Source: Lachnospiraceae bacterium (GTDB taxonomy: Bacteria; Bacillota; Clostridia; Lachnospirales; Lachnospiraceae). From it: a DNA stretch of 51,806 nt. The notes beneath the pieces are model-generated. The model saw only the letters and a program-made list of their open reading frames with translations, was not told the origin of the DNA and did no database searches. A program made the position numbers and the translations under genes. Where the stretch lies: NCBI GenBank assembly GCA_017622505.1, contig JAGAQZ010000026.1:1-51806 (forward strand), given 5' to 3'. Below are positions 1 through 51,806 of the stretch, in pieces (within the stretch, counting starts at the first letter, position 1; each line of letters opens with the position of its first letter).

Positions 1-124
1 CGATCAAAAGACATATGTGCGATGTTGTTATCCACACCTCTTGTCCAAAGAGATTGTAAGAGAAGACACCATGTATCATGAAGTCAATGTTGTCTCCGCC
101 GGATAACAGGATTCCCTGTCCCAT
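1..124 (-). CDS. atpB: ATP synthase F0 subunit a, N-terminal part (cut by window edge)
   Basis: Only the first 41 codons are present. They read MGQGILLSGGDNIDFMIHG, then a stretch ending VWITTSHICLL, which is the N-terminal region of the membrane a subunit that forms the proton half-channels against the c-ring. The ATG at 122-124 has a clear GGAGG ribosome site just upstream. The gene follows the atpI-like gene directly, the usual order at the start of a Firmicutes atp operon; the rest of the operon lies beyond the left edge. Identification rests on this short stretch plus operon context. Confidence 0.8.
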   Translation of the reverse strand, partial: MGQGILLSGGDNIDFMIHGVFSYNLFGQEVWITTSHICLLI

Positions 125-136
125 ACTTCTACCTCC

Positions 137-574
137 TTATTCTTCTGTGTCAGGCATTTCGGGATAGACTTCTTCTTCCCAGCCAAATACCTTAAACACG
201 ATTTTATGAGTAAACGGCTGGAGATATGCCGCTACTTTCAATCCGATAATACCGACAAATGTACTGATGGGGTTCACCCACTCCGAAGCAAACGCCGTGA
301 TGATTAAAACCAGCACCACGATACCGTAGCGCAACAGGCTTGACACACGCATTCCCATTCCGGGATCAGCACCCACCTCTGCCCTGTCTAACATTTTGTC
401 GATACTTCTTGCCATATGCCAGGCCAAATATACCGCGGTCAGCGCACCGACCAACACGCCCAATGCATAAGCAATTTGATTCTCCACAAACCAGATTCCC
501 GCAAGCAGGGAAACCAATGCAAAAAATACAATTCCCACCCATAATTCAATCAGAGTGGCATTCTGCTTTTTCAA
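137..574 (-). CDS. atpI: ATP synthase subunit I family membrane protein (AtpI-like)
   Basis: 145-residue membrane protein with about four hydrophobic segments (near residues 10-28, 34-52, 80-97 and 100-118) and an acidic C-terminal tail. Size, topology and position between an AtpZ-like gene and atpB fit the ATP synthase I chain family, whose members help assemble the c-ring and, in Bacillus, have been linked to Mg2+/Ca2+ uptake with AtpZ. The start appears to be TTG, with AAGGAG nine bases upstream. That ribosome site overlaps the end of the preceding gene, so the two are probably translationally coupled. Sequence conservation in this family is weak, so the call leans on context. Confidence 0.72.
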   Translation of the reverse strand: MKKQNATLIELWVGIVFFALVSLLAGIWFVENQIAYALGVLVGALTAVYLAWHMARSIDKMLDRAEVGADPGMGMRVSSLLRYGIVVLVLIITAFASEWVNPISTFVGIIGLKVAAYLQPFTHKIVFKVFGWEEEVYPEMPDTEE

Positions 575-580
575 ATCTGA

Positions 581-826
581 TTACTCCTTACCTTCGCCGA
601 AATATTTCTTTGCAAGCCGATACACATTCCGTCCGCCCGCAAGTGCTCCGACAAAAAACAGCACAATCGCGATAAAAGAAGTTCCAAGCCATTTATCCAG
701 AAACAATCCTCCGAAAAAACACATTGCAATGGGCACCAGCATGTAAATGGTAAACTGCGAGATACATACCAATACCCTGGCAATCTCACGCATGTTCATT
801 TTGTTATCTCTTTTTCCGGTAGCCAT
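581..826 (-). CDS. atpZ: AtpZ/AtpI family F0F1 accessory membrane protein
   Basis: Small protein of 81 residues with two transmembrane helices and a Gly-rich turn (FFGGLFLDKWLG, then VGALAGGRNVYRL), typical of the gene-1 family at the head of atp operons. A longer reading frame begins at 889, but a promoter with a 17-bp spacer (867-895) puts the transcript start inside that extension. The ATG at 824-826, preceded by a GGGAGAG site, is therefore the better start. It is the first gene of the atp operon in this window. The function of these accessory proteins (c-ring assembly, Mg2+/Ca2+ transport) is known only for a few relatives. Confidence 0.72.
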   Translation of the reverse strand: MATGKRDNKMNMREIARVLVCISQFTIYMLVPIAMCFFGGLFLDKWLGTSFIAIVLFFVGALAGGRNVYRLAKKYFGEGKE

Positions 827-866
827 AAAATTAGTACTTCTCTCCCTATTTTGTACCATCTTTATA

Positions 867-895
867 ATTATACTCACTTTGTCAAACAATGTCTA
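867..895 (-). promoter_or_regulatory. Promoter of the atp operon
   Basis: On the minus strand there is TAGACA (890-895), a 17-bp spacer and TATAAT (867-872). This matches a housekeeping sigma-A promoter at eleven of twelve positions. The predicted transcript start near 860 lies upstream of the chosen AtpZ-like start. Confidence 0.7.
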
Positions 896-939
896 GTTAA
901 AAAGTACGAATTTTAGGCACTTTTTGCAAAGTTTTTTCG

Positions 940-968
940 TTGACTTTTGCCCCTGCAAAAGGTACTAT
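940..968 (+). promoter_or_regulatory. Promoter of the DUF402 gene with a dyad in the spacer
   Basis: TTGACT (940-945), 17-bp spacer, TACTAT (963-968), followed about 40 bases later by the DUF402 start codon. The spacer holds a perfect dyad, CTTTTGC and GCAAAAG separated by four bases (944-961). A protein bound there would block RNA polymerase, so it is an operator candidate. Confidence 0.6.
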
Positions 969-1010
969 TTTTACATATAGGACACACATCTTACCACCGA
1001 AAGGAATTCT

Positions 1011-1490
1011 ATGGAAAATATCACTTTATATCGCAGAAGGCTGATACCTGACGAAATCGTACACCTCAAGGACGACGTTGTTCTTTACCACGACGATACC
1101 GTTATTATTACCAAATGGAAAACCATTAAACCCAGAAAAGACATGGATCACGGTTTTTCTGCTTATTTGCTGAAAGAAGGCATTAAAGTAAGCAAGTTTT
1201 ATCGTGCTGACAATTCCCTGCTTTACTGGTACTGCGATATTGTGGATTATGAGTATGATGCGACAACAAATTCCTACACTTCTACGGATTTGTTGACCGA
1301 TGTTGTGTTGTATCCCGACGGGCAGATTCGTGTGCTTGATTTGGACGAGCTGGCGGAAGCTTCCGTGAAAGATATGATTACCAAAGACCAGTTGCATTCT
1401 GCGCTGGTGAGAACGGATATGTTGCTGAATACGATGTACAGCGGCGAATTTAAACGGTATATGGATTTGATAGATGAGTACGATATTTAA
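1011..1490 (+). CDS. DUF402 family protein (putative nucleotide phosphatase-like barrel)
   Basis: 159 residues with the DUF402 layout: a beta-rich N-terminal half with WKTIKPRKDMDHGFSAYLL, a central WYCDIVDYEY, then TDLLTDVVLYPDGQIRVLDLDEL and a helical C-terminus. Characterised relatives include Staphylococcus nucleoside tri/diphosphatase (Ntdp) and FomD-like proteins. The conserved Asp residues in the DxD(L)-type segment match the acidic, metal-binding site of that family. Start supported by AAGGAA upstream and by its own promoter. It is a single-gene unit facing a convergent cell-wall hydrolase and closed by a shared terminator. The substrate cannot be told from the sequence. Confidence 0.72.
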   Translation: MENITLYRRRLIPDEIVHLKDDVVLYHDDTVIITKWKTIKPRKDMDHGFSAYLLKEGIKVSKFYRADNSLLYWYCDIVDYEYDATTNSYTSTDLLTDVVLYPDGQIRVLDLDELAEASVKDMITKDQLHSALVRTDMLLNTMYSGEFKRYMDLIDEYDI

Positions 1491-1518
1491 TATGTCGCCG
1501 AATATATTATGCATTCAA

Positions 1519-1551
1519 AAACCTCAGGCTTGATCACTAAGCCTGAGGTTT
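1519..1551. terminator. Bidirectional terminator
   Basis: A 13-bp perfect stem (AAACCTCAGGCTT, 7-base loop, its complement) lies between the convergent DUF402 gene and the SleB-like gene. It has A-rich and T-rich flanks, so it can serve both strands. Confidence 0.85.
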
Positions 1552-1557
1552 CGTTTT

Positions 1558-2763
1558 CTAATAAAAGATATGCCCACCAATCTGTATACCCGTAAGTCCC
1601 GGAATCGGTGTTCTGAAATACACACAACCACCCACATTTGTCTGCCCGGACATTGCAGCATCTGCCGCCTGATAGCAGGAAGGAGTTGCTTTATTCTGGG
1701 ACAACGCCAAAGCCAATCGTCCGCTGGCTACCGGTGAAAACTGCCTTCTTTGATAAATAACACCTGATACCGTATTGGGATATACACTTGATAAAACGCG
1801 GTTGATTACTACCGCTCCAACCGCTAGCTGACCTTCATAAGGCTCGCCACCGGCTTCACAATAAATCAAATTCGCAAGAAGATATCTGTCGCCTTCTTCA
1901 AAAACCACCTGAGAAATATCTCTTTTGGCAGAAGAATTTGCCAACTGGGACATCAAAAGTTCTTCCTGATATTTCTTCTTAAGCGCTTCAATGTCCGCTT
2001 CCTGCGCTGCAATTTCCGCTTCTTTTCGTGCAATCTCAGCTTCAATTTCCGCAAGTTCCGCCTCCGCGGTAGAAATCTGCGCAGCATACTTCTGCACATA
2101 GTCTGCCGTAGTTTGAATCAAAGCATTAATACGCTCCTGTTCATCCAAATTAGCCTGCTTCAACACTTCTAACTCCGCCAGTTCCTGTTCCAAAGCTACC
2201 TCTTTGGCAGCTACCGCTTCCTTAGTAGCCTGATATTTTAAAAGCACCTGATTGTCATAATCTGCCAACATACTGATATAGTCAGCAAAGTTCAAAAGTT
2301 CCGAAATACTGCGGGCCGACAGAAGCATCTCTAAATACTCCGAATCCGGACTTTCGTAAGACGCCTGCATACGGTTCTGCATCGCTTCATACTGGTCTGC
2401 TTCCGCCTGCTTTGCTTCCTCAAGTTCCTTCTTTGTCTGCGCAATTTCAGCTTCTTTCTCTGCAATCTGCGCTTCCAATTCCGCCAAATGTTCGGCAGCT
2501 TCCGCAAGTTCTTCATTCAAGGAATTCAGCTCCGATTTTAAGGAACCATGCTGTTGCTCCAAACCGCCTAACTCGCCTTGAAGTTCTTGACGCTCTTCAT
2601 CTATTTCTTCTTTTTCCTGCTGCATCTGCTGCATCTGCTGTTGTGCATTTTGCAATTGTTCCAACGTTCCTGTAGCATATGCCGTCATCTGCGGCAATCC
2701 CATGGTAAACATACATACCGCGATTACCACCGCTACAAGTTTTTTCTTTTTCTTTCTCAACAT
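1558..2763 (-). CDS. Secreted coiled-coil protein with SleB-type cell-wall hydrolase domain
   Basis: 401 residues. A Lys-rich start and hydrophobic core ending near TAYA (about residue 30) form a signal peptide. Residues 32-260 are a long Gln/Glu-rich coiled coil like the N-terminal regions of CwlO/PcsB-type hydrolases. The C-terminal 113 residues are a Hydrolase_2/SleB domain with YCEAGGEPYEGQ (likely catalytic Glu near 303), VGAVVINRV and RRQFSPV. Such enzymes cleave peptidoglycan; the coiled coil probably controls activity, as FtsEX does for PcsB. The SleB domain itself is known from spore cortex lysis but is also widespread in vegetative clostridial proteins, so a vegetative wall role is more likely here. 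Confidence 0.87.
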   Translation of the reverse strand: MLRKKKKKLVAVVIAVCMFTMGLPQMTAYATGTLEQLQNAQQQMQQMQQEKEEIDEERQELQGELGGLEQQHGSLKSELNSLNEELAEAAEHLAELEAQIAEKEAEIAQTKKELEEAKQAEADQYEAMQNRMQASYESPDSEYLEMLLSARSISELLNFADYISMLADYDNQVLLKYQATKEAVAAKEVALEQELAELEVLKQANLDEQERINALIQTTADYVQKYAAQISTAEAELAEIEAEIARKEAEIAAQEADIEALKKKYQEELLMSQLANSSAKRDISQVVFEEGDRYLLANLIYCEAGGEPYEGQLAVGAVVINRVLSSVYPNTVSGVIYQRRQFSPVASGRLALALSQNKATPSCYQAADAAMSGQTNVGGCVYFRTPIPGLTGIQIGGHIFY

Positions 2764-2842
2764 AATACCTGCCTTTTGTTGTTTCCTGTAACTTTCAGCA
2801 AAAGCGAATTATATCTCGCACCGCATTGCGGTTCATTACTTT

Positions 2843-3322
2843 TTATACTTCAAAACTAATGGTACGTCCCGTGCGCTGATACTGCACACATTTTACCCCT
2901 GCTGCCTCAAACATTTTCTTTGCCGCAACATTGGAAGGCGTTCCTGCATATTTATCGGAATCATAGATTACTTCCTTAATGCCTGCCTGAATAATCGCCT
3001 TGGCGCACTCATTGCAGGGGAATAATGTGACATAAATTTTAGCCCCTTCCAAATTACCGCCGCGATAGTTAAGAATCGCATTTAATTCACTGTGGGCAAC
3101 AAAGGCATACTTGGTATCCAACTCGCCGCCTTCACGCGCCCAAGGGAATAATTCGTCCGAACATCCATTGGGAAATCCGTTATATCCTACAGATAAAATA
3201 CGATTGTCCCTTCCTACAATACAGGCCCCCACCTGTGTATTGGGGTCTTTGGAACGCATACCCGAAAGCATTGCAATCCCCGTAAAATATTCATCCCAGG
3301 AAATATAATCTTTTCTCTTCAT
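2843..3322 (-). CDS. Deoxycytidylate (dCMP) deaminase, ComEB-like
   Basis: 159 residues from the chosen ATG. The zinc site is complete: HSE (His77, Glu79) and PCNEC (Cys103, Cys106). The N-terminal SWDEYFTGIAMLSGMRSKDPNTQVGA, described here by its positions 8-33, is characteristic of dCMP deaminases, which supply dUMP for thymidylate synthesis. A start seven codons upstream is possible, but GGAGGG sits six bases before the chosen ATG. The closest characterised relative is Bacillus ComEB, whose role in competence is doubtful. It lies in a minus-strand group with rpiB and sua5. Confidence 0.87.
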   Translation of the reverse strand: MKRKDYISWDEYFTGIAMLSGMRSKDPNTQVGACIVGRDNRILSVGYNGFPNGCSDELFPWAREGGELDTKYAFVAHSELNAILNYRGGNLEGAKIYVTLFPCNECAKAIIQAGIKEVIYDSDKYAGTPSNVAAKKMFEAAGVKCVQYQRTGRTISFEV

Positions 3323-3382
3323 GTAACCCTCCGCGCCGACCAAACTTCCGGCATATTCAATCCATACTACAATTCTTTTAAC

Positions 3383-3814
3383 TTATTTCTCAATCAAATC
3401 AATTCTTCTCTGGTGTCTTTCATCCCCTGAAAAATCAGTAGTCATAAAAGTATCCACAATTTTAAGTGCAAGATTCATTCCTACAATACCTGCACCCAAA
3501 ACAAGCACGTTTGCGTTATTGTGCTGTCTTGTCAACTCTGCCGAAAGAGAGTCTGCGCAAAGTGCCGCACGAACACCTTTTACTTTATTTGCAACCATAG
3601 ACATACCGATACCTGTGGTGCAAATTACAATACCCTTATCGCACTCGCCGTTTGCAACCGCTTCTGCTGCCGGTCTGCCGTGGTTGGGATAATCGCAAGA
3701 GTTCTTGTCATAACAACCAAAATCCTTGCAGGTATGTCCCTGTGCTTCCAAATGCTTCTTTACTGCCTCTTTTAAATCGTAACCGCCGTGGTCACATCCT
3801 AATGAAATATTCAT
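3383..3814 (-). CDS. rpiB: Ribose 5-phosphate isomerase B
   Basis: 143 residues, the usual RpiB length. The N-terminal CDHGGYDLK, the catalytic ICTTGIGMSM (Cys65, Thr66) and the RQHNNANVLVLG segment identify the RpiB/LacAB family. It interconverts ribose 5-phosphate and ribulose 5-phosphate in the pentose phosphate pathway. Its ATG directly follows the TAA of sua5, and its GGGAGG ribosome site lies inside sua5, so the two are translationally coupled. RpiB next to Sua5 is a common Firmicutes arrangement. LacA/LacB-type or allose phosphate isomerases are relatives, but the context favours RpiB. Confidence 0.92.
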   Translation of the reverse strand: MNISLGCDHGGYDLKEAVKKHLEAQGHTCKDFGCYDKNSCDYPNHGRPAAEAVANGECDKGIVICTTGIGMSMVANKVKGVRAALCADSLSAELTRQHNNANVLVLGAGIVGMNLALKIVDTFMTTDFSGDERHQRRIDLIEK

Positions 3815-4876
3815 TTACTCTTCCTCCCGAATTTGTTTATATTTATGGCCTGCAGCCTTTAATAATCGATTCATAATGGCTTGTCCGATGCCGTCCGTGG
3901 CAAAACTTTCCGAATAAATCGCGTCCACTTCCTCATCATCGAACTCTCTTAAAATGCGATACAACGATGCCGCGATGGCAGTCTCTTCATTTCTTCCGCC
4001 TACCACCTTAACAACATCTGCTTCGTACTTGTCCGCATTCTCACCGGTAGCAATCACGCCCGTTTTAAACCCTCGTTTCCGGCTGTCCGCAACACATCGG
4101 TTAATTTCCCGTACTACCGCCTCCGCTTCACCGTCCACAATCAGCATATCCCCTTTGGGCGCATAGTGACGATATCGCATTCCCGGTGCCTTGGGGCGTT
4201 CCTTGCAATCTCCGTCTAAAAGTGTAGGGTCACATTTTACCTCACCCAACACATCTTTTAACATATCCAACGTAATATAACCCGGCCTTAAAATCATAGG
4301 CACATCACCGGTTAAATCCACGATGGTCGATTCCAATCCAATGGCAATGTCACCGCCGTCAATAATCATATCTATCCGTCCGTCCATATCTTCTACAACG
4401 TACTTTGCCAAGGTAGGACTGGGTTTACCGCTTAAGTTTGCACTGGGTGCAGCCACGAAGCCTCCTGCCGCTTCAATAAAAGCAAGTGCCACCTTATGCG
4501 ACGGCATTCTTACAGCAACCGTATCAAGTCCGCCCGTAGTCTCCTTCGGCACAAGATCCGCCTTGGGCAAAATCATCGTAAGCGGCCCCGGCCAAAACGC
4601 CTCAGCCAACTTCTTTGCATTGTCCGGAATTTCTTTTACAAGGACCTGCAAATCTTCCATCCGGTAAATATGGATAATCAGCGGATTATCCGACGGACGT
4701 CCCTTCGCCGCGTATATTTTACGGGAAGAATCCGGATTCAATCCGTCACCGCCGAGACCATAAACCGTCTCTGTGGGGAACGCCACCAAGCCGCCGTTTC
4801 TTATAATTTCACCGGCCTGCATAATTGTCTGCCTATCTATTCTGTTTTCATCCTGTGTAACAACAAGAGTCTGCAT
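3815..4876 (-). CDS. sua5: L-threonylcarbamoyladenylate synthase, Sua5 type
   Basis: 353 residues from the chosen ATG, which has GGAGG five bases upstream; an ATG 15 codons earlier lacks a good site. The N-terminal YrdC domain (about 15-205) has FPTETVYGLG, KGRPSDNPL (58-66) and PSANLSG, which bind ATP and the carbamate intermediate. The C-terminal Sua5 domain (from about 235) has the PGMRYRHYAPKG linker signature. It makes threonylcarbamoyl-AMP from Thr, bicarbonate and ATP for the t6A37 modification of ANN-decoding tRNAs. The length fits the two-domain Sua5 form, not the single-domain TsaC form. Confidence 0.94.
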   Translation of the reverse strand: MQTLVVTQDENRIDRQTIMQAGEIIRNGGLVAFPTETVYGLGGDGLNPDSSRKIYAAKGRPSDNPLIIHIYRMEDLQVLVKEIPDNAKKLAEAFWPGPLTMILPKADLVPKETTGGLDTVAVRMPSHKVALAFIEAAGGFVAAPSANLSGKPSPTLAKYVVEDMDGRIDMIIDGGDIAIGLESTIVDLTGDVPMILRPGYITLDMLKDVLGEVKCDPTLLDGDCKERPKAPGMRYRHYAPKGDMLIVDGEAEAVVREINRCVADSRKRGFKTGVIATGENADKYEADVVKVVGGRNEETAIAASLYRILREFDDEEVDAIYSESFATDGIGQAIMNRLLKAAGHKYKQIREEE

Positions 4877-5000
4877 ACCATCCTCCAGGCATTTGAACAT
4901 CGGTTTGATGCCTACGGGCAATCACATATTCGCCCAAAACGCATACCGATACTCACTCAAGTATATCATACCACACTTTTAAAAGAATACCAAGCCACTT

Positions 5001-5792
5001 TTAAATCACAGGTTCTTCAGGCTCTTTTATATCCATAGGTGCTACTCTTTGCGATTCCAAATACTCACAAATCCCCCGTTTGAGCGCCTCGGCAATTCTC
5101 TGCTGATACTCCTTATCATTTAAAAGTGCCTCTTCTTCGGGATTCGAGAGAAAGCCACATTCCGCAATAACCATAACATTGGAGCATTTCGTAAGCAAAT
5201 AATAATTATCATTCCCTTTTTGTACCCGCGGACGGGCAATTTCCAAATCTTCATTTAGGGCATTCTGTACAAGTTCTGCCGCATTAGCACCATTCTCACT
5301 TGTTTCATAATAAAATACCTGTGGACCGCGCACAGATGCATCCCCAAAACTGTTTTGGTGAATGCTTACTACAAGGTCCGCTTTGCTTTCTTCAATAATC
5401 AAAAGGCGCGCGCGCATATCCTGCACCTTTTTATTACTGCTGTTTGCATCGTATAAGCCGCTGTCATCATACCTGGTCAGTACAACTGTAATTCCCTCAC
5501 CTTCCAGCTCATCTTTTAAAAGCAAAGCAATTTCCAAATTAATATCTTTCTCCAAAGTCCCGTTCACACCGACTTTCCCAGGGTCTTTACCGCCATGACC
5601 GGCATCAACCACAACAATGCAACCACTGTATGGCTTTTCTTCAGGTTCTACTTCCGTAAAAGGCAACTCTTCTACATTAGTTTGTGCCTGTTTATCGTTT
5701 TTACTATGTAACACAATTCCCCGAATCAACAACGCTACCGCCATTGCCGCAACCATAATAAAAATCACCTTGGTCATCGTCTTTTTGTCCAT
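5001..5792 (-). CDS. Membrane-anchored N-acetylmuramoyl-L-alanine amidase (Amidase_3, CwlD-like)
   Basis: 263 residues. An uncleaved signal/anchor helix (about 8-27) is followed by an acidic linker and an Amidase_3 catalytic domain (about 57-255). Zinc ligands and catalytic residues are visible: DAGHGG (His66), EKDINLE (Glu81), VSIHQNS (His145) and AECGFLSN (Glu211). It cleaves the MurNAc-L-Ala bond outside the membrane. Size and anchor match CwlD, which makes muramic delta-lactam in spore cortex, but housekeeping amidases look the same. A GGAGA site eight bases before the chosen ATG decides the start. Confidence 0.88.
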   Translation of the reverse strand: MDKKTMTKVIFIMVAAMAVALLIRGIVLHSKNDKQAQTNVEELPFTEVEPEEKPYSGCIVVVDAGHGGKDPGKVGVNGTLEKDINLEIALLLKDELEGEGITVVLTRYDDSGLYDANSSNKKVQDMRARLLIIEESKADLVVSIHQNSFGDASVRGPQVFYYETSENGANAAELVQNALNEDLEIARPRVQKGNDNYYLLTKCSNVMVIAECGFLSNPEEEALLNDKEYQQRIAEALKRGICEYLESQRVAPMDIKEPEEPVI

Positions 5793-5920
5793 ATATTGTC
5801 TCCGCAATTTTATAATGATTCGTTTTTACAATATATGTTCTAAAGTAAGAAAGATATGAATCGCGTGTGAAAATGTTTGCAAATGAAAACACAAAAAACA
5901 ACCTGATTTTAATCTCTACT

Positions 5921-6217
5921 TTACCATAAACTTTCTAAAATCGCTTTATTGTATTTATATCCTCTATGATGCTCCCGGAACAATTTAGATTCTCTGTCGA
6001 TATTATAATTATGTGTCTCACGTTCATCATCATACATTTCTATATTTTTAAAAAATGCTTCGCCACTTCTATTGAGTATAGTAATTGTATTTTCACTATA
6101 CTCAACAATTGTTACATATTGGGCAATATACCATAAAAAGGAATACCAATTAACCTCACCTTTATAGTAACACTCCACCACTTGCTTTCCATAAATTATT
6201 ACATCTCTTGTTTCCAT
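5921..6217 (-). CDS. Hypothetical small protein, AT-rich
   Basis: 98 residues; I recognise no family. AAGGAG eight bases before the ATG supports real translation. The protein is aromatic-rich (many Tyr and Trp in the first half, WYSFLWYIAQYVTIVEY near 24-40) and charged at the C-terminus, without a clear transmembrane segment. The base composition is clearly more AT-rich than rpiB/sua5 or ackA on either side, and no partner gene is adjacent, so it may be acquired or lineage-specific. Confidence 0.5.
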   Translation of the reverse strand: METRDVIIYGKQVVECYYKGEVNWYSFLWYIAQYVTIVEYSENTITILNRSGEAFFKNIEMYDDERETHNYNIDRESKLFREHHRGYKYNKAILESLW

Positions 6218-6337
6218 TTAACTCACTCCTTTTATAAAAATGTTTATTTTTGTAAATTATACTATTTTATTTTCTGTATAAGCGAAAATTATCGACTTTT
6301 TGCATCAACAAATTATCCAAATCAAGTGACAATCTAA

Positions 6338-6363
6338 AAAAAGCCCGAATTTTCGAGCTTTTT
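6338..6363 (-). terminator. Probable minus-strand terminator
   Basis: A 12-bp stem with one mismatch is followed on the minus strand by a run of T. It lies downstream of ackA and of the palindromic element at 6522-6662, and can end ackA transcripts. The rest of the 6218-6676 gap is AT-rich with no coding signal that I can see. Confidence 0.6.
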
Positions 6364-6521
6364 GCTTTCATAGACTATACTGATTTAACCTTAAATTTAT
6401 CGAGCTCGCGGGAAACAGCACACTTTTTATATATACTTCTATGCATCTTTCATAGACTATTTTCTCTTCCGCGTCATTTCGCAACTGATATTTTTAAACA
6501 ACTTTTTATCAATCAAAAACA

Positions 6522-6662
6522 GCGGTGTGGATTTTATCGTTTTGTTCAAAGGGCGTTTGTACTCGCCGGTACTTGGATTGCGTCCTTTGCAATCCTACGT
6601 ACCGTTGCGTAGTACAAACGAGCGAAAGCGTCCCTAAGGACAAATGATAAAATCCACACCGC
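6522..6662. repeat. Structured palindromic element, copy A
   Basis: 17-bp perfect outer arms at 6522-6538 and 6646-6662 enclose nested hairpins. A weaker continuation pairs TTTGTTC with GGACAAA. An inner 9-bp stem pairs CGTTTGTAC with GTACAAACG. An apical hairpin pairs GGATTGC with GCAATCC, flanked by GGTAC/GTACC. A GCGAAAGC mini-hairpin with a GNRA loop lies on the 3' side (plus strand). The core words CGAGCGAAAGCG and CGGTACTT recur in the element at 46038-46193. It starts about 15 bases after the ackA stop, so it is probably part of the ackA 3' untranslated region. No open frame respects its boundaries. Confidence 0.7.
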
Positions 6663-6676
6663 GTCCTCTTTTTAAA

Positions 6677-7870
6677 TTAAACCAATTTTACGGTTTCTCT
6701 CGCAATTGCAAGTTCTTCGTTGGTAGGTACTACCATAACGGTTACCTTATCGCCGGGGTTAGAGATGATTGCTTCTTCACCACGAACTTTGTTCTTCTCG
6801 GGATCAACAGAGGTTCCGAGGTATTCAAAATATTCACCAACCATACCACGTACGCGAGCATCGTTTTCACCGATACCTGCTGTAAAAGCAATGATATCAA
6901 CGCCGTTCATAGCAGCTACATAAGAGCCGATGTATTTTGCTACTCTGTAGCAATAAGTTTCAAGAGCTGCTTTTGCAAGCAAATTGCCTTCGTCCATTGC
7001 CGCAGACAAATCACGGAAGTCGCTGGATACGCCGCCTGACAAACCGTAAACACCTGATTCCTTATTCAAAATCTTGGTAACTTCTTCCAAAGACTTTCCT
7101 AACTTCTTGCCAAGGAACTCTACGATTGCGGGGTCCATATCGCCGGAACGTGTTCCCATGATAAGACCTTCCAAAGGAGTAAGACCCATACTTGTGTCTA
7201 CACACTTGCCATGGTCAACAGCTGAAATACTTGCACCATTTCCTAAGTGGCAAACGATAATTTTAACATCTTCGCGCTTCTTGCCGAGGATTTCTGCAGC
7301 ACGGGCTGATACGAAATCATGGCTGGTTCCGTGGAATCCGTAACGACGTACTTTGTAATCTTCGTAATATTTATGAGGAAGTCCGTAAAGGTATGCTTTC
7401 TCAGGCATTGTCTGATGGAAAGCGGTATCGAATACACCTACCATAGGTACGTTAGGCATAATTTCTTTACAAGCATTGATACCGATTAAGTTAGCAGGAT
7501 TATGAAGAGGTGCAAGGTCGTTACATTCTTCAATTGCCTTCATAACTTCATCATCAATTACTACAGAGCTTGCAAACTTCTCGCCACCGTGTACGATTCT
7601 GTGACCTACAGCGTCGATTTCGTCCAAAGATTTTACAACACCGTGATTTGCATCTGTTAATGCATCAATTACCATCTGGATTGCTGTTGTATGTGTAGGC
7701 ATGGGATTCTCGATTGCTACCTTCTCACCGCCGGTAGGCTGATGCTTTAATACAGATCCGGGAGCACCGATTCTTTCGCAAAGACCCTTTGCAAGTACTG
7801 CCTCTGTGTCGCTGTTGATAAGCTGGTACTTCAATGATGAACTACCACAGTTAATAACCAATACGTTCAT
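6677..7870 (-). CDS. ackA: Acetate kinase
   Basis: 397 residues, full length for the family. [11 protein letters not shown] (7-17), the [11 protein letters not shown] segment (about 88-98), FDTAFH, CHLGNG and TAGIGEND are the acetate/sugar kinase superfamily signatures, including the substrate-binding Arg and the catalytic Asp/Arg set. It makes ATP from acetyl phosphate, or the reverse, in the cytosol during fermentation. The usual partner pta is not adjacent; the neighbours are proS upstream and a structured repeat downstream. An AAGGA site lies six bases before the ATG. Confidence 0.96.
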
Positions 7871-7958
7871 TTTTTCGTCCTTCTTTCTTTTTTATAAAAT
7901 AATTTTAAATTTAAATATTTTAACTCTGTACCGTTCTGATTTCACGCTAAAAATCATT

Positions 7959-9392
7959 TTAGTACGCCTTACCCCAATATACCATTTTTGAAGCAGGTTT
8001 GCCACAACAAATACACTTATCTGACAATTTTTCCTGTTCAAAAGGCATACAACGGCTGGTTGCCGCAGCGTCTTCTTTTACCTTATCTTCACAAGCTCTG
8101 TCGCCACACCACATAGCTTTCACGAAACCGGGCTTATTCTCTAAAATATCTAAGAACTCCGCATAATCCGTAGCGGTATAGGTATGTTCTTCGCGATGTG
8201 CGCGGGCTCTTTCAAGCATTTCAACCTGAATCTGATCAAGAAGTTCCGCTACCTTAACTTCTAACTCATCTAAATTAATTTCAATCTTCTCACCGGTATC
8301 TCTGCGGGCAAGTACAGCCTTATTTGCTTCGATGTCGCGGGGACCAATTTCAATACGTACGGGAATACCGCGCATTTCCTGCTCAGAGAACTTCCAACCG
8401 GGTGACTTGTCGGTATCATCTACTTTCACGCGGAAGCCTTTTAAGCGGTCTTTTAATTCATAAGCCTTGTCAAGTACGCCTTCCTTCTTCTGCTGGATAG
8501 GAATAATCGCAACCTGTACAGGTGCTACTCTGGGCGGTAAAACAAGACCTGAATTGTCGCCGTGTACCATGATGATGGCACCGATTAATCTGGTGGTCAT
8601 ACCCCAAGATGTCTGGTGTACGTATTCGAGTTTGTTTTCTTTTGATGTATACTGGATGCCGAATGCTTTCGCAAAACCGTCACCGAAGTTGTGGCTGGTA
8701 CCTGACTGCAACGCCTTACCGTCATGCATCAATGCTTCAATAGTGTAAGTTGCAATTGCGCCTGCGAATTTTTCTTTATCGGTCTTCTGACCTTTGACAA
8801 CAGGGATTGCTAAAACATTCTCAAGGAAGTCAGCGTATACATTTAGCATCTGAATGGTACGTGCTTCTGCTTCTTCTGCGGTTGCGTGTGCAGTATGACC
8901 CTCCTGCCATAAGAATTCACGGCTTCTTAAGAAAGGTCTTGTGGTCTTCTCCCAACGAACAACGCTGCACCACTGGTTATATACCTTAGGCAAATCACGG
9001 TATGAATGTACTTCGTTTGCATAGAAATCGCAGAACAAAGTCTCTGAGGTGGGACGTACGCACATTCTCTCCTGTAAGGGTTCCAAACCGCCGTGGGTTA
9101 CCCACGCAACTTCAGGTGCAAAGCCTTCTACATGATCCTTTTCTTTCTGTAAAAGACTCTCGGGAATGAACATCGGTAAGTATACATTCTCTACTCCCGT
9201 CTCCTTAAAACGCGCATCCAACTGACTCTGAATCAACTCCCAGATTGCATAACCTGCGGGCTTGATTACCATACAGCCTTTTACACTGGTGTAATCGATT
9301 AACTCTGCTTTCTTTACCACATCCGTATACCACTGGGCGAAATCCACGTCCATGGATGTGATGGCTTCCACTAATTTCTTGTCTTCTGCCAT
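7959..9392 (-). CDS. proS: Prolyl-tRNA synthetase (short, archaeal/eukaryote-like type)
   Basis: 477 residues, the size of the short class lacking the bacterial editing insertion. Class II signatures are seen: [11 protein letters not shown] (motif 2 region), [15 protein letters not shown] and the motif 3 region [17 protein letters not shown]. The C-terminal zinc-type domain has [18 protein letters not shown] and ends in the typical WGKAY. It charges tRNA-Pro in the cytosol. Transcription is preceded by a proline T-box (9702-9951), so it should rise when uncharged tRNA-Pro accumulates. The roughly 310-base stretch between the T-box and the start codon is unusually long and holds a large palindrome. 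GGAG lies just before the ATG. Confidence 0.95.
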
Positions 9393-9459
9393 GATTCTTC
9401 TCCTTTATTTTTTATATTATAAATTTGCTTTATTAAGTTTCTTTTTTCCTTGACTATCC

Positions 9460-9689
9460 GTTTCTGTACATCCTTATAAAATCCTGCGACCTTGCGGAGA
9501 ATATTAGTTTTTGAGTAATTTGTTTCATTCCCAGTGATTTTCCGACACAATGTCGGAAAAAGGTGCAATCGAGCCAGGACGGCGAGTTTGCACCGTTCAC
9601 GTCCACTTCTTTTCTAAAATATCCCACAAATTGCGTCCAAAAACTTATATTCGAAGAACGGAGCAGATTTTATAAGGATACGCAGAAAC
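9460..9689. repeat. Large palindromic element between T-box and proS
   Basis: Two 63-base arms (9460-9522 and 9627-9689) are imperfect inverted copies. They share blocks such as CAAATT, CAAAAACT, ATATTC, ATTTTATAAGGAT and CAGAAAC, with small gaps between. The centre holds two separate hairpins: TTTTCCGACA/TGTCGGAAAA with a 3-base loop (9538-9560), and GGTGCAA/TTGCACC enclosing a GC-rich loop (9562-9594). In the proS transcript this would fold into one long structure after the T-box terminator. It could be a MITE-like insertion or an extra regulatory element. Confidence 0.6.
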
Positions 9690-9701
9690 CATTTCCTGAA
9701 A

Positions 9702-9951
9702 ATAAAAAAGCTCTCCCGTCCCCAAGGGACCGAAAAGCTCGGCGATACCACCCTAATTAATGCTTACGCATTCACTCATCCTACCGTTAACGCCGGTGCT
9801 ACGCCTGTGATTAGCAGGAACTCCGAGGCGGGTTCGATACAAGGGGACGTCGGAATCTCACAGCCTGGCAGGACATTGAAACTCTCCTGTCGGATTCCTT
9901 CTCTGAAAACGTACTGATATCTACTATTCCTCATCAACGCTTTTACAATAT
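9702..9951 (-). promoter_or_regulatory. T-box riboswitch leader of proS (proline)
   Basis: On the minus strand the antiterminator sequence AGGGTGGTATCGCC (9741-9754) is a close match to the T-box consensus that pairs with the tRNA NCCA end. It is followed by a GC-rich terminator hairpin (9710-9740) and a T-rich run (9702-9709). Upstream are stem-I features: GAGGAATAGTA, CAGAGAAGG and a distal hairpin closed by GGAATC/GATTCC. GAA (9833-9835) then leads into CCC (9830-9832) or CCG (9829-9831); both possible specifier triplets encode proline, agreeing with proS downstream. Exact stem boundaries were judged by eye. Confidence 0.9.
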
Positions 9952-9957
9952 ATAACG

Positions 9958-9986
9958 ATTTTAGGCATAAAATCAGGTTTTGTCAA
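9958..9986 (-). promoter_or_regulatory. Promoter of the T-box-proS transcript
   Basis: Minus strand TTGACA (9981-9986), 17-bp spacer, TAAAAT (9958-9963). The predicted start near 9951 matches the 5' end of the T-box fold. TTTTAGGCA (9959-9967) and its inverted copy TGCCTAAAA (9987-9995) flank the promoter elements. Confidence 0.7.
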
Positions 9987-10074
9987 TGCCTAAAAAAGCC
10001 ATTTTACGCTTTTCCCTGTCTTTTTCTTATCCCCGCCTTATCTACTGCTCAACCAAACTATAATGTAAATAAAA

Positions 10075-10113
10075 TTTACACAGAATTTACATTCAAGTGA
10101 ACCAAACTTTACA
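10075..10113 (+). promoter_or_regulatory. PhoP-box-like array of four direct repeats
   Basis: TTTACA occurs at 10075, 10086 and 10108, with the degenerate GTGAAC at 10097, so four hexamers are spaced exactly 11 bp apart. Bacillus PhoP binds tandem TT(A/C/T)ACA-like hexamers with about 11-bp period. The array sits about 120 bases upstream of a Na/Pi cotransporter followed by an OmpR-type two-component pair. I infer a Pho-type control region. Confidence 0.65.
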
Positions 10114-10232
10114 TACCGGTTTTAAGATGGGATTGAAAAAGCTTTTTGCGTCTTTTTTCTTAATTTTTTTTGCATACATTAATAATATTTTTTAACCAAA
10201 AATAATATAAATATATTTTTACGGAGGATAAT

Positions 10233-12002
10233 ATGGATTTTTTTGACATTCTAACACTTATTGGCGGTTTGGCCATGTTTCTTTTTGGTATGCAGGTCCT
10301 TGGAGACGGACTGACACAAGCTTCCGGCGGACGTATGGAAAGCATCTTGGAGAAGCTGACTTCCAACCCTTTTAAGGGCGTTTTCTTAGGTATGCTGGTA
10401 ACCGCTGTAATTCAATCTTCTTCCGCCACCACTGTCATGGTTGTCGGTTTCGTAAATGCCGGCATTATGAAATTATCCCAGGCCGTAGGCGTTATTATGG
10501 GTGCAAACATCGGTACCACCATTACTTCCTGGATTTTGAGTTTGACCGGTATCGAAGGTGACAACTTCTTAATCCAAATGTTAAAACCTCAGAACTTCTC
10601 ACCTATCCTTGCTATCATCGGTATTTTCCTTGTTATGACAGCCAAAAAGGAAAGCAAGAAAAACCTTGGTAACATTCTTGTCGGTTTTGCAGTTTTAATG
10701 TTTGGTATGAACACGATGAGTGATACCGTAAAACCTCTGGCTGACGTTCCTGAATTCGCAGAATTTCTTCTGATGTTTGAAAACCCCTTCTTCGGCGTTT
10801 TTGCAGGTATGCTTTTAACTGCAATTATTCAAAGTTCATCTGCATCCGTGGGTATTTTGCAGGCTCTCTGTTCCACCGGTGCCGTAAGCTATGCCGTGGC
10901 AATTCCTATTATTATGGGACAGAATATCGGTACCTGTATCACGGCGCTTTTATCTTCCATCGGTGCAAGCAAGAATGCCCGCCGCGCTGCTTTGGTACAC
11001 TTGTATTTTAACTTGATCGGAACCTTAAGTTTCTTAATTCTTTTCTATATTTTGCATGCAGTGATAGACTTTGGTTTTATGGGTGTTGCAGCAAATGAAA
11101 TGGGTATCGCAGTGGTTCACTCCTGCTTTAATGTATTTGCAACCCTGCTTTTACTTCCTTTTTCTAAAATGCTTGAAAAGCTTGCTTGCCTTACTATCAA
11201 GGACAATGATGAAAAACCTGCAACCGCGGAAGAAAAAAGCTTCGCACTTTTGGACGAACGTTTCTTTGAAGCTCCCGGTCTTGCGGTAGAACAATGCCGC
11301 AACGCAGCATCCGACATGGCCGGCAAAGCCAAAGAAGCACTGATGCTGGCGCAAAGTCTCTTTGAACAATATGACGAAAACATTTTAAAAGAAGTAATGG
11401 AAGCAGAAGACCTTTTGGATCGCTACGAAGACGAATTAGGCAGCTACCTTGTAAAATTAAGCAGCCGCAGTCTTTCCGAAAAAGATAGCCACATGCTTTC
11501 AATTCTGTTACACTGTATAGGAGACTTGGAACGCATCGGCGATCACGCAGTAAACCTGGCGCACTCCGCGAAAGAAATGCATGATAAAAACTTACGTTTC
11601 TCAAGCAGTGCCGAAAATGAACTGGCCGTATTTGTTCGTGCGGTAAACGAAATTCTGGAAACCGCTGTTAACTCCTTCGAAGAACAGGACGAAACCGTTG
11701 CGCGCAGCGTAGAACCGCTGGAAGAAGTAATTGACCAGTTAAACGACGAAATGAAAGACAGACACATTATCCGACTTCGCCGTGGCGAATGTACCATTGA
11801 AATGGGCTTTATTCTTGCCGATGTAATGAACAATTACGAACGTATCTCGGATCACTGTTCCAACATCGCAATTTGTGCTATTCAGGAAAATACCGATGTG
11901 GAAGCTCACGATTATATCGTTAATTTAAAAACCAAAGACAGTGCCGCTTTCCTGGCGTCTGTAGAACAGTACAAGAAGAAATTTTATCTGCCCCGCATCT
12001 AG
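10233..12002 (+). CDS. Na+/phosphate cotransporter with C-terminal PhoU-like domain (NptA/YjbB type)
   Basis: 589 residues. Residues 1-320 are the membrane part with two inverted repeats, each carrying the signature QSSSA (61-65 and 200-204) and GxNIGT (ANIGTTIT near 91, QNIGTCIT about 230). Residues 350-570 are helical and PhoU-like, with ERIGDHAVNLA and YERISDHCSN repeats that in PhoU bind metal clusters. It should import inorganic phosphate with Na+ at the cell membrane, the PhoU part probably sensing or regulating. It is followed 48 bases later by a response regulator and histidine kinase, and preceded by a Pho-box-like array, which together suggest a phosphate-responsive unit. Confidence 0.9.
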   Translation: MDFFDILTLIGGLAMFLFGMQVLGDGLTQASGGRMESILEKLTSNPFKGVFLGMLVTAVIQSSSATTVMVVGFVNAGIMKLSQAVGVIMGANIGTTITSWILSLTGIEGDNFLIQMLKPQNFSPILAIIGIFLVMTAKKESKKNLGNILVGFAVLMFGMNTMSDTVKPLADVPEFAEFLLMFENPFFGVFAGMLLTAIIQSSSASVGILQALCSTGAVSYAVAIPIIMGQNIGTCITALLSSIGASKNARRAALVHLYFNLIGTLSFLILFYILHAVIDFGFMGVAANEMGIAVVHSCFNVFATLLLLPFSKMLEKLACLTIKDNDEKPATAEEKSFALLDERFFEAPGLAVEQCRNAASDMAGKAKEALMLAQSLFEQYDENILKEVMEAEDLLDRYEDELGSYLVKLSSRSLSEKDSHMLSILLHCIGDLERIGDHAVNLAHSAKEMHDKNLRFSSSAENELAVFVRAVNEILETAVNSFEEQDETVARSVEPLEEVIDQLNDEMKDRHIIRLRRGECTIEMGFILADVMNNYERISDHCSNIAICAIQENTDVEAHDYIVNLKTKDSAAFLASVEQYKKKFYLPRI

Positions 12003-12050
12003 TCGGGCATTGCATAATCCGCCTTTTATCAGGCAGAAAGGAAACATCCT

Positions 12051-12731
12051 ATGGCTTTAATATATATTGTTGAAGATGATAAAAACATTCTGGAAATAGA
12101 AAGCTTTGCCTTAAAAAACTCCGGTTACGACATACGTGGTTTTGCCACTGCCAAAGAATTTTATAAAGCCCTAAATGATTTTCTGCCGGACCTAATTCTT
12201 CTTGATATTATGCTACCCGACGAGGACGGTCTGAGCATATTAAAGAAACTTCGTTCCGACGTCAAAACCAAGTCGCTTCCCATTATTTTGGTTACCGCCA
12301 AAACAACGGAAATTGACAAGGTCAAGGGCCTGGATTCCGGCGCCGATGATTATATGACCAAACCCTTCGGCGTAATGGAACTCATATCCAGAGTCAAAGC
12401 TCTGTTGCGACGTGCACTGGCCGGTGCATCGGACGCATCCGTGTATGAATTTATGGAAATTGTAATGGACGTGGACAAGCGTTTAATTACCGTAAGCGGT
12501 GAAACTTGTGATTTGACCTACAAAGAATATGAACTCCTGAAATTGTTTATGGCAAATCCGGGCATCGTTATCAAACGTGAACGCATTTTAGAGAAGATTT
12601 GGGGTACGGATTTCGAAGGAGAATCCCGCACCATTGATATGCATATCAAGAATCTTCGTCAAAAATTAAAAACCGCCGGCAAATATATCAAAACAATTCG
12701 CAACGTAGGATATGTTTTAAACGGCGAATAA
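12051..12731 (+). CDS. OmpR/PhoB-family response regulator
   Basis: 226 residues. The receiver domain (1-120) has the acidic pair ED/D at 8-10, phosphoacceptor Asp52 in LILLDIMLPDEDG, Thr in VTAKT and Lys in YMTKPFG. The C-terminal winged helix (about 130-225) has YKEYELLKLFM, RERILEKIWG and RTIDMHIKNLRQKL. It binds DNA when phosphorylated by the kinase encoded next. The link with the preceding phosphate transporter and its Pho-box-like array suggests a PhoP-like role; this is inferred from context, as OmpR-family members look alike. GAAAGGAAA lies upstream of the ATG. Confidence 0.93.
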   Translation: MALIYIVEDDKNILEIESFALKNSGYDIRGFATAKEFYKALNDFLPDLILLDIMLPDEDGLSILKKLRSDVKTKSLPIILVTAKTTEIDKVKGLDSGADDYMTKPFGVMELISRVKALLRRALAGASDASVYEFMEIVMDVDKRLITVSGETCDLTYKEYELLKLFMANPGIVIKRERILEKIWGTDFEGESRTIDMHIKNLRQKLKTAGKYIKTIRNVGYVLNGE

Positions 12732-12763
12732 AATGAAAACTCTATAAAATAGGAGGATAACCT

Positions 12764-14095
12764 ATGAGAAAGAAAATAAACATACAATTGATTGGCATTG
12801 CCCTTCTGTCTATGTTGCTGACCATGGTTCTTCTCCTTTTTGTTTACTACGGAATCTTCCAAAAACAGGTATTGGACGAACTTAAAACCGTTGCCCATAT
12901 GATGGGAAGCATGGAAAACCTCACCGTATACAGCGTCAAAGATTATCAAACCAAATTAGACAACATACGAATTACACTGTTAGACACTGATGGCAGCGTA
13001 TTATATGACAGCGATGCAAATGCGGCAGAAATGGATAATCACGCCCTGCGTCCCGAAATTTCCGTGGCCTATTCAAACGGCGAAGCTTACGCAATCCGCG
13101 AATCCGATACCTTATCCCAAAACACTTACTATTATGCCATTCTTTTAGATAATGGTGGTGTTTTACGTGTTGCAAAGGAAGCTAACAGCATTTTAAGTAT
13201 CTTTGCCTCTTCCCTGCCCTCACTTTTGATTATTATTATTTCGCTTACCACAGTCTGCACCGTGGTAGCACGACTCTTTACCAAATCATTGATGAAACCC
13301 ATAGATAATATTGCCAAAGACCTTGACCATATGGGAGAGGTAAAGACCTACGACGAATTAAAACCCTTCATCGAGACCATCCAAAGCCAACATGAAGATA
13401 TTATCAAAAATGCCAAACTTCGCCAGGAGTTTACCGCCAATGTTTCCCACGAATTGAAAACGCCCTTAACCGTGATTTCCGGATATTCTGAATTAATTGA
13501 AAACGGTATGACCGGCGCAGAAGACACCATTCGTTTTTCAAAAGAAATTCATCGCAATTCCACAAGACTTTTAACATTAATTAACGATATATTAAGACTT
13601 TCCGAACTAGACTCCGGCGAACAGAATACACCTATGGAAGACATAGATTTGTATGAATTATCCGACAACTGCATTTCTATGTTGCAGATGAATGCCGAAA
13701 AAAATAATGTCATCTTAGATTTAAAAGGTCCTCACCTAACTGTATTTGCCAATCGTCAAATGCTGGAAGAAATGATTTATAATTTGTGCGATAACGGAAT
13801 TCGCTACAACAAACCGAATGGCAAAGTAGAGGTATCAATCAGGGAAAATAATGAGAATGTTATTTTTATGGTAAGCGACACAGGTATTGGCATTTCGAAA
13901 GAAAATATTAATCGGATTTTTGAACGATTTTATCGCGTGGACAAAAGCCGTTCCAAGCAGACCGGCGGTACCGGTTTAGGCCTCGCAATTGTAAAACACA
14001 TCGCCGAACAAATGAATGCACAAATTCAAATTGATAGTGAATTAGAAAAAGGGACTACTATTACCATATTATTTCCCAAGAAGGTTCCTTCGTAA
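12764..14095 (+). CDS. Membrane sensor histidine kinase (PhoR/ResE-like)
   Basis: 443 residues. Transmembrane helices near 8-28 and 146-168 bracket an extracytoplasmic sensor of about 115 residues. A cytoplasmic linker follows, then HisKA with FTANVSHELKTPLTVISGY (phosphorylated His near 231). The HATPase domain has the N box NLCDNGIRYNKPNG, G1 DTGIGIS, the F box RFYRVDKSRS and G2 GGTGLGLAIVKHI. It forms a two-component pair with the response regulator 32 bases upstream, preceded by AGGAGG. No PAS domain is obvious, so it is closer to the short PhoR type. The signal is unknown; phosphate limitation is suggested by the neighbouring transporter. Confidence 0.92.
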   Translation: MRKKINIQLIGIALLSMLLTMVLLLFVYYGIFQKQVLDELKTVAHMMGSMENLTVYSVKDYQTKLDNIRITLLDTDGSVLYDSDANAAEMDNHALRPEISVAYSNGEAYAIRESDTLSQNTYYYAILLDNGGVLRVAKEANSILSIFASSLPSLLIIIISLTTVCTVVARLFTKSLMKPIDNIAKDLDHMGEVKTYDELKPFIETIQSQHEDIIKNAKLRQEFTANVSHELKTPLTVISGYSELIENGMTGAEDTIRFSKEIHRNSTRLLTLINDILRLSELDSGEQNTPMEDIDLYELSDNCISMLQMNAEKNNVILDLKGPHLTVFANRQMLEEMIYNLCDNGIRYNKPNGKVEVSIRENNENVIFMVSDTGIGISKENINRIFERFYRVDKSRSKQTGGTGLGLAIVKHIAEQMNAQIQIDSELEKGTTITILFPKKVPS

Positions 14096-14122
14096 ATCAC
14101 AAATATTTCTAAATAATAAAAA

Positions 14123-14150
14123 AAGAGACGTTGAAAACTCAACGTCTCTT
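14123..14150. terminator. Bidirectional terminator
   Basis: A perfect 12-bp stem (AAGAGACGTTGA, loop AAAC) is flanked by A-rich and T-rich runs, between the convergent kinase and Tic20-like genes. Confidence 0.88.
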
Positions 14151-14168
14151 TTGATGATTTCACTTTAA

Positions 14169-14429
14169 TTATTTAATAAGTGTCCATGTACCGATCAAAG
14201 GTAACGGTGTATCATCATCCTGGCAAGCCTTAACGATACCCATGATTGCAAATACTAAAGCTGCAAGCTGAGTAATACCAAGAGGAATGATAGAAGCGAT
14301 TGCGCAGATAAGACCCTGATTTAAGTGCTGCTTAACGCCTTCGTCATCCTTGTGTGCACCTGTAAGGAACACGATTAATGTACCAATCCATGTGATGTAG
14401 CTTACGATTTTAGCTGTTTTTCCAGTCAT
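14169..14429 (-). CDS. Small Tic20/DUF4870-like membrane protein
   Basis: 86 residues with about three hydrophobic segments (near 7-24, 42-60 and 62-77) separated by a short loop carrying KDDEGVKQHLNQGL. That loop, with a His/Asn-Gln just before the second helix, is typical of DUF4870 (Tic20-like) bacterial proteins. Their function in bacteria is unknown. A TTG two codons upstream is possible, but it would be only four bases from the AGGAG site; the ATG is at better spacing. It is monocistronic and ends at the shared terminator. Confidence 0.7.
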   Translation of the reverse strand: MTGKTAKIVSYITWIGTLIVFLTGAHKDDEGVKQHLNQGLICAIASIIPLGITQLAALVFAIMGIVKACQDDDTPLPLIGTWTLIK

Positions 14430-14722
14430 TTTCAATAAACTCCTCTCTTAAAATAAAATAATATCTGTTTATGTAACTACACATAATACACCTTGATTAT
14501 ACAAATACCGAACCGTTCTGTCAACAGTTTTACAAGGTTTTTCCGTATAATTCGTAAATTTTCTTTATAAAAATTTAATAATTTCTTTAGCAAGTAAAAT
14601 TTTATTCTTTTAACATATTCTATTCACATTATTGAAGTAGAGTTATTTTATAACGACTATAAAAGTGATATAATGATAATCAACACATTATGTTACGAAA
14701 TCAACGAAAAGGAGACATCTAT

Positions 14723-15487
14723 ATGGCTCATAAAGAATATATAAGAGAAATCCCCGGAAGCGACACCGTAGTCCTTTGTATTCACGGAATTTTCGGTTCA
14801 CCCGATGTTTTTAAACCGATTCTTAAGCAAATACCTGCAGACTGGTCCGTGTTTAATATTTTGCTGGACGGTCACGGCAAAAGCGTGCAGGACTTTGCCC
14901 GCAGTTCTATGACCAAATGGAAAGGTCAGGTACAACGGACCCTGACCTATTTAAGCGTGCGTTATTCCAAGATTATCATCGTCGGTCACTCTATGGGTAC
15001 TTTATTTGCCCTGCAGGCTGCGGACGGCTCCAATCCCCGCATTAAAGCCTTGTTTCTTTTAGATGTGCCCTTGATGCCAATTTTGCGCCCTTCCTGCGCA
15101 AGCAATGCTTTACAGATTCTTTGCGAAAGAATTCCTGCCGACAATAAGGTGGCCTTTGCCCAAAACGCCGCTGTCAGCGTCACACCGGACAAGCGTGTAT
15201 GGCGCTATTTAACCTGGCTTCCGCGCATTCTCGAGTTGTCGAAAGAAATCGAAATCACGCGCAAATGCATTTCCAAAGTAAAAGTGCCCTGTCGCGTCTT
15301 TTTATCACAAAAAGACGAGTTGGTTTCCTTACGTTCTTACCGATATTTAAAAGGAAATCCCCGCATCAAAGTCTCAATGTTACCGGGTGCAACGCACTTT
15401 TATTTCTCGGAAGAAAATACTGCGCGAATGCAGCGTGCCTTTGCATCTATGTGTCGCAAAGTCAGAACTATGCCAGCCAAGAAATAA
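14723..15487 (+). CDS. Alpha/beta-hydrolase (esterase/lipase-like)
   Basis: 254 residues. CIHGIFGS (near 24-31) forms the oxyanion-hole strand, GHSMG (about 92-96) carries the nucleophile Ser, SQKDELV the acid and GATHFYF the His, so the catalytic triad is complete. It has no signal peptide and is probably cytosolic. AAGGAG eight bases before the ATG decides the start. A TATAAT (about 14669) upstream fits a promoter. Monoacylglycerol lipase-like and carboxylesterase-like relatives have this layout; the substrate cannot be deduced. The following HD-GYP-like gene is about 100 bases away. Confidence 0.85.
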   Translation: MAHKEYIREIPGSDTVVLCIHGIFGSPDVFKPILKQIPADWSVFNILLDGHGKSVQDFARSSMTKWKGQVQRTLTYLSVRYSKIIIVGHSMGTLFALQAADGSNPRIKALFLLDVPLMPILRPSCASNALQILCERIPADNKVAFAQNAAVSVTPDKRVWRYLTWLPRILELSKEIEITRKCISKVKVPCRVFLSQKDELVSLRSYRYLKGNPRIKVSMLPGATHFYFSEENTARMQRAFASMCRKVRTMPAKK

Positions 15488-15588
15488 CCACAAAAATAAT
15501 TTTATTTTCTACATGAATAGTTGCATTTTTCTTTACCAAATCTTATACTCATTTTATGGGGAGATTATGACTTTGGAGGGATTACAAC

Positions 15589-16632
15589 ATGATTTTATCA
15601 ATTGCTCAGGTAAAACCGGGTATGATTCTCGAGAAACCGGTTCTGTTGCCGGGTTCGGACAAGTGTCTGCTCAATGCGGGTGTAGCCTTAAGTTTAAAAA
15701 ATATTGCGCGAATGAGGGAGTTACAAATCCCTTCCGTTCATATTGCGGACAGAAATACTATATACATTTCTCCCGTGGATAAAATTGCCGAAGCTTTCGT
15801 GTCAGATTTTATGCAGTATTCAAGGTCGTTGTGCCCGAATCAGCCGGAAGCAAACTTAAGTGATGAAATCTGCGAATTAGCACGTCGCAATGAGAAACTT
15901 GCAATTAAGTTATCCACCAACGAAGATATTCTTTCGTTTCTTTTACAGCAAAAAATCACAGACAACAAAGGCTTGTACCGCTACAGCATTATGACCTGCG
16001 TTCTCTCCGGCTTAGTTGCCGCAAGAATGAATATGAGTCCCGACGGCATTATAAAATGTATGACCGGTGCACTTTTAAGCGATATCGGTTTATGTGAAAT
16101 GCCTATGCTGATTGGCAAGGAAGATTTCGACGGACAGCAGCTGGCATTATATATGGAACACCCTACCTACGGCTATCACTTTGCGGTGCAGAATAATATC
16201 GACCGCGAAGCCGCAGAGTGTATCCAGTGCCACCATGAGAAATGGAACGGCAGCGGTTATCCCCGCAAGCTAAAGGAAGAAGAAATTCCTTTATCGGCAC
16301 GCATTGTAGCCGTATGCTCTCACTATGCTTCACATATTGCGTACAAAAACGACAAGCCCTATCTTGCCATCGAAGAAATCTACGGCGGTAGCGGAATCTT
16401 CTTCGATTATGAAGTCGTAAAATGTTTTACTTCCACGATTCCGGTATATCCCTTGGGGGCTTTGGTTCGCCTCTCTACCTGTGAAGTCGGAATTGTAGCC
16501 AACATCCGTAAAAACGAAGGCGGTCGTCCCATTGTGAAAGTACACTACAATCGTTTTAACCGCCCCATCACCGAAAGTAAAATCATCGACTTGGGCAAAG
16601 AACGAACCATTTTTATTGAAGAAGTATTATAG
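15589..16632 (+). CDS. Degenerate HD-GYP domain protein
   Basis: 347 residues. The N-terminal about 65 residues match the small domain often preceding HD-GYP. The HD-GYP region (about 125-260) keeps EHPTYG (His191), CHHEKWNGSGYP (His215-216, GSGYP at 221-225) and LSARIVAV. However, several metal-ligand positions are changed: the first His is Tyr132 (RYS for RHS), the HD pair is SD (Ser164-Asp165), and the Asp of the usual VADxYDA is lost (VCSHYAS). The C-terminal 70 residues have the usual YPLGALVRLS segment. I infer that it is not an active cyclic di-GMP phosphodiesterase and may bind nucleotide or protein partners. A good GGAGG-like site lies upstream. Confidence 0.85.
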   Translation: MILSIAQVKPGMILEKPVLLPGSDKCLLNAGVALSLKNIARMRELQIPSVHIADRNTIYISPVDKIAEAFVSDFMQYSRSLCPNQPEANLSDEICELARRNEKLAIKLSTNEDILSFLLQQKITDNKGLYRYSIMTCVLSGLVAARMNMSPDGIIKCMTGALLSDIGLCEMPMLIGKEDFDGQQLALYMEHPTYGYHFAVQNNIDREAAECIQCHHEKWNGSGYPRKLKEEEIPLSARIVAVCSHYASHIAYKNDKPYLAIEEIYGGSGIFFDYEVVKCFTSTIPVYPLGALVRLSTCEVGIVANIRKNEGGRPIVKVHYNRFNRPITESKIIDLGKERTIFIEEVL

Positions 16633-16647
16633 AATTACATGATAAAA

Positions 16648-16696
16648 GGGAGTGTTGCAATGTACGTTGCTACGCTCCCGATTTTATTGTTTTTTA
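16648..16696 (+). terminator. Terminator of the HD-GYP-like gene
   Basis: GGGAG/CTCCC and GCAA/TTGC stems with a small internal loop are followed by GATTTTATTGTTTTTT. Confidence 0.75.
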
Positions 16697-16754
16697 AATT
16701 GTCTGTAAATGTCCAAACTCTCTCTGCATATTCTTTAAATAGCCGGACGCCCCG

Positions 16755-17270
16755 TTACGCATTCTCTATATATTCCGCTACTTTCTTCTCTACGAACTCT
16801 TTTACATCCTTGCGGTCCATATCCAGGGAAATCGCCAGTTCCCCGTACAAACGGTCTTCCGCAATTTTCAAATACTTGTCATCGCCGGCGGTACTTTTCT
16901 TTCCCTCAGCCAGTTTTTGCTCCTGACGAATGTATAGGGTTTTGATGATTTTAACAAGGTCCTTGCAATCGTAGGTCTTTAAAGCCTCATTGAAAATATC
17001 GTTCCGTTTCTTCTCTTCCTTGATTTCCAAGAGTTCCACGTCTTTCATCTCTGCGATCAAGTCCATTGCCTCGTCCTTGCCCATAACCGCACGCATAATC
17101 ACTTTGGGATTATCCACTGCAGAATAAATCGTGGCATCTTTCACGTACGGCGATACCAGAGTGTAATAAATTTTATCTTTCGGAACCCCGCTCATGTCCA
17201 AGCTTCCTACCTTATTTACCTGATACACACCGTAACTGTCATAAACCACATAATCTCCTACTTCAAACAT
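16755..17270 (-). CDS. CarD family transcriptional regulator
   Basis: 171 residues. The N-terminal Tudor-like RNA polymerase interaction domain (about 1-60) starts MFEVGDYVVYDSYGVYQV and contains YYTLVSPYVKDATIYSAVDN. The helical C-terminus (about 75-165), with RQEQKLAEGKK, is the CarD/CdnL type. Such proteins bind the beta subunit of RNA polymerase and stabilise promoter complexes. A GGAG lies before the ATG. It is monocistronic, convergent with the HD-GYP-like gene. Confidence 0.9.
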   Translation of the reverse strand: MFEVGDYVVYDSYGVYQVNKVGSLDMSGVPKDKIYYTLVSPYVKDATIYSAVDNPKVIMRAVMGKDEAMDLIAEMKDVELLEIKEEKKRNDIFNEALKTYDCKDLVKIIKTLYIRQEQKLAEGKKSTAGDDKYLKIAEDRLYGELAISLDMDRKDVKEFVEKKVAEYIENA

Positions 17271-17625
17271 AAGCCGCTCCTTTCTTTTTACTTTTCTTTT
17301 GTTGTGAAATATTTCTCATTCGGTTATATGAAATTATCCTCTATGTATATTTTAGCAAACAAAAATTTTTTTCGTAAGCAAAATTTGTCGATAAAATAGT
17401 GCTTTTTTCACTGTATCTACTCTAAAACCTTATCTGTTGTGTGCCTCTAATCAATAGCATTTCCACTTTTTTACTGCTTATACATTTTTTTCCTTTTCAA
17501 AAAATAAAAACACCAACATCCGCAAATTTACGGATATTAGTGTTTCTTATAAAATTATGTAACTGTTCAAACACTATTCGCAAAATCACACCCTTGGTGC
17601 TTTCCTTGGCTCTAAATAGTTACAA
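17271..17625. other. Intergenic region with a terminator for the HgdB-like gene
   Basis: A 355-base AT-rich gap. It holds an imperfect hairpin (17508-17545; AAACAC and ATCCG arms) followed on the minus strand by TTTTTATTTTTT, which should end the long run beginning at 25543. The upstream region of carD shows no strong promoter by eye. I see no coding potential. Confidence 0.6.
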
Positions 17626-18942
17626 TTATATTTTCAATTTACCATTCTCAGCATTCGCAAGTAGAAGTTTCAAACGATTCTGCTGATTGATTTCACTGGC
17701 ACTGGCATCATAGTCAATGGCAACAATATTGACATTGGGGTTCTTTTCTTTGATTACCTTCATAACGCCCTTTCCTACAATATGGTTGGGAAGACAACCA
17801 AAAGGCTGGGTACATACAATGCTCTTGGTTCCGCGGTGGATGTGTTCCACCATCTCTGCTACCAGAAGCCAGCCTTCGCCCATTTTTACGCCAAGGCTGA
17901 TGTATTCTCTCGCCAGTTCCACGGTCTTCTTAAATTCCGTAGGCGGATCAAAATGACTGTCCTCTTTGATAATCTTAATAATGTCATTCTGGATTCCTTC
18001 CATCAGCTTATACGCAATGCGGAAGGCGTGTACGGACTTCTTATGAATGCGGTACATTTTATACTCTTCCATACGACCGTAAACATAAAACATGGCAAAA
18101 TCCACCAGACCTGCCATAGTAGGCTCTGCACCTTCCTGCAAAAGATAATCTTCCAGATAGCGGTTTGCAAGAGGCGAGAATTTCACATAAATTTCACCTA
18201 CAATACCAACCTTTTCTTTCTTCTCACCGGTCTTAGGAATCGCTTCGAATTCTTTCACCATTTGGCGAATGGTCTTTTTCACTTTTTTATAAGAAACTCT
18301 CTTCTCAGCAAGCTGTGCCACCAATTTGGCTGTCCAATCATCCGCCAGTTTCTCACTCTCGCCTTTGTTGACTTCATAAGCCTTAGCCTGATTGCAGATG
18401 CACATAATTACATCGCCGTAAACAATGGCATACAGCATACGAAGAATCATGGGAATGGTCAATTTAAAACCTGAGTTTTTCTCCAAACCTACAAAGTTTA
18501 AAGAAATAACGGGAATATGACCGTAGCCTGCTTTCTTTAATGCCTTACGCATCAGGGAAATGTAGTTGGACGCACGGCAACCACCGCCTGTCTGGGTAAA
18601 AAGAAGGGCAGTTTTGTTCAAATCGTAATTACCGCTGTTTAAGGCATCAACGAACTGTCCTACCACCAAAGTCGCCGGATAACAGGTATCATTATGTACG
18701 TACATAAGGCCTGTATCGATTACTTTTTGCCCCGTATTTTCCAGCATCTCTGCATCATATCCATATACTTTTAAAAGAGATGCAATCATTTTCATATGGC
18801 GTGGAAGCATGGTAGGAAGAAGAATTTTATAATCCTTCTTCATCTCCTCCGTAAACTCCACGCGGGTGATTTTATCGTCTTCTTCCGTCCATACGGAGAT
18901 AGCGGGCTCGTTCATTTTCGTTACATTGTTGTTTGTTTCCAT
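17626..18942 (-). CDS. 2-hydroxyacyl-CoA dehydratase-like (HgdB/DUF2229-related) subunit
   Basis: 438 residues. TQTGGGCRASNYISLMRKAL and the Cys motifs YVHNDTCYPATLVVGQ and VCTQPFGCLPNH (cluster ligands) resemble the D-component of 2-hydroxyglutaryl-CoA dehydratase and the C-terminal half of the large clostridial fusion proteins of about 1,400 residues. It lies 75 bases after the activase-like gene, with its own GGAG site, and probably forms a complex with it. True dehydratases have two such subunits plus an activase; here there is one, and no CoA-transferase or dehydrogenase nearby, so the reaction is unknown. The ATG directly follows the TAA of an 18-codon frame in the gap. Confidence 0.78.
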   Translation of the reverse strand: METNNNVTKMNEPAISVWTEEDDKITRVEFTEEMKKDYKILLPTMLPRHMKMIASLLKVYGYDAEMLENTGQKVIDTGLMYVHNDTCYPATLVVGQFVDALNSGNYDLNKTALLFTQTGGGCRASNYISLMRKALKKAGYGHIPVISLNFVGLEKNSGFKLTIPMILRMLYAIVYGDVIMCICNQAKAYEVNKGESEKLADDWTAKLVAQLAEKRVSYKKVKKTIRQMVKEFEAIPKTGEKKEKVGIVGEIYVKFSPLANRYLEDYLLQEGAEPTMAGLVDFAMFYVYGRMEEYKMYRIHKKSVHAFRIAYKLMEGIQNDIIKIIKEDSHFDPPTEFKKTVELAREYISLGVKMGEGWLLVAEMVEHIHRGTKSIVCTQPFGCLPNHIVGKGVMKVIKEKNPNVNIVAIDYDASASEINQQNRLKLLLANAENGKLKI

Positions 18943-19017
18943 TTATACAATCTCCATTTCATCGACTCGCACCATTGCGCAAACCGACGATACGTTCATA
19001 GTTTTTGCAGAAGATTT

Positions 19018-21966
19018 CTACTGTTTATTCTCACGCATTTCAAGGGCGCCCATCAAACTTCTCAAGCGGATATTTACTGCGCTCAAGTTGTTGATTTCGT
19101 CAATTTTAATCTGGGTATAAATTTTATTCTTACGCTCCAAAATGCTACGGATTTCATCTGTGGTAATCGCATCGATACCGCAACCGAAGGATACCAGCTG
19201 TACCAATTCCATATCAGGCTGCTGTGTTACGTACTTTGCCGCCGCATACATTCTGGAATGGAAGGTCCACTGGTTCAACACCGCCACGCGGGGCATAGTT
19301 GTTAAGTGGCTGATACCATCTTCTGAAACCACTGCAAAGCCTAAGGACTCTGCCAGCAAGTCAATACCATGACCGATTTCCGGATCAATGTGGTAAGGAC
19401 GTCCCGCAAGCACCATAATCTTCTTTCCTTCTTCGCGGGCCTTCTTGATAATGCGGTCTGCCTCAGCGTGATTCTCTTCCTGGAACTTATAATACAAAGC
19501 CCAGCCGGCACGAACCGCCTTACGCAAAGTCTTGGTATCAAACTTACCGAATTCTTCCGGAATGTACATTTTCAATTCACGGATAAATTCTTTTTCCTCT
19601 TTAATATGCAAGAAGGGTTGTATGTATTTGATTTCTTTTAACTCGTTCATATTGTCCTTCAGAAGTTCCGGATAATATGCCACAACCGCGCAGTTATAGT
19701 GGTTATCGCCACCCTCTTCCTTGACATTATAGGTAAGACAAGGGGCAAAAATCGCATCTACTTTTTCATCGATTAATTTATGAATATGGCCGTGCATCAA
19801 TTTAGCGGGATAACAAACCGTATCGGAAGGAATACTGTCCTGACCGCGCAGATACAACTCACGGCTTGAGAATCCCGAGAACTTCACGTTGAAACCAAGC
19901 TCCGTAAAAAGTCCGTACCAAAGCGGTGCCAAATCGTACATACCAAGCTGTAACGGAAGGCCGATGGTAATCTTTCTATCCGGATATTCCTTCATTTCCG
20001 CAAGGCGATTACGCTTAAACTCATACATATTCATATCGTGCGTAATGTTCTTACTGTTATTGCCCATACGTTCGCAACGGTTACCGGAAATATATTTTCC
20101 GCCGTCAGAGAAGGTATTAATTGTAAGCGAACAGTGATTGGTACAACCCTGGCACTGTACCGCTTTGGATGTATGGGTAAAAGTTTTCAGTGCCTCGCCA
20201 AGCATTGTGGTTGACTTCTCAATATTGCTCTGTTTTGCATACAAGGCTGCACCGTACGCGCCCATAATTCCTGCGATGGCAGGTCTTATTACCGCATGAC
20301 CGATTTCTTTTTCAAACGCTCGCAGTACCGCATCATTTAAAAAGGTTCCGCCCTGCACTACAATATGGTCACCCAACTCTCTCGGTGAATTTGCACGAAT
20401 TACTTTATAAATTGCATTCTTGATAACGCTGACCGAAATACCGGCAGAAATATTCTCAATACTTACGCCGTCCTTCTGGGCCTGCTTAATAGACGAATTC
20501 ATGAAAACGGTACATCTGGAACCCAGGTCTACCGGCGCATCGCCTTGCAAGCCAAGCTTGGCAAATTCCGGTGTCTTATAACCCAGAGATTTGGCAAAGG
20601 TCTCGATAAAAGAACCGCAACCCGAAGAACATGCCTCATTCAGCATAATGCTGTCCACTGCGTCGTTTTTAATTTTAATACATTTAATATCCTGACCGCC
20701 GATGTCCAGAATAAAATCCACTTCATCGCAGAAATGCTTCGCTGCCATAAAATGCGCCATAGTTTCTACGATACCTTTATCAATATGAAAAGCATTACGT
20801 ATTAACTGCTCACCATAGCCTGTAACTGCGCTGCCGGCAATTTCAATACGTTCGCCGCAAAGTCCGGAAATCACTTCCAACTGTTCTTTTACAACGTCCA
20901 CAGGATTTCCCTTGTTGGAATTGTAGTAAGACCAAAGCAGTTCCTTATCCTCGCTCACCAATGCAAGCTTCGTAGTCGTAGAACCGCAATCAATTCCAAG
21001 GTATGCCTTGCCTGTATATGTATTAACGTCCCTGTATTCTACAGTCTCTGCCGCATGGCGGTCATTGAATTCCTTCAACTCCTCTTCGTTATCAAACAAC
21101 GCAGGCATACTAACCACCTGCCGTTGCTCCGAAAGTGTCGCCTCAATTGCCTGCAACAATTCATCATAGGTCAAAGACCGCTCCACACCGGAAGCAAACA
21201 ATGCCGCACCCATGGATACGGAGTACAAGGCATAATCCGGGAAAATTGCATTCTCATCACTTAATTTCAAGGTCTGCTTAAAGCTCTTACGAAGTCCCTT
21301 ATTATAATATAAGGGACCGCCAAGGAACATTACCTTTCCTTCGATTTTACGTCCCTGGGCAAGGCCTGTAATGGTCTGGTTTACCACTGCGGAATAAATA
21401 CTTGCCGCAATGTCATTCTTTGACACGCCTTGGTTAATCAAGGGCTGGATATCCGTCTTGGCAAATACACCGCAACGGGATGCGATAGGATATTCCTTCT
21501 GACACTGAAGACTCATTTCGTCCAACTCATCCGGGGTCACATCAAGAAGTGTCGCCATCTGGTCGATGAAAGCACCCGTACCGCCGGCACAGGTTCCGTT
21601 CATTCGCTCGTCCACGCCGCCTTTTAAGAAAATAATCTTGGCATCCTCACCACCCAATTCAATTACCACGTCCGTATCAGGCTCTTTTAACTGAACAAGG
21701 GCATAGGTAGCATACACTTCCTGCACGAAAGTAATTCCTGCCGCCTCGGCCATACCAAGACCTGCCGAACCCGAAATGGCAATTTTAATTTCGGCATCCG
21801 CCAGATATTCTCTGCATTCTTTTAAAAGCTCCAAGGTCTTGGAACGTACCTGTGAATAATGTCTTTCGTACTTTCTGTATAAAACCTTGTCGCCTTCCGT
21901 AATTACAATTTTGGCAGTGGTGGAACCAATATCCACACCAACATTTAATATCTTCTTACCGTCCAT
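19018..21966 (-). CDS. Tandem acyl-CoA dehydratase activase (BcrAD/BadFG ATPase) with C-terminal DUF2229-like domain
   Basis: 982 residues. Two ASKHA ATPase domains: the first (about 5-260) has VDIGSTTAK, LGGEDAK, NGTCAGGTG (Cys126) and SRCGVFAKTD (Cys165). The second (about 321-585) has IDCGSTTTK, DIGGQDIK, EACSSGCG (Cys446, Cys450) and SRCTVFMN (Cys485). These Cys positions hold the bridging 4Fe-4S cluster in HgdC. The remainder (about 630-980) has CQGCTNHC and the DUF2229-type segment with DTVCYPAKLMHGH and FAPCLTYN. It uses ATP to push an electron to a partner protein, presumably the next gene's product. Oxygen-sensitive; the substrate is unknown. Confidence 0.88.
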   Translation of the reverse strand: MDGKKILNVGVDIGSTTAKIVITEGDKVLYRKYERHYSQVRSKTLELLKECREYLADAEIKIAISGSAGLGMAEAAGITFVQEVYATYALVQLKEPDTDVVIELGGEDAKIIFLKGGVDERMNGTCAGGTGAFIDQMATLLDVTPDELDEMSLQCQKEYPIASRCGVFAKTDIQPLINQGVSKNDIAASIYSAVVNQTITGLAQGRKIEGKVMFLGGPLYYNKGLRKSFKQTLKLSDENAIFPDYALYSVSMGAALFASGVERSLTYDELLQAIEATLSEQRQVVSMPALFDNEEELKEFNDRHAAETVEYRDVNTYTGKAYLGIDCGSTTTKLALVSEDKELLWSYYNSNKGNPVDVVKEQLEVISGLCGERIEIAGSAVTGYGEQLIRNAFHIDKGIVETMAHFMAAKHFCDEVDFILDIGGQDIKCIKIKNDAVDSIMLNEACSSGCGSFIETFAKSLGYKTPEFAKLGLQGDAPVDLGSRCTVFMNSSIKQAQKDGVSIENISAGISVSVIKNAIYKVIRANSPRELGDHIVVQGGTFLNDAVLRAFEKEIGHAVIRPAIAGIMGAYGAALYAKQSNIEKSTTMLGEALKTFTHTSKAVQCQGCTNHCSLTINTFSDGGKYISGNRCERMGNNSKNITHDMNMYEFKRNRLAEMKEYPDRKITIGLPLQLGMYDLAPLWYGLFTELGFNVKFSGFSSRELYLRGQDSIPSDTVCYPAKLMHGHIHKLIDEKVDAIFAPCLTYNVKEEGGDNHYNCAVVAYYPELLKDNMNELKEIKYIQPFLHIKEEKEFIRELKMYIPEEFGKFDTKTLRKAVRAGWALYYKFQEENHAEADRIIKKAREEGKKIMVLAGRPYHIDPEIGHGIDLLAESLGFAVVSEDGISHLTTMPRVAVLNQWTFHSRMYAAAKYVTQQPDMELVQLVSFGCGIDAITTDEIRSILERKNKIYTQIKIDEINNLSAVNIRLRSLMGALEMRENKQ

Positions 21967-21979
21967 GTCGGCCCTCTCT

Positions 21980-22831
21980 CTACACTAAAAACTTTTTCAC
22001 ATCTTCCAAAATTTTTCTGCCGTACGCATATCCACTGTCGTACATCTGCTCTAATTTCACAGGGTCCGTTTCCAGATGGCTGATTGCCACATCCCCCTGG
22101 GGCTGAATCAGGAATAACGTTCCTTCCTTCTGCAAATCATAAATCATATCCCACTGCTTGTAATACAAATCCAAGCGGTTCTTCATTGCAGTCAAAAAAG
22201 GCTTTACTTTCTTGCCGTATAAAATACGCATCGCCCAGTTGTACTTGCTTAAGTCACTGGGGTCCATTCCTTCGCCTTTGGTAGAAATCAAAATAATTCT
22301 GTCACAGCCTTTATCCAGTGTATGCCGCACCGGAATCGGGTCTGTCATACTACCGTCCATATAACATTTATCTTCTGTTTTTACCGGTCGTCCCACCAAC
22401 GGAAGTGAACATGACGCCGTTGCTATGGTAGCCAAACGGTCCTCGTCCTTCTTCTCGCTTAAGTACTCCGGTTTCCCCGTATAACAATTGGAAACCACAA
22501 ACTCATTCTCGATGGAACTTGTAAAATATGTATCAAAATCAAAATGTGTTTTTTTCTGATATGGCAAAACGCGGAACAACTTTTTTAAGTTCAAAAAAGA
22601 ACCGTGTAAAAGCAATTCTTTGACACCTGCGTAGCTTTCCTTCTTAGGTAAAAGCATCATATTCTTGGAACGTCCGATCTGGCCGGATACATAATTCATT
22701 GCATTGCAAACACCGGATGAACTACCGATGACATAATCAAACACAATGCCCTCTTCCATAAAGCAATCCAGGACGCCGGCCGTAAACATACCACGCATTC
22801 CGCCGCCTTCTAAAATCAATCCACTCTTCAC
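21980..22831 (-). CDS. Patatin-like phospholipase
   Basis: 283 residues. LEGGGMRG (8-14) forms the oxyanion hole, GSSSG (36-40, Ser38) the nucleophile elbow and YMDGSMTDPIP (about 155-165) the catalytic Asp of the Ser-Asp dyad; DG(S) replaces the more usual DGG/DGA. It resembles the YjjU/RssA-type bacterial patatins that release fatty acids from phospholipids. The start appears to be GTG, with GAGG eight bases upstream. A hairpin and an extended -10 promoter lie just upstream, and the ACP, acyl-ligase and acyltransferase genes precede it, so a lipid role is likely. It ends 13 bases before the activase gene. Confidence 0.86.
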   Translation of the reverse strand: MKSGLILEGGGMRGMFTAGVLDCFMEEGIVFDYVIGSSSGVCNAMNYVSGQIGRSKNMMLLPKKESYAGVKELLLHGSFLNLKKLFRVLPYQKKTHFDFDTYFTSSIENEFVVSNCYTGKPEYLSEKKDEDRLATIATASCSLPLVGRPVKTEDKCYMDGSMTDPIPVRHTLDKGCDRIILISTKGEGMDPSDLSKYNWAMRILYGKKVKPFLTAMKNRLDLYYKQWDMIYDLQKEGTLFLIQPQGDVAISHLETDPVKLEQMYDSGYAYGRKILEDVKKFLV

Positions 22832-22849
22832 AATATGGTCCTCACATAG

Positions 22850-22896
22850 AAAGGGAGCCTACAAAGCCCCCTTTTATATTTTTGTATAGTATAACA
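22850..22896 (-). promoter_or_regulatory. Extended -10 promoter and leader hairpin of the patatin gene
   Basis: Minus strand TGTTATACT (22888-22896) is an extended -10 element; a weak TTGTCG lies 20 bases further upstream. Immediately downstream a 9-bp stem with one G-U pair (22850-22858 with 22866-22874) forms in the leader. There is no T-run after it on the minus strand, so it is not an ordinary terminator for the ACP gene. Confidence 0.45.
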
Positions 22897-22954
22897 CAAC
22901 ATTCGTGCTTTTTCGACAAGTAAATTTATTATACTTCTCTTATTATGCGCCCGG

Positions 22955-23182
22955 CTATTTCTGCGCTTTCTCAATGAAATCGCACAATTCCTGAACTGTA
23001 TTGAAGTTTGTATCATCACCGAATTCAATATTAAATTCGTCTTCTACGGAAATCGCAAGAAGCATCATAGACAGGGAATCAATTCCAAGATCTGTAATCA
23101 AACGTGAATCCATTGTCACGGTAGAAATGTCTACATTGGGTTTTACTCTCTGTAAAATTGCAATTAACTTATCAAAAATCAT
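22955..23182 (-). CDS. Acyl carrier protein
   Basis: 75 residues from the chosen ATG (GAGG eight bases before it); a longer frame lacks a ribosome site. DLGIDSLSMM carries the phosphopantetheine attachment Ser36, and the acidic helices are ACP-like. The sequence differs from the housekeeping AcpP pattern (DSLDTVEL), having DSLSMMLLAISVEDEFNIEFGD (positions 35-56), and no fatty acid synthase genes are near. I infer a dedicated carrier for the AMP-forming ligase encoded 112 bases upstream. A DltC-like or specialised ACP is the alternative. Confidence 0.88.
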   Translation of the reverse strand: MIFDKLIAILQRVKPNVDISTVTMDSRLITDLGIDSLSMMLLAISVEDEFNIEFGDDTNFNTVQELCDFIEKAQK

Positions 23183-23255
23183 TCTTTTGTCCTCTTTTCT
23201 TATTACTTCCGGCCCCTTTATTTTGGCCTTCAAAATACTTCTTCTTAACGGTATG

Positions 23256-23286
23256 CAGGGAATGCCCTAAAATAGAACATTCCCTG
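23256..23286. other. Intercistronic hairpin before the ACP gene
   Basis: A perfect 9-bp stem (CAGGGAATG and its complement) with a 13-base loop lies between the ligase stop and the ACP start. No T-run follows on the minus strand, so it may separate or stabilise transcript segments and help make extra ACP. Confidence 0.45.
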
Positions 23287-23294
23287 TTATTATG

Positions 23295-24800
23295 CTAGAT
23301 ATGTGCTTTACGGTCAATCTTCATTGCACCGGTACGCTTGAAGTCTTCACTTCTTGTCATAACCTTGGTTACGCGCTTGAAGGTAGGCATTGTTGCATTT
23401 ACCTTAGCAACTACTTCTTCTGCCTTCTTCTGAATTTCTTCAGGACTTAAACCTTCTACTTCCGGTCCATAAGGGAAAATTTCAATTGCGATAACCGATT
23501 CACCGTTCATGGTATCTTCTTTAATCAAGCAGTCTTTTACAAAGTTTTCTTTGTAATAAACTTCTTCGATTTCTTCCGGTGAAATGTTTTCACCATTGGA
23601 TAAAATAATTAAGTTCTTGATACGGCCTACGATGGTGATGTAACCTTCTTCATCTTCTTCCACAAGGTCACCGGTCTTTAACCAACCGTCTTCCAAAACT
23701 GCTACGGTTGCTTCGGGATCGTTGTAGTAACCAACCATTACGTTGTCACCCTTTATCCAAAGTTCACCGTCAACAATTCTGTATTCCTGATCAGGATAAA
23801 TCATACCCATAGAATGTGGTTTCTGGTCTACGTTGTAGTTTGCACTGGAAAGGTTTGCACCTTCTGTCATACCATAACCTGCAAGAATCTGAATTCCCAT
23901 TTCCTGGAAGGCTTTCATCATACGAGGGGGTACAGGTGCTGCACCAACCAACATTTCTTCTACGCTTCCGATGAACTCTTTACCCTTAACACTTGCAAGA
24001 CCGAGAATGATTTCTGCAAGACCGGGCACTACTACAAGGCAGGTAGGTTTTACAAAAGGAATCATACCTACGGATTTCTTCATATCAGGATTTACATAGA
24101 TATAAGAACCTGTTAAAAGACCTGTTAAAAAGCCTGCTACGGAACCGTAAATGTGTGATAAAGGTAAAAATGCAATGTATCTGTGGTGGAATACACGATT
24201 GTCTCTCCAGCATCCGTTCTGTGCACCACGCATCAATGCACCGTGGTTTGTAACAACACCCTTAGGCGCACCTGTTGTACCGCCTGTAAAATAGATTGCT
24301 GCGATTGTTTCTTTTACAATGTTCTTACCCATAGGCGCTTCATTATCCGAAATTGACTGAATCGGGAATACCTTGGTATTAAGTCCTGCTGCCAAAGGTG
24401 CAAATTCATCTGAAATAAACAATGCTTCGATACCAAATTTCATGGTACATCCCATGAGCGCATGCTCGTTCAACTGTACAGGAAGCATAATCATAACGTA
24501 ACCTGCAGAAGTAATTGCAAGGAACCATTCCATGGAATCAATGCTGTTTCTTGACATAACTGCTACCTTTGCGCCATCGGATAATCCGAGGCTATAAAGG
24601 AAATCTCTTCTTCTTGCCACACGGCTGTAAAGTTCGTTGTAGGTATATTTTACTTCATCGTTACCTACTGCTTCCAACTCGCCGTAGTCTTTCTTCATCT
24701 TCTCCAATAAGTCACAGATTGTAGGCATATAAGCCAATCTTTCTCTGTCCTCATCTGATACTCTTCCGTTAAAATACTGCCATCTTGTCTCTCTGTCCAT
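23295..24800 (-). CDS. AMP-forming acyl-CoA/acyl-ACP synthetase
   Basis: 501 residues of the ANL superfamily. Signatures: FTGGTTGAPKGVVTNHGAL (P-loop, about 170-188), GYGMTEG (about 308), DGWLKTGDLVEEDEEGYI and GRIKNLII (hinge), and a final Lys in TGAMKIDRKAHI for adenylation. The N-terminal SLGLSDGAKVAVMSRNS is fatty-acyl ligase-like. It activates a carboxylic acid with ATP and transfers it to CoA or to an ACP. Its place between a PlsC acyltransferase and an ACP gene suggests acyl-ACP synthetase activity, a split counterpart of the fused enterobacterial Aas. The substrate is not identifiable. It begins 59 bases after the acyltransferase gene. Confidence 0.87.
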   Translation of the reverse strand: MDRETRWQYFNGRVSDEDRERLAYMPTICDLLEKMKKDYGELEAVGNDEVKYTYNELYSRVARRRDFLYSLGLSDGAKVAVMSRNSIDSMEWFLAITSAGYVMIMLPVQLNEHALMGCTMKFGIEALFISDEFAPLAAGLNTKVFPIQSISDNEAPMGKNIVKETIAAIYFTGGTTGAPKGVVTNHGALMRGAQNGCWRDNRVFHHRYIAFLPLSHIYGSVAGFLTGLLTGSYIYVNPDMKKSVGMIPFVKPTCLVVVPGLAEIILGLASVKGKEFIGSVEEMLVGAAPVPPRMMKAFQEMGIQILAGYGMTEGANLSSANYNVDQKPHSMGMIYPDQEYRIVDGELWIKGDNVMVGYYNDPEATVAVLEDGWLKTGDLVEEDEEGYITIVGRIKNLIILSNGENISPEEIEEVYYKENFVKDCLIKEDTMNGESVIAIEIFPYGPEVEGLSPEEIQKKAEEVVAKVNATMPTFKRVTKVMTRSEDFKRTGAMKIDRKAHI

Positions 24801-24859
24801 TTTTGTGTCCGCCGTTTTTACGGCTCTCCTTTCTTATCTTGCAATAACTTATCTCAATT

Positions 24860-25543
24860 CTATGTATGCTGAATTTCAGCTTTCTTTACTCGTTTTTTAC
24901 CGAAAACCTTCTCGCTCTGCACTTCCATACCAAGCATATGCTGGCGAAATCTCTCGCTTTCAGCTTCCAGATATTCAGCCGCCATACCGTTGTCCGTAGG
25001 TGTCATAGTCATAGGTTCGCCAAACAGAATCTGTTTGCGCTTTCCGATGAACTTACTGTATTCGCCGGACAAGTAAACCGGAATAATCGGTGCCCCTGTC
25101 ATCTGGCTAAGCAGTGTAAAACCTGATTTAAAAGTATCCAGCGTATCAATCTTGGAACGATGTCCTTCCGGGAAAATACAAATGGATTCGCCCTTCTTAA
25201 CCGCCTTCACACTGGCTCTTAACCAGTTGGTGTCAAGGCCGTTTCGATCCAAAGGAATGGTTCTGTTGCCTTCAAGAATCGTCTTAAAAGCCTTCTTCTC
25301 ATACCAGTCCTTGGCAATCAGAATGTTCGCTTTATACTTATTCAATACCGAGAACATTACAATTCCGTCATAAAGCGTGGTATGATTCACAATAAAAATC
25401 GCAGGCTTATTGCGATACTCTTTCAACACCGCTTTGTTGGTGTAGCGAATCTTCGGTCTGAAGATCACACGCATACCGGCTACGATAAAGATTTTACACA
25501 GCCAGCAATATATTTTTAAGAAAAAATCTTTTATCTTCTGCAT
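24860..25543 (-). CDS. 1-acyl-sn-glycerol-3-phosphate acyltransferase family (PlsC-like)
   Basis: 227 residues. The N-terminus has a hydrophobic stretch (about 8-28). The four acyltransferase motifs are seen: NHTTLYDG (53-60, His54, Asp59), the GNRTIPLDR region, FPEGHRSK (about 124-131) and a later IIPVYLSGE. It transfers an acyl chain from CoA or ACP to a lysophospholipid at the membrane. It is the first gene of the minus-strand run to ACP and patatin; the second two-component system diverges from it. PlsC itself or a lysophospholipid acyltransferase are both possible. Confidence 0.87.
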   Translation of the reverse strand: MQKIKDFFLKIYCWLCKIFIVAGMRVIFRPKIRYTNKAVLKEYRNKPAIFIVNHTTLYDGIVMFSVLNKYKANILIAKDWYEKKAFKTILEGNRTIPLDRNGLDTNWLRASVKAVKKGESICIFPEGHRSKIDTLDTFKSGFTLLSQMTGAPIIPVYLSGEYSKFIGKRKQILFGEPMTMTPTDNGMAAEYLEAESERFRQHMLGMEVQSEKVFGKKRVKKAEIQHT

Positions 25544-25820
25544 CTTACTCTCCCGATTCTAAACGATATCGAAATTCATCTTAACATCGAAATATAAACT
25601 TAATATAAACTTTTAATATAAAAATAATTTTATTTGCTAATTCTTTACCACACTAAAATCTTGTAATGTTTCTTGTATTTATCACAATTTTCAGCTATTC
25701 TTATTTTAATATGATTTATATACAATCTTAACTTAAAGGAATTACCAAATAATTTTCAGTTATAAAATAGTATAAAATAATACATTGAAAAACTTTTCTA
25801 CAGATTAGGCAGGTGTAATT

Positions 25821-26504
25821 ATGTTCACAATTTTGATTGCGGAAGACAACCGGAATACGGCACGATTGATGGAAGTGGTTTTGACCCAGAACGGCTATAA
25901 AACCGTTTGGGCCAAAGACGGCGAAGAAGCTTTGGATATGCTTGATCAGAATCATATCGACTTGATTCTTCTTGATATTATGATGCCCAAAATCGATGGC
26001 TACGAATTCACGCGTATTCTTCGCGACAGCGGAAGTCAGATTCCGATTCTGATGGTTACTGCCAAGGATAGCCCCGACGACATTCACAAAGGATTCTTAA
26101 CCGGCACCGACGATTATATGACCAAGCCCGTGGACGAATTTGAAATGCTCCTTCGCATCCAGGCGCTTTTACGCCGTGCCCAGATTGCCGCGGACCGCGA
26201 ATTAATCATCGGGGCCAGCAAATTAATTTATGATTCTTTTAGTTTTCGGTACAAAGATGAAGAATTGACACTTCCCAAAAAGGAGTTCCAGCTTTTATTT
26301 AAATTGCTTTCCTTCCCCAACAAGACTTTTACCAGAAACCAGTTGATGGAAGAATTCTGGGATGTGGATTCCCAAAGCGAAGAAAGAACTGTAGACGTAC
26401 ATATCAACCGCCTGCGCGAACGTTTCAAAAACAATCCCGACTTTGAAATCGTCACCGTACGCGGTTTGGGATACAAAGCCGTTCGCAAGGATAATCAGGG
26501 ATAA
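25821..26504 (+). CDS. OmpR-family response regulator (second two-component system)
   Basis: 227 residues. Receiver with ED (8-9), phosphoacceptor Asp52 in LILLDIMMPKIDG, VTAKD and YMTKPVDEFE; winged helix with LPKKEFQLLFKLL and RTVDVHINRLRERF. Divergent from the plsC-like gene, so it may control that lipid run; this is only positional inference. AGGTG precedes the ATG. Its kinase follows after 67 bases that hold a small GGCCC/GGGCC hairpin. Confidence 0.93.
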   Translation: MFTILIAEDNRNTARLMEVVLTQNGYKTVWAKDGEEALDMLDQNHIDLILLDIMMPKIDGYEFTRILRDSGSQIPILMVTAKDSPDDIHKGFLTGTDDYMTKPVDEFEMLLRIQALLRRAQIAADRELIIGASKLIYDSFSFRYKDEELTLPKKEFQLLFKLLSFPNKTFTRNQLMEEFWDVDSQSEERTVDVHINRLRERFKNNPDFEIVTVRGLGYKAVRKDNQG

Positions 26505-26571
26505 TTTGCGGCCCACCACCTTCGACGTCGGGCCAACACCTGATTACACCACAAGATAGGATGAATTCATT

Positions 26572-27645
26572 ATGTCAATACTTATAAAAAAACTCATACC
26601 GGAACGTTTTATCCGAAGCATTTCCACGCGACTTACCTTTTTTATGCTGTTTGCGTTGAGCGTTTCCAGTCTTTTATCCGGTATTTTCTTAACCATTATT
26701 TACGTAACCGACCTAAAAACCACCTGGAACTTGGGCCCCGTTAAAATCACCTTAATTGCTCTTGGCATCAGCTATGTCAGCAGTGGTATCTTCTCAATCG
26801 TTTTAAATAAAAATATCTTAAAACCGTTAAAAGAATTAACCGCTGCCACAAACGAAATTGCTGCCGGTAATTTCAATATTAAGGTAGATAACGTACTGAA
26901 TCCTTTTAATCAAAGCAGTGAGCTGGGTACCCTGGTAGACGGATTTAACAACATGGCGGAAGAACTAAAAAGTACCGAAATGTTCCGAAACGATTTTATC
27001 CATAATTTTTCTCACGAGTTTAAAACGCCAATCATTTCTATCCGCGGTTTTGCAAGGCAACTTTACCAGGGTAATTTAACACCGGAGCAGGAACGCGAAT
27101 TTGCCAAAATCATTATGGACGAGTCCGAAGAACTGGCAAATATGTCTTCCAACGTACTCTTGCTTACCAAGTTGGAAAATCAGGGTATTGTTACAGATAA
27201 AACACATTTTTCCCTGGACGAACAATTGCGTAACTGTCTCATTCTTTTTGAAGAGCAATGGTCGGCAAAAAACCTGAATTTAGATTTGGATTTGGAAGAG
27301 ATTACAATTTATCAGAATGCGGAGATTCTCGCGCACGTTTGGAAGAATATCATCTCCAATGCGATTAAGTTTTCCAAGCCCGGCGGCTTCTTAAATATCA
27401 AATGCAAGCGGACCGTTGACCACATTCACATCTCTATCGAAGATACGGGAACCGGAATGACGGAAGAGACCATGGCGCAGATTTTTGATAAATTTTATCA
27501 GGGCGATACTTCCCACGCCACCCCCGGAAACGGCTTGGGACTCCCCCTTACGAAACGTATCGTAGAAGTGATGGGTGGCAAAATTTTTGTAAAAAGTACC
27601 TACGGAAAGGGAAGCACTTTTACGGTGCACCTGCCGTTGCAATAA
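26572..27645 (+). CDS. HAMP-containing sensor histidine kinase
   Basis: 357 residues. Transmembrane helices near 18-40 and 60-83 with only a short external loop, so there is no large sensor domain; the signal may be membrane-borne. HAMP (about 85-137), HisKA with FIHNFSHEFKTPIISIRGF (His near 150), N box NIISNAIKFSKPGG, G1 DTGTGM and G2 GNGLGLPLTKRIVEVM. It pairs with the response regulator just upstream. Kinases of this intramembrane-sensing form often respond to envelope stress, which would suit the neighbouring lipid genes; this is inference. AGGAT is the ribosome site. Confidence 0.92.
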   Translation: MSILIKKLIPERFIRSISTRLTFFMLFALSVSSLLSGIFLTIIYVTDLKTTWNLGPVKITLIALGISYVSSGIFSIVLNKNILKPLKELTAATNEIAAGNFNIKVDNVLNPFNQSSELGTLVDGFNNMAEELKSTEMFRNDFIHNFSHEFKTPIISIRGFARQLYQGNLTPEQEREFAKIIMDESEELANMSSNVLLLTKLENQGIVTDKTHFSLDEQLRNCLILFEEQWSAKNLNLDLDLEEITIYQNAEILAHVWKNIISNAIKFSKPGGFLNIKCKRTVDHIHISIEDTGTGMTEETMAQIFDKFYQGDTSHATPGNGLGLPLTKRIVEVMGGKIFVKSTYGKGSTFTVHLPLQ

Positions 27646-27688
27646 TTAGATTTATACATCCTTTAGAATCTTTTCTATTTATGCAACA

Positions 27689-27719
27689 AAAAATCACCTT
27701 GTTTTCCAAGGTGATTTTT
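27689..27719. terminator. Bidirectional terminator
   Basis: A perfect 13-bp stem (AAAAATCACCTTG with its complement) carries T-runs on both strands, between the convergent histidine kinase and protease genes. Confidence 0.88.
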
Positions 27720-27738
27720 CTTTTTATCTTTTCTGCTT

Positions 27739-29820
27739 TTAATACCAGTCTTCCCAGTCCGAAGTATAATCGTATTCGTCCCAACCGAAGTCGTTTTCCT
27801 GATATTCATCCCACTGGTCCCATTCTTCCCAGTTGTACTCTTCTTCCTCTTCTTCGTAGGTTTCCCAGCCGCCCCACTCTGACTGTCCCCAGTCATAGTT
27901 ATCTTGGACTTCTGCGTCTACGAAGGTTTCAAGGAAGGAAATATAGTCTTCATCAAAACCGCAGTTGGTGTAGATTTCTTCCATATCATTATAAAAGCGT
28001 TCTGAATTATAAGGAAGGGTAATGGATAAACCGGTCATTTCCGCATCCCCGGCAGTAGAACTACAGTATACCATAGCCCTGCTTAAAGCGGCTTTCAACG
28101 CCTCAGCTTCTTCCGTGCTTAAGGTCTCAGCCAATGCCATTAAGTCTACCGCATAATTATATTCTTTCAAAACACTTTCATTATCATTGCCAAACAAGTC
28201 TTCCCACGGCTCACGCATAATGCGTTCCGCCGGTGTGTAGAACCATAAAGATGCTCTGTCACTACGGGACATTTCCATACTGTAATTGCACTCCAGCAAA
28301 TCATCATGTGCTGAATATGCGAAGTCAATCCAGGTTTGGAAAAGAAGTCTTGTATATCTTAAGTCGATTAATGCCAGAATACCTTCCGAACCATAGGATT
28401 GGGATTCTTTTACGAAGTCGTCTACAATAATTTTACCGATGTCTTCCATAGGGGTAGATGAATTCATCCCCAATACTGTAAGCCAGTTCTGATATTCCCA
28501 ACCGCGTCCGGATTCGAAATCTTCGGAAGCAATCAGATAATCCGCAGAATCATAAAAGGCACAGGCAGTTTCCAAACCACCCATTAAGCAGGCATCAAAT
28601 CCGATCATTTCAAACTTCACGCCGGAATTTCGGATTGCAGTCTGCATTTCATCCAAAGTTAAAGCAGCGGTATAATCATACACATTTTCATCATAACCAA
28701 AACCATATACTGCACCGCTTCCGTGATTCCACATAATCAGCATATTACGGTCAGCGGGATAATACGTATCACAGAATACGATAAAATCTTCCAACGTCTG
28801 CGGGTCCGTAATGTCAAGCTGTCCAAGACTGTCATCTACCAACGTCAATGCGCCATTCTCTACAAGAAAACGCTGTGAATGATCAGAAGCAATTGCTTTG
28901 GTCTTCCATTTTCTGGTTCCGCCGGTCTGAATTACTACGTTTACATTCTCAGATAATGTTGCATTCAGAATTTCACGGATATCTTCCGTAGCCATACCAT
29001 GGTCGCTTTCCAAGTTGGAACCATTCATATAAATCATAACCGTAACGGTATCCTGATTATCGCCCTTCAAAGTGACAAACGGTTCACGGATTGCGCCGGC
29101 AACATAATCATCTTCCGGCGGCAATTCCACGTCCGAATTATCATATACAATAGGTGCTGTAGTCTCTGTCGCACTGCTTTCCGGATTGCTGTAATCGTTT
29201 ACCACGATTTCCTCACCATCATCCATCAACAAGCCGGTTGCTATAAATACCGTCAGGAATAAGACAGCACACATACCTGCCACAAACACACCGCCGCCGG
29301 CAATTCCCAAGCCAATCAGCCAACCCTTTTTCTTCTTTTTCGGCTTTGCCTGTACAGGACGCATAGGCGGTTGTCCCTGTGCGCCAACTGGTCTTCCCTG
29401 CATCGGCTGGCCTTGCGCTCCCATAGGTCTTCCCTGCATTGGCTGACCTTGCGCTCCCATGGGTCTTCCCTGCATCGGCTGACCTTGCGCTCCCATAGGT
29501 CCTCCTTGCATCGGTTGACCTTGCATTCTCATAGGTCCTCCCTGCATCGGTTGCCCCTGCGCAGTATTCCCCTGACGGGGCATAAACCGTTCGTTTCCTG
29601 CAGACTGCGGCGCCTGATATCCTGACATCGGCTGGCCTTGTTTCGCAGCATTCTGTATCGCAGCCGAACTCGCAGCTGCCGCTCCTGCTTTTCCCGGTAC
29701 CTGATCCATATAGACCGTAGCCGGACTGCCTTCCACAATTTTAAAATGATATCCGCACTTGTCACAGATTAATTCATCTTTTTCAATCGGATCCCCACAT
29801 TTTACACAATAGAGCAACAT
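27739..29820 (-). CDS. Membrane-anchored clostripain-family (C11) cysteine peptidase with zinc ribbon
   Basis: 693 residues from the chosen ATG (AGGAGG upstream). In order: a zinc ribbon (CVKCGD, CDKCGYHF; about 4-25), a Gly/Gln/Met/Pro-rich repeat region (about 75-160, 12-residue units encoded by 36-bp repeats), a basic KPKKKKKG stop-transfer and a transmembrane helix (about 170-195). Next come an acidic linker and a C11 peptidase domain with MIYMNGSNLES, WNHGSG (catalytic His) and GFDACLMGG (catalytic Cys). The end is a tail rich in Asp, Glu, Trp and Tyr. The ribbon should be cytosolic and the protease outside. Clostripain relatives cleave after Arg; the specificity here is unknown. Confidence 0.88.
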   Translation of the reverse strand: MLLYCVKCGDPIEKDELICDKCGYHFKIVEGSPATVYMDQVPGKAGAAAASSAAIQNAAKQGQPMSGYQAPQSAGNERFMPRQGNTAQGQPMQGGPMRMQGQPMQGGPMGAQGQPMQGRPMGAQGQPMQGRPMGAQGQPMQGRPVGAQGQPPMRPVQAKPKKKKKGWLIGLGIAGGGVFVAGMCAVLFLTVFIATGLLMDDGEEIVVNDYSNPESSATETTAPIVYDNSDVELPPEDDYVAGAIREPFVTLKGDNQDTVTVMIYMNGSNLESDHGMATEDIREILNATLSENVNVVIQTGGTRKWKTKAIASDHSQRFLVENGALTLVDDSLGQLDITDPQTLEDFIVFCDTYYPADRNMLIMWNHGSGAVYGFGYDENVYDYTAALTLDEMQTAIRNSGVKFEMIGFDACLMGGLETACAFYDSADYLIASEDFESGRGWEYQNWLTVLGMNSSTPMEDIGKIIVDDFVKESQSYGSEGILALIDLRYTRLLFQTWIDFAYSAHDDLLECNYSMEMSRSDRASLWFYTPAERIMREPWEDLFGNDNESVLKEYNYAVDLMALAETLSTEEAEALKAALSRAMVYCSSTAGDAEMTGLSITLPYNSERFYNDMEEIYTNCGFDEDYISFLETFVDAEVQDNYDWGQSEWGGWETYEEEEEEYNWEEWDQWDEYQENDFGWDEYDYTSDWEDWY
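29385..29560 (-). repeat. 36-bp tandem coding repeat
   Basis: About four to five copies of a 36-bp unit encode MQGRPMGAQGQP-type 12-residue repeats in the protease gene. Copies differ by a few silent or conservative changes, and the end copies are more diverged. The array is in frame, so copy-number changes would lengthen or shorten the linker without breaking the gene. Confidence 0.85.
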
Positions 29821-29862
29821 AGGCCCTCCTTCCGCCATACACCCTGGCTTCTTTCGTACAAA

Positions 29863-30675
29863 CTACTTCTCTTTCAATGATATCACGCCCGCCATTGTTC
29901 CGCGACGCCCCTTAGTGGCACGGTGCGAAAACAACACATCGTGATTACAACAGGTACAAATTCCCGAAATGGTTATATTCTCCGGCAAAACCCCACGATT
30001 GGTCAACGTACACCAAATTACACGCCACAAATCAATGTCGTAATGCCCGTTCTCTTTCTCGTAATACCAGCCATCTCCCAAATAAGTCAAATCGGTAAAA
30101 TCATAGAAAACATCTTCATCCACTTCAAAACAGCACATACCAATCGACGGCCCGATACCTGCTACGATGTCTTTCACATTACATCCATAATCAGACACCA
30201 TTCGCTCTACCATTTTGCCTGCGATTTCTTTGACGGTGCCTCTCCAACCGGAGTGCGCCATACCAACTACCTTTTTTACCGGATCGTAAAAGTACACCGG
30301 CACACAATCCGCGAAAGTCGCCGTCAATACAAGCCCTGGTTCGTTGGTAAGAAGACCGTCGATTCTTTCATAGGTAAAAGGTTTAAAAAGCCCGCAACCT
30401 GCATCTTCAGCCGTCACATTACGGATATTTGCTTCGTGCGTAAGCTGGCCGAGAACAATTTTATTCAAATCCAGTCCCAGAGTATCAAAGAAAATCTTAT
30501 AATTCTCTTTTACATTCTCCATAGAATCTTCCGTATTAATTCCCAAATTCATGGTACGGAAAAAGCCACCGCTGACGCCGCCCTCGCGGGACGAAAACCC
30601 GTGAACAATGTCATCGTACCTTTCAAATTCAGGAAATGTATAATATAAAACTTCATTATCAAAATTCTGTTGCAT
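29863..30675 (-). CDS. pgeF: Peptidoglycan editing factor / multicopper polyphenol oxidase family (YfiH, DUF152)
   Basis: 270 residues. HGFSSREGGVSGG, QLTHEANI, ATFADCVPVYFYDP, AHSGWRGTV, GPSIGMCCFEV and a CTCCNHDVLFSHR segment contain the conserved His and Cys metal ligands of the family. Escherichia PgeF removes L-Ser wrongly placed in peptidoglycan precursors; related proteins show laccase or purine nucleosidase activity in vitro. A GAGGG site precedes the ATG. It is followed, 42 bases on, by the protease gene, and preceded by the SRP RNA gene. Confidence 0.9.
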   Translation of the reverse strand: MQQNFDNEVLYYTFPEFERYDDIVHGFSSREGGVSGGFFRTMNLGINTEDSMENVKENYKIFFDTLGLDLNKIVLGQLTHEANIRNVTAEDAGCGLFKPFTYERIDGLLTNEPGLVLTATFADCVPVYFYDPVKKVVGMAHSGWRGTVKEIAGKMVERMVSDYGCNVKDIVAGIGPSIGMCCFEVDEDVFYDFTDLTYLGDGWYYEKENGHYDIDLWRVIWCTLTNRGVLPENITISGICTCCNHDVLFSHRATKGRRGTMAGVISLKEK

Positions 30676-30827
30676 ATCAATCCCTCACTTATCTACAAGT
30701 ATAACTGATTGATTTTTAACTGTAAAGATAAAGCACTATACTTATAACACAAATATAAGTGCCCAAAAGTTGCATTCCGGACACTTATTTTAATCTAAAA
30801 TTATTTTAATTTAAATTGTATAAAAAA

Positions 30828-31036
30828 CCGCATGTATCTTATCAATTGACACCGCTACACGTTACCCGAACAGTTAGCTGGGCCCAGGTTGCCTCACGGC
30901 ACCCGGAAGGTTCCTCTTAGTGCTGCTTTGTTCCCAACCTGACACGGTTCGTGGATTTCCGTCGCGCGAGACCCGAGCTTAAGCGCCACTTATCCGGGGC
31001 AGCTGTAACGATGCCGATTCATAAGATACATACGGC
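30828..31036 (-). ncRNA. ffs: Signal recognition particle RNA
   Basis: The minus strand carries the SRP domain core: GTCAGGTTGGGAACAAAGCA, GCAGCACTAAG and GGGTGCCGTGAGGCAACCTGG-like pairs around the tetraloop side (near 30875-30945). The ends pair over about 15 bp (CCGTATGTATCTTAT with ATAAGATACATGCGG), closing helix 5, and a T-run (30822-30827) ends the gene. About 209 bases is shorter than the roughly 265-base Bacillus RNA but longer than 4.5S RNA; the sequence near 30960-31010 (CCGGATAAGTGGCGCTTAAG) may be a small Alu-type end. Its position after tadA is the classic Firmicutes location. Confidence 0.93.
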
Positions 31037-31042
31037 ATACCT

Positions 31043-31071
31043 AGTATACTCATTTTTTAAAATATTGTCAA
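31043..31071 (-). promoter_or_regulatory. Promoter of the SRP RNA gene
   Basis: Minus strand TTGACA (31066-31071), 17-bp spacer, TATACT (31043-31048). The expected transcript start (31036) coincides with the 5' end of the closing helix. Confidence 0.85.
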
Positions 31072-31101
31072 TGTAAGAATGCGGTGCTTTTGTCTTATGG
31101 A

Positions 31102-31608
31102 TTACGACTCTTTCTCCACCTTCACCCTTTGTCTCAATGCCTTAAAAAACTCCTTCAGCATCAGACTGCACTCTTCTTCCAAAACGCCTTCTTCAATCTC
31201 CACCTGATGATTAAAAGCCGGCATCTGTAAAAGATTGATAATGGTTCCTGCGCACCCTGCTTTTACATTGCGGCAAGCCTGAACCACCTTAGAAATTCTT
31301 GCCTGTACAATAGCTCCTGCGCACATCTGGCAAGGCTCTAACGTCACGTAAAGCGTGCATTCCTCCAGACGCCAATCGCCCAGTTCCTTGCTTGCCATTG
31401 CAATGGCATTTAACTCCGCATGAGACAACGTATTCTGATCGGTTTTACGACGGTTATAGCCCCTGCCGATAATTCGGTCCTGATATACAATCACGCAACC
31501 GATGGGCACTTCTCCCAGTTCGTATGCCTTATGCGCCTCCATCATAGCTTCGCGCATATACAATTCATTTTTATTTTCTTCTTTTATAATTTTCTTTGAA
31601 GTTGCCAT
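31102..31608 (-). CDS. tadA: tRNA-specific adenosine deaminase
   Basis: 168 residues. HAE (His63, Glu65) and PCQMC (Cys93, Cys96) complete the zinc deaminase site; YMREAMMEAHKAYELGEVPIG (17-37) and the C-terminal LMLKEFFKALR are TadA hallmarks. It converts A34 to inosine in tRNA-Arg(ACG). The GGAG site lies five bases before the ATG. Its stop is about 30 bases before the SRP RNA promoter, the familiar tadA-scRNA order. Confidence 0.94.
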   Translation of the reverse strand: MATSKKIIKEENKNELYMREAMMEAHKAYELGEVPIGCVIVYQDRIIGRGYNRRKTDQNTLSHAELNAIAMASKELGDWRLEECTLYVTLEPCQMCAGAIVQARISKVVQACRNVKAGCAGTIINLLQMPAFNHQVEIEEGVLEEECSLMLKEFFKALRQRVKVEKES

Positions 31609-31715
31609 ATTTACTCCGATGTTCCTGTTTTAAACTCTACATTCTTCTATCAAATAGACATAAACTGCTACGACTTCGACTCGCCCGTATATTGCCCCTA
31701 CTTATCACCATAAAA

Positions 31716-31743
31716 ATAGCCGCAGGACGATGCCTACGGCTAT
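31716..31743 (-). terminator. Terminator of the DUF4177-like gene
   Basis: An 11-bp stem (ATAGCCGTAGG with CCTGCGGCTAT, one G-U pair) is followed on the minus strand by TTTTTA. Confidence 0.8.
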
Positions 31744-31772
31744 ATCATATAACAATTTTAAACTTAACGCAA

Positions 31773-32357
31773 TTAAACCATTTTCTCTTTCTTGAAAATC
31801 ACAAGGTTTCTTGCAGGAATATTTCCACTCTTAGGTGCCGGCTGAATTCTGTCAAGCTGCCAACCTGCCTGGCTGTATCTGTTCAAGAGTTCTTCAAGCG
31901 TCTGGAAATCACCGCTCAAGTGACCTCTGGGTCTTTCTGCTTCTGTATAGAAAGCATCAACAGTCTCTACTCTGTATTCGTAAGACATATTTGCCATACG
32001 CTCTAACTTTGCGTTCATAGCTGACATTGTGTTCAACATACAAACGTCCATAGCATCTCTTAATTCGTTGATACCAACCTTCTCGAACAAGTCCTGTTCA
32101 ACAACACTCTTTCTCTTAATAATAACGGTGTCATAACCTTCAGAGCATTCCAAAATCATCTTCTTTGCGTATTCCATATTGTCCACGCGACGACGATATC
32201 CCTTTTCATCCAGGTAATTCAAAGCTGCTGCCTGAATATTTTCCTCAGTCTTAGGTAACCCTGTGTCAATGTACTCTTCGGTTTCACTGATGGAAGAAGT
32301 CTGAATGTAAGAACTCTTACGAATTTCTTCCAACATAACTTTTTTCATATCTGCCAT
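31773..32357 (-). CDS. Protein with DUF4177-like C-terminal domain
   Basis: 194 residues. The N-terminal 120 residues are charged and helical, with no family I recognise. The C-terminal about 65 residues (YEYRVETVDAF, then LEELLNRYSQAGWQLDRIQPA and NLVIFKKE) have the layout of DUF4177: strand, helix, GWxL, strand ending in an IFKR-like motif. The family has no known function. No signal peptide or membrane helix is seen. GAGGGG is seven bases before the ATG. A perfect TTCGTCT/AGACGAA dyad (32385-32400) lies in its leader. It diverges from the nrdG-like gene. Confidence 0.65.
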   Translation of the reverse strand: MADMKKVMLEEIRKSSYIQTSSISETEEYIDTGLPKTEENIQAAALNYLDEKGYRRRVDNMEYAKKMILECSEGYDTVIIKRKSVVEQDLFEKVGINELRDAMDVCMLNTMSAMNAKLERMANMSYEYRVETVDAFYTEAERPRGHLSGDFQTLEELLNRYSQAGWQLDRIQPAPKSGNIPARNLVIFKKEKMV

Positions 32358-32384
32358 GTCTATTCCCCTCTTTAAACATATATT

Positions 32385-32400
32385 TTCGTCTGTAGACGAA
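32385..32400. promoter_or_regulatory. Dyad upstream of the DUF4177-like gene
   Basis: TTCGTCT and AGACGAA with two bases between lie about 30 bases before the start codon and downstream of a TATACT (minus strand, about 32411-32416). It could be an operator or a small leader hairpin. Confidence 0.35.
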
Positions 32401-32500
32401 GACCGACTTTAGTATAACATAAAATTTTTGGAACTTGAACGCTAAAAGTTGTTTTTTTCCATAAAATAGGCACATTGCACAAATTGACACCAACAAAAAC

Positions 32501-32529
32501 TTGCATTTCTTCCAATAAAAATTCATAAT
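32501..32529 (+). promoter_or_regulatory. Promoter of the nrdG-like gene
   Basis: TTGCAT (32501-32506), 17-bp spacer, CATAAT (32524-32529), 30 bases before the start codon, with AAGGAGG between. Confidence 0.55.
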
Positions 32530-32559
32530 AGAGAAGAAAGATTCGTCAAGGAGGCAGTT

Positions 32560-33291
32560 ATGCAGATACACGGACTGAACAAAACAACTCTTCTAGACTA
32601 TCCTGAACACGTGGCTTGTACAGTTTTCTGCGGCCACTGTAACTTCCGTTGTCCTTTTTGCCAAAACGCGGATTTGGTTTTAAATCCCGCATCACAGCCC
32701 TGTATTCCCGAAGAGGAATTCTGGTCATTTTTATCTAAAAGAAAAGGAATGTTGGAAGGCGTCTGCATTACCGGAGGCGAACCTACCCTGCACCCTGATT
32801 TGGTGGATTTTATCGCCCGCATCAAGGCACAGGGCCTGCTGGTCAAGCTGGACACCAACGGCTACCGTCCGGAAATCATAAAGAAGCTTATGGTGGAAAA
32901 ATTAGTGGATTACATTGCCATGGATTTAAAATCTTCCAAAGAAGGGTATGCCCTTTCTGCCGGTCTTAACAATTTTAACTTAAACGCCATCGAAACATCC
33001 GTCGACCTGCTGATGCAGGGAAACGTCCCCTATGAATTTCGAACCACTGTTGTAAAAGAGTTGCACAGCCGTCAGGACTTTTTATCCATTGCCGAATGGA
33101 TTAAAGGGTGTCGCGCCTACTATCTGCAGTCGTATACAGAAAGCGGTGCGATTCTGCAGTATGTGTTGCCGGAAACGGAACGTCTTTTATCTGCCAAACA
33201 GCTCACTGCCTATTCACCGGAAGAACTGAAGTCCGTAGTGAATCTTCTGAACGAAAACGGTGTAAATGCAAAATTACGTGGAATTGCCTAA
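32560..33291 (+). CDS. Radical SAM activating protein, NrdG2 type
   Basis: 243 residues. The cluster motif CxxxCxxC is CNFRCPFC (34-41 region, following FCGH), with ITGGEPTLH for SAM binding and the LDTNGYRP segment. MQIHGLNKTTLLDYPEHVACTVFCG, at positions 1-25, is typical of anaerobic ribonucleoside-triphosphate reductase activating proteins of the TIGR02495 group. It would put a glycyl radical on NrdD. No nrdD is in the window, so a different glycyl-radical partner cannot be ruled out. It has its own promoter, a strong AAGGAGG site and a terminator. Confidence 0.85.
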   Translation: MQIHGLNKTTLLDYPEHVACTVFCGHCNFRCPFCQNADLVLNPASQPCIPEEEFWSFLSKRKGMLEGVCITGGEPTLHPDLVDFIARIKAQGLLVKLDTNGYRPEIIKKLMVEKLVDYIAMDLKSSKEGYALSAGLNNFNLNAIETSVDLLMQGNVPYEFRTTVVKELHSRQDFLSIAEWIKGCRAYYLQSYTESGAILQYVLPETERLLSAKQLTAYSPEELKSVVNLLNENGVNAKLRGIA

Positions 33292-33296
33292 TACCA

Positions 33297-33322
33297 AAGC
33301 CTGCATCAAAATGTGCAGGCTT
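33297..33322 (+). terminator. Terminator of the nrdG-like gene
   Basis: A perfect 9-bp stem (AAGCCTGCA with TGCAGGCTT, 8-base loop) is followed by TTATTTTATTT. Confidence 0.88.
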
Positions 33323-33397
33323 TTATTTTATTTATCCCGATTTGTTTATTTGTACTTTTAAGTAAATACTTTCTGGGTATTTGATATGCATATACAT

Positions 33398-34225
33398 CTA
33401 CAACTCGACCCGATACAAATAGTACCCCAAGTCCCCGGAATGTTCGTATCCTTCAAAGCCAAACATCGCCGCCGACTCCTGCTCTTTCTTTACAAATTCC
33501 CCGGGCACTCCCACATAAAAATATGTACTTCCGTCCTGCTCGTACTCGCCAAGAATCATATGCCTGTACTGATAAAATGCATGCATCAGGAAGGAATTCT
33601 CTGTCAGCTTATGATACTTCTCATCCAGAAGTTGCAAGTCCACAGGTTTAATGGATACATATGGCCCCTGACCACGGAAAGGATAGAGAATCGGGTATTT
33701 CTTTTTGAACACTTCCCACTTGTCAGGTTGTGGCTCAAGGCAGTCGCAGAGTATATCTGACTCCGTCTCGTTTATAGAATGTATTACTTCTGCTTCTGTT
33801 GTTTTTTCTTCCTCCAATGCCTGATCTGCTTCTGCTTTTTCCTCTTCTATTATCAACAAGTCATCTTGCGCCTGATTCTCTTTTCTTTTTGAAACTTCAC
33901 ACAAATCCGCTATTCCATAGCAATCATTTCCCAAAGCAAAGAAAATTTTAGAATCATTCATTTTACACAATAAATCCACCGGCAGACTGTATTCCTTTTT
34001 TCCAAGACCATTGCATACATCCATCTCAAAAACCGGTTGTCGCTCTCTTGCATTCCCAATACTCACCTGACAACGCATACTTTTCCAGTCTTCCAACCCG
34101 AACAAATCCACCGCTATTTTAAGATTCTCTTCTGTCAAACATTGCTTTACCACACCAATGCTTCTGCTTTTGATTCCGTTTATGTAGTATCCGATAAAAC
34201 TTGTTTTTCTCCGATAACACAACAT
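33398..34225 (-). CDS. Lineage-specific protein, DUF6128-like
   Basis: 275 residues, cytosolic by appearance. Three parts: an N-terminal beta-rich domain (1-110) starting MLCYRRKTSFIGYYINGIKSRSIG by positions 1-24; a Glu/Lys/Ala-rich disordered linker (about 112-160); and a C-terminal domain (165-275) with WEVFKKKYPILYPF, LMHAFYQYRHMILGEY, YFYVGVPGEF and GFEGYEHSGDLGYYLYRV. I recall this C-terminal pattern from Lachnospiraceae proteins annotated DUF6128, but the name is from memory. Function unknown. GGAGGG precedes the ATG. It is monocistronic. Confidence 0.65.
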   Translation of the reverse strand: MLCYRRKTSFIGYYINGIKSRSIGVVKQCLTEENLKIAVDLFGLEDWKSMRCQVSIGNARERQPVFEMDVCNGLGKKEYSLPVDLLCKMNDSKIFFALGNDCYGIADLCEVSKRKENQAQDDLLIIEEEKAEADQALEEEKTTEAEVIHSINETESDILCDCLEPQPDKWEVFKKKYPILYPFRGQGPYVSIKPVDLQLLDEKYHKLTENSFLMHAFYQYRHMILGEYEQDGSTYFYVGVPGEFVKKEQESAAMFGFEGYEHSGDLGYYLYRVEL

Positions 34226-34389
34226 GTCCTTCCCTCCACACTTGAGACTCCGTTATATTGTCTGCTGCTGACGGCACCTACAACATAACAGGCTTTTCTT
34301 AAATGTATGAAGAAAAGGACATGTTTATGAATGTTCAATTTATATTTTGATACTCTGCCGATTACCACTCTTTTATAAACCAACTCCGC

Positions 34390-35064
34390 TTATGTAAAAA
34401 CATTTAGCCATACCGTAATTAAGGCATCATACACACCATGTGCAATAATAAGTGACAACATCGTACAATTCTTAATTTTAACTCTACAGATACAAAAGAT
34501 TGCGCCAATAAAACCTGTTAATATTATTTGTCCGATATTTCCGTCCAAGAAATGAAACAAACCAAACAAAATGGACGAACCTATAATCGCACCTACGGCG
34601 GAACCGAAAAGTGTTTCTAACTTCTTGTAGAAGAATCCGCGAAAAACAAACTCCTCCACCAGCGCAACTGCACCAATACATTGGATAAAATCATATATAT
34701 ACTGCCATGCATAATTATATATATGTTGATTATTCACCCAGTCACTCTTTCCGATCAGATGCGGTATTACTGTAAATACGAATGACATACACAAAGCAAT
34801 GGCAAGACCAATCAACAACTGATATCCTATCTTCTCTTTGAAAAAACCGTAATCCGACCACTTTTCCTTATTAAATATCACAATACAAAAGGGAACCAAT
34901 GCAATCGGTAAATATGTTACAATCATCAAAACCATACGAACAACAAGCGGAAGACTCATAAGCACATATTGATTAAATGCATTCACACCCAACAAACCGG
35001 CAACCACACCGATAATCGCTACTACTATCTGTATTATTATTTTTTTACGTTCCTTCATTTTCAT
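34390..35064 (-). CDS. CPBP family intramembrane glutamic endopeptidase
   Basis: 224 residues with about seven hydrophobic segments. The three motifs of the ABI/CPBP family are present: EEFVFRGFFY (EExxxR, about 148-157), FGLFHFLDG (FxxxH, about 182) and IAHGVYDA (HxxxD near 208). Such proteases act within the membrane; Rce1 processes prenylated proteins, and bacterial members appear in bacteriocin immunity and regulatory clusters. The first 20 bases overlap the end of the XRE-type membrane regulator gene, whose tail contains its AAGGA site. The overlap suggests tight co-expression and a functional pair. Confidence 0.88.
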   Translation of the reverse strand: MKMKERKKIIIQIVVAIIGVVAGLLGVNAFNQYVLMSLPLVVRMVLMIVTYLPIALVPFCIVIFNKEKWSDYGFFKEKIGYQLLIGLAIALCMSFVFTVIPHLIGKSDWVNNQHIYNYAWQYIYDFIQCIGAVALVEEFVFRGFFYKKLETLFGSAVGAIIGSSILFGLFHFLDGNIGQIILTGFIGAIFCICRVKIKNCTMLSLIIAHGVYDALITVWLNVFT

Positions 35065-35683
35065 CTCTCTCTTTCCTTGTCAGCACCTTCAGACACCATC
35101 TCCATTTGCCACAACGTGGGCATCGCATCATTCTTAACGCAACAATATTTATTGCTACTGTATAGTTAATGAAACCGGGGACAAAGGTTTCTTCACAATG
35201 TAAACACTTATAATATCCAAATGTGTGTCCTCCCTCCATCAGCGCAAGCAAACCAACCGTAAAAACGGCACATGCAATAAACACCAATATCCCTTTCGCC
35301 TGATTGCTTATTACTTCCGTATATGTATTTACAGCAACAATCAGCGTCACAAAAGAAACGATGGATATAAGTCCCATTAAGAAAATCAGAATTAATTTCG
35401 TTCTGTTCTCTTTCTTTTCTTCTACCAGATGAACCATTTTTTGTTCTGCTTTTTTCATATAACTCTCTTTATCCAATCGTTCACCCGCCAGCAATTCATT
35501 CACTGAAATTTCCAATGCTTTACAAAGGGGTTGTAGTAATGAAACTTCCGGAAATCCTTTGCCACATTCCCACTTGGAAATTGTTCTGTCACTGACATTA
35601 AGAATGTCAGCAAGTTGCTTCTGGGTATAATTTTTCTTCTTTCTTTCCGCTAAAATAAAATCACCTATCTTTTTCAGATCCAT
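35045..35683 (-). CDS. XRE-type regulator with membrane helices and C-terminal zinc ribbon
   Basis: 212 residues. The N-terminal helix-turn-helix (about 5-65) has KKNYTQKQLADILNVSDRT and ISKWECGKGFPEVSLLQPL. A charged linker leads to two transmembrane helices (about 96-118 and 132-152). The C-terminal part has CLHC and CPRC, forming a probable zinc ribbon, followed by basic residues. DNA-binding domain and ribbon would both lie in the cytosol. Membrane-tethered XRE proteins paired with CPBP proteases occur in Firmicutes; release by proteolysis is a hypothesis. It is the first gene of a two-gene operon. Confidence 0.87.
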   Translation of the reverse strand: MDLKKIGDFILAERKKKNYTQKQLADILNVSDRTISKWECGKGFPEVSLLQPLCKALEISVNELLAGERLDKESYMKKAEQKMVHLVEEKKENRTKLILIFLMGLISIVSFVTLIVAVNTYTEVISNQAKGILVFIACAVFTVGLLALMEGGHTFGYYKCLHCEETFVPGFINYTVAINIVALRMMRCPRCGKWRWCLKVLTRKERDENEGT

Positions 35684-35743
35684 GCTTGTCCTCCTCTCAA
35701 ATCACATCCTAATCAAAACACAGTTTTTTGTCTACCAACGCAA

Positions 35744-35775
35744 CGTAGAGTTCCCAATTTATAAGGAACTCTACG
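35744..35775. other. Perfect hairpin after the polyferredoxin gene
   Basis: An 11-bp perfect stem (CGTAGAGTTCC and its complement, 10-base loop) lies 16 bases beyond the stop codon on the minus strand. There is no clean T-run after it, so it may be a weak terminator, a 3'-end stabiliser or an operator for the XRE gene that follows. Confidence 0.5.
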
Positions 35776-35790
35776 CTTTATCATACTATT

Positions 35791-36684
35791 TTAGGATTCT
35801 GCCGAATCTCGACTTTCATCTTTCTTCTTCGCCCACAACGCAACTTCTATACAATCCGTAGGACAGGCCTGCAGACATTTACCGCACTTGATACATTCCG
35901 CAGAATTGGGCTTGGCATATACCGGAATATCCATCGGACAGGCAGCCTTACATTTTTTACAATCGATGCAGGCTTCTTTGTCCATCTGAAACCGTGACAG
36001 CGCAATCGGGTTAAACCAACCGTAAATTGCGCCCAACGGACACAAATACTTACAAAACGGCCTGTACACCCAAAGGGACCATACAAGGAGTACCAGAAGC
36101 ACGGACATTTTCCAGATGAACAGACCTCCCAAAGCCTGTTGCAATCCGTCATTGGTTGCAATCAAAGGAATGCCGCCAAACAAAGTTCCGGACGGACAAA
36201 GGTACTTACAAAACCATGGGTCCGAAATTCCGTAGGCATTTACCGCAAACATGGGTAAAATAACCACCATCAGCGCAAGGACTACATATTTTATCCACAC
36301 AAGCCCCTTATGGCCGGGCATATTTTTACGCTTGGCAAAGAAGGGGATTTTATACAACAAATCCTGGACCAAACCGAAAGGACACAGAAAGCCGCACACC
36401 ACGCGTCCGAGAATCGCCCCTGTAAAAAGAAAGAACCCAACCACATAAAAGGACATCTGAAACTTCGGACTTCCAAGGACCGCCTGTAACGAACCAATGG
36501 GACAGGACCCCAGCGCACCCGGGCAGGAATAGCAGTTAAGCCCCGGCAGGCACAGTTTCTTTCCGGGCCCCTGATAGATTTTCCCTTTCAGGAAACCCAT
36601 AACGTATCCGTTACTCAACGCCGTAAAAGCAATCTGGATTGCCAACCTGATTTTAAAAATTGTTTTCTTAAGAAAATTAGCCAA
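35791..36684 (-). CDS. Membrane polyferredoxin (NapH/YccM-like 4Fe-4S protein)
   Basis: 297 residues. Five or so transmembrane helices, with Cys motifs at their edges: CYSCPGALGSCPIG (near 51-64), CGFLCPFG, CKYLCPSG and CKYLCPLG. A C-terminal ferredoxin pair follows: CIDCKKCKAACPM and CIKCGKCLQACP (about 235-285). It moves electrons across or along the cell membrane. The start appears to be TTG at 36682-36684, overlapping the last 8 bases of the CXXC microprotein gene, so translation is coupled. With the thioredoxin-like lipoprotein and microprotein it forms a putative extracytoplasmic thiol or electron-supply unit. Confidence 0.85.
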   Translation of the reverse strand: MANFLKKTIFKIRLAIQIAFTALSNGYVMGFLKGKIYQGPGKKLCLPGLNCYSCPGALGSCPIGSLQAVLGSPKFQMSFYVVGFFLFTGAILGRVVCGFLCPFGLVQDLLYKIPFFAKRKNMPGHKGLVWIKYVVLALMVVILPMFAVNAYGISDPWFCKYLCPSGTLFGGIPLIATNDGLQQALGGLFIWKMSVLLVLLVWSLWVYRPFCKYLCPLGAIYGWFNPIALSRFQMDKEACIDCKKCKAACPMDIPVYAKPNSAECIKCGKCLQACPTDCIEVALWAKKKDESRDSAES

Positions 36685-36823
36685 TACCGATACACTCCAT
36701 ACAAATATAAATTGCTTTTTGATACAAAATCACAATTTCCTCGCGCCACACACCAAACACCATAAAAAACAGGCCACAGACCGCAACCAGCCAAAAAACA
36801 GGATGTATTTTATGTTTTTTCAT
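36677..36823 (-). CDS. CD1871A-type CXXC microprotein
   Basis: 48 residues: MKKHKIHPVF, one transmembrane helix (about 9-25), WREEIVILYQKAIYICMECIGIG at 26-48. The ending ICMECIGIG with a CxxC (Cys41, Cys44) and the K-A-x-x-I-C pattern match the clostridial CD1871A CXXC family, usually found beside 4Fe-4S membrane proteins and redoxins. The ATG at 36821-36823 is preceded by AAAAGGAGG about 11 bases away. It ends inside the start region of the polyferredoxin gene. The CxxC probably binds iron-sulfur or exchanges thiols with its neighbours; no member has a proven function that I know of. Confidence 0.8.
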   Translation of the reverse strand: MKKHKIHPVFWLVAVCGLFFMVFGVWREEIVILYQKAIYICMECIGIG

Positions 36824-36903
36824 ACAAATCAGTGCCTCCTTTTATACTAAAAAAATGATGTTCCTTTGCCATCGTTCATTAATAAACAATAGCAAAATTG
36901 GCG

Positions 36904-37596
36904 TCACAGGGACGCCAATTTCTCATCTATTAATGCTTTCCAATCTTCTTTACTCATGGAACCCACAACCGAATCCAGAATTTCCCCCTCACTGTTTACA
37001 AAAAACGTGGTGGGCACATACTGGATTTCCGTAAGTCCCCAGTTATACAATTCTTCCGACATCAGCAAGTGGGTGTAATCCGCACCGGTCTCATTAACCA
37101 AAGACAAGGCATAATCCAAATACTCCTGATTGTACACATCCGTAGGGATTCCTACGATTTGTACTTTGGAAGAATCATATTCCTCCGCCAATTCGCCCAA
37201 ATAGGGCATTTCGTTAATACAGGGTCCGCAATAGGTCGCCCAAACATTTACCACAGTCAAATCTGACTGCGCAAATATTTCCTGCGTCACGGTATTTCCA
37301 TACAAATCCGTAGTTGTAAAATATCCTCTTGCACCGCCGGCTGCCTCTTCCGGTTCTTCAACCGGTTCATTTACATCAAGACTTTCATTCTCTTCAAATT
37401 CACCTGTACCAAGGCTTTCACTTTCTTCCGGTTCATCTGCAATCACATCTTCCTCAGACCCCGGCACAACCTCTTCCGAAACCACATCCTCCGGAAATTC
37501 CTGTATTTCCGGCTCCGGCTTACCAAACAAACCGCAACCGCACAACGCAACCATCGCCATTATGCATACAACTGCAACTAAATATTTCTTCTTCAT
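36904..37596 (-). CDS. TlpA-family thioredoxin-like lipoprotein
   Basis: 230 residues. Signal sequence with lipobox LCGC (lipidated Cys21). An acidic, Glu/Ser/Val-rich linker (about 25-88) is followed by a TlpA/ResA-like thioredoxin domain with VVNVWATYCGPCINEMP; the CGPC pair and the conserved cis-Pro in QYVPTTFFV are present. It acts outside the membrane in disulfide reduction or cytochrome-like maturation. It starts 14 bases after the CdaR-type gene, with GGAGG just before the ATG, and leads the CXXC microprotein and polyferredoxin genes. Confidence 0.88.
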   Translation of the reverse strand: MKKKYLVAVVCIMAMVALCGCGLFGKPEPEIQEFPEDVVSEEVVPGSEEDVIADEPEESESLGTGEFEENESLDVNEPVEEPEEAAGGARGYFTTTDLYGNTVTQEIFAQSDLTVVNVWATYCGPCINEMPYLGELAEEYDSSKVQIVGIPTDVYNQEYLDYALSLVNETGADYTHLLMSEELYNWGLTEIQYVPTTFFVNSEGEILDSVVGSMSKEDWKALIDEKLASL

Positions 37597-37610
37597 TCTG
37601 CCTCCGACTT

Positions 37611-38702
37611 TTAGTCGCCCATCTGTTCATCCAAATACTTGGTGTAATTCACTACCATCAAAGCAATCTTTAACGTAAGCGCATCATCAAAGGTACGGAT
37701 ATCCAAACCGGTAGCTTCGCGCAAACGCTCAATACGATACACTAACGTATTTCGATGCACATACATCTGACGGGCAGTTTCTGACACGTTTAAGTTATTA
37801 TTGTAAAACTTATTCACGGTCATCAACATTTCATCATCCAATTCTTTAGGAATATCATCCCCAAAAATCTCCTGAATAAACATACGGCACAAATTCACCG
37901 GTAACTGATAAATCAAACGACCGATACCAAGGGCATCATACGCAATGATATCTCTCTGTTCATAGAAAATCTGACCAACGTCGAGACCCATTTTCGCCTC
38001 TTTATAAGATTTAGAAATTTCACGCAATTCTTTAACAACCGTACCGTAGGATACGCGGGATTTTACCAGCACTTCTTCCTGCATAAGTCCGAGAAGTACC
38101 CTTGCAATCTGGTCCATATCCTCATACTTTTCATCATTCTCCAAAGTATGCACGAGAATCACGTTCTTCTCATCCACGGCAGTCACGTAATCATCCATCT
38201 TCTCTGCAAAAGCGGAGCGGATAATTTCCTGGGCCTCGCGACTTTTATCCTCGGGCACTTCCGTAAGAAATACCACACGGCGGGCCTGAGCCGGAATCCC
38301 TAGTTTCTTGGCGCGGTTATAGATATCCACCAACAGCAGATTATCCAGAAGGAGATTTTGCATAAAATTAGTCTGGTCGTATTGCTCTCTGTACGCTACC
38401 AAAAGATGCTGTAACTCATTTACTGCAATTTTACCGAAAATATATCCGTCCGACTGGCTTCCCCGGGAAATCAAAACATACACGACTTCGCCGTCTTCTT
38501 TTACCTTAAACAAGTAGTTTCCGCCGATAATCTGACTGTCTGCCGGCGAGTCAAAGAAACTCTTCATATGGCTGATGTCCAAGCTGTCCTTGTTAAAAGT
38601 GCTGGCCATCATCACACCCTGCACGTCAATTACGCAGAAATCCACTTTCGTCAAATCTTTTAATTCATCAATACATGTCTGAATGACCTGTTTTGTAATC
38701 AT
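37611..38702 (-). CDS. CdaR/PucR-type transcriptional regulator
   Basis: 363 residues. The N-terminal sugar-diacid-like sensor (about 1-130; ITKQVIQTCIDELKDLTKVDFCVID at 2-26) is CdaR-like. A central GGDEF-like fold (about 140-290) follows, then the PucR/CdaR C-terminal helix-turn-helix (about 300-360) with NVSETARQMYVHRNTLVYRIERL. It is 48 bases downstream of the GH13 amylase gene and 14 bases upstream of the TlpA-like gene, so it may govern either. The ligand is unknown. Confidence 0.85.
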   Translation of the reverse strand: MITKQVIQTCIDELKDLTKVDFCVIDVQGVMMASTFNKDSLDISHMKSFFDSPADSQIIGGNYLFKVKEDGEVVYVLISRGSQSDGYIFGKIAVNELQHLLVAYREQYDQTNFMQNLLLDNLLLVDIYNRAKKLGIPAQARRVVFLTEVPEDKSREAQEIIRSAFAEKMDDYVTAVDEKNVILVHTLENDEKYEDMDQIARVLLGLMQEEVLVKSRVSYGTVVKELREISKSYKEAKMGLDVGQIFYEQRDIIAYDALGIGRLIYQLPVNLCRMFIQEIFGDDIPKELDDEMLMTVNKFYNNNLNVSETARQMYVHRNTLVYRIERLREATGLDIRTFDDALTLKIALMVVNYTKYLDEQMGD

Positions 38703-38749
38703 TCTTTTAACCCCCGATTTCTAGCTTATTTTATCATAAGCTTCGTTCC

Positions 38750-41092
38750 CTAAAAGAACGGGAATCGTTTCTTTTTGTCATCGCCCTTTTTCTCTTCCGG
38801 CACGATTTCTTCCTGTTTGCCGTAGATGTTGGAAGCTACTTCCCAGGCATCCGGCGCAGAATCAGTTTGTGCAACATTTTCGCCTTCTACTACAACACCA
38901 TCTGCCATAATTTCACCATTCTCAGCATTCTGTACTGCCCCTGTATTCTCAGCCTCATTTTCAGTATTCTGTTTCTTTGCCTTGGTTCTGGGATTCACAG
39001 CCTTAAGCACGATAACCGAAGTAGGCGGAAGGGTTACTTTGACTCTTCCGTCAATAACATCATATTCAAATTCGTTTGTGGTATAACCGTCTGCATACGT
39101 AAAAATCAAACGTTGCATTTTATATTCCTTCGGAACACCGGCTTCCCACACGCTGACTTCTTTGGTAATTTCGTTGTAGTTGTTGTTCACCAGTACAACA
39201 ATCTGCTCCCCGGCCTGAATACGGGCATACGCAATATAGTTGTAGTCAGCACCCAAGTTCATCAAGGAACCTGTAAGGATTTCCTGATGGGCCTTGTGCA
39301 CCTTAATCATATCTCTGTGGAAGTTAATCAAATCCTGGTCTTCATTGCCCCAAGGATAAGTTCTGCGGTTGTCGGGATCCGTAAAACCGCATACACCTGC
39401 TTCATCACCATAGTAAATGGTGGGCGCACCGGGCCAGGTCATCTGTACCGCTACCGCCTCGCGAAGCACTGCCTTATTCACGCCTTCATTGGCTGCCTGG
39501 CATCCCAAGGTATGCATACGGCCAACCTTATGATTGGTTCTTGTCAAAAATCTTGAATGGTCGTGGTTACTCAACTCATTCATGGAAATCTGTAATGACG
39601 GCGTTGTAAAATTGGTTCCGTGATGAGCCATAGCACCCCAGAAACTGTCCGCATTACCCAGTAAATCTTCACGATAGTCATCACTATGCTTCTGCATACC
39701 GGTCAAAAACCATGTCAAAGGCTCCATAAAAGCATCATAGTTCATAACCGTATCCCATTCCTTGCCGTTCAGCCACGCTCTGGGCGAGCCATAATGCTCG
39801 GCAAGCACGATTGCATTGGGATTTGCCTTACGCACTTCCTTGCGGAAATCCGCCCAGAATTTATGATTGAATTCCGGCGAATGCCCTAAATCTGCTGCCA
39901 CGTCCAAACGCCATCCATCGGCATTGTAAGGCGCAGACACCCACTTACGTCCGATGTGGAGAATATAATCATACAACTCCTGGGACGCTTCATAATTCAA
40001 TTTCGGCAGAGTATCATGTCCCCACCATCCGTCATAGGTATTGTTATAAGGCCAGGGACCGCTTTCGTTGTGGAAACGGAAGTAATCATGGTACACACTT
40101 CCTCTGTCCACATAGGCACCCTTCTCATAACCCTTCTGATTCTCGTAAATACGTTCCTTATCCAGCCACTTGTTAAAAGAACCGCAGTGGTTGAATACAC
40201 CGTCAAGAATAACCTTCATACCGCGCTTATGCGCTTCCGCAACCACTTCGGCAAACAAGGCATTACTTGCTTCGAGATTCTTCTTATTGGCTACACGGTT
40301 AATATATTTAGTGGCCATATGATTCTCACGCTGGCCTTCTTGTAATAATTCACCCTCATCCTCTACAATTTTACCGATATGGGGATCGATATAGTCATAG
40401 TCCTGAATGTCATACTTATGGTTGGAAGGCGATACAAAAAGCGGGTTAAAATAAATAACGTCAATGCCCAGGCTTTCCAGATAATCCATTTTATCCAAAA
40501 CACCCTGCAAGTCACCGCCGTAGAACTCACGGACACCCATCTGCGCAGGATACTTATTCCAGTCTTCCACCTTCTGGGAATAGTCACCAAGATACATATA
40601 TTCCCTGGTTTCTACGTCATTGGTGGGGTCACCGTTATAGAAACGGTCTACGTAAATCTGGTACATAACCGCGCCCTTCGCCCAATCCGGTGTAGAGAAT
40701 CCGGGAATAATGCGGAAGTTATAGTACTCCTGCAAATCGCGGGTTACACCGCGCATATTATAAAAGCAGCAAAGCTTTCCTACTTTAATCTCAAAGTAGT
40801 ACTGAATTTCTTCTTCACCGGCTTTTATCAGACATTCATAATAGTCAAACTGCTCATCCTGCGCAACCTTCTCCATATCGTAGCTGTCCTCACGAATGAC
40901 AAGGTTTACCGCATCTATATTATTACGCCCGGAACGGAAACGAATCGTCACCATATCGCCCACCTTAGGCTCTACGGGTGAAACGTAGTCTGCAGTGGTA
41001 TCGGAAAAGAGAGCCCTCTTGTTTAAAAGGGGACGCATTGTCGAAATATAATTGCAGATTTTTTCCAGTTCAAAACAATGATTTATATTCAT
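38750..41092 (-). CDS. GH13 alpha-amylase/neopullulanase-type enzyme
   Basis: 780 residues from the chosen ATG; GAGG nine bases upstream. N-terminal CBM34-like beta domain (about 35-140), the GH13 barrel with IYFNPLFVSPSNHKYD, GWRLDVAAD (nucleophile Asp), VLAEHYG (acid/base Glu) and LSNHDHSR (transition-state Asp), then a C-terminal beta domain. No signal peptide is seen, so it is probably cytosolic, acting on maltodextrins. Beyond the catalytic part a low-complexity tail of about 70 residues, rich in Glu, Asn, Gly and Ala and ending in DDKKKRFPFF, is unusual for this family. Confidence 0.9.
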   Translation of the reverse strand: MNINHCFELEKICNYISTMRPLLNKRALFSDTTADYVSPVEPKVGDMVTIRFRSGRNNIDAVNLVIREDSYDMEKVAQDEQFDYYECLIKAGEEEIQYYFEIKVGKLCCFYNMRGVTRDLQEYYNFRIIPGFSTPDWAKGAVMYQIYVDRFYNGDPTNDVETREYMYLGDYSQKVEDWNKYPAQMGVREFYGGDLQGVLDKMDYLESLGIDVIYFNPLFVSPSNHKYDIQDYDYIDPHIGKIVEDEGELLQEGQRENHMATKYINRVANKKNLEASNALFAEVVAEAHKRGMKVILDGVFNHCGSFNKWLDKERIYENQKGYEKGAYVDRGSVYHDYFRFHNESGPWPYNNTYDGWWGHDTLPKLNYEASQELYDYILHIGRKWVSAPYNADGWRLDVAADLGHSPEFNHKFWADFRKEVRKANPNAIVLAEHYGSPRAWLNGKEWDTVMNYDAFMEPLTWFLTGMQKHSDDYREDLLGNADSFWGAMAHHGTNFTTPSLQISMNELSNHDHSRFLTRTNHKVGRMHTLGCQAANEGVNKAVLREAVAVQMTWPGAPTIYYGDEAGVCGFTDPDNRRTYPWGNEDQDLINFHRDMIKVHKAHQEILTGSLMNLGADYNYIAYARIQAGEQIVVLVNNNYNEITKEVSVWEAGVPKEYKMQRLIFTYADGYTTNEFEYDVIDGRVKVTLPPTSVIVLKAVNPRTKAKKQNTENEAENTGAVQNAENGEIMADGVVVEGENVAQTDSAPDAWEVASNIYGKQEEIVPEEKKGDDKKKRFPFF

Positions 41093-41525
41093 TACAAAAT
41101 ACCTCACTTTACCCTTTATTTTATTATATTTCAAGGGGGTGCGCAAGTGTTTCTTGTACATCAAAGGACACTGTTTGACAATTTTTTTCAGCCGGAAAAA
41201 TTTCCCAAAATTAAACTATAAGTTCATAGATGAATTTGAACCATTATGCTACATTATACTCACCCCCAAAAATTAAGATGAGGACCGGCCGTTCTCATTT
41301 TTTTATCCCCTGCATACATAAAATGCTTTTGTGGGCGAATTTTGTCAATTACTTGTCGATTTTTGATAAATTTCGTTTGAAAGTCCGTTTTATTGTATAG
41401 CAAATAGGCTATCCTATGTTCAGCACTTAGGATAAAATTGTAACCCGGTTTCATAAACACCCGGTGCCACCCCGCTTGTTTGGAAACCACAACCAAAAAA
41501 CAGCGTAAAAGAAGGGAGAATGCAT
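41093..41525. other. Intergenic region between the amylase and the small XRE gene
   Basis: 433 bases. On the minus strand a TATAAT near 41122-41127 lies 30 bases upstream of the amylase start. On the plus strand there is a 7-bp dyad (TATCCTA/TAGGATA, 41410-41434), then two direct copies of ACCCGGT. These could be operator sites for the XRE protein. I see nothing coding. Confidence 0.4.
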
Positions 41526-41819
41526 ATGTTAGCAACAGATTGTAGAATTAGTATTGATCCGGTAAAAACCGGCCAGAACATGAAAACATTTCGTAAAAGA
41601 AAAGGTTTATCCGTTAAGGACGTAACCAAAGCCCTCGGTCTTCAGGCACCACAGTCAGTCTACAAGTGGGAAAGAGGCGATTGTCTTCCCCGCATTGACA
41701 ACTTTTTTGCCTTATGCTGCCTCTATGAAGTAGCTCCCACCGACCTTTGTTCGTTCTATGACAAGGAACATGCTGATTATTTCCGCAACTTTTTTCTTGT
41801 CACCATGAAGGCATCTTAA
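41526..41819 (+). CDS. Small XRE-family transcriptional regulator
   Basis: 97 residues from the second in-frame ATG, which is seven bases from GGGAG; the first ATG is too close to that site. The helix-turn-helix covers about 15-70: VKTGQNMKTFRKRKGLSVKD and VYKWERGDCLPRIDNFFALC. The C-terminus has no further domain. XRE repressors of this size control neighbours or themselves; direct repeats upstream are candidate sites. Shared terminator with the ABC permease gene. Confidence 0.85.
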   Translation: MLATDCRISIDPVKTGQNMKTFRKRKGLSVKDVTKALGLQAPQSVYKWERGDCLPRIDNFFALCCLYEVAPTDLCSFYDKEHADYFRNFFLVTMKAS

Positions 41820-41858
41820 AATTGTAATTTGCCCTCCATCATAATAGATCTCCTTTGT

Positions 41859-41901
41859 AAAAAGACATTGCCGTTGCCACAAGCTTCGACAATGTCTTTT
41901 T
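41859..41901. terminator. Bidirectional terminator
   Basis: A perfect 12-bp stem (AAAAAGACATTG and its complement) with a 19-base loop and T-runs on both sides lies between the XRE gene and the ABC permease gene. Confidence 0.85.
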
Positions 41902-41904
41902 AAC

Positions 41905-44433
41905 TTATTCTCTATTCTTCAATACCTCTGCCGGAGATATTTTCTTTAACTTCGCCACAAGCACTGTATTTACAATAAAATATACCACCATAATTCCTGC
42001 GAAAATCCCCACATAAAAGCCCGGTGAAAATGTCAGATTAATCCCGCATGACGTGTTCGCGATAAAAGAAGGGAACACATAATTCATAATGCATTTGGCC
42101 GACGGAATGCTGATTAAAGCGCCCACCGCCACAATGATTGCATTGCCATTTAAATAAAGCTTTCTTATTTCACCGGTGCGGAATCCGAAAATCTTTACCA
42201 GTGAAATGCCCATAGATGCACGGTCCACCATTACATTCAGCATCAGGTACATAACCGCAAAGAAAACAACAACCGAAACCGAAATCAACATAGTTACCAT
42301 CGGTCGCATCATCTTCGAGAATACGGAAGAAGAACGCTCAATGTCTGCTTTAGTGGTTACGGAATAAACTCTTCCGTCTTCAATATCCAGCTCTTCATCG
42401 GATAAAAGCATATTGTAATAATCTTCGTCTGCGTCAAATAACTCACGCATACTGTCAATATCCATAAAAACGGTAAGGCCTACGGAATACTCTGCAATCC
42501 CTTTTACGGTGAATGCATAGTACATATCATTGGCACTGTCCGTTAGAATCAGTTTATCACCAACGGATAAGTTATATTTCTGCGCTACGGAAGAACTTAC
42601 AATTATGTTGCTTTTCCCTTTTACGGGTTCTGCGTCATAGTACTTGTTATCATTGTCGATACCGATGACACTGACGTCTAAAGTATAACCCAAATTTGTC
42701 TTGGACAGACTTTCCATATAACAGGCTTCCGCATCTTCAGGCACTTCCTCTTCCGGATATTTTAAGGAATACATATACTCAAACTTCGTATCTTCCACGC
42801 TTTCTATTCTTACGTTTTCACACAATACGTAACAATTCAGACCCATCATCAGTATCAGTAAAGTGATGAACATGCCCAGCACAACAGTAATGCCGGTTCT
42901 TGCTTCCCGAAGCATCTGACGAATCTGAAAACGACGAAGAAATCCAAGTTTCCCCAAGTTAATGTTGTTTCGATAGCTGATTTTCTGCTCGTTTTTAATG
43001 AGGGATAACGCCGTACGCGATAATCTTTTATTGATTACGATATAGTTGACAATTACCGAAATCACCGGTGGCATAACCACACCGTAGACAATCAGCCAGG
43101 GTGCATAGGCCGGCTCTAAATCAGGCACCGAGAAATACAAATAGGTATCCCGCATCTGATGGGGAATCCCCAAATCACTGAAGCCCAGAACCGTACCTGT
43201 CAGCCCGCCGACAAAAGAAATAATTGTCGGTAATAAAATATAATGGCTCACCAAAGTATGCTTCTTGGCACCCAAAGCATACAGCGTCCCAATTACACTA
43301 CTCTCCTGCTGGATTTGATGAATTACAAACACCGAAATCACGTAGGTAAAAAGAATCATAATTACAACGCCGGCTAGTAATCCGATATTGTGATTGGTCT
43401 GCAAATCTCCGGCAGCCGCATGAATTCTTCCGTTATCTTCTGCTTTGATAAAAGAAGTAAGATTATCCAAATCTATGATCAGATATTCATCCAACAATTC
43501 ATCGGTTTCATCCTGCAATTCCTGTACACCATCCGAAAGTTCCGTAGTACCGTCAGATAAATCCTTCACGCCATCATACAATTCACCCTGCATAATACCC
43601 ATAGTCTCCAGCGCATCCACCACATCTTTGGCGCCACTTTCCACATATTCGGCACCATCCGACAATTCCTCAATGCCCTCTCGGATATCATCTTTACGTC
43701 CGATGGTGTCTTCAATCATTTCTTGAAAATAGACATCATCCACCTGTTCATAATCGAATTCAAACGATTTAATTTCTTCTTTTAATTCATCATGAGTCAT
43801 GGCACCATTCAAACGGTAGGCGTAGCAATACTCCTCAATCCCCGCTTCGCCGGATGCAAGAATCTCTTCATAAGCTTCTTCCGTCACAAAAGCAAGACCA
43901 AACAGACTGCTTTCCACTGCCATATCAGAGAATTTGGCAATGGGCATATCATACTCCGGCACACAGCCGATACCTGTGATGGTATAAGTTTTACCGGCCA
44001 ATTCAACCGTATCACCCACCGCCAATGCATGTTCGGCAGCATATCGTTTCTCCAAAACCACCTCATCTTTGGTTTCGGCAAGACGTCCATCATCCACATA
44101 AACAAAATTAATTTCCTCACGATTGGCAAAAACGCGAAGCGTCGATTCATCTTCCTGTATTAAATCCACCGAAAACATTCTCTCAAGGGTTACGCCCTTA
44201 TCACGAATTTCCTCTTCCTGTCCCGCTGTCAATGGTATAAAAACACCGAACTGCCCGTCTTCAACCTTGTTTTCTTCTGCCCTAAGCTCCGTTCCCGTGA
44301 TTATGGTGTTCGCTGCGCCCACAATGGCGATTACAATGTACATCCCCAGCACAATCAGCAGAAACAAAGCCAGATAACGCAGAAAATTGCTTTTTAAATC
44401 CCTGAGAATTCTTTTATTTAAAACTTTGTTCAT
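41905..44433 (-). CDS. FtsX/MacB-type ABC transporter permease with extracytoplasmic coiled coil
   Basis: 842 residues with the layout of two FtsX domains: one helix near 16-36, a large external region, then three helices (about 345-465), a second external region, and three more (about 710-835). In the first external region, residues 250-320 form LSDG-containing heptads (GIEELSDGAEYVESGAKDVV and ELSDGVQELQDETDELLD) resembling YhgE/Pip proteins. Its ATG overlaps the ATPase gene stop by one base (TAATG-type), so the two form one complex. The cargo may be a peptide, drug or lipid; it is unknown. Confidence 0.9.
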   Translation of the reverse strand: MNKVLNKRILRDLKSNFLRYLALFLLIVLGMYIVIAIVGAANTIITGTELRAEENKVEDGQFGVFIPLTAGQEEEIRDKGVTLERMFSVDLIQEDESTLRVFANREEINFVYVDDGRLAETKDEVVLEKRYAAEHALAVGDTVELAGKTYTITGIGCVPEYDMPIAKFSDMAVESSLFGLAFVTEEAYEEILASGEAGIEEYCYAYRLNGAMTHDELKEEIKSFEFDYEQVDDVYFQEMIEDTIGRKDDIREGIEELSDGAEYVESGAKDVVDALETMGIMQGELYDGVKDLSDGTTELSDGVQELQDETDELLDEYLIIDLDNLTSFIKAEDNGRIHAAAGDLQTNHNIGLLAGVVIMILFTYVISVFVIHQIQQESSVIGTLYALGAKKHTLVSHYILLPTIISFVGGLTGTVLGFSDLGIPHQMRDTYLYFSVPDLEPAYAPWLIVYGVVMPPVISVIVNYIVINKRLSRTALSLIKNEQKISYRNNINLGKLGFLRRFQIRQMLREARTGITVVLGMFITLLILMMGLNCYVLCENVRIESVEDTKFEYMYSLKYPEEEVPEDAEACYMESLSKTNLGYTLDVSVIGIDNDNKYYDAEPVKGKSNIIVSSSVAQKYNLSVGDKLILTDSANDMYYAFTVKGIAEYSVGLTVFMDIDSMRELFDADEDYYNMLLSDEELDIEDGRVYSVTTKADIERSSSVFSKMMRPMVTMLISVSVVVFFAVMYLMLNVMVDRASMGISLVKIFGFRTGEIRKLYLNGNAIIVAVGALISIPSAKCIMNYVFPSFIANTSCGINLTFSPGFYVGIFAGIMVVYFIVNTVLVAKLKKISPAEVLKNRE

Positions 44434-45134
44434 TATAAATCCTCCAATTCAGCCGCCGGCACGCGGGTTTCATTTTCATAATCCTTCTTAACCAGACCGT
44501 CTTTTATGATGATGACTTTATGTACCATATTTTTGATGGAATTGTTGTGGGTTACAATCAACATTGTGGTGCCGTATTTTTCATTGATTTTTTCCAACAA
44601 AATCAATATGTCCCTTGATGTCTTGGAATCCAGCGCGCCTGTAGGTTCATCACAAAGTAAAAGCTTCGGATTCTTGACCAACGCCCTGGCAATGGCACAA
44701 CGCTGTTGCTGACCACCGGAAAGCTGGGAAGGAAATTTATTCTGATGCTCCGTCAAGCCGAGTGTATCCAGCAATTCATCGATGTCCAAAGGATCCTCGG
44801 AAATATATTCGCAGACCTGGATATTCTCACGGACGGTGAGATTAGGCACCAAATTGTAAAACTGAAAAATGAAGCCCAGATTATCTCGACGATAATCCGA
44901 TAGTGCCTTGCCTTTTAAACCGAAAACTTCCTTTCCGTCCACTTTAACAGAACCGGAATCCATAGTATCCAATCCGCCGATGCAGTTTAAAAGAGTTGAC
45001 TTACCGCTGCCGCTGGTGCCCTGGATAACACACATCTGTCCTTGCTCTACACCGGTGGTCACACCTTTTAAAACCTGAATATAGCTGGAATCCTTACCGT
45101 AACTTTTCTTCACATCCTTGATTTCTAAATACAT
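44433..45134 (-). CDS. ABC transporter ATP-binding protein (MacB/LolD type)
   Basis: 233 residues. Walker A GTSGSGKST (about 39-47), Q-loop in FQFYNLVPNLTVREN, signature LSGGQQQR, Walker B LLLCDEPTGALDSK and the switch His in VTHN. The DEPTGALDS and LxIVTHN segments are typical of the MacB/LolD family. It powers the permease encoded next. The upstream region holds TetR-type operators (45187-45203, 45251-45275), so it is probably under control of the TetR protein. Confidence 0.93.
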   Translation of the reverse strand: MYLEIKDVKKSYGKDSSYIQVLKGVTTGVEQGQMCVIQGTSGSGKSTLLNCIGGLDTMDSGSVKVDGKEVFGLKGKALSDYRRDNLGFIFQFYNLVPNLTVRENIQVCEYISEDPLDIDELLDTLGLTEHQNKFPSQLSGGQQQRCAIARALVKNPKLLLCDEPTGALDSKTSRDILILLEKINEKYGTTMLIVTHNNSIKNMVHKVIIIKDGLVKKDYENETRVPAAELEDL

Positions 45135-45186
45135 ATTTGCCGCCTTATTGGTGAATATATTTCAATTTAATATTTGCTGCTTTGTA

Positions 45187-45203
45187 ACATAACATTGTTA
45201 TGT
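45187..45203. promoter_or_regulatory. TetR operator upstream of the ABC genes (site 1)
   Basis: Palindrome ACATAACA-T-TGTTATGT, centred about 60 bases before the ATPase start. A further half-site GTGTTATGTTAT follows at 45208-45217. The ATAACA/TGTTAT half-site is shared with the sites at 45251 and 45921. Confidence 0.6.
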
Positions 45204-45250
45204 GAGTGTTATGTTATAAGGAGTCCCGGAAGACTCCCTTCAAATAACCA

Positions 45251-45275
45251 CATAACATAACACTGTTATGTTATG
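45251..45275. promoter_or_regulatory. TetR operator upstream of the ABC genes (site 2)
   Basis: Perfect 12-bp arms (CATAACATAACA and its complement) with a single base between, in the gap between tetR and the ABC ATPase gene, 28 bases beyond the tetR stop. Confidence 0.65.
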
Positions 45276-45302
45276 TTTAAAAAGTAAACCGCTATTTCGC
45301 GG

Positions 45303-45908
45303 CTACTTATCTATTACGGCTGTCCAGCCCTTTGTTATAAAATTCATTACTTTCTTAATATGCGCAAGTGCTTTCTTCTCATCTTTCTCGTGGGTAATCA
45401 TATGAATAAACGCATCTAAAATCATATGCGTCAACCAGTGGACCATAGCCTTGTTTACTTTTCCGCCGTAATGAGAACCCATTTTCGCAGACATCTTTGT
45501 ATATGTCTCATCCAAAATATCTGCCAAATCATCCACTGCATTCTCATACTTAGACCCCTGTGCCTTGGTAAGAAGCATATGGAAGACATCGTAGTTCTGA
45601 TACAAATGATGCACCAGTTCTTCTACGAATGCGTCGTGATCGCCTTCCTCTGCATCATAGGGCTGCTCCATCAATGCTTCATCCTCTTCAAAGTGGCTCT
45701 TAAGAATTGCAATCAATTCATTATAAGGTCCGTCAGCAATTGCTCCAAACAAAGCCTCCTTATCCTCAAAGAAGAAATACAACGCACCGGTGGTCACTCC
45801 CGCGTCCGCACAAATTTTACGAAGAGAAGCCTTATTATATCCCTTCTCCATAAACTCCCTGCGGGCACTGTCTATTAACTTTTCTCTGGTTTCTTTATCT
45901 GCACCCAT
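45303..45908 (-). CDS. TetR-family transcriptional regulator
   Basis: 201 residues. The N-terminal TetR DNA-binding domain (about 8-55) has REKLIDSARREFMEKGYNKA and SLRKICADAGVTTGALYFFFEDKEALF. The C-terminal ligand pocket is helical and specific to this protein. It lies just upstream of the ABC pair and has a palindrome over its own promoter; sites with the same half-sequence precede the ABC genes. It therefore probably represses itself and the transporter. The ligand may be a transported compound. AAGGTG precedes the ATG. Confidence 0.92.
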   Translation of the reverse strand: MGADKETREKLIDSARREFMEKGYNKASLRKICADAGVTTGALYFFFEDKEALFGAIADGPYNELIAILKSHFEEDEALMEQPYDAEEGDHDAFVEELVHHLYQNYDVFHMLLTKAQGSKYENAVDDLADILDETYTKMSAKMGSHYGGKVNKAMVHWLTHMILDAFIHMITHEKDEKKALAHIKKVMNFITKGWTAVIDK

Positions 45909-45920
45909 TCATTTCACCTT

Positions 45921-45975
45921 AGATAACAATGTTACGTAACGCTGTTATCTTAATATGTTTTAGAAAATCTGTCAA
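45921..45975 (-). promoter_or_regulatory. tetR promoter with overlapping operator
   Basis: Minus strand TTGACA (45970-45975), 17-bp spacer, TAAGAT (45947-45952). A 30-bp palindrome (45921-45950; arms AGATAACA and TGTTATCT around a GTTACGTAAC centre) overlaps the -10 element and the start site. This is the standard arrangement for autorepression. Confidence 0.75.
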
Positions 45976-46037
45976 CACCTTTTTTATGAATTGAATTTTT
46001 ATATGCAATTAAAATGCGCCCGGGAGCTTTTCTTTGT

Positions 46038-46193
46038 ATGCTGTGCAGATATTTTTATTCCATAAAGAACCGTGTGAAAGCGTCGGTACTTAACGAACAA
46101 ACGAATTGTATTCGTTTGGTGAGTTTAGTATCCGCTACGGTTTCACTCGAGCGAGAGCGCGTTCTGTTGGAATATAAAATATCTGCACAGCAT
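46038..46193. repeat. Structured palindromic element, copy B
   Basis: Outer arms of 24-25 bases (46038-46061 and 46169-46193) pair almost perfectly; GCCCGG at 46018 and CCGGGC at 46213 may extend them. Inside: AGAAC/GTTCT, GTGAAA/TTTCAC, CGGTACT with AGTATCCG, and an apical CAAACGAA/TTCGTTTG hairpin. A GCGAGAGC mini-hairpin with a GNRA loop is on the 3' side. The plan and core words (CGAGCGARAGCG, CGGTACTT) match the element at 6522-6662. It lies beyond the ftsH terminators. An apparent short reading frame over it is not credible. Confidence 0.7.
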
Positions 46194-46243
46194 TCAATAA
46201 CATAGAATACAGCCGGGCACACTTTTCCACACAAAGAAAAAAA

Positions 46244-46265
46244 GACAATTCATAAATGAACTGTC
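46244..46265 (-). terminator. Possible second terminator downstream of ftsH
   Basis: A 10-bp stem with one G-U pair (GACAGTTCAT/ATGAATTGTC) is followed by TTTTTTT on the minus strand. Between here and 46427 I see a run of seven G (46321-46327) and an inverted GGGGTAT/ATACCCC pair, but no gene. Confidence 0.6.
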
Positions 46266-46426
46266 CTTTTTAGAGAAGGTATTTCTCTTATGGGGTATAG
46301 CAAAAAACTATAATGTATTGGGGGGGTTACATCTAGAAGTATAGCACCCGATACCCCCTTTCGCAATCCACGGAATTCACAAATATTACAAAACCTTGTA
46401 TTTGTTTTCAGTAATTTTGCACAAAG

Positions 46427-46458
46427 AAAAGTCGCCATTTTTCACAATGACGACTTTT
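46427..46458 (-). terminator. Terminator after ftsH
   Basis: A 13-bp stem with one mismatch (AAAAGTCG.CATT) is followed by TTTTCTTT on the minus strand, about 70 bases beyond the ftsH stop. Confidence 0.65.
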
Positions 46459-46525
46459 AAGGTTCGTTTTTTTATTTTTTTAAGCATTTTGCCAACAGCG
46501 CTTCTTTACGTAAGCAAAGCTCCTA

Positions 46526-48349
46526 TTAAGCTTCACCACGGTTCTCAAACAATGCTTCAAATTCTTCTCTTGTGATACGTTCTTTCTCAAGAAGCAGCTC
46601 GGAACAAGCATGTAAAATATCCATATGCTCGGTAATAATATCTTTGGCTTTAGCGTAACATTCATCGATGATTGCTTTGACTTCCATATCAATATCGCCG
46701 GCAATCTTCTCACTGTAAGGTCTGGTCTGGGCCAAATCACGGCCGATGAATACTTCATCACCGTCGCTGTCATAGTTGATAACACCTAAGTTTGACATAC
46801 CATAAACCATAACCATATCGCGGGCAACCTGTGTTGCCTTGCGGATATCACTGGATGCGCCTGTGGTAATATCATCAAAAATCAACTCTTCGGCAATACG
46901 TCCGCCCAAAGAAACCATAATGTGCTGTTTCATCTGACCCTTGGTATGGAACATTTCATCTTTTTCAGGCAAAGGCATGGTATAACCTGCCGCACTTCCG
47001 CCTGTAGGGATAATAGACACTGTATATACGGGGTCCATATCAGGCAATACGTGGAACAAAATCGCATGTCCGGACTCATGATATGCGGTAATCTTTCTTT
47101 CCTTCTCAGAAACCACCTTGCTTTTCTTCTCGGTTCCGATGCCCACCTTTAAGAATGCCTTGGTAACATCTTCTTCCTTGATATATGCACGGTCTTCCTT
47201 GGCCGCAAGGATTGCCGCTTCATTTAAAAGGTTCTCCAAATCCGCACCTGTAAATCCTGCGGTAGTCTGTGCAATCTTCTTCAAATCCACATCATCGCCA
47301 AGGGGCTTATTCTTAGCATGTACGTTAAGAATTTCTTCACGTCCTCCCACATCAGGTCTGCCCACTCTGATTTTACGGTCAAAACGTCCGGGACGAAGAA
47401 TCGCCGGGTCAAGAATATCTACACGGTTGGTTGCAGCAAGCACGATAATTCCGCTGTTCTCACCGAAACCGTCCATTTCTACCAGCAACTGGTTCAAAGT
47501 CTGCTCACGCTCATCGTGGCCACCACCCATACCGGTACCGCGGCGTCTTGCTACGGCATCAATTTCATCAATAAAAACAATACAAGGCTTGTTGGCATTT
47601 GCCTCTTCAAACAAATCTCTCACACGGGATGCACCCACACCAACAAACATTTCCACAAAGTCAGAACCGGATATACTGTAAAAAGGTACGCCTGCCTCGC
47701 CTGCAATTGCCTTGGCAAGTAATGTTTTACCGGTTCCCGGAGGGCCCTCAAGAAGCACACCCTTGGGAATTCTTGCGCCAACCTTGGTAAAAGCATTGGG
47801 GTCTCTTAAAAACTTGATAATTTCTTCCAAATCATCCTTTTCTTCTTTCAAACCGGCAACATCTTTTAAGGTTGTCTTGCCGTCCTTAATCATACGTGCA
47901 CGGCTCTTTCCGAAGTTCATCATCTTACTTCCGCCACCGGCAGCCTCGCTCTGGGCATTCATAAACATCACAAAGAAAAATGCACAGATACAAAGAATAA
48001 TCAACGGCGGTAACATATAAGTAAGGAACCAGTTATCCTGGGGCACTTCCCCTACAATAGGATCTAAGCCGTTCTCTCTTAAGTAATTCTCAATGCCTTT
48101 AACGTCTGTAACATTTAAGGTTCTTGTTGTTCCGTTGGTAGTAACAATCTGAATTTTACCACCGTCAGACTCCTTGGTCTGTTCGATGATTACGGACTCC
48201 ACCTCGCCTTTTTCCACAGCGGTTTCCAAATCACCTCTTGTAAAAGAATAGTTTCCGAAATCAAGACTTCCGATCCACACTGCGATTAAAACCAAAATCA
48301 CAATCAGGAAGAAAATCGGTCCTACTCCTGCTCTTCTTTCTTTATTCAC
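46526..48349 (-). CDS. ftsH: ATP-dependent zinc metalloprotease FtsH
   Basis: 607 residues. Two N-terminal transmembrane helices (about 10-30 and 107-130) enclose an external domain. The AAA+ domain has GPPGTGKT (Walker A), FIDEIDA (Walker B) and the second region of homology with RPGRFDRKI. The peptidase has HESGH (zinc motif) with the third ligand Asp further on. It degrades misfolded membrane and regulatory proteins. The start appears to be GTG with GGAGA upstream. It follows hpt, as in most Firmicutes. Confidence 0.97.
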
Positions 48350-48440
48350 TAAGTTGTCTCCTATCTGTATGTTCTATTTCAACGCAATCTGCCGTCCGTA
48401 CCTTATATACCTATTAAAAAGCAGATTGCACAACTTTCTT

Positions 48441-48962
48441 TTATTCAATCTCTACCACACCGACAAAAGGATAGTTACGATGTTTCTGTGCACAATCCAA
48501 TCCGTAGCCTACCACAAACAGGTCGGGAATCTGGAAACCTGTATAATCCACATCAACTTCCACCACCCTGCGCTCGGGCTTATCAAGCAGAGTACAAAGG
48601 GCAAGGCTGGCAGGTCTGCGGCTTTCCAAGAGTTCCATTAACCTGCTTAAAGTTCTTCCGGAGTCAATAATATCTTCCACCACAAGAACTTCTCTTCCTT
48701 CAATGCTGTCATCCAAGTCTTTGACAATCTTAATCTGTCCGCTTGATTCAGTGCCGTCACCGTAACTTGATACCGACATAAAATCAATGGTTACAGGCAC
48801 GGTAAGACGCTTTGCAAGCTCACACATAAAAAACGCACCGCCACGCAACACACAAATTAAATGAAGCGTTTTACCCTCATATTTCTTGCTGATTTCCGCT
48901 GCCATTTCACGAATTCTTTTATCCACTTCTTCTTCTGAAATCAACACTTTAATTTTCTCCAT
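48441..48962 (-). CDS. hpt: Hypoxanthine-guanine phosphoribosyltransferase
   Basis: 173 residues. The PRPP motif VLVVEDIIDSGRTL, the LICVLRGGAFFMCELAKRL stretch (35-53) and VGYGLDCAQKHRNYPFVGVV (near the C-terminus) are HPRT signatures. It recycles hypoxanthine and guanine to IMP and GMP. Its first 14 bases overlap tilS, whose end carries the AGGAGG ribosome site, so the two are coupled. Confidence 0.95.
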   Translation of the reverse strand: MEKIKVLISEEEVDKRIREMAAEISKKYEGKTLHLICVLRGGAFFMCELAKRLTVPVTIDFMSVSSYGDGTESSGQIKIVKDLDDSIEGREVLVVEDIIDSGRTLSRLMELLESRRPASLALCTLLDKPERRVVEVDVDYTGFQIPDLFVVGYGLDCAQKHRNYPFVGVVEIE

Positions 48963-50421
48963 CAGTTCTTCCTCCTATGGTAATTTCCAAAACACGTTTC
49001 GTTTCTTCCGTTATTTTATAAAAACTGCTGATTCTGTAGCCAGGAACCCACATAATGTGGTTGTCATCCGCCAGAACCCAGGTTTCATCTCTTTTATACA
49101 CGGGAATCTTTTCCTGGATAAAATATTCTTTCAATTTCTTACGTCCGCCCTCATCATTTACGGTCAGAAAATCGCCTTCTGTACGCTTCCGAAAAACAGG
49201 GCACTTGGTTATTTTATCATAATCAAACCATTTCGTATATGTTTTTTGCGGAATATTTTTCAATTCGTAGTTTAAAAGCAGCCTTGCACGAACATCTCCC
49301 AAGTTATGCAACATAAAAGAAATCTCTTCGCCACGCTCCAAGTCTTCCTTTGAAAGTAACGCTATGGAAACGCCGGTTCCCAAGGCAGTTTGTGGAGTGC
49401 CGGCACAAAAGCTGTTGTCCTCACCTCGACCGGTGGCACATTCACCGCCGTCATTCTCTCTACGGATAAAAATGCCTTCCGCGATCCTGTAAGCCACCAT
49501 TCCTGCCGGCAAGGAAATCATCCGTCCGGACTGTAATCCGAACAAATTCATTACTTCCTTCACATGCACCTTGCCCACATCGCGGACCGTTCCTCCGATA
49601 ACCGCAATTGCCTGATATAAAACTCTTGAAACAATAGCAGTATGTTCCTCGGATACTATTTTATCCCGAATCAAAACACCGCCGTCCTGTAAGTTGCAAT
49701 ATTGTAAATAAGCCTCTTTCGTTTTATATTCCAAATACTCCTCGGCATCCCGCAAATCTGTTGCCGCATCCGCGATTCGCTCTTCGGCACCGGCATATAA
49801 TTTCTCTGCCAAAGGCATAATTTCATGGCGAATGTAATTTCTTGCATATTCCACAGATTCATTGGTTTCGTCAGTCTGCCAACTAATTTGATTTGCTGTC
49901 AGATACTCTTCAATCTCCTGTCTGGTCACGTCCAACAAAGGACGGATTACAACATCGTTTACCGGGCGGATGCCACCAAGTCCCTTCAGACTGCTTCCGC
50001 GGAACAAGTGAAAAAGCATAGTCTCCGCACAATCACCTTTATTGTGGGCAACCGCAATTTTATCCCCATCATATTTCTCCAGCAATTCCACAAAAAAAGC
50101 ATATCGCACATTGCGTCCCGCTTCTTCAAAAGAAAGCCCTTGTTCCTTCGCCAGCGACGCTACGTCCGCACGTTTTATCTCGCAAGGAACACCTAATTCT
50201 TTACACAGCTGTTGTACAAACTCTTCATCCCGCACAGCGGTTTCGCGAAACATATGATTGACATGGGCAACAATGATGTTAAGCTGCATATCCTCCTGCA
50301 GCTTTGACAGCACAGAAAGAAGGCAGACCGAGTCCGCCCCACCGGAAACACCGACAATTACGGTATCTCCATTTTCCAACATATGATGTTTTCTCATATA
50401 TTCCGCGACATTTTTAACCAT
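48949..50421 (-). CDS. tilS: tRNA(Ile) lysidine synthetase
   Basis: 490 residues. N-terminal PP-loop SGGADSVCLL, AHVNHMFRE and AVAHNKGDCAETMLFHLFRG; later linker and C-terminal TilS domains (RTEGDFLTVNDEGGRKKLKEYF region). It makes lysidine at C34 of tRNA-Ile2 so that it reads AUA. The ribosome site before the chosen ATG is weak; an alternative start eight codons on is possible. Operon order SpoIIE-like, tilS, hpt, ftsH. Confidence 0.94.
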   Translation of the reverse strand: MVKNVAEYMRKHHMLENGDTVIVGVSGGADSVCLLSVLSKLQEDMQLNIIVAHVNHMFRETAVRDEEFVQQLCKELGVPCEIKRADVASLAKEQGLSFEEAGRNVRYAFFVELLEKYDGDKIAVAHNKGDCAETMLFHLFRGSSLKGLGGIRPVNDVVIRPLLDVTRQEIEEYLTANQISWQTDETNESVEYARNYIRHEIMPLAEKLYAGAEERIADAATDLRDAEEYLEYKTKEAYLQYCNLQDGGVLIRDKIVSEEHTAIVSRVLYQAIAVIGGTVRDVGKVHVKEVMNLFGLQSGRMISLPAGMVAYRIAEGIFIRRENDGGECATGRGEDNSFCAGTPQTALGTGVSIALLSKEDLERGEEISFMLHNLGDVRARLLLNYELKNIPQKTYTKWFDYDKITKCPVFRKRTEGDFLTVNDEGGRKKLKEYFIQEKIPVYKRDETWVLADDNHIMWVPGYRISSFYKITEETKRVLEITIGGRTDGEN

Positions 50422-50519
50422 GTTCTAAATATATCTAAAAATTGTGAAATTTTCAAGTATAGCCGCATTTCTCATATAGTTTGTCCTTTAACAACTGTTG
50501 TAAACTATTTTACAAAGCA

Positions 50520-51749
50520 TCACGAAACAACCGCTGTCAGTTTCCCTACCACAATGGTCATATCGTCGCGAATCCGGCCTGCGCATCTGCGGATTGTACA
50601 TTGCATCAGGAAATTTGCTGCTTCCTCCACATCGTCAATCTCCATCTTGGCAAAGGTCTGCAGAAGTGATTTTTCGTCTCCGTAACACTCCAGGACACCG
50701 TCTGAAATCATCAATATGCAATTCCCTTCCGTCAGTTCATAGATGGTATCAAACAAGCCATCTGTATCAATCTCACTTTTTAATGTATCCGCTATGTATA
50801 CTCCATTTTCACCTTCCAAACCGTTCACATGAAAGCCCAACGGGAAGCCTATATTTTTAACCCGCTCTATTGTATCGTCCCGACGGATATAACTGTCACA
50901 GGCCCCGTACTTACGAAACGCCACAGTCCCTTCCACCAAGTCCAATATACCCACGTCCAATGTAGGCATATTCTGTTCCCTTCCCTGGGCGACAAAAAGA
51001 CTGTTCACCATATCCGCCGCTTCCTGCATGGTAAAACCGGTATCCAGATATTTTTCCACCAGTTCCAATACCCTCTCGCTATCGCGACATGCCTCCGCGC
51101 CTGAGCCGGCCCCGTCTGAAATCATACAAACTTTTTTGGTTCCCGTGACATCATACACAAGACAATTATCTCCTGACACCGCCTCGTTTTCCTTGGTAGC
51201 CACGGCAATCCCTGTTTTAAATTGGAAACGCCCGCGGCTTTCAAACACATATGTATCATATTCATACGCCACAAAAAACAAATTCTCCTTAGCCGATACC
51301 AAAGGAAACCCAAACAATTCCGTCAAAACGCCGGCAATGTCCTCAGTGGTGTAATCCGCATTCCGCTGGCCGCGCATGGTCAATACAAACTGCAGTGCTC
51401 CTTTTCGCCGAAGCAGAAAGATTTCTTTTAAAAGAATACCGTGTTTGGATAAGCCATTTTTTAAAATCCGTACTTTTCTGGCATTCGGCACACTGTAGGT
51501 CAGGCTTTCCTCCGCCAACTCCTCCATACTTTTGGCCATTTCCTTAAGGCGCAGTTCCATAATTCTTCGGTTCTCATGTAAAATTTTTTGAAAAACAAGT
51601 TCCCTGCGGTCCATAATGCCTGTAGGTGCTTCTGCTTCCATCTCCCGAAAAGAATATGAAAGCTCTTTGTACGCATCTGCCAGAAGCAGAATCCGCTTTC
51701 TCCCATATGCAGGCAGCAATTTCGCTTCCTCCTTTTTATCCAAACCCAT
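50520..51749 (-). CDS. Soluble SpoIIE-like PP2C phosphatase
   Basis: 409 residues from the chosen ATG (GGAGG eight bases upstream; an earlier ATG lacks a site). The N-terminal 180 residues are helical with no transmembrane segments. Residues 185-405 are a PPM/PP2C domain with metal-binding Asp in MISDGAGSG and a later ISDGVLE. SpoIIE of Bacillus has ten transmembrane helices and about 830 residues; here only the cytosolic part is encoded. Position before tilS-hpt-ftsH is that of spoIIE. It may dephosphorylate SpoIIAA-like anti-anti-sigma factors. An in-frame stop directly upstream excludes a longer form. Confidence 0.83.
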   Translation of the reverse strand: MGLDKKEEAKLLPAYGRKRILLLADAYKELSYSFREMEAEAPTGIMDRRELVFQKILHENRRIMELRLKEMAKSMEELAEESLTYSVPNARKVRILKNGLSKHGILLKEIFLLRRKGALQFVLTMRGQRNADYTTEDIAGVLTELFGFPLVSAKENLFFVAYEYDTYVFESRGRFQFKTGIAVATKENEAVSGDNCLVYDVTGTKKVCMISDGAGSGAEACRDSERVLELVEKYLDTGFTMQEAADMVNSLFVAQGREQNMPTLDVGILDLVEGTVAFRKYGACDSYIRRDDTIERVKNIGFPLGFHVNGLEGENGVYIADTLKSEIDTDGLFDTIYELTEGNCILMISDGVLECYGDEKSLLQTFAKMEIDDVEEAANFLMQCTIRRCAGRIRDDMTIVVGKLTAVVS

Positions 51750-51770
51750 ATCCACATCCTCCTGCATGTC

Positions 51771-51806
51771 CTATTTCTCCGACCGGTTGCATATAATCAA
51801 ATAAAA
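51771..51806 (-). CDS. Possible 3' end of an upstream gene (cut by window edge)
   Basis: The last 11 codons before a TAG read FYLIICNRSEK, ending 21 bases before the chosen SpoIIE-like start. In Clostridia a septum-formation initiator (DivIC/FtsB) or S1-domain gene is common here, but the stretch is too short to identify. Confidence 0.3.
   Translation of the reverse strand, partial: FYLIICNRSEK

Follow-up and report, generated by a model that had tools for sequence, protein, structure and literature searches.

Two distant hairpins on a Lachnospiraceae contig are members of a large family, as yet unnamed, of DNA elements that are dispersed and in part mobile

Several kinds of short, foldable element are found dispersed in bacterial genomes. 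Repeats of the bcr1, ERIC, BOX and NEMIS type are intergenic, 100–150 nt long, foldable and restricted to particular groups, with ends that are common to the copies, and EAR RNA is an RNA element of long polysaccharide operons. The LoaP dfn hairpin is described as being of the UNCG type and as lying in long operons (PMC12691694). Prokaryotic MITEs, for instance QMITE2, are described as short, non-coding, intergenic and multi-copy, with stable hairpin transcripts (PMC10969869). REPs are 20–40 bp long, and one of their ends carries a GTAG or CGTC tag; in the account of PMC3733652 the RAYT (Y1) criterion is defining for GTAG-REPs only, CGTC-REPs have no dedicated transposase, and Firmicutes is not among the five phyla named for the CGTC repeats. 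For human microbiomes, 250 palindromic candidate RNAs are mentioned in PMC8040213, one of which may be the hairpin element considered here.

The window, the whole 51,806-nucleotide stretch of DNA that we analysed, contains two distant elements for which a preliminary description had proposed a shared core and a common plan of nested hairpins. Both features are present as described, and a single covariance model matches both elements, so that their shared words can be attributed to common descent. Element 1 (F1 type) runs from arm to arm at 6522–6662 on the plus strand, that is, the strand of its GNRA loop, which is antisense to ackA. It lies downstream of ackA, has orthologues at ackA in relatives G019 and G027, and matches the model at 6542–6648 (55.5 bits, E 8.5e-13). 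In the RNA fold its 5′ outer arm (6522–6547) pairs with the 3′ outer arm (6638–6662), and these enclose a core at 6550–6635, delineated by folding and covariation, that comprises P2, P3, a bulged P4, an apical hairpin and, at a three-way junction, the side hairpin P6 (GC-GAAA-GC, 6622–6629; GNRA loop at 6624–6627). Element 2 (F2 type), also on the plus strand, had been placed at 46038–46193, which its arms (46040–46061 and 46169–46191) correct to 46040–46191; the coordinates of element 1 stand. Its P6, GC-GAGA-GC with a GNRA loop, lies at 46151–46158, and its match to the model covers 46059–46176 (114.8 bits, E 3.9e-30, this copy itself being part of the alignment behind the model). Element 1 as a whole has a fold energy of −80.2 kcal/mol (z −12.7), and the core regions at 6550–6635 and 46060–46170 have z scores of −6.1 and −3.8; in all six folds run, no shuffled sequence matched the native energy. 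Both elements had been placed just beyond minus-strand genes, which is true of the ackA copy, ending 14 bases past the stop codon, but not of the ftsH copy, which lies about 330 bases beyond the stop with a separate conserved transcript-like sequence in between (of 30 ftsH loci, 20 were covered).

The model was built from 31 copies (31 of 40 extracted rows), with element 2 as a row and element 1 outside it; a motif filter had removed 11 rows (9 copies), which were present again in the next alignment, and the first alignment held 22 of 23 copies, L018 being omitted as a near-duplicate. The search that gave the E-values of both elements covered 99 sources. Further copies in related genomes, set beforehand as a test of the proposal, are abundant: the 31-copy model matches 55 places in the source genome, 27 of the 31 genomes of the genus, and 27 of 295 genomes in an order-wide sample, every one of these from Lachnospiraceae, the family of the window. 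The element's pattern was also found in Pseudobutyrivibrio sp. OR37, Lachnospiraceae bacterium AC2028 and Falcatimonas sp. MSJ-15. That no named family fits also held when Rfam 15 was applied to the window at its gathering thresholds, where SRP RNA and TwoAYGGAY were the only matches and lay elsewhere, and to both element loci at E≤5, where five weak matches all fell outside the elements. Among the best-ranked literature matches listed, no paper dealt with such an element. Both hairpins thus belong to a single large family of Lachnospiraceae DNA elements, without a name so far, whose members are dispersed and in part mobile.

The conserved loops and changed but still pairing stems noticed in the two copies extend to the family, with strong covariation in the covariance-model alignment of 127 copies: 95.5% of paired cells hold standard pairs, and both sides have changed in 1130 cells compared to 289 in shuffles. 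In 124 of the 127 the loop of the side hairpin is of the GNRA type. When considering strand-neutral pairs, those predicted by both strands, G·U exceeds A·C in the core by about fourfold (87:20), and selection on the core therefore seems to act at the RNA level, on one strand. With one copy per genome the average is 44.5 to 5.7 (51 genomes), and 26 genomes outside the genus give 24 to 7; counted by columns the excess shrinks, G·U occurring in 25 column pairs and A·C in 19, and two small MAFFT alignments give just 11:4 and 12:6. Comparison of the copies thus shows a core of about 100 nt with the predicted fold of a one-stranded RNA: a three-way junction, a bulged P4, a variable apical hairpin and a GNRA side hairpin.

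The outer arms show no such strand asymmetry (G·U to A·C, 95:104). They mostly differ from copy to copy outside the G316/G342 subfamily, named here after two genomes, and pair best within their own copy, with a median score of 12.5 compared to 6.0 with the arm of another copy; in 80 of 125 copies own-arm pairing lies above the 99th percentile of shuffled pairs. The three ackA orthologues likewise differ in arm sequence and retain the pairing. Judged from the sequences, the long palindromic arms change quickly and remain paired. The ackA element is 82–91% alike across three species, compared to 35–46% for its left intergenic flank in the same alignment, and this comparison shows constraint on the copy. 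As to how arms arise, from pre-existing palindromes or from inverted copies of the target, the best site pairs had diverged or held other genes.

Mobility is clearest in G316, with 16 near-identical full units (at least 88% identity) at different sites and seven more carrying a hairpin-rich insert, and in G342, with at least 21 places at 84% identity or more. The unit in G316 ends in inverted repeats of about 25 bp, shared by copies in the G316/G342 subfamily, and its arms travel together with the unit. From near-identical units at different sites we infer recent multiplication in this lineage; it is the only one in which recent mobility is seen, since at least ten compared copies in G000 and G005 occupy shared, older sites. 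Comparison also shows a core swap at a fixed site: in one place common to G000 and G005, 40 bases on each side are identical, the two cores agree at 83%, and the G005 core matches a different G000 copy at 93%. Among 33 rows from 22 G316/G342 copies there were two direct repeats of five or more bases compared to 0.7 in shuffles (p 0.15), giving no sign of target duplication, and four inverted repeats flanking the ends compared to 5.1. No clean empty site was found in the site pairs compared. Matches at E≤0.001 from G316 together with 15 further genomes of that genus included no G316 terminal repeat standing alone, as a parent transposon might have left, and the unit had no match in plasmids and phages; viral contigs gave one pattern match.

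We consider it probable that this is an old family of non-autonomous, dispersed mobile elements, each with an RNA-folding core inside palindromic arms, whose copies were multiplied in trans. An enzyme acting in trans would move the unit, and the unit would depend on the folded core RNA for its multiplication or for being tolerated. Once in place, copies may work as untranslated hairpins that lie between genes or behind them, affecting processing or stability, and would not be terminators in general. The preliminary description had offered a choice between a dispersed structured RNA and a transposase-dependent palindrome; dispersal, RNA-level selection on the core and multiplication find support, and no transposase on which copies depend was found.

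A possible, though rather unlikely, alternative is that the element is a cis-regulatory operon RNA acting in read-through, processing or antitermination, much as EAR RNA and the LoaP hairpin do, with many derived copies in high-copy genomes. The bias of core pairing towards one strand would fit, as would the orientation of tandem copies in the 127-copy set, where genomes with three copies or fewer have 10 sense to 3 antisense compared to 21:46 elsewhere (Fisher p 0.004). However, antisense tandem copies outnumber sense ones, 85 to 58, and the general position just after genes that had been suggested is not seen, with orientation and place mixed across copies (17 of 127 and 27 of 121 were left unclassed in two sets, the latter from 100 of 118 stretches searched, with 123 matches less two cut by contig ends). 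Five of 12 low-copy loci with scanned neighbours adjoin sugar-nucleotide or glycosyl-transferase genes, and in six wider regions, chosen after their neighbours had been seen, gene runs are mostly one-way and 10 of 68 proteins are glycosyl transferases of group 1. The five loci, however, represent two genera and seem to amount to about three independent sites, and the G266 region is a fatty-acid cluster rather than a polysaccharide one. Pfam scans covering 99 of 113 neighbour proteins of sense copies and 92 of 164 of antisense copies found no family common to more than 5 of the 99 or 3 of the 92, and no NusG/LoaP domain occurred among 10 small proteins or among the 25 listed of 86 families.

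We hold it unlikely that the family represents a new class of RNA-based mobile element, in which the core RNA would direct both multiplication and core exchange between fixed sites, the arms would be a property of the site, restored or maintained through DNA-level repair, and the partner enzyme would be something other than a Y1 transposase or a reverse transcriptase. G316 and G342, where the recent copies lie, do have reverse transcriptases, but these do not track copies in the order-wide sample (8 of 15 multi-copy compared to 12 of 20 match-free genomes). A resident reverse transcriptase moving a retro-element was rejected, as seven of the 15 multi-copy genomes, including G027, G109, G178 and G322 at 97–100% completeness, have no RVT_1 match.

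Less credible still is a REP-like DNA palindrome moved by a single-strand (Y1/HUH) transposase, its RNA look being a by-product of single-stranded DNA folding. The arms without strand asymmetry and the absence of target duplication agree with it, as do Y1 genes in G316 (four) and G342 (two), and close pairs are mostly head to head (15, with two in line and none tail to tail, in an unselected set of 17), as described for REP dimers (PMC3733652). The core, however, has its G·U excess and GNRA loop, and seven of 15 multi-copy genomes lack a Y1 match, four of them (G064, G077, G109 and G178) rated 100% complete. With matches in 8 of 15 multi-copy and 11 of 20 match-free genomes of the order-wide sample, Y1 presence bears no relation to copy number, and we rejected it as the mover.

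Bidirectional intrinsic terminators grown large are very improbable. A T-run follows the ackA copy in the ackA direction, an ordinary short hairpin follows the gene in several relatives, and young G316 units sit between A- and T-rich flanks; across 198 copies, however, T-rich stretches beside the arms (traced over 45 bases) are no commoner than at control positions (13 and 15 compared to 15 and 25), which does not support termination as a general role, and a conserved core is not needed for it. Chance resemblance of palindromes has nothing counted for it and is ruled out by the model E-values, the family-wide matches and the covariation.

Set beside known systems, the family resembles bcr1, ERIC, BOX and NEMIS repeats in being foldable, intergenic, of similar size and confined to one group, and is set apart by arms that mostly differ. 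It also differs from EAR RNA, whose Rfam model has no match in the window or the six operon regions, and from the LoaP hairpin, described as UNCG (PMC12691694) where the copies here have GNRA, no LoaP being found among the proteins scanned. The likeness to MITEs as described (PMC10969869) lies in short, non-coding, intergenic, multi-copy units and in the terminal repeats of the G316 unit; unlike them, the family has no target duplication and no parent transposon sharing its ends was found, its ends are not common between lineages, and its core shows RNA-like covariation. With REPs as described in PMC3733652 it shares dispersed palindromes and head-to-head pairs, and as for CGTC-REPs no dedicated transposase was found for it, but at 140–320 nt with a three-way junction it is of another build, and CGTC lies inside the core rather than as an end tag. 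For one of the main bacterial families of the mammalian gut, this is an additional structured element, so far without a name, of which a genome can have dozens of copies; it separates two layers within one element, a core pairing as RNA of one strand and palindromic arms without strand preference. This split opens to testing how short elements that encode no protein can multiply when no transposase is apparent, a question the family shares with CGTC-REPs.

Both elements set out in the preliminary description, each a core of stems and an apical hairpin enclosed by paired outer arms, were found in the window sequence with the make-up it gave them, one 3′ of ackA (6522–6662) and the other about 330 bases past the ftsH stop (46040–46191). 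As a query against its own genome, element 1 matches 11 other places, one just 32 bases long, and element 2, for which 27 of 36 candidates were scored, yields 27 matches, among them its own place and hits on the reverse strand. A covariance model (R1) built on 31 element-2-type copies also detects element 1, and the two therefore belong to one family. The covariance-model search of Lachnospiraceae genomes that had been proposed reveals abundant further copies: R1 matches are present in 27 of the 31 genomes of the genus, with 55 places in the window's own genome, 42 in G005 and 36 in G027 at E≤0.01. Order-wide, 27 of 295 sampled genomes have a match at 1e-4, all 27 from Lachnospiraceae, and these counts are lower bounds, as at most 12 candidates were scored per genome under stricter filters. 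A pattern scan of a named genome collection matched at least 118 stretches; among the 80 matches listed, 54 are titled Lachnospiraceae bacterium, 9 carry genus names that we take to belong to Lachnospiraceae, 16 are titled more broadly (Clostridiales, Eubacteriales, Eubacteriaceae, Clostridia, Firmicutes or plain bacterium), and one is titled Bacteroides, which is presumed to be a label error.

RNAalifold gives the same structural plan for both types. In an alignment of 127 copies, which was fitted to the model, both partners have changed in 32 of 35 pairs (28.6 in shuffles), with 1130 double-change cells compared to 289 and a covariation score of 0.697 compared to 0.200, and structures slid along the alignment leave 28–45% of cells paired. 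Two MAFFT alignments agree with it, with compensatory changes at 22 of 35 pairs in one and 23 of 36 in the other, and the covariation proposed as a check is thus seen in all three. Constant features include an unpaired two-base bulge in P4, a tandem G·A that adjoins the apical stem in copies of the element-2 type, and a side hairpin of two pairs, whose loops are GAGA (63), GAAA (37), GCGA (9), GCAA (6), GGGA (5), GGAA (4) and others (3).

If only a DNA palindrome mattered, G·T and A·C mismatches should be equally frequent in paired columns. The core has 121 G·U compared to 27 A·C, or 87 to 20 without three pairs predicted by the GNRA-loop strand alone; one copy from each of 51 genomes gives means of 44.5 and 5.7, and 40 copies from 26 genomes outside the genus give 24 and 7. 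The bias is smaller when counted by column pairs (any G·U in 25, any A·C in 19), and weak for strand-neutral pairs in small MAFFT alignments (11:4 and 12:6). In the outer arms, by contrast, 116 copies show 95 G·U and 104 A·C. Given this excess in the core and near-equality in the arms, we read selection on the core as acting on the RNA of its GNRA strand. The arms we read as palindromes with no strand preference, whether as DNA or as hairpins in transcripts from both strands.

Core and arms also vary separately. Arms match the partner of their own copy, and different outer arms occur on several cores at least 95% identical. Copies less than 600 bases apart lie mostly head to head, with 5′ ends facing: of 17 such pairs in a set drawn without selection, 15 have this arrangement and the other 2 run in line, with no tail-to-tail case, and in a second set, where some loci were chosen as being pairs, it holds for 9 of 10; an example is L237 500–887. 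At this locus and two others (L194 and L195) the paired cores are alike and the arms unlike, as judged by eye. At locus L126 (1420–1900), another long inverted repeat surrounds a head-to-head pair; the start of this repeat, GGGGACAGTCCC, agrees with the GGGGWSAS terminal repeats described for Y1 elements in PMC3733652. At 7 of ten sites common to genomes G000 and G005, another G000 copy is closer to the G005 core than the orthologue, by at least 0.1 at 4 of them, a comparison that takes the best of many other copies and so somewhat favours the non-orthologue. At the clearest site the core is 83% identical between 40 identical bases on either side. Ectopic gene conversion would produce such a split between core and flank at common sites, as would re-insertion of cores into existing sites.

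Signs of recent mobility are found in one lineage. In the relative G316, assembled in 2 contigs, the model matches at 44 places at E≤0.001, in a few of them partially, and BLAST detects 16 full units at ≥88% identity, with ends near AGGGGCTGTAAAAAATCAAAATAAT and its inverse. In seven more units (L399–L405), absent from the 44, the 3′ strand of P3 is lengthened by an insert of about 110 nt that contains three to four hairpins; one flank is common to L399 and L400 and one to L400 and L404, the remainder differing. G342, of the same lineage, has at least 21 matching places at ≥84% identity. One G342 locus (L430, C2:117700–118700) holds an apparent remnant, with both arms and without a core; G316 has a complete element of another type at the same site. 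Neither target duplication nor flanking inverted repeats exceed shuffles in 33 rows from 22 G316/G342 copies (11 counted on both strands), and no parent transposon was seen, as matches to the G316 unit include no lone terminal repeat. Presence of Y1 transposase or of RVT_1 does not track copy number, and five multi-copy genomes (G005, G019, G027, G109 and G178) match neither. Since G316 and G342 each have both, a role for either is possible in this lineage.

Relative to genes, 204 classed copies divide into 85 tandem antisense, 58 tandem sense, 36 convergent and 25 divergent (10, 8, 8 and 1 for 27 in G316), and there is no enrichment of T-rich stretches next to the arms. The ackA copy is kept in three species at 82–91% identity, compared to 35–46% for its far flank, which suggests constraint on this copy; the near side, mostly ackA coding sequence, is at 73–86%. 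Few-copy genomes have 10 sense and 3 antisense copies, and sugar-nucleotide or glycosyl-transferase genes adjoin 5 of the 12 loci scanned there. This may represent the older role, although the sites are few and related. In G246, a Clostridiales-1 RNA (RF01699; L446 4876–5042) shares a polysaccharide gene run with an element.

The window holds other known or probable RNAs. A strongly conserved transcript-like sequence follows ftsH on the minus strand (46236–46345), with a promoter-like start, GTAACCCCCC...CTATACCCCATAAG...CCTTCTCTAAAAAGGACAG, then a hairpin and T-run; 17 of 20 listed ftsH loci carry it, the window scan gives it no Rfam match, and it is probably an unnamed small RNA. A TwoAYGGAY RNA (RF01731) lies at 9492–9659 (plus strand, 98.3 bits) and the large bacterial SRP RNA at 30828–31084 (minus strand, 117.1 bits).

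No Rfam family matches the element itself, and its core RNA is possibly part of its mobility. MITEs and REPs are closest in working, but the element departs from both in features that were tested, and it has two unusual traits: a strand-specific, RNA-like core, and a core and arms that behave separately.
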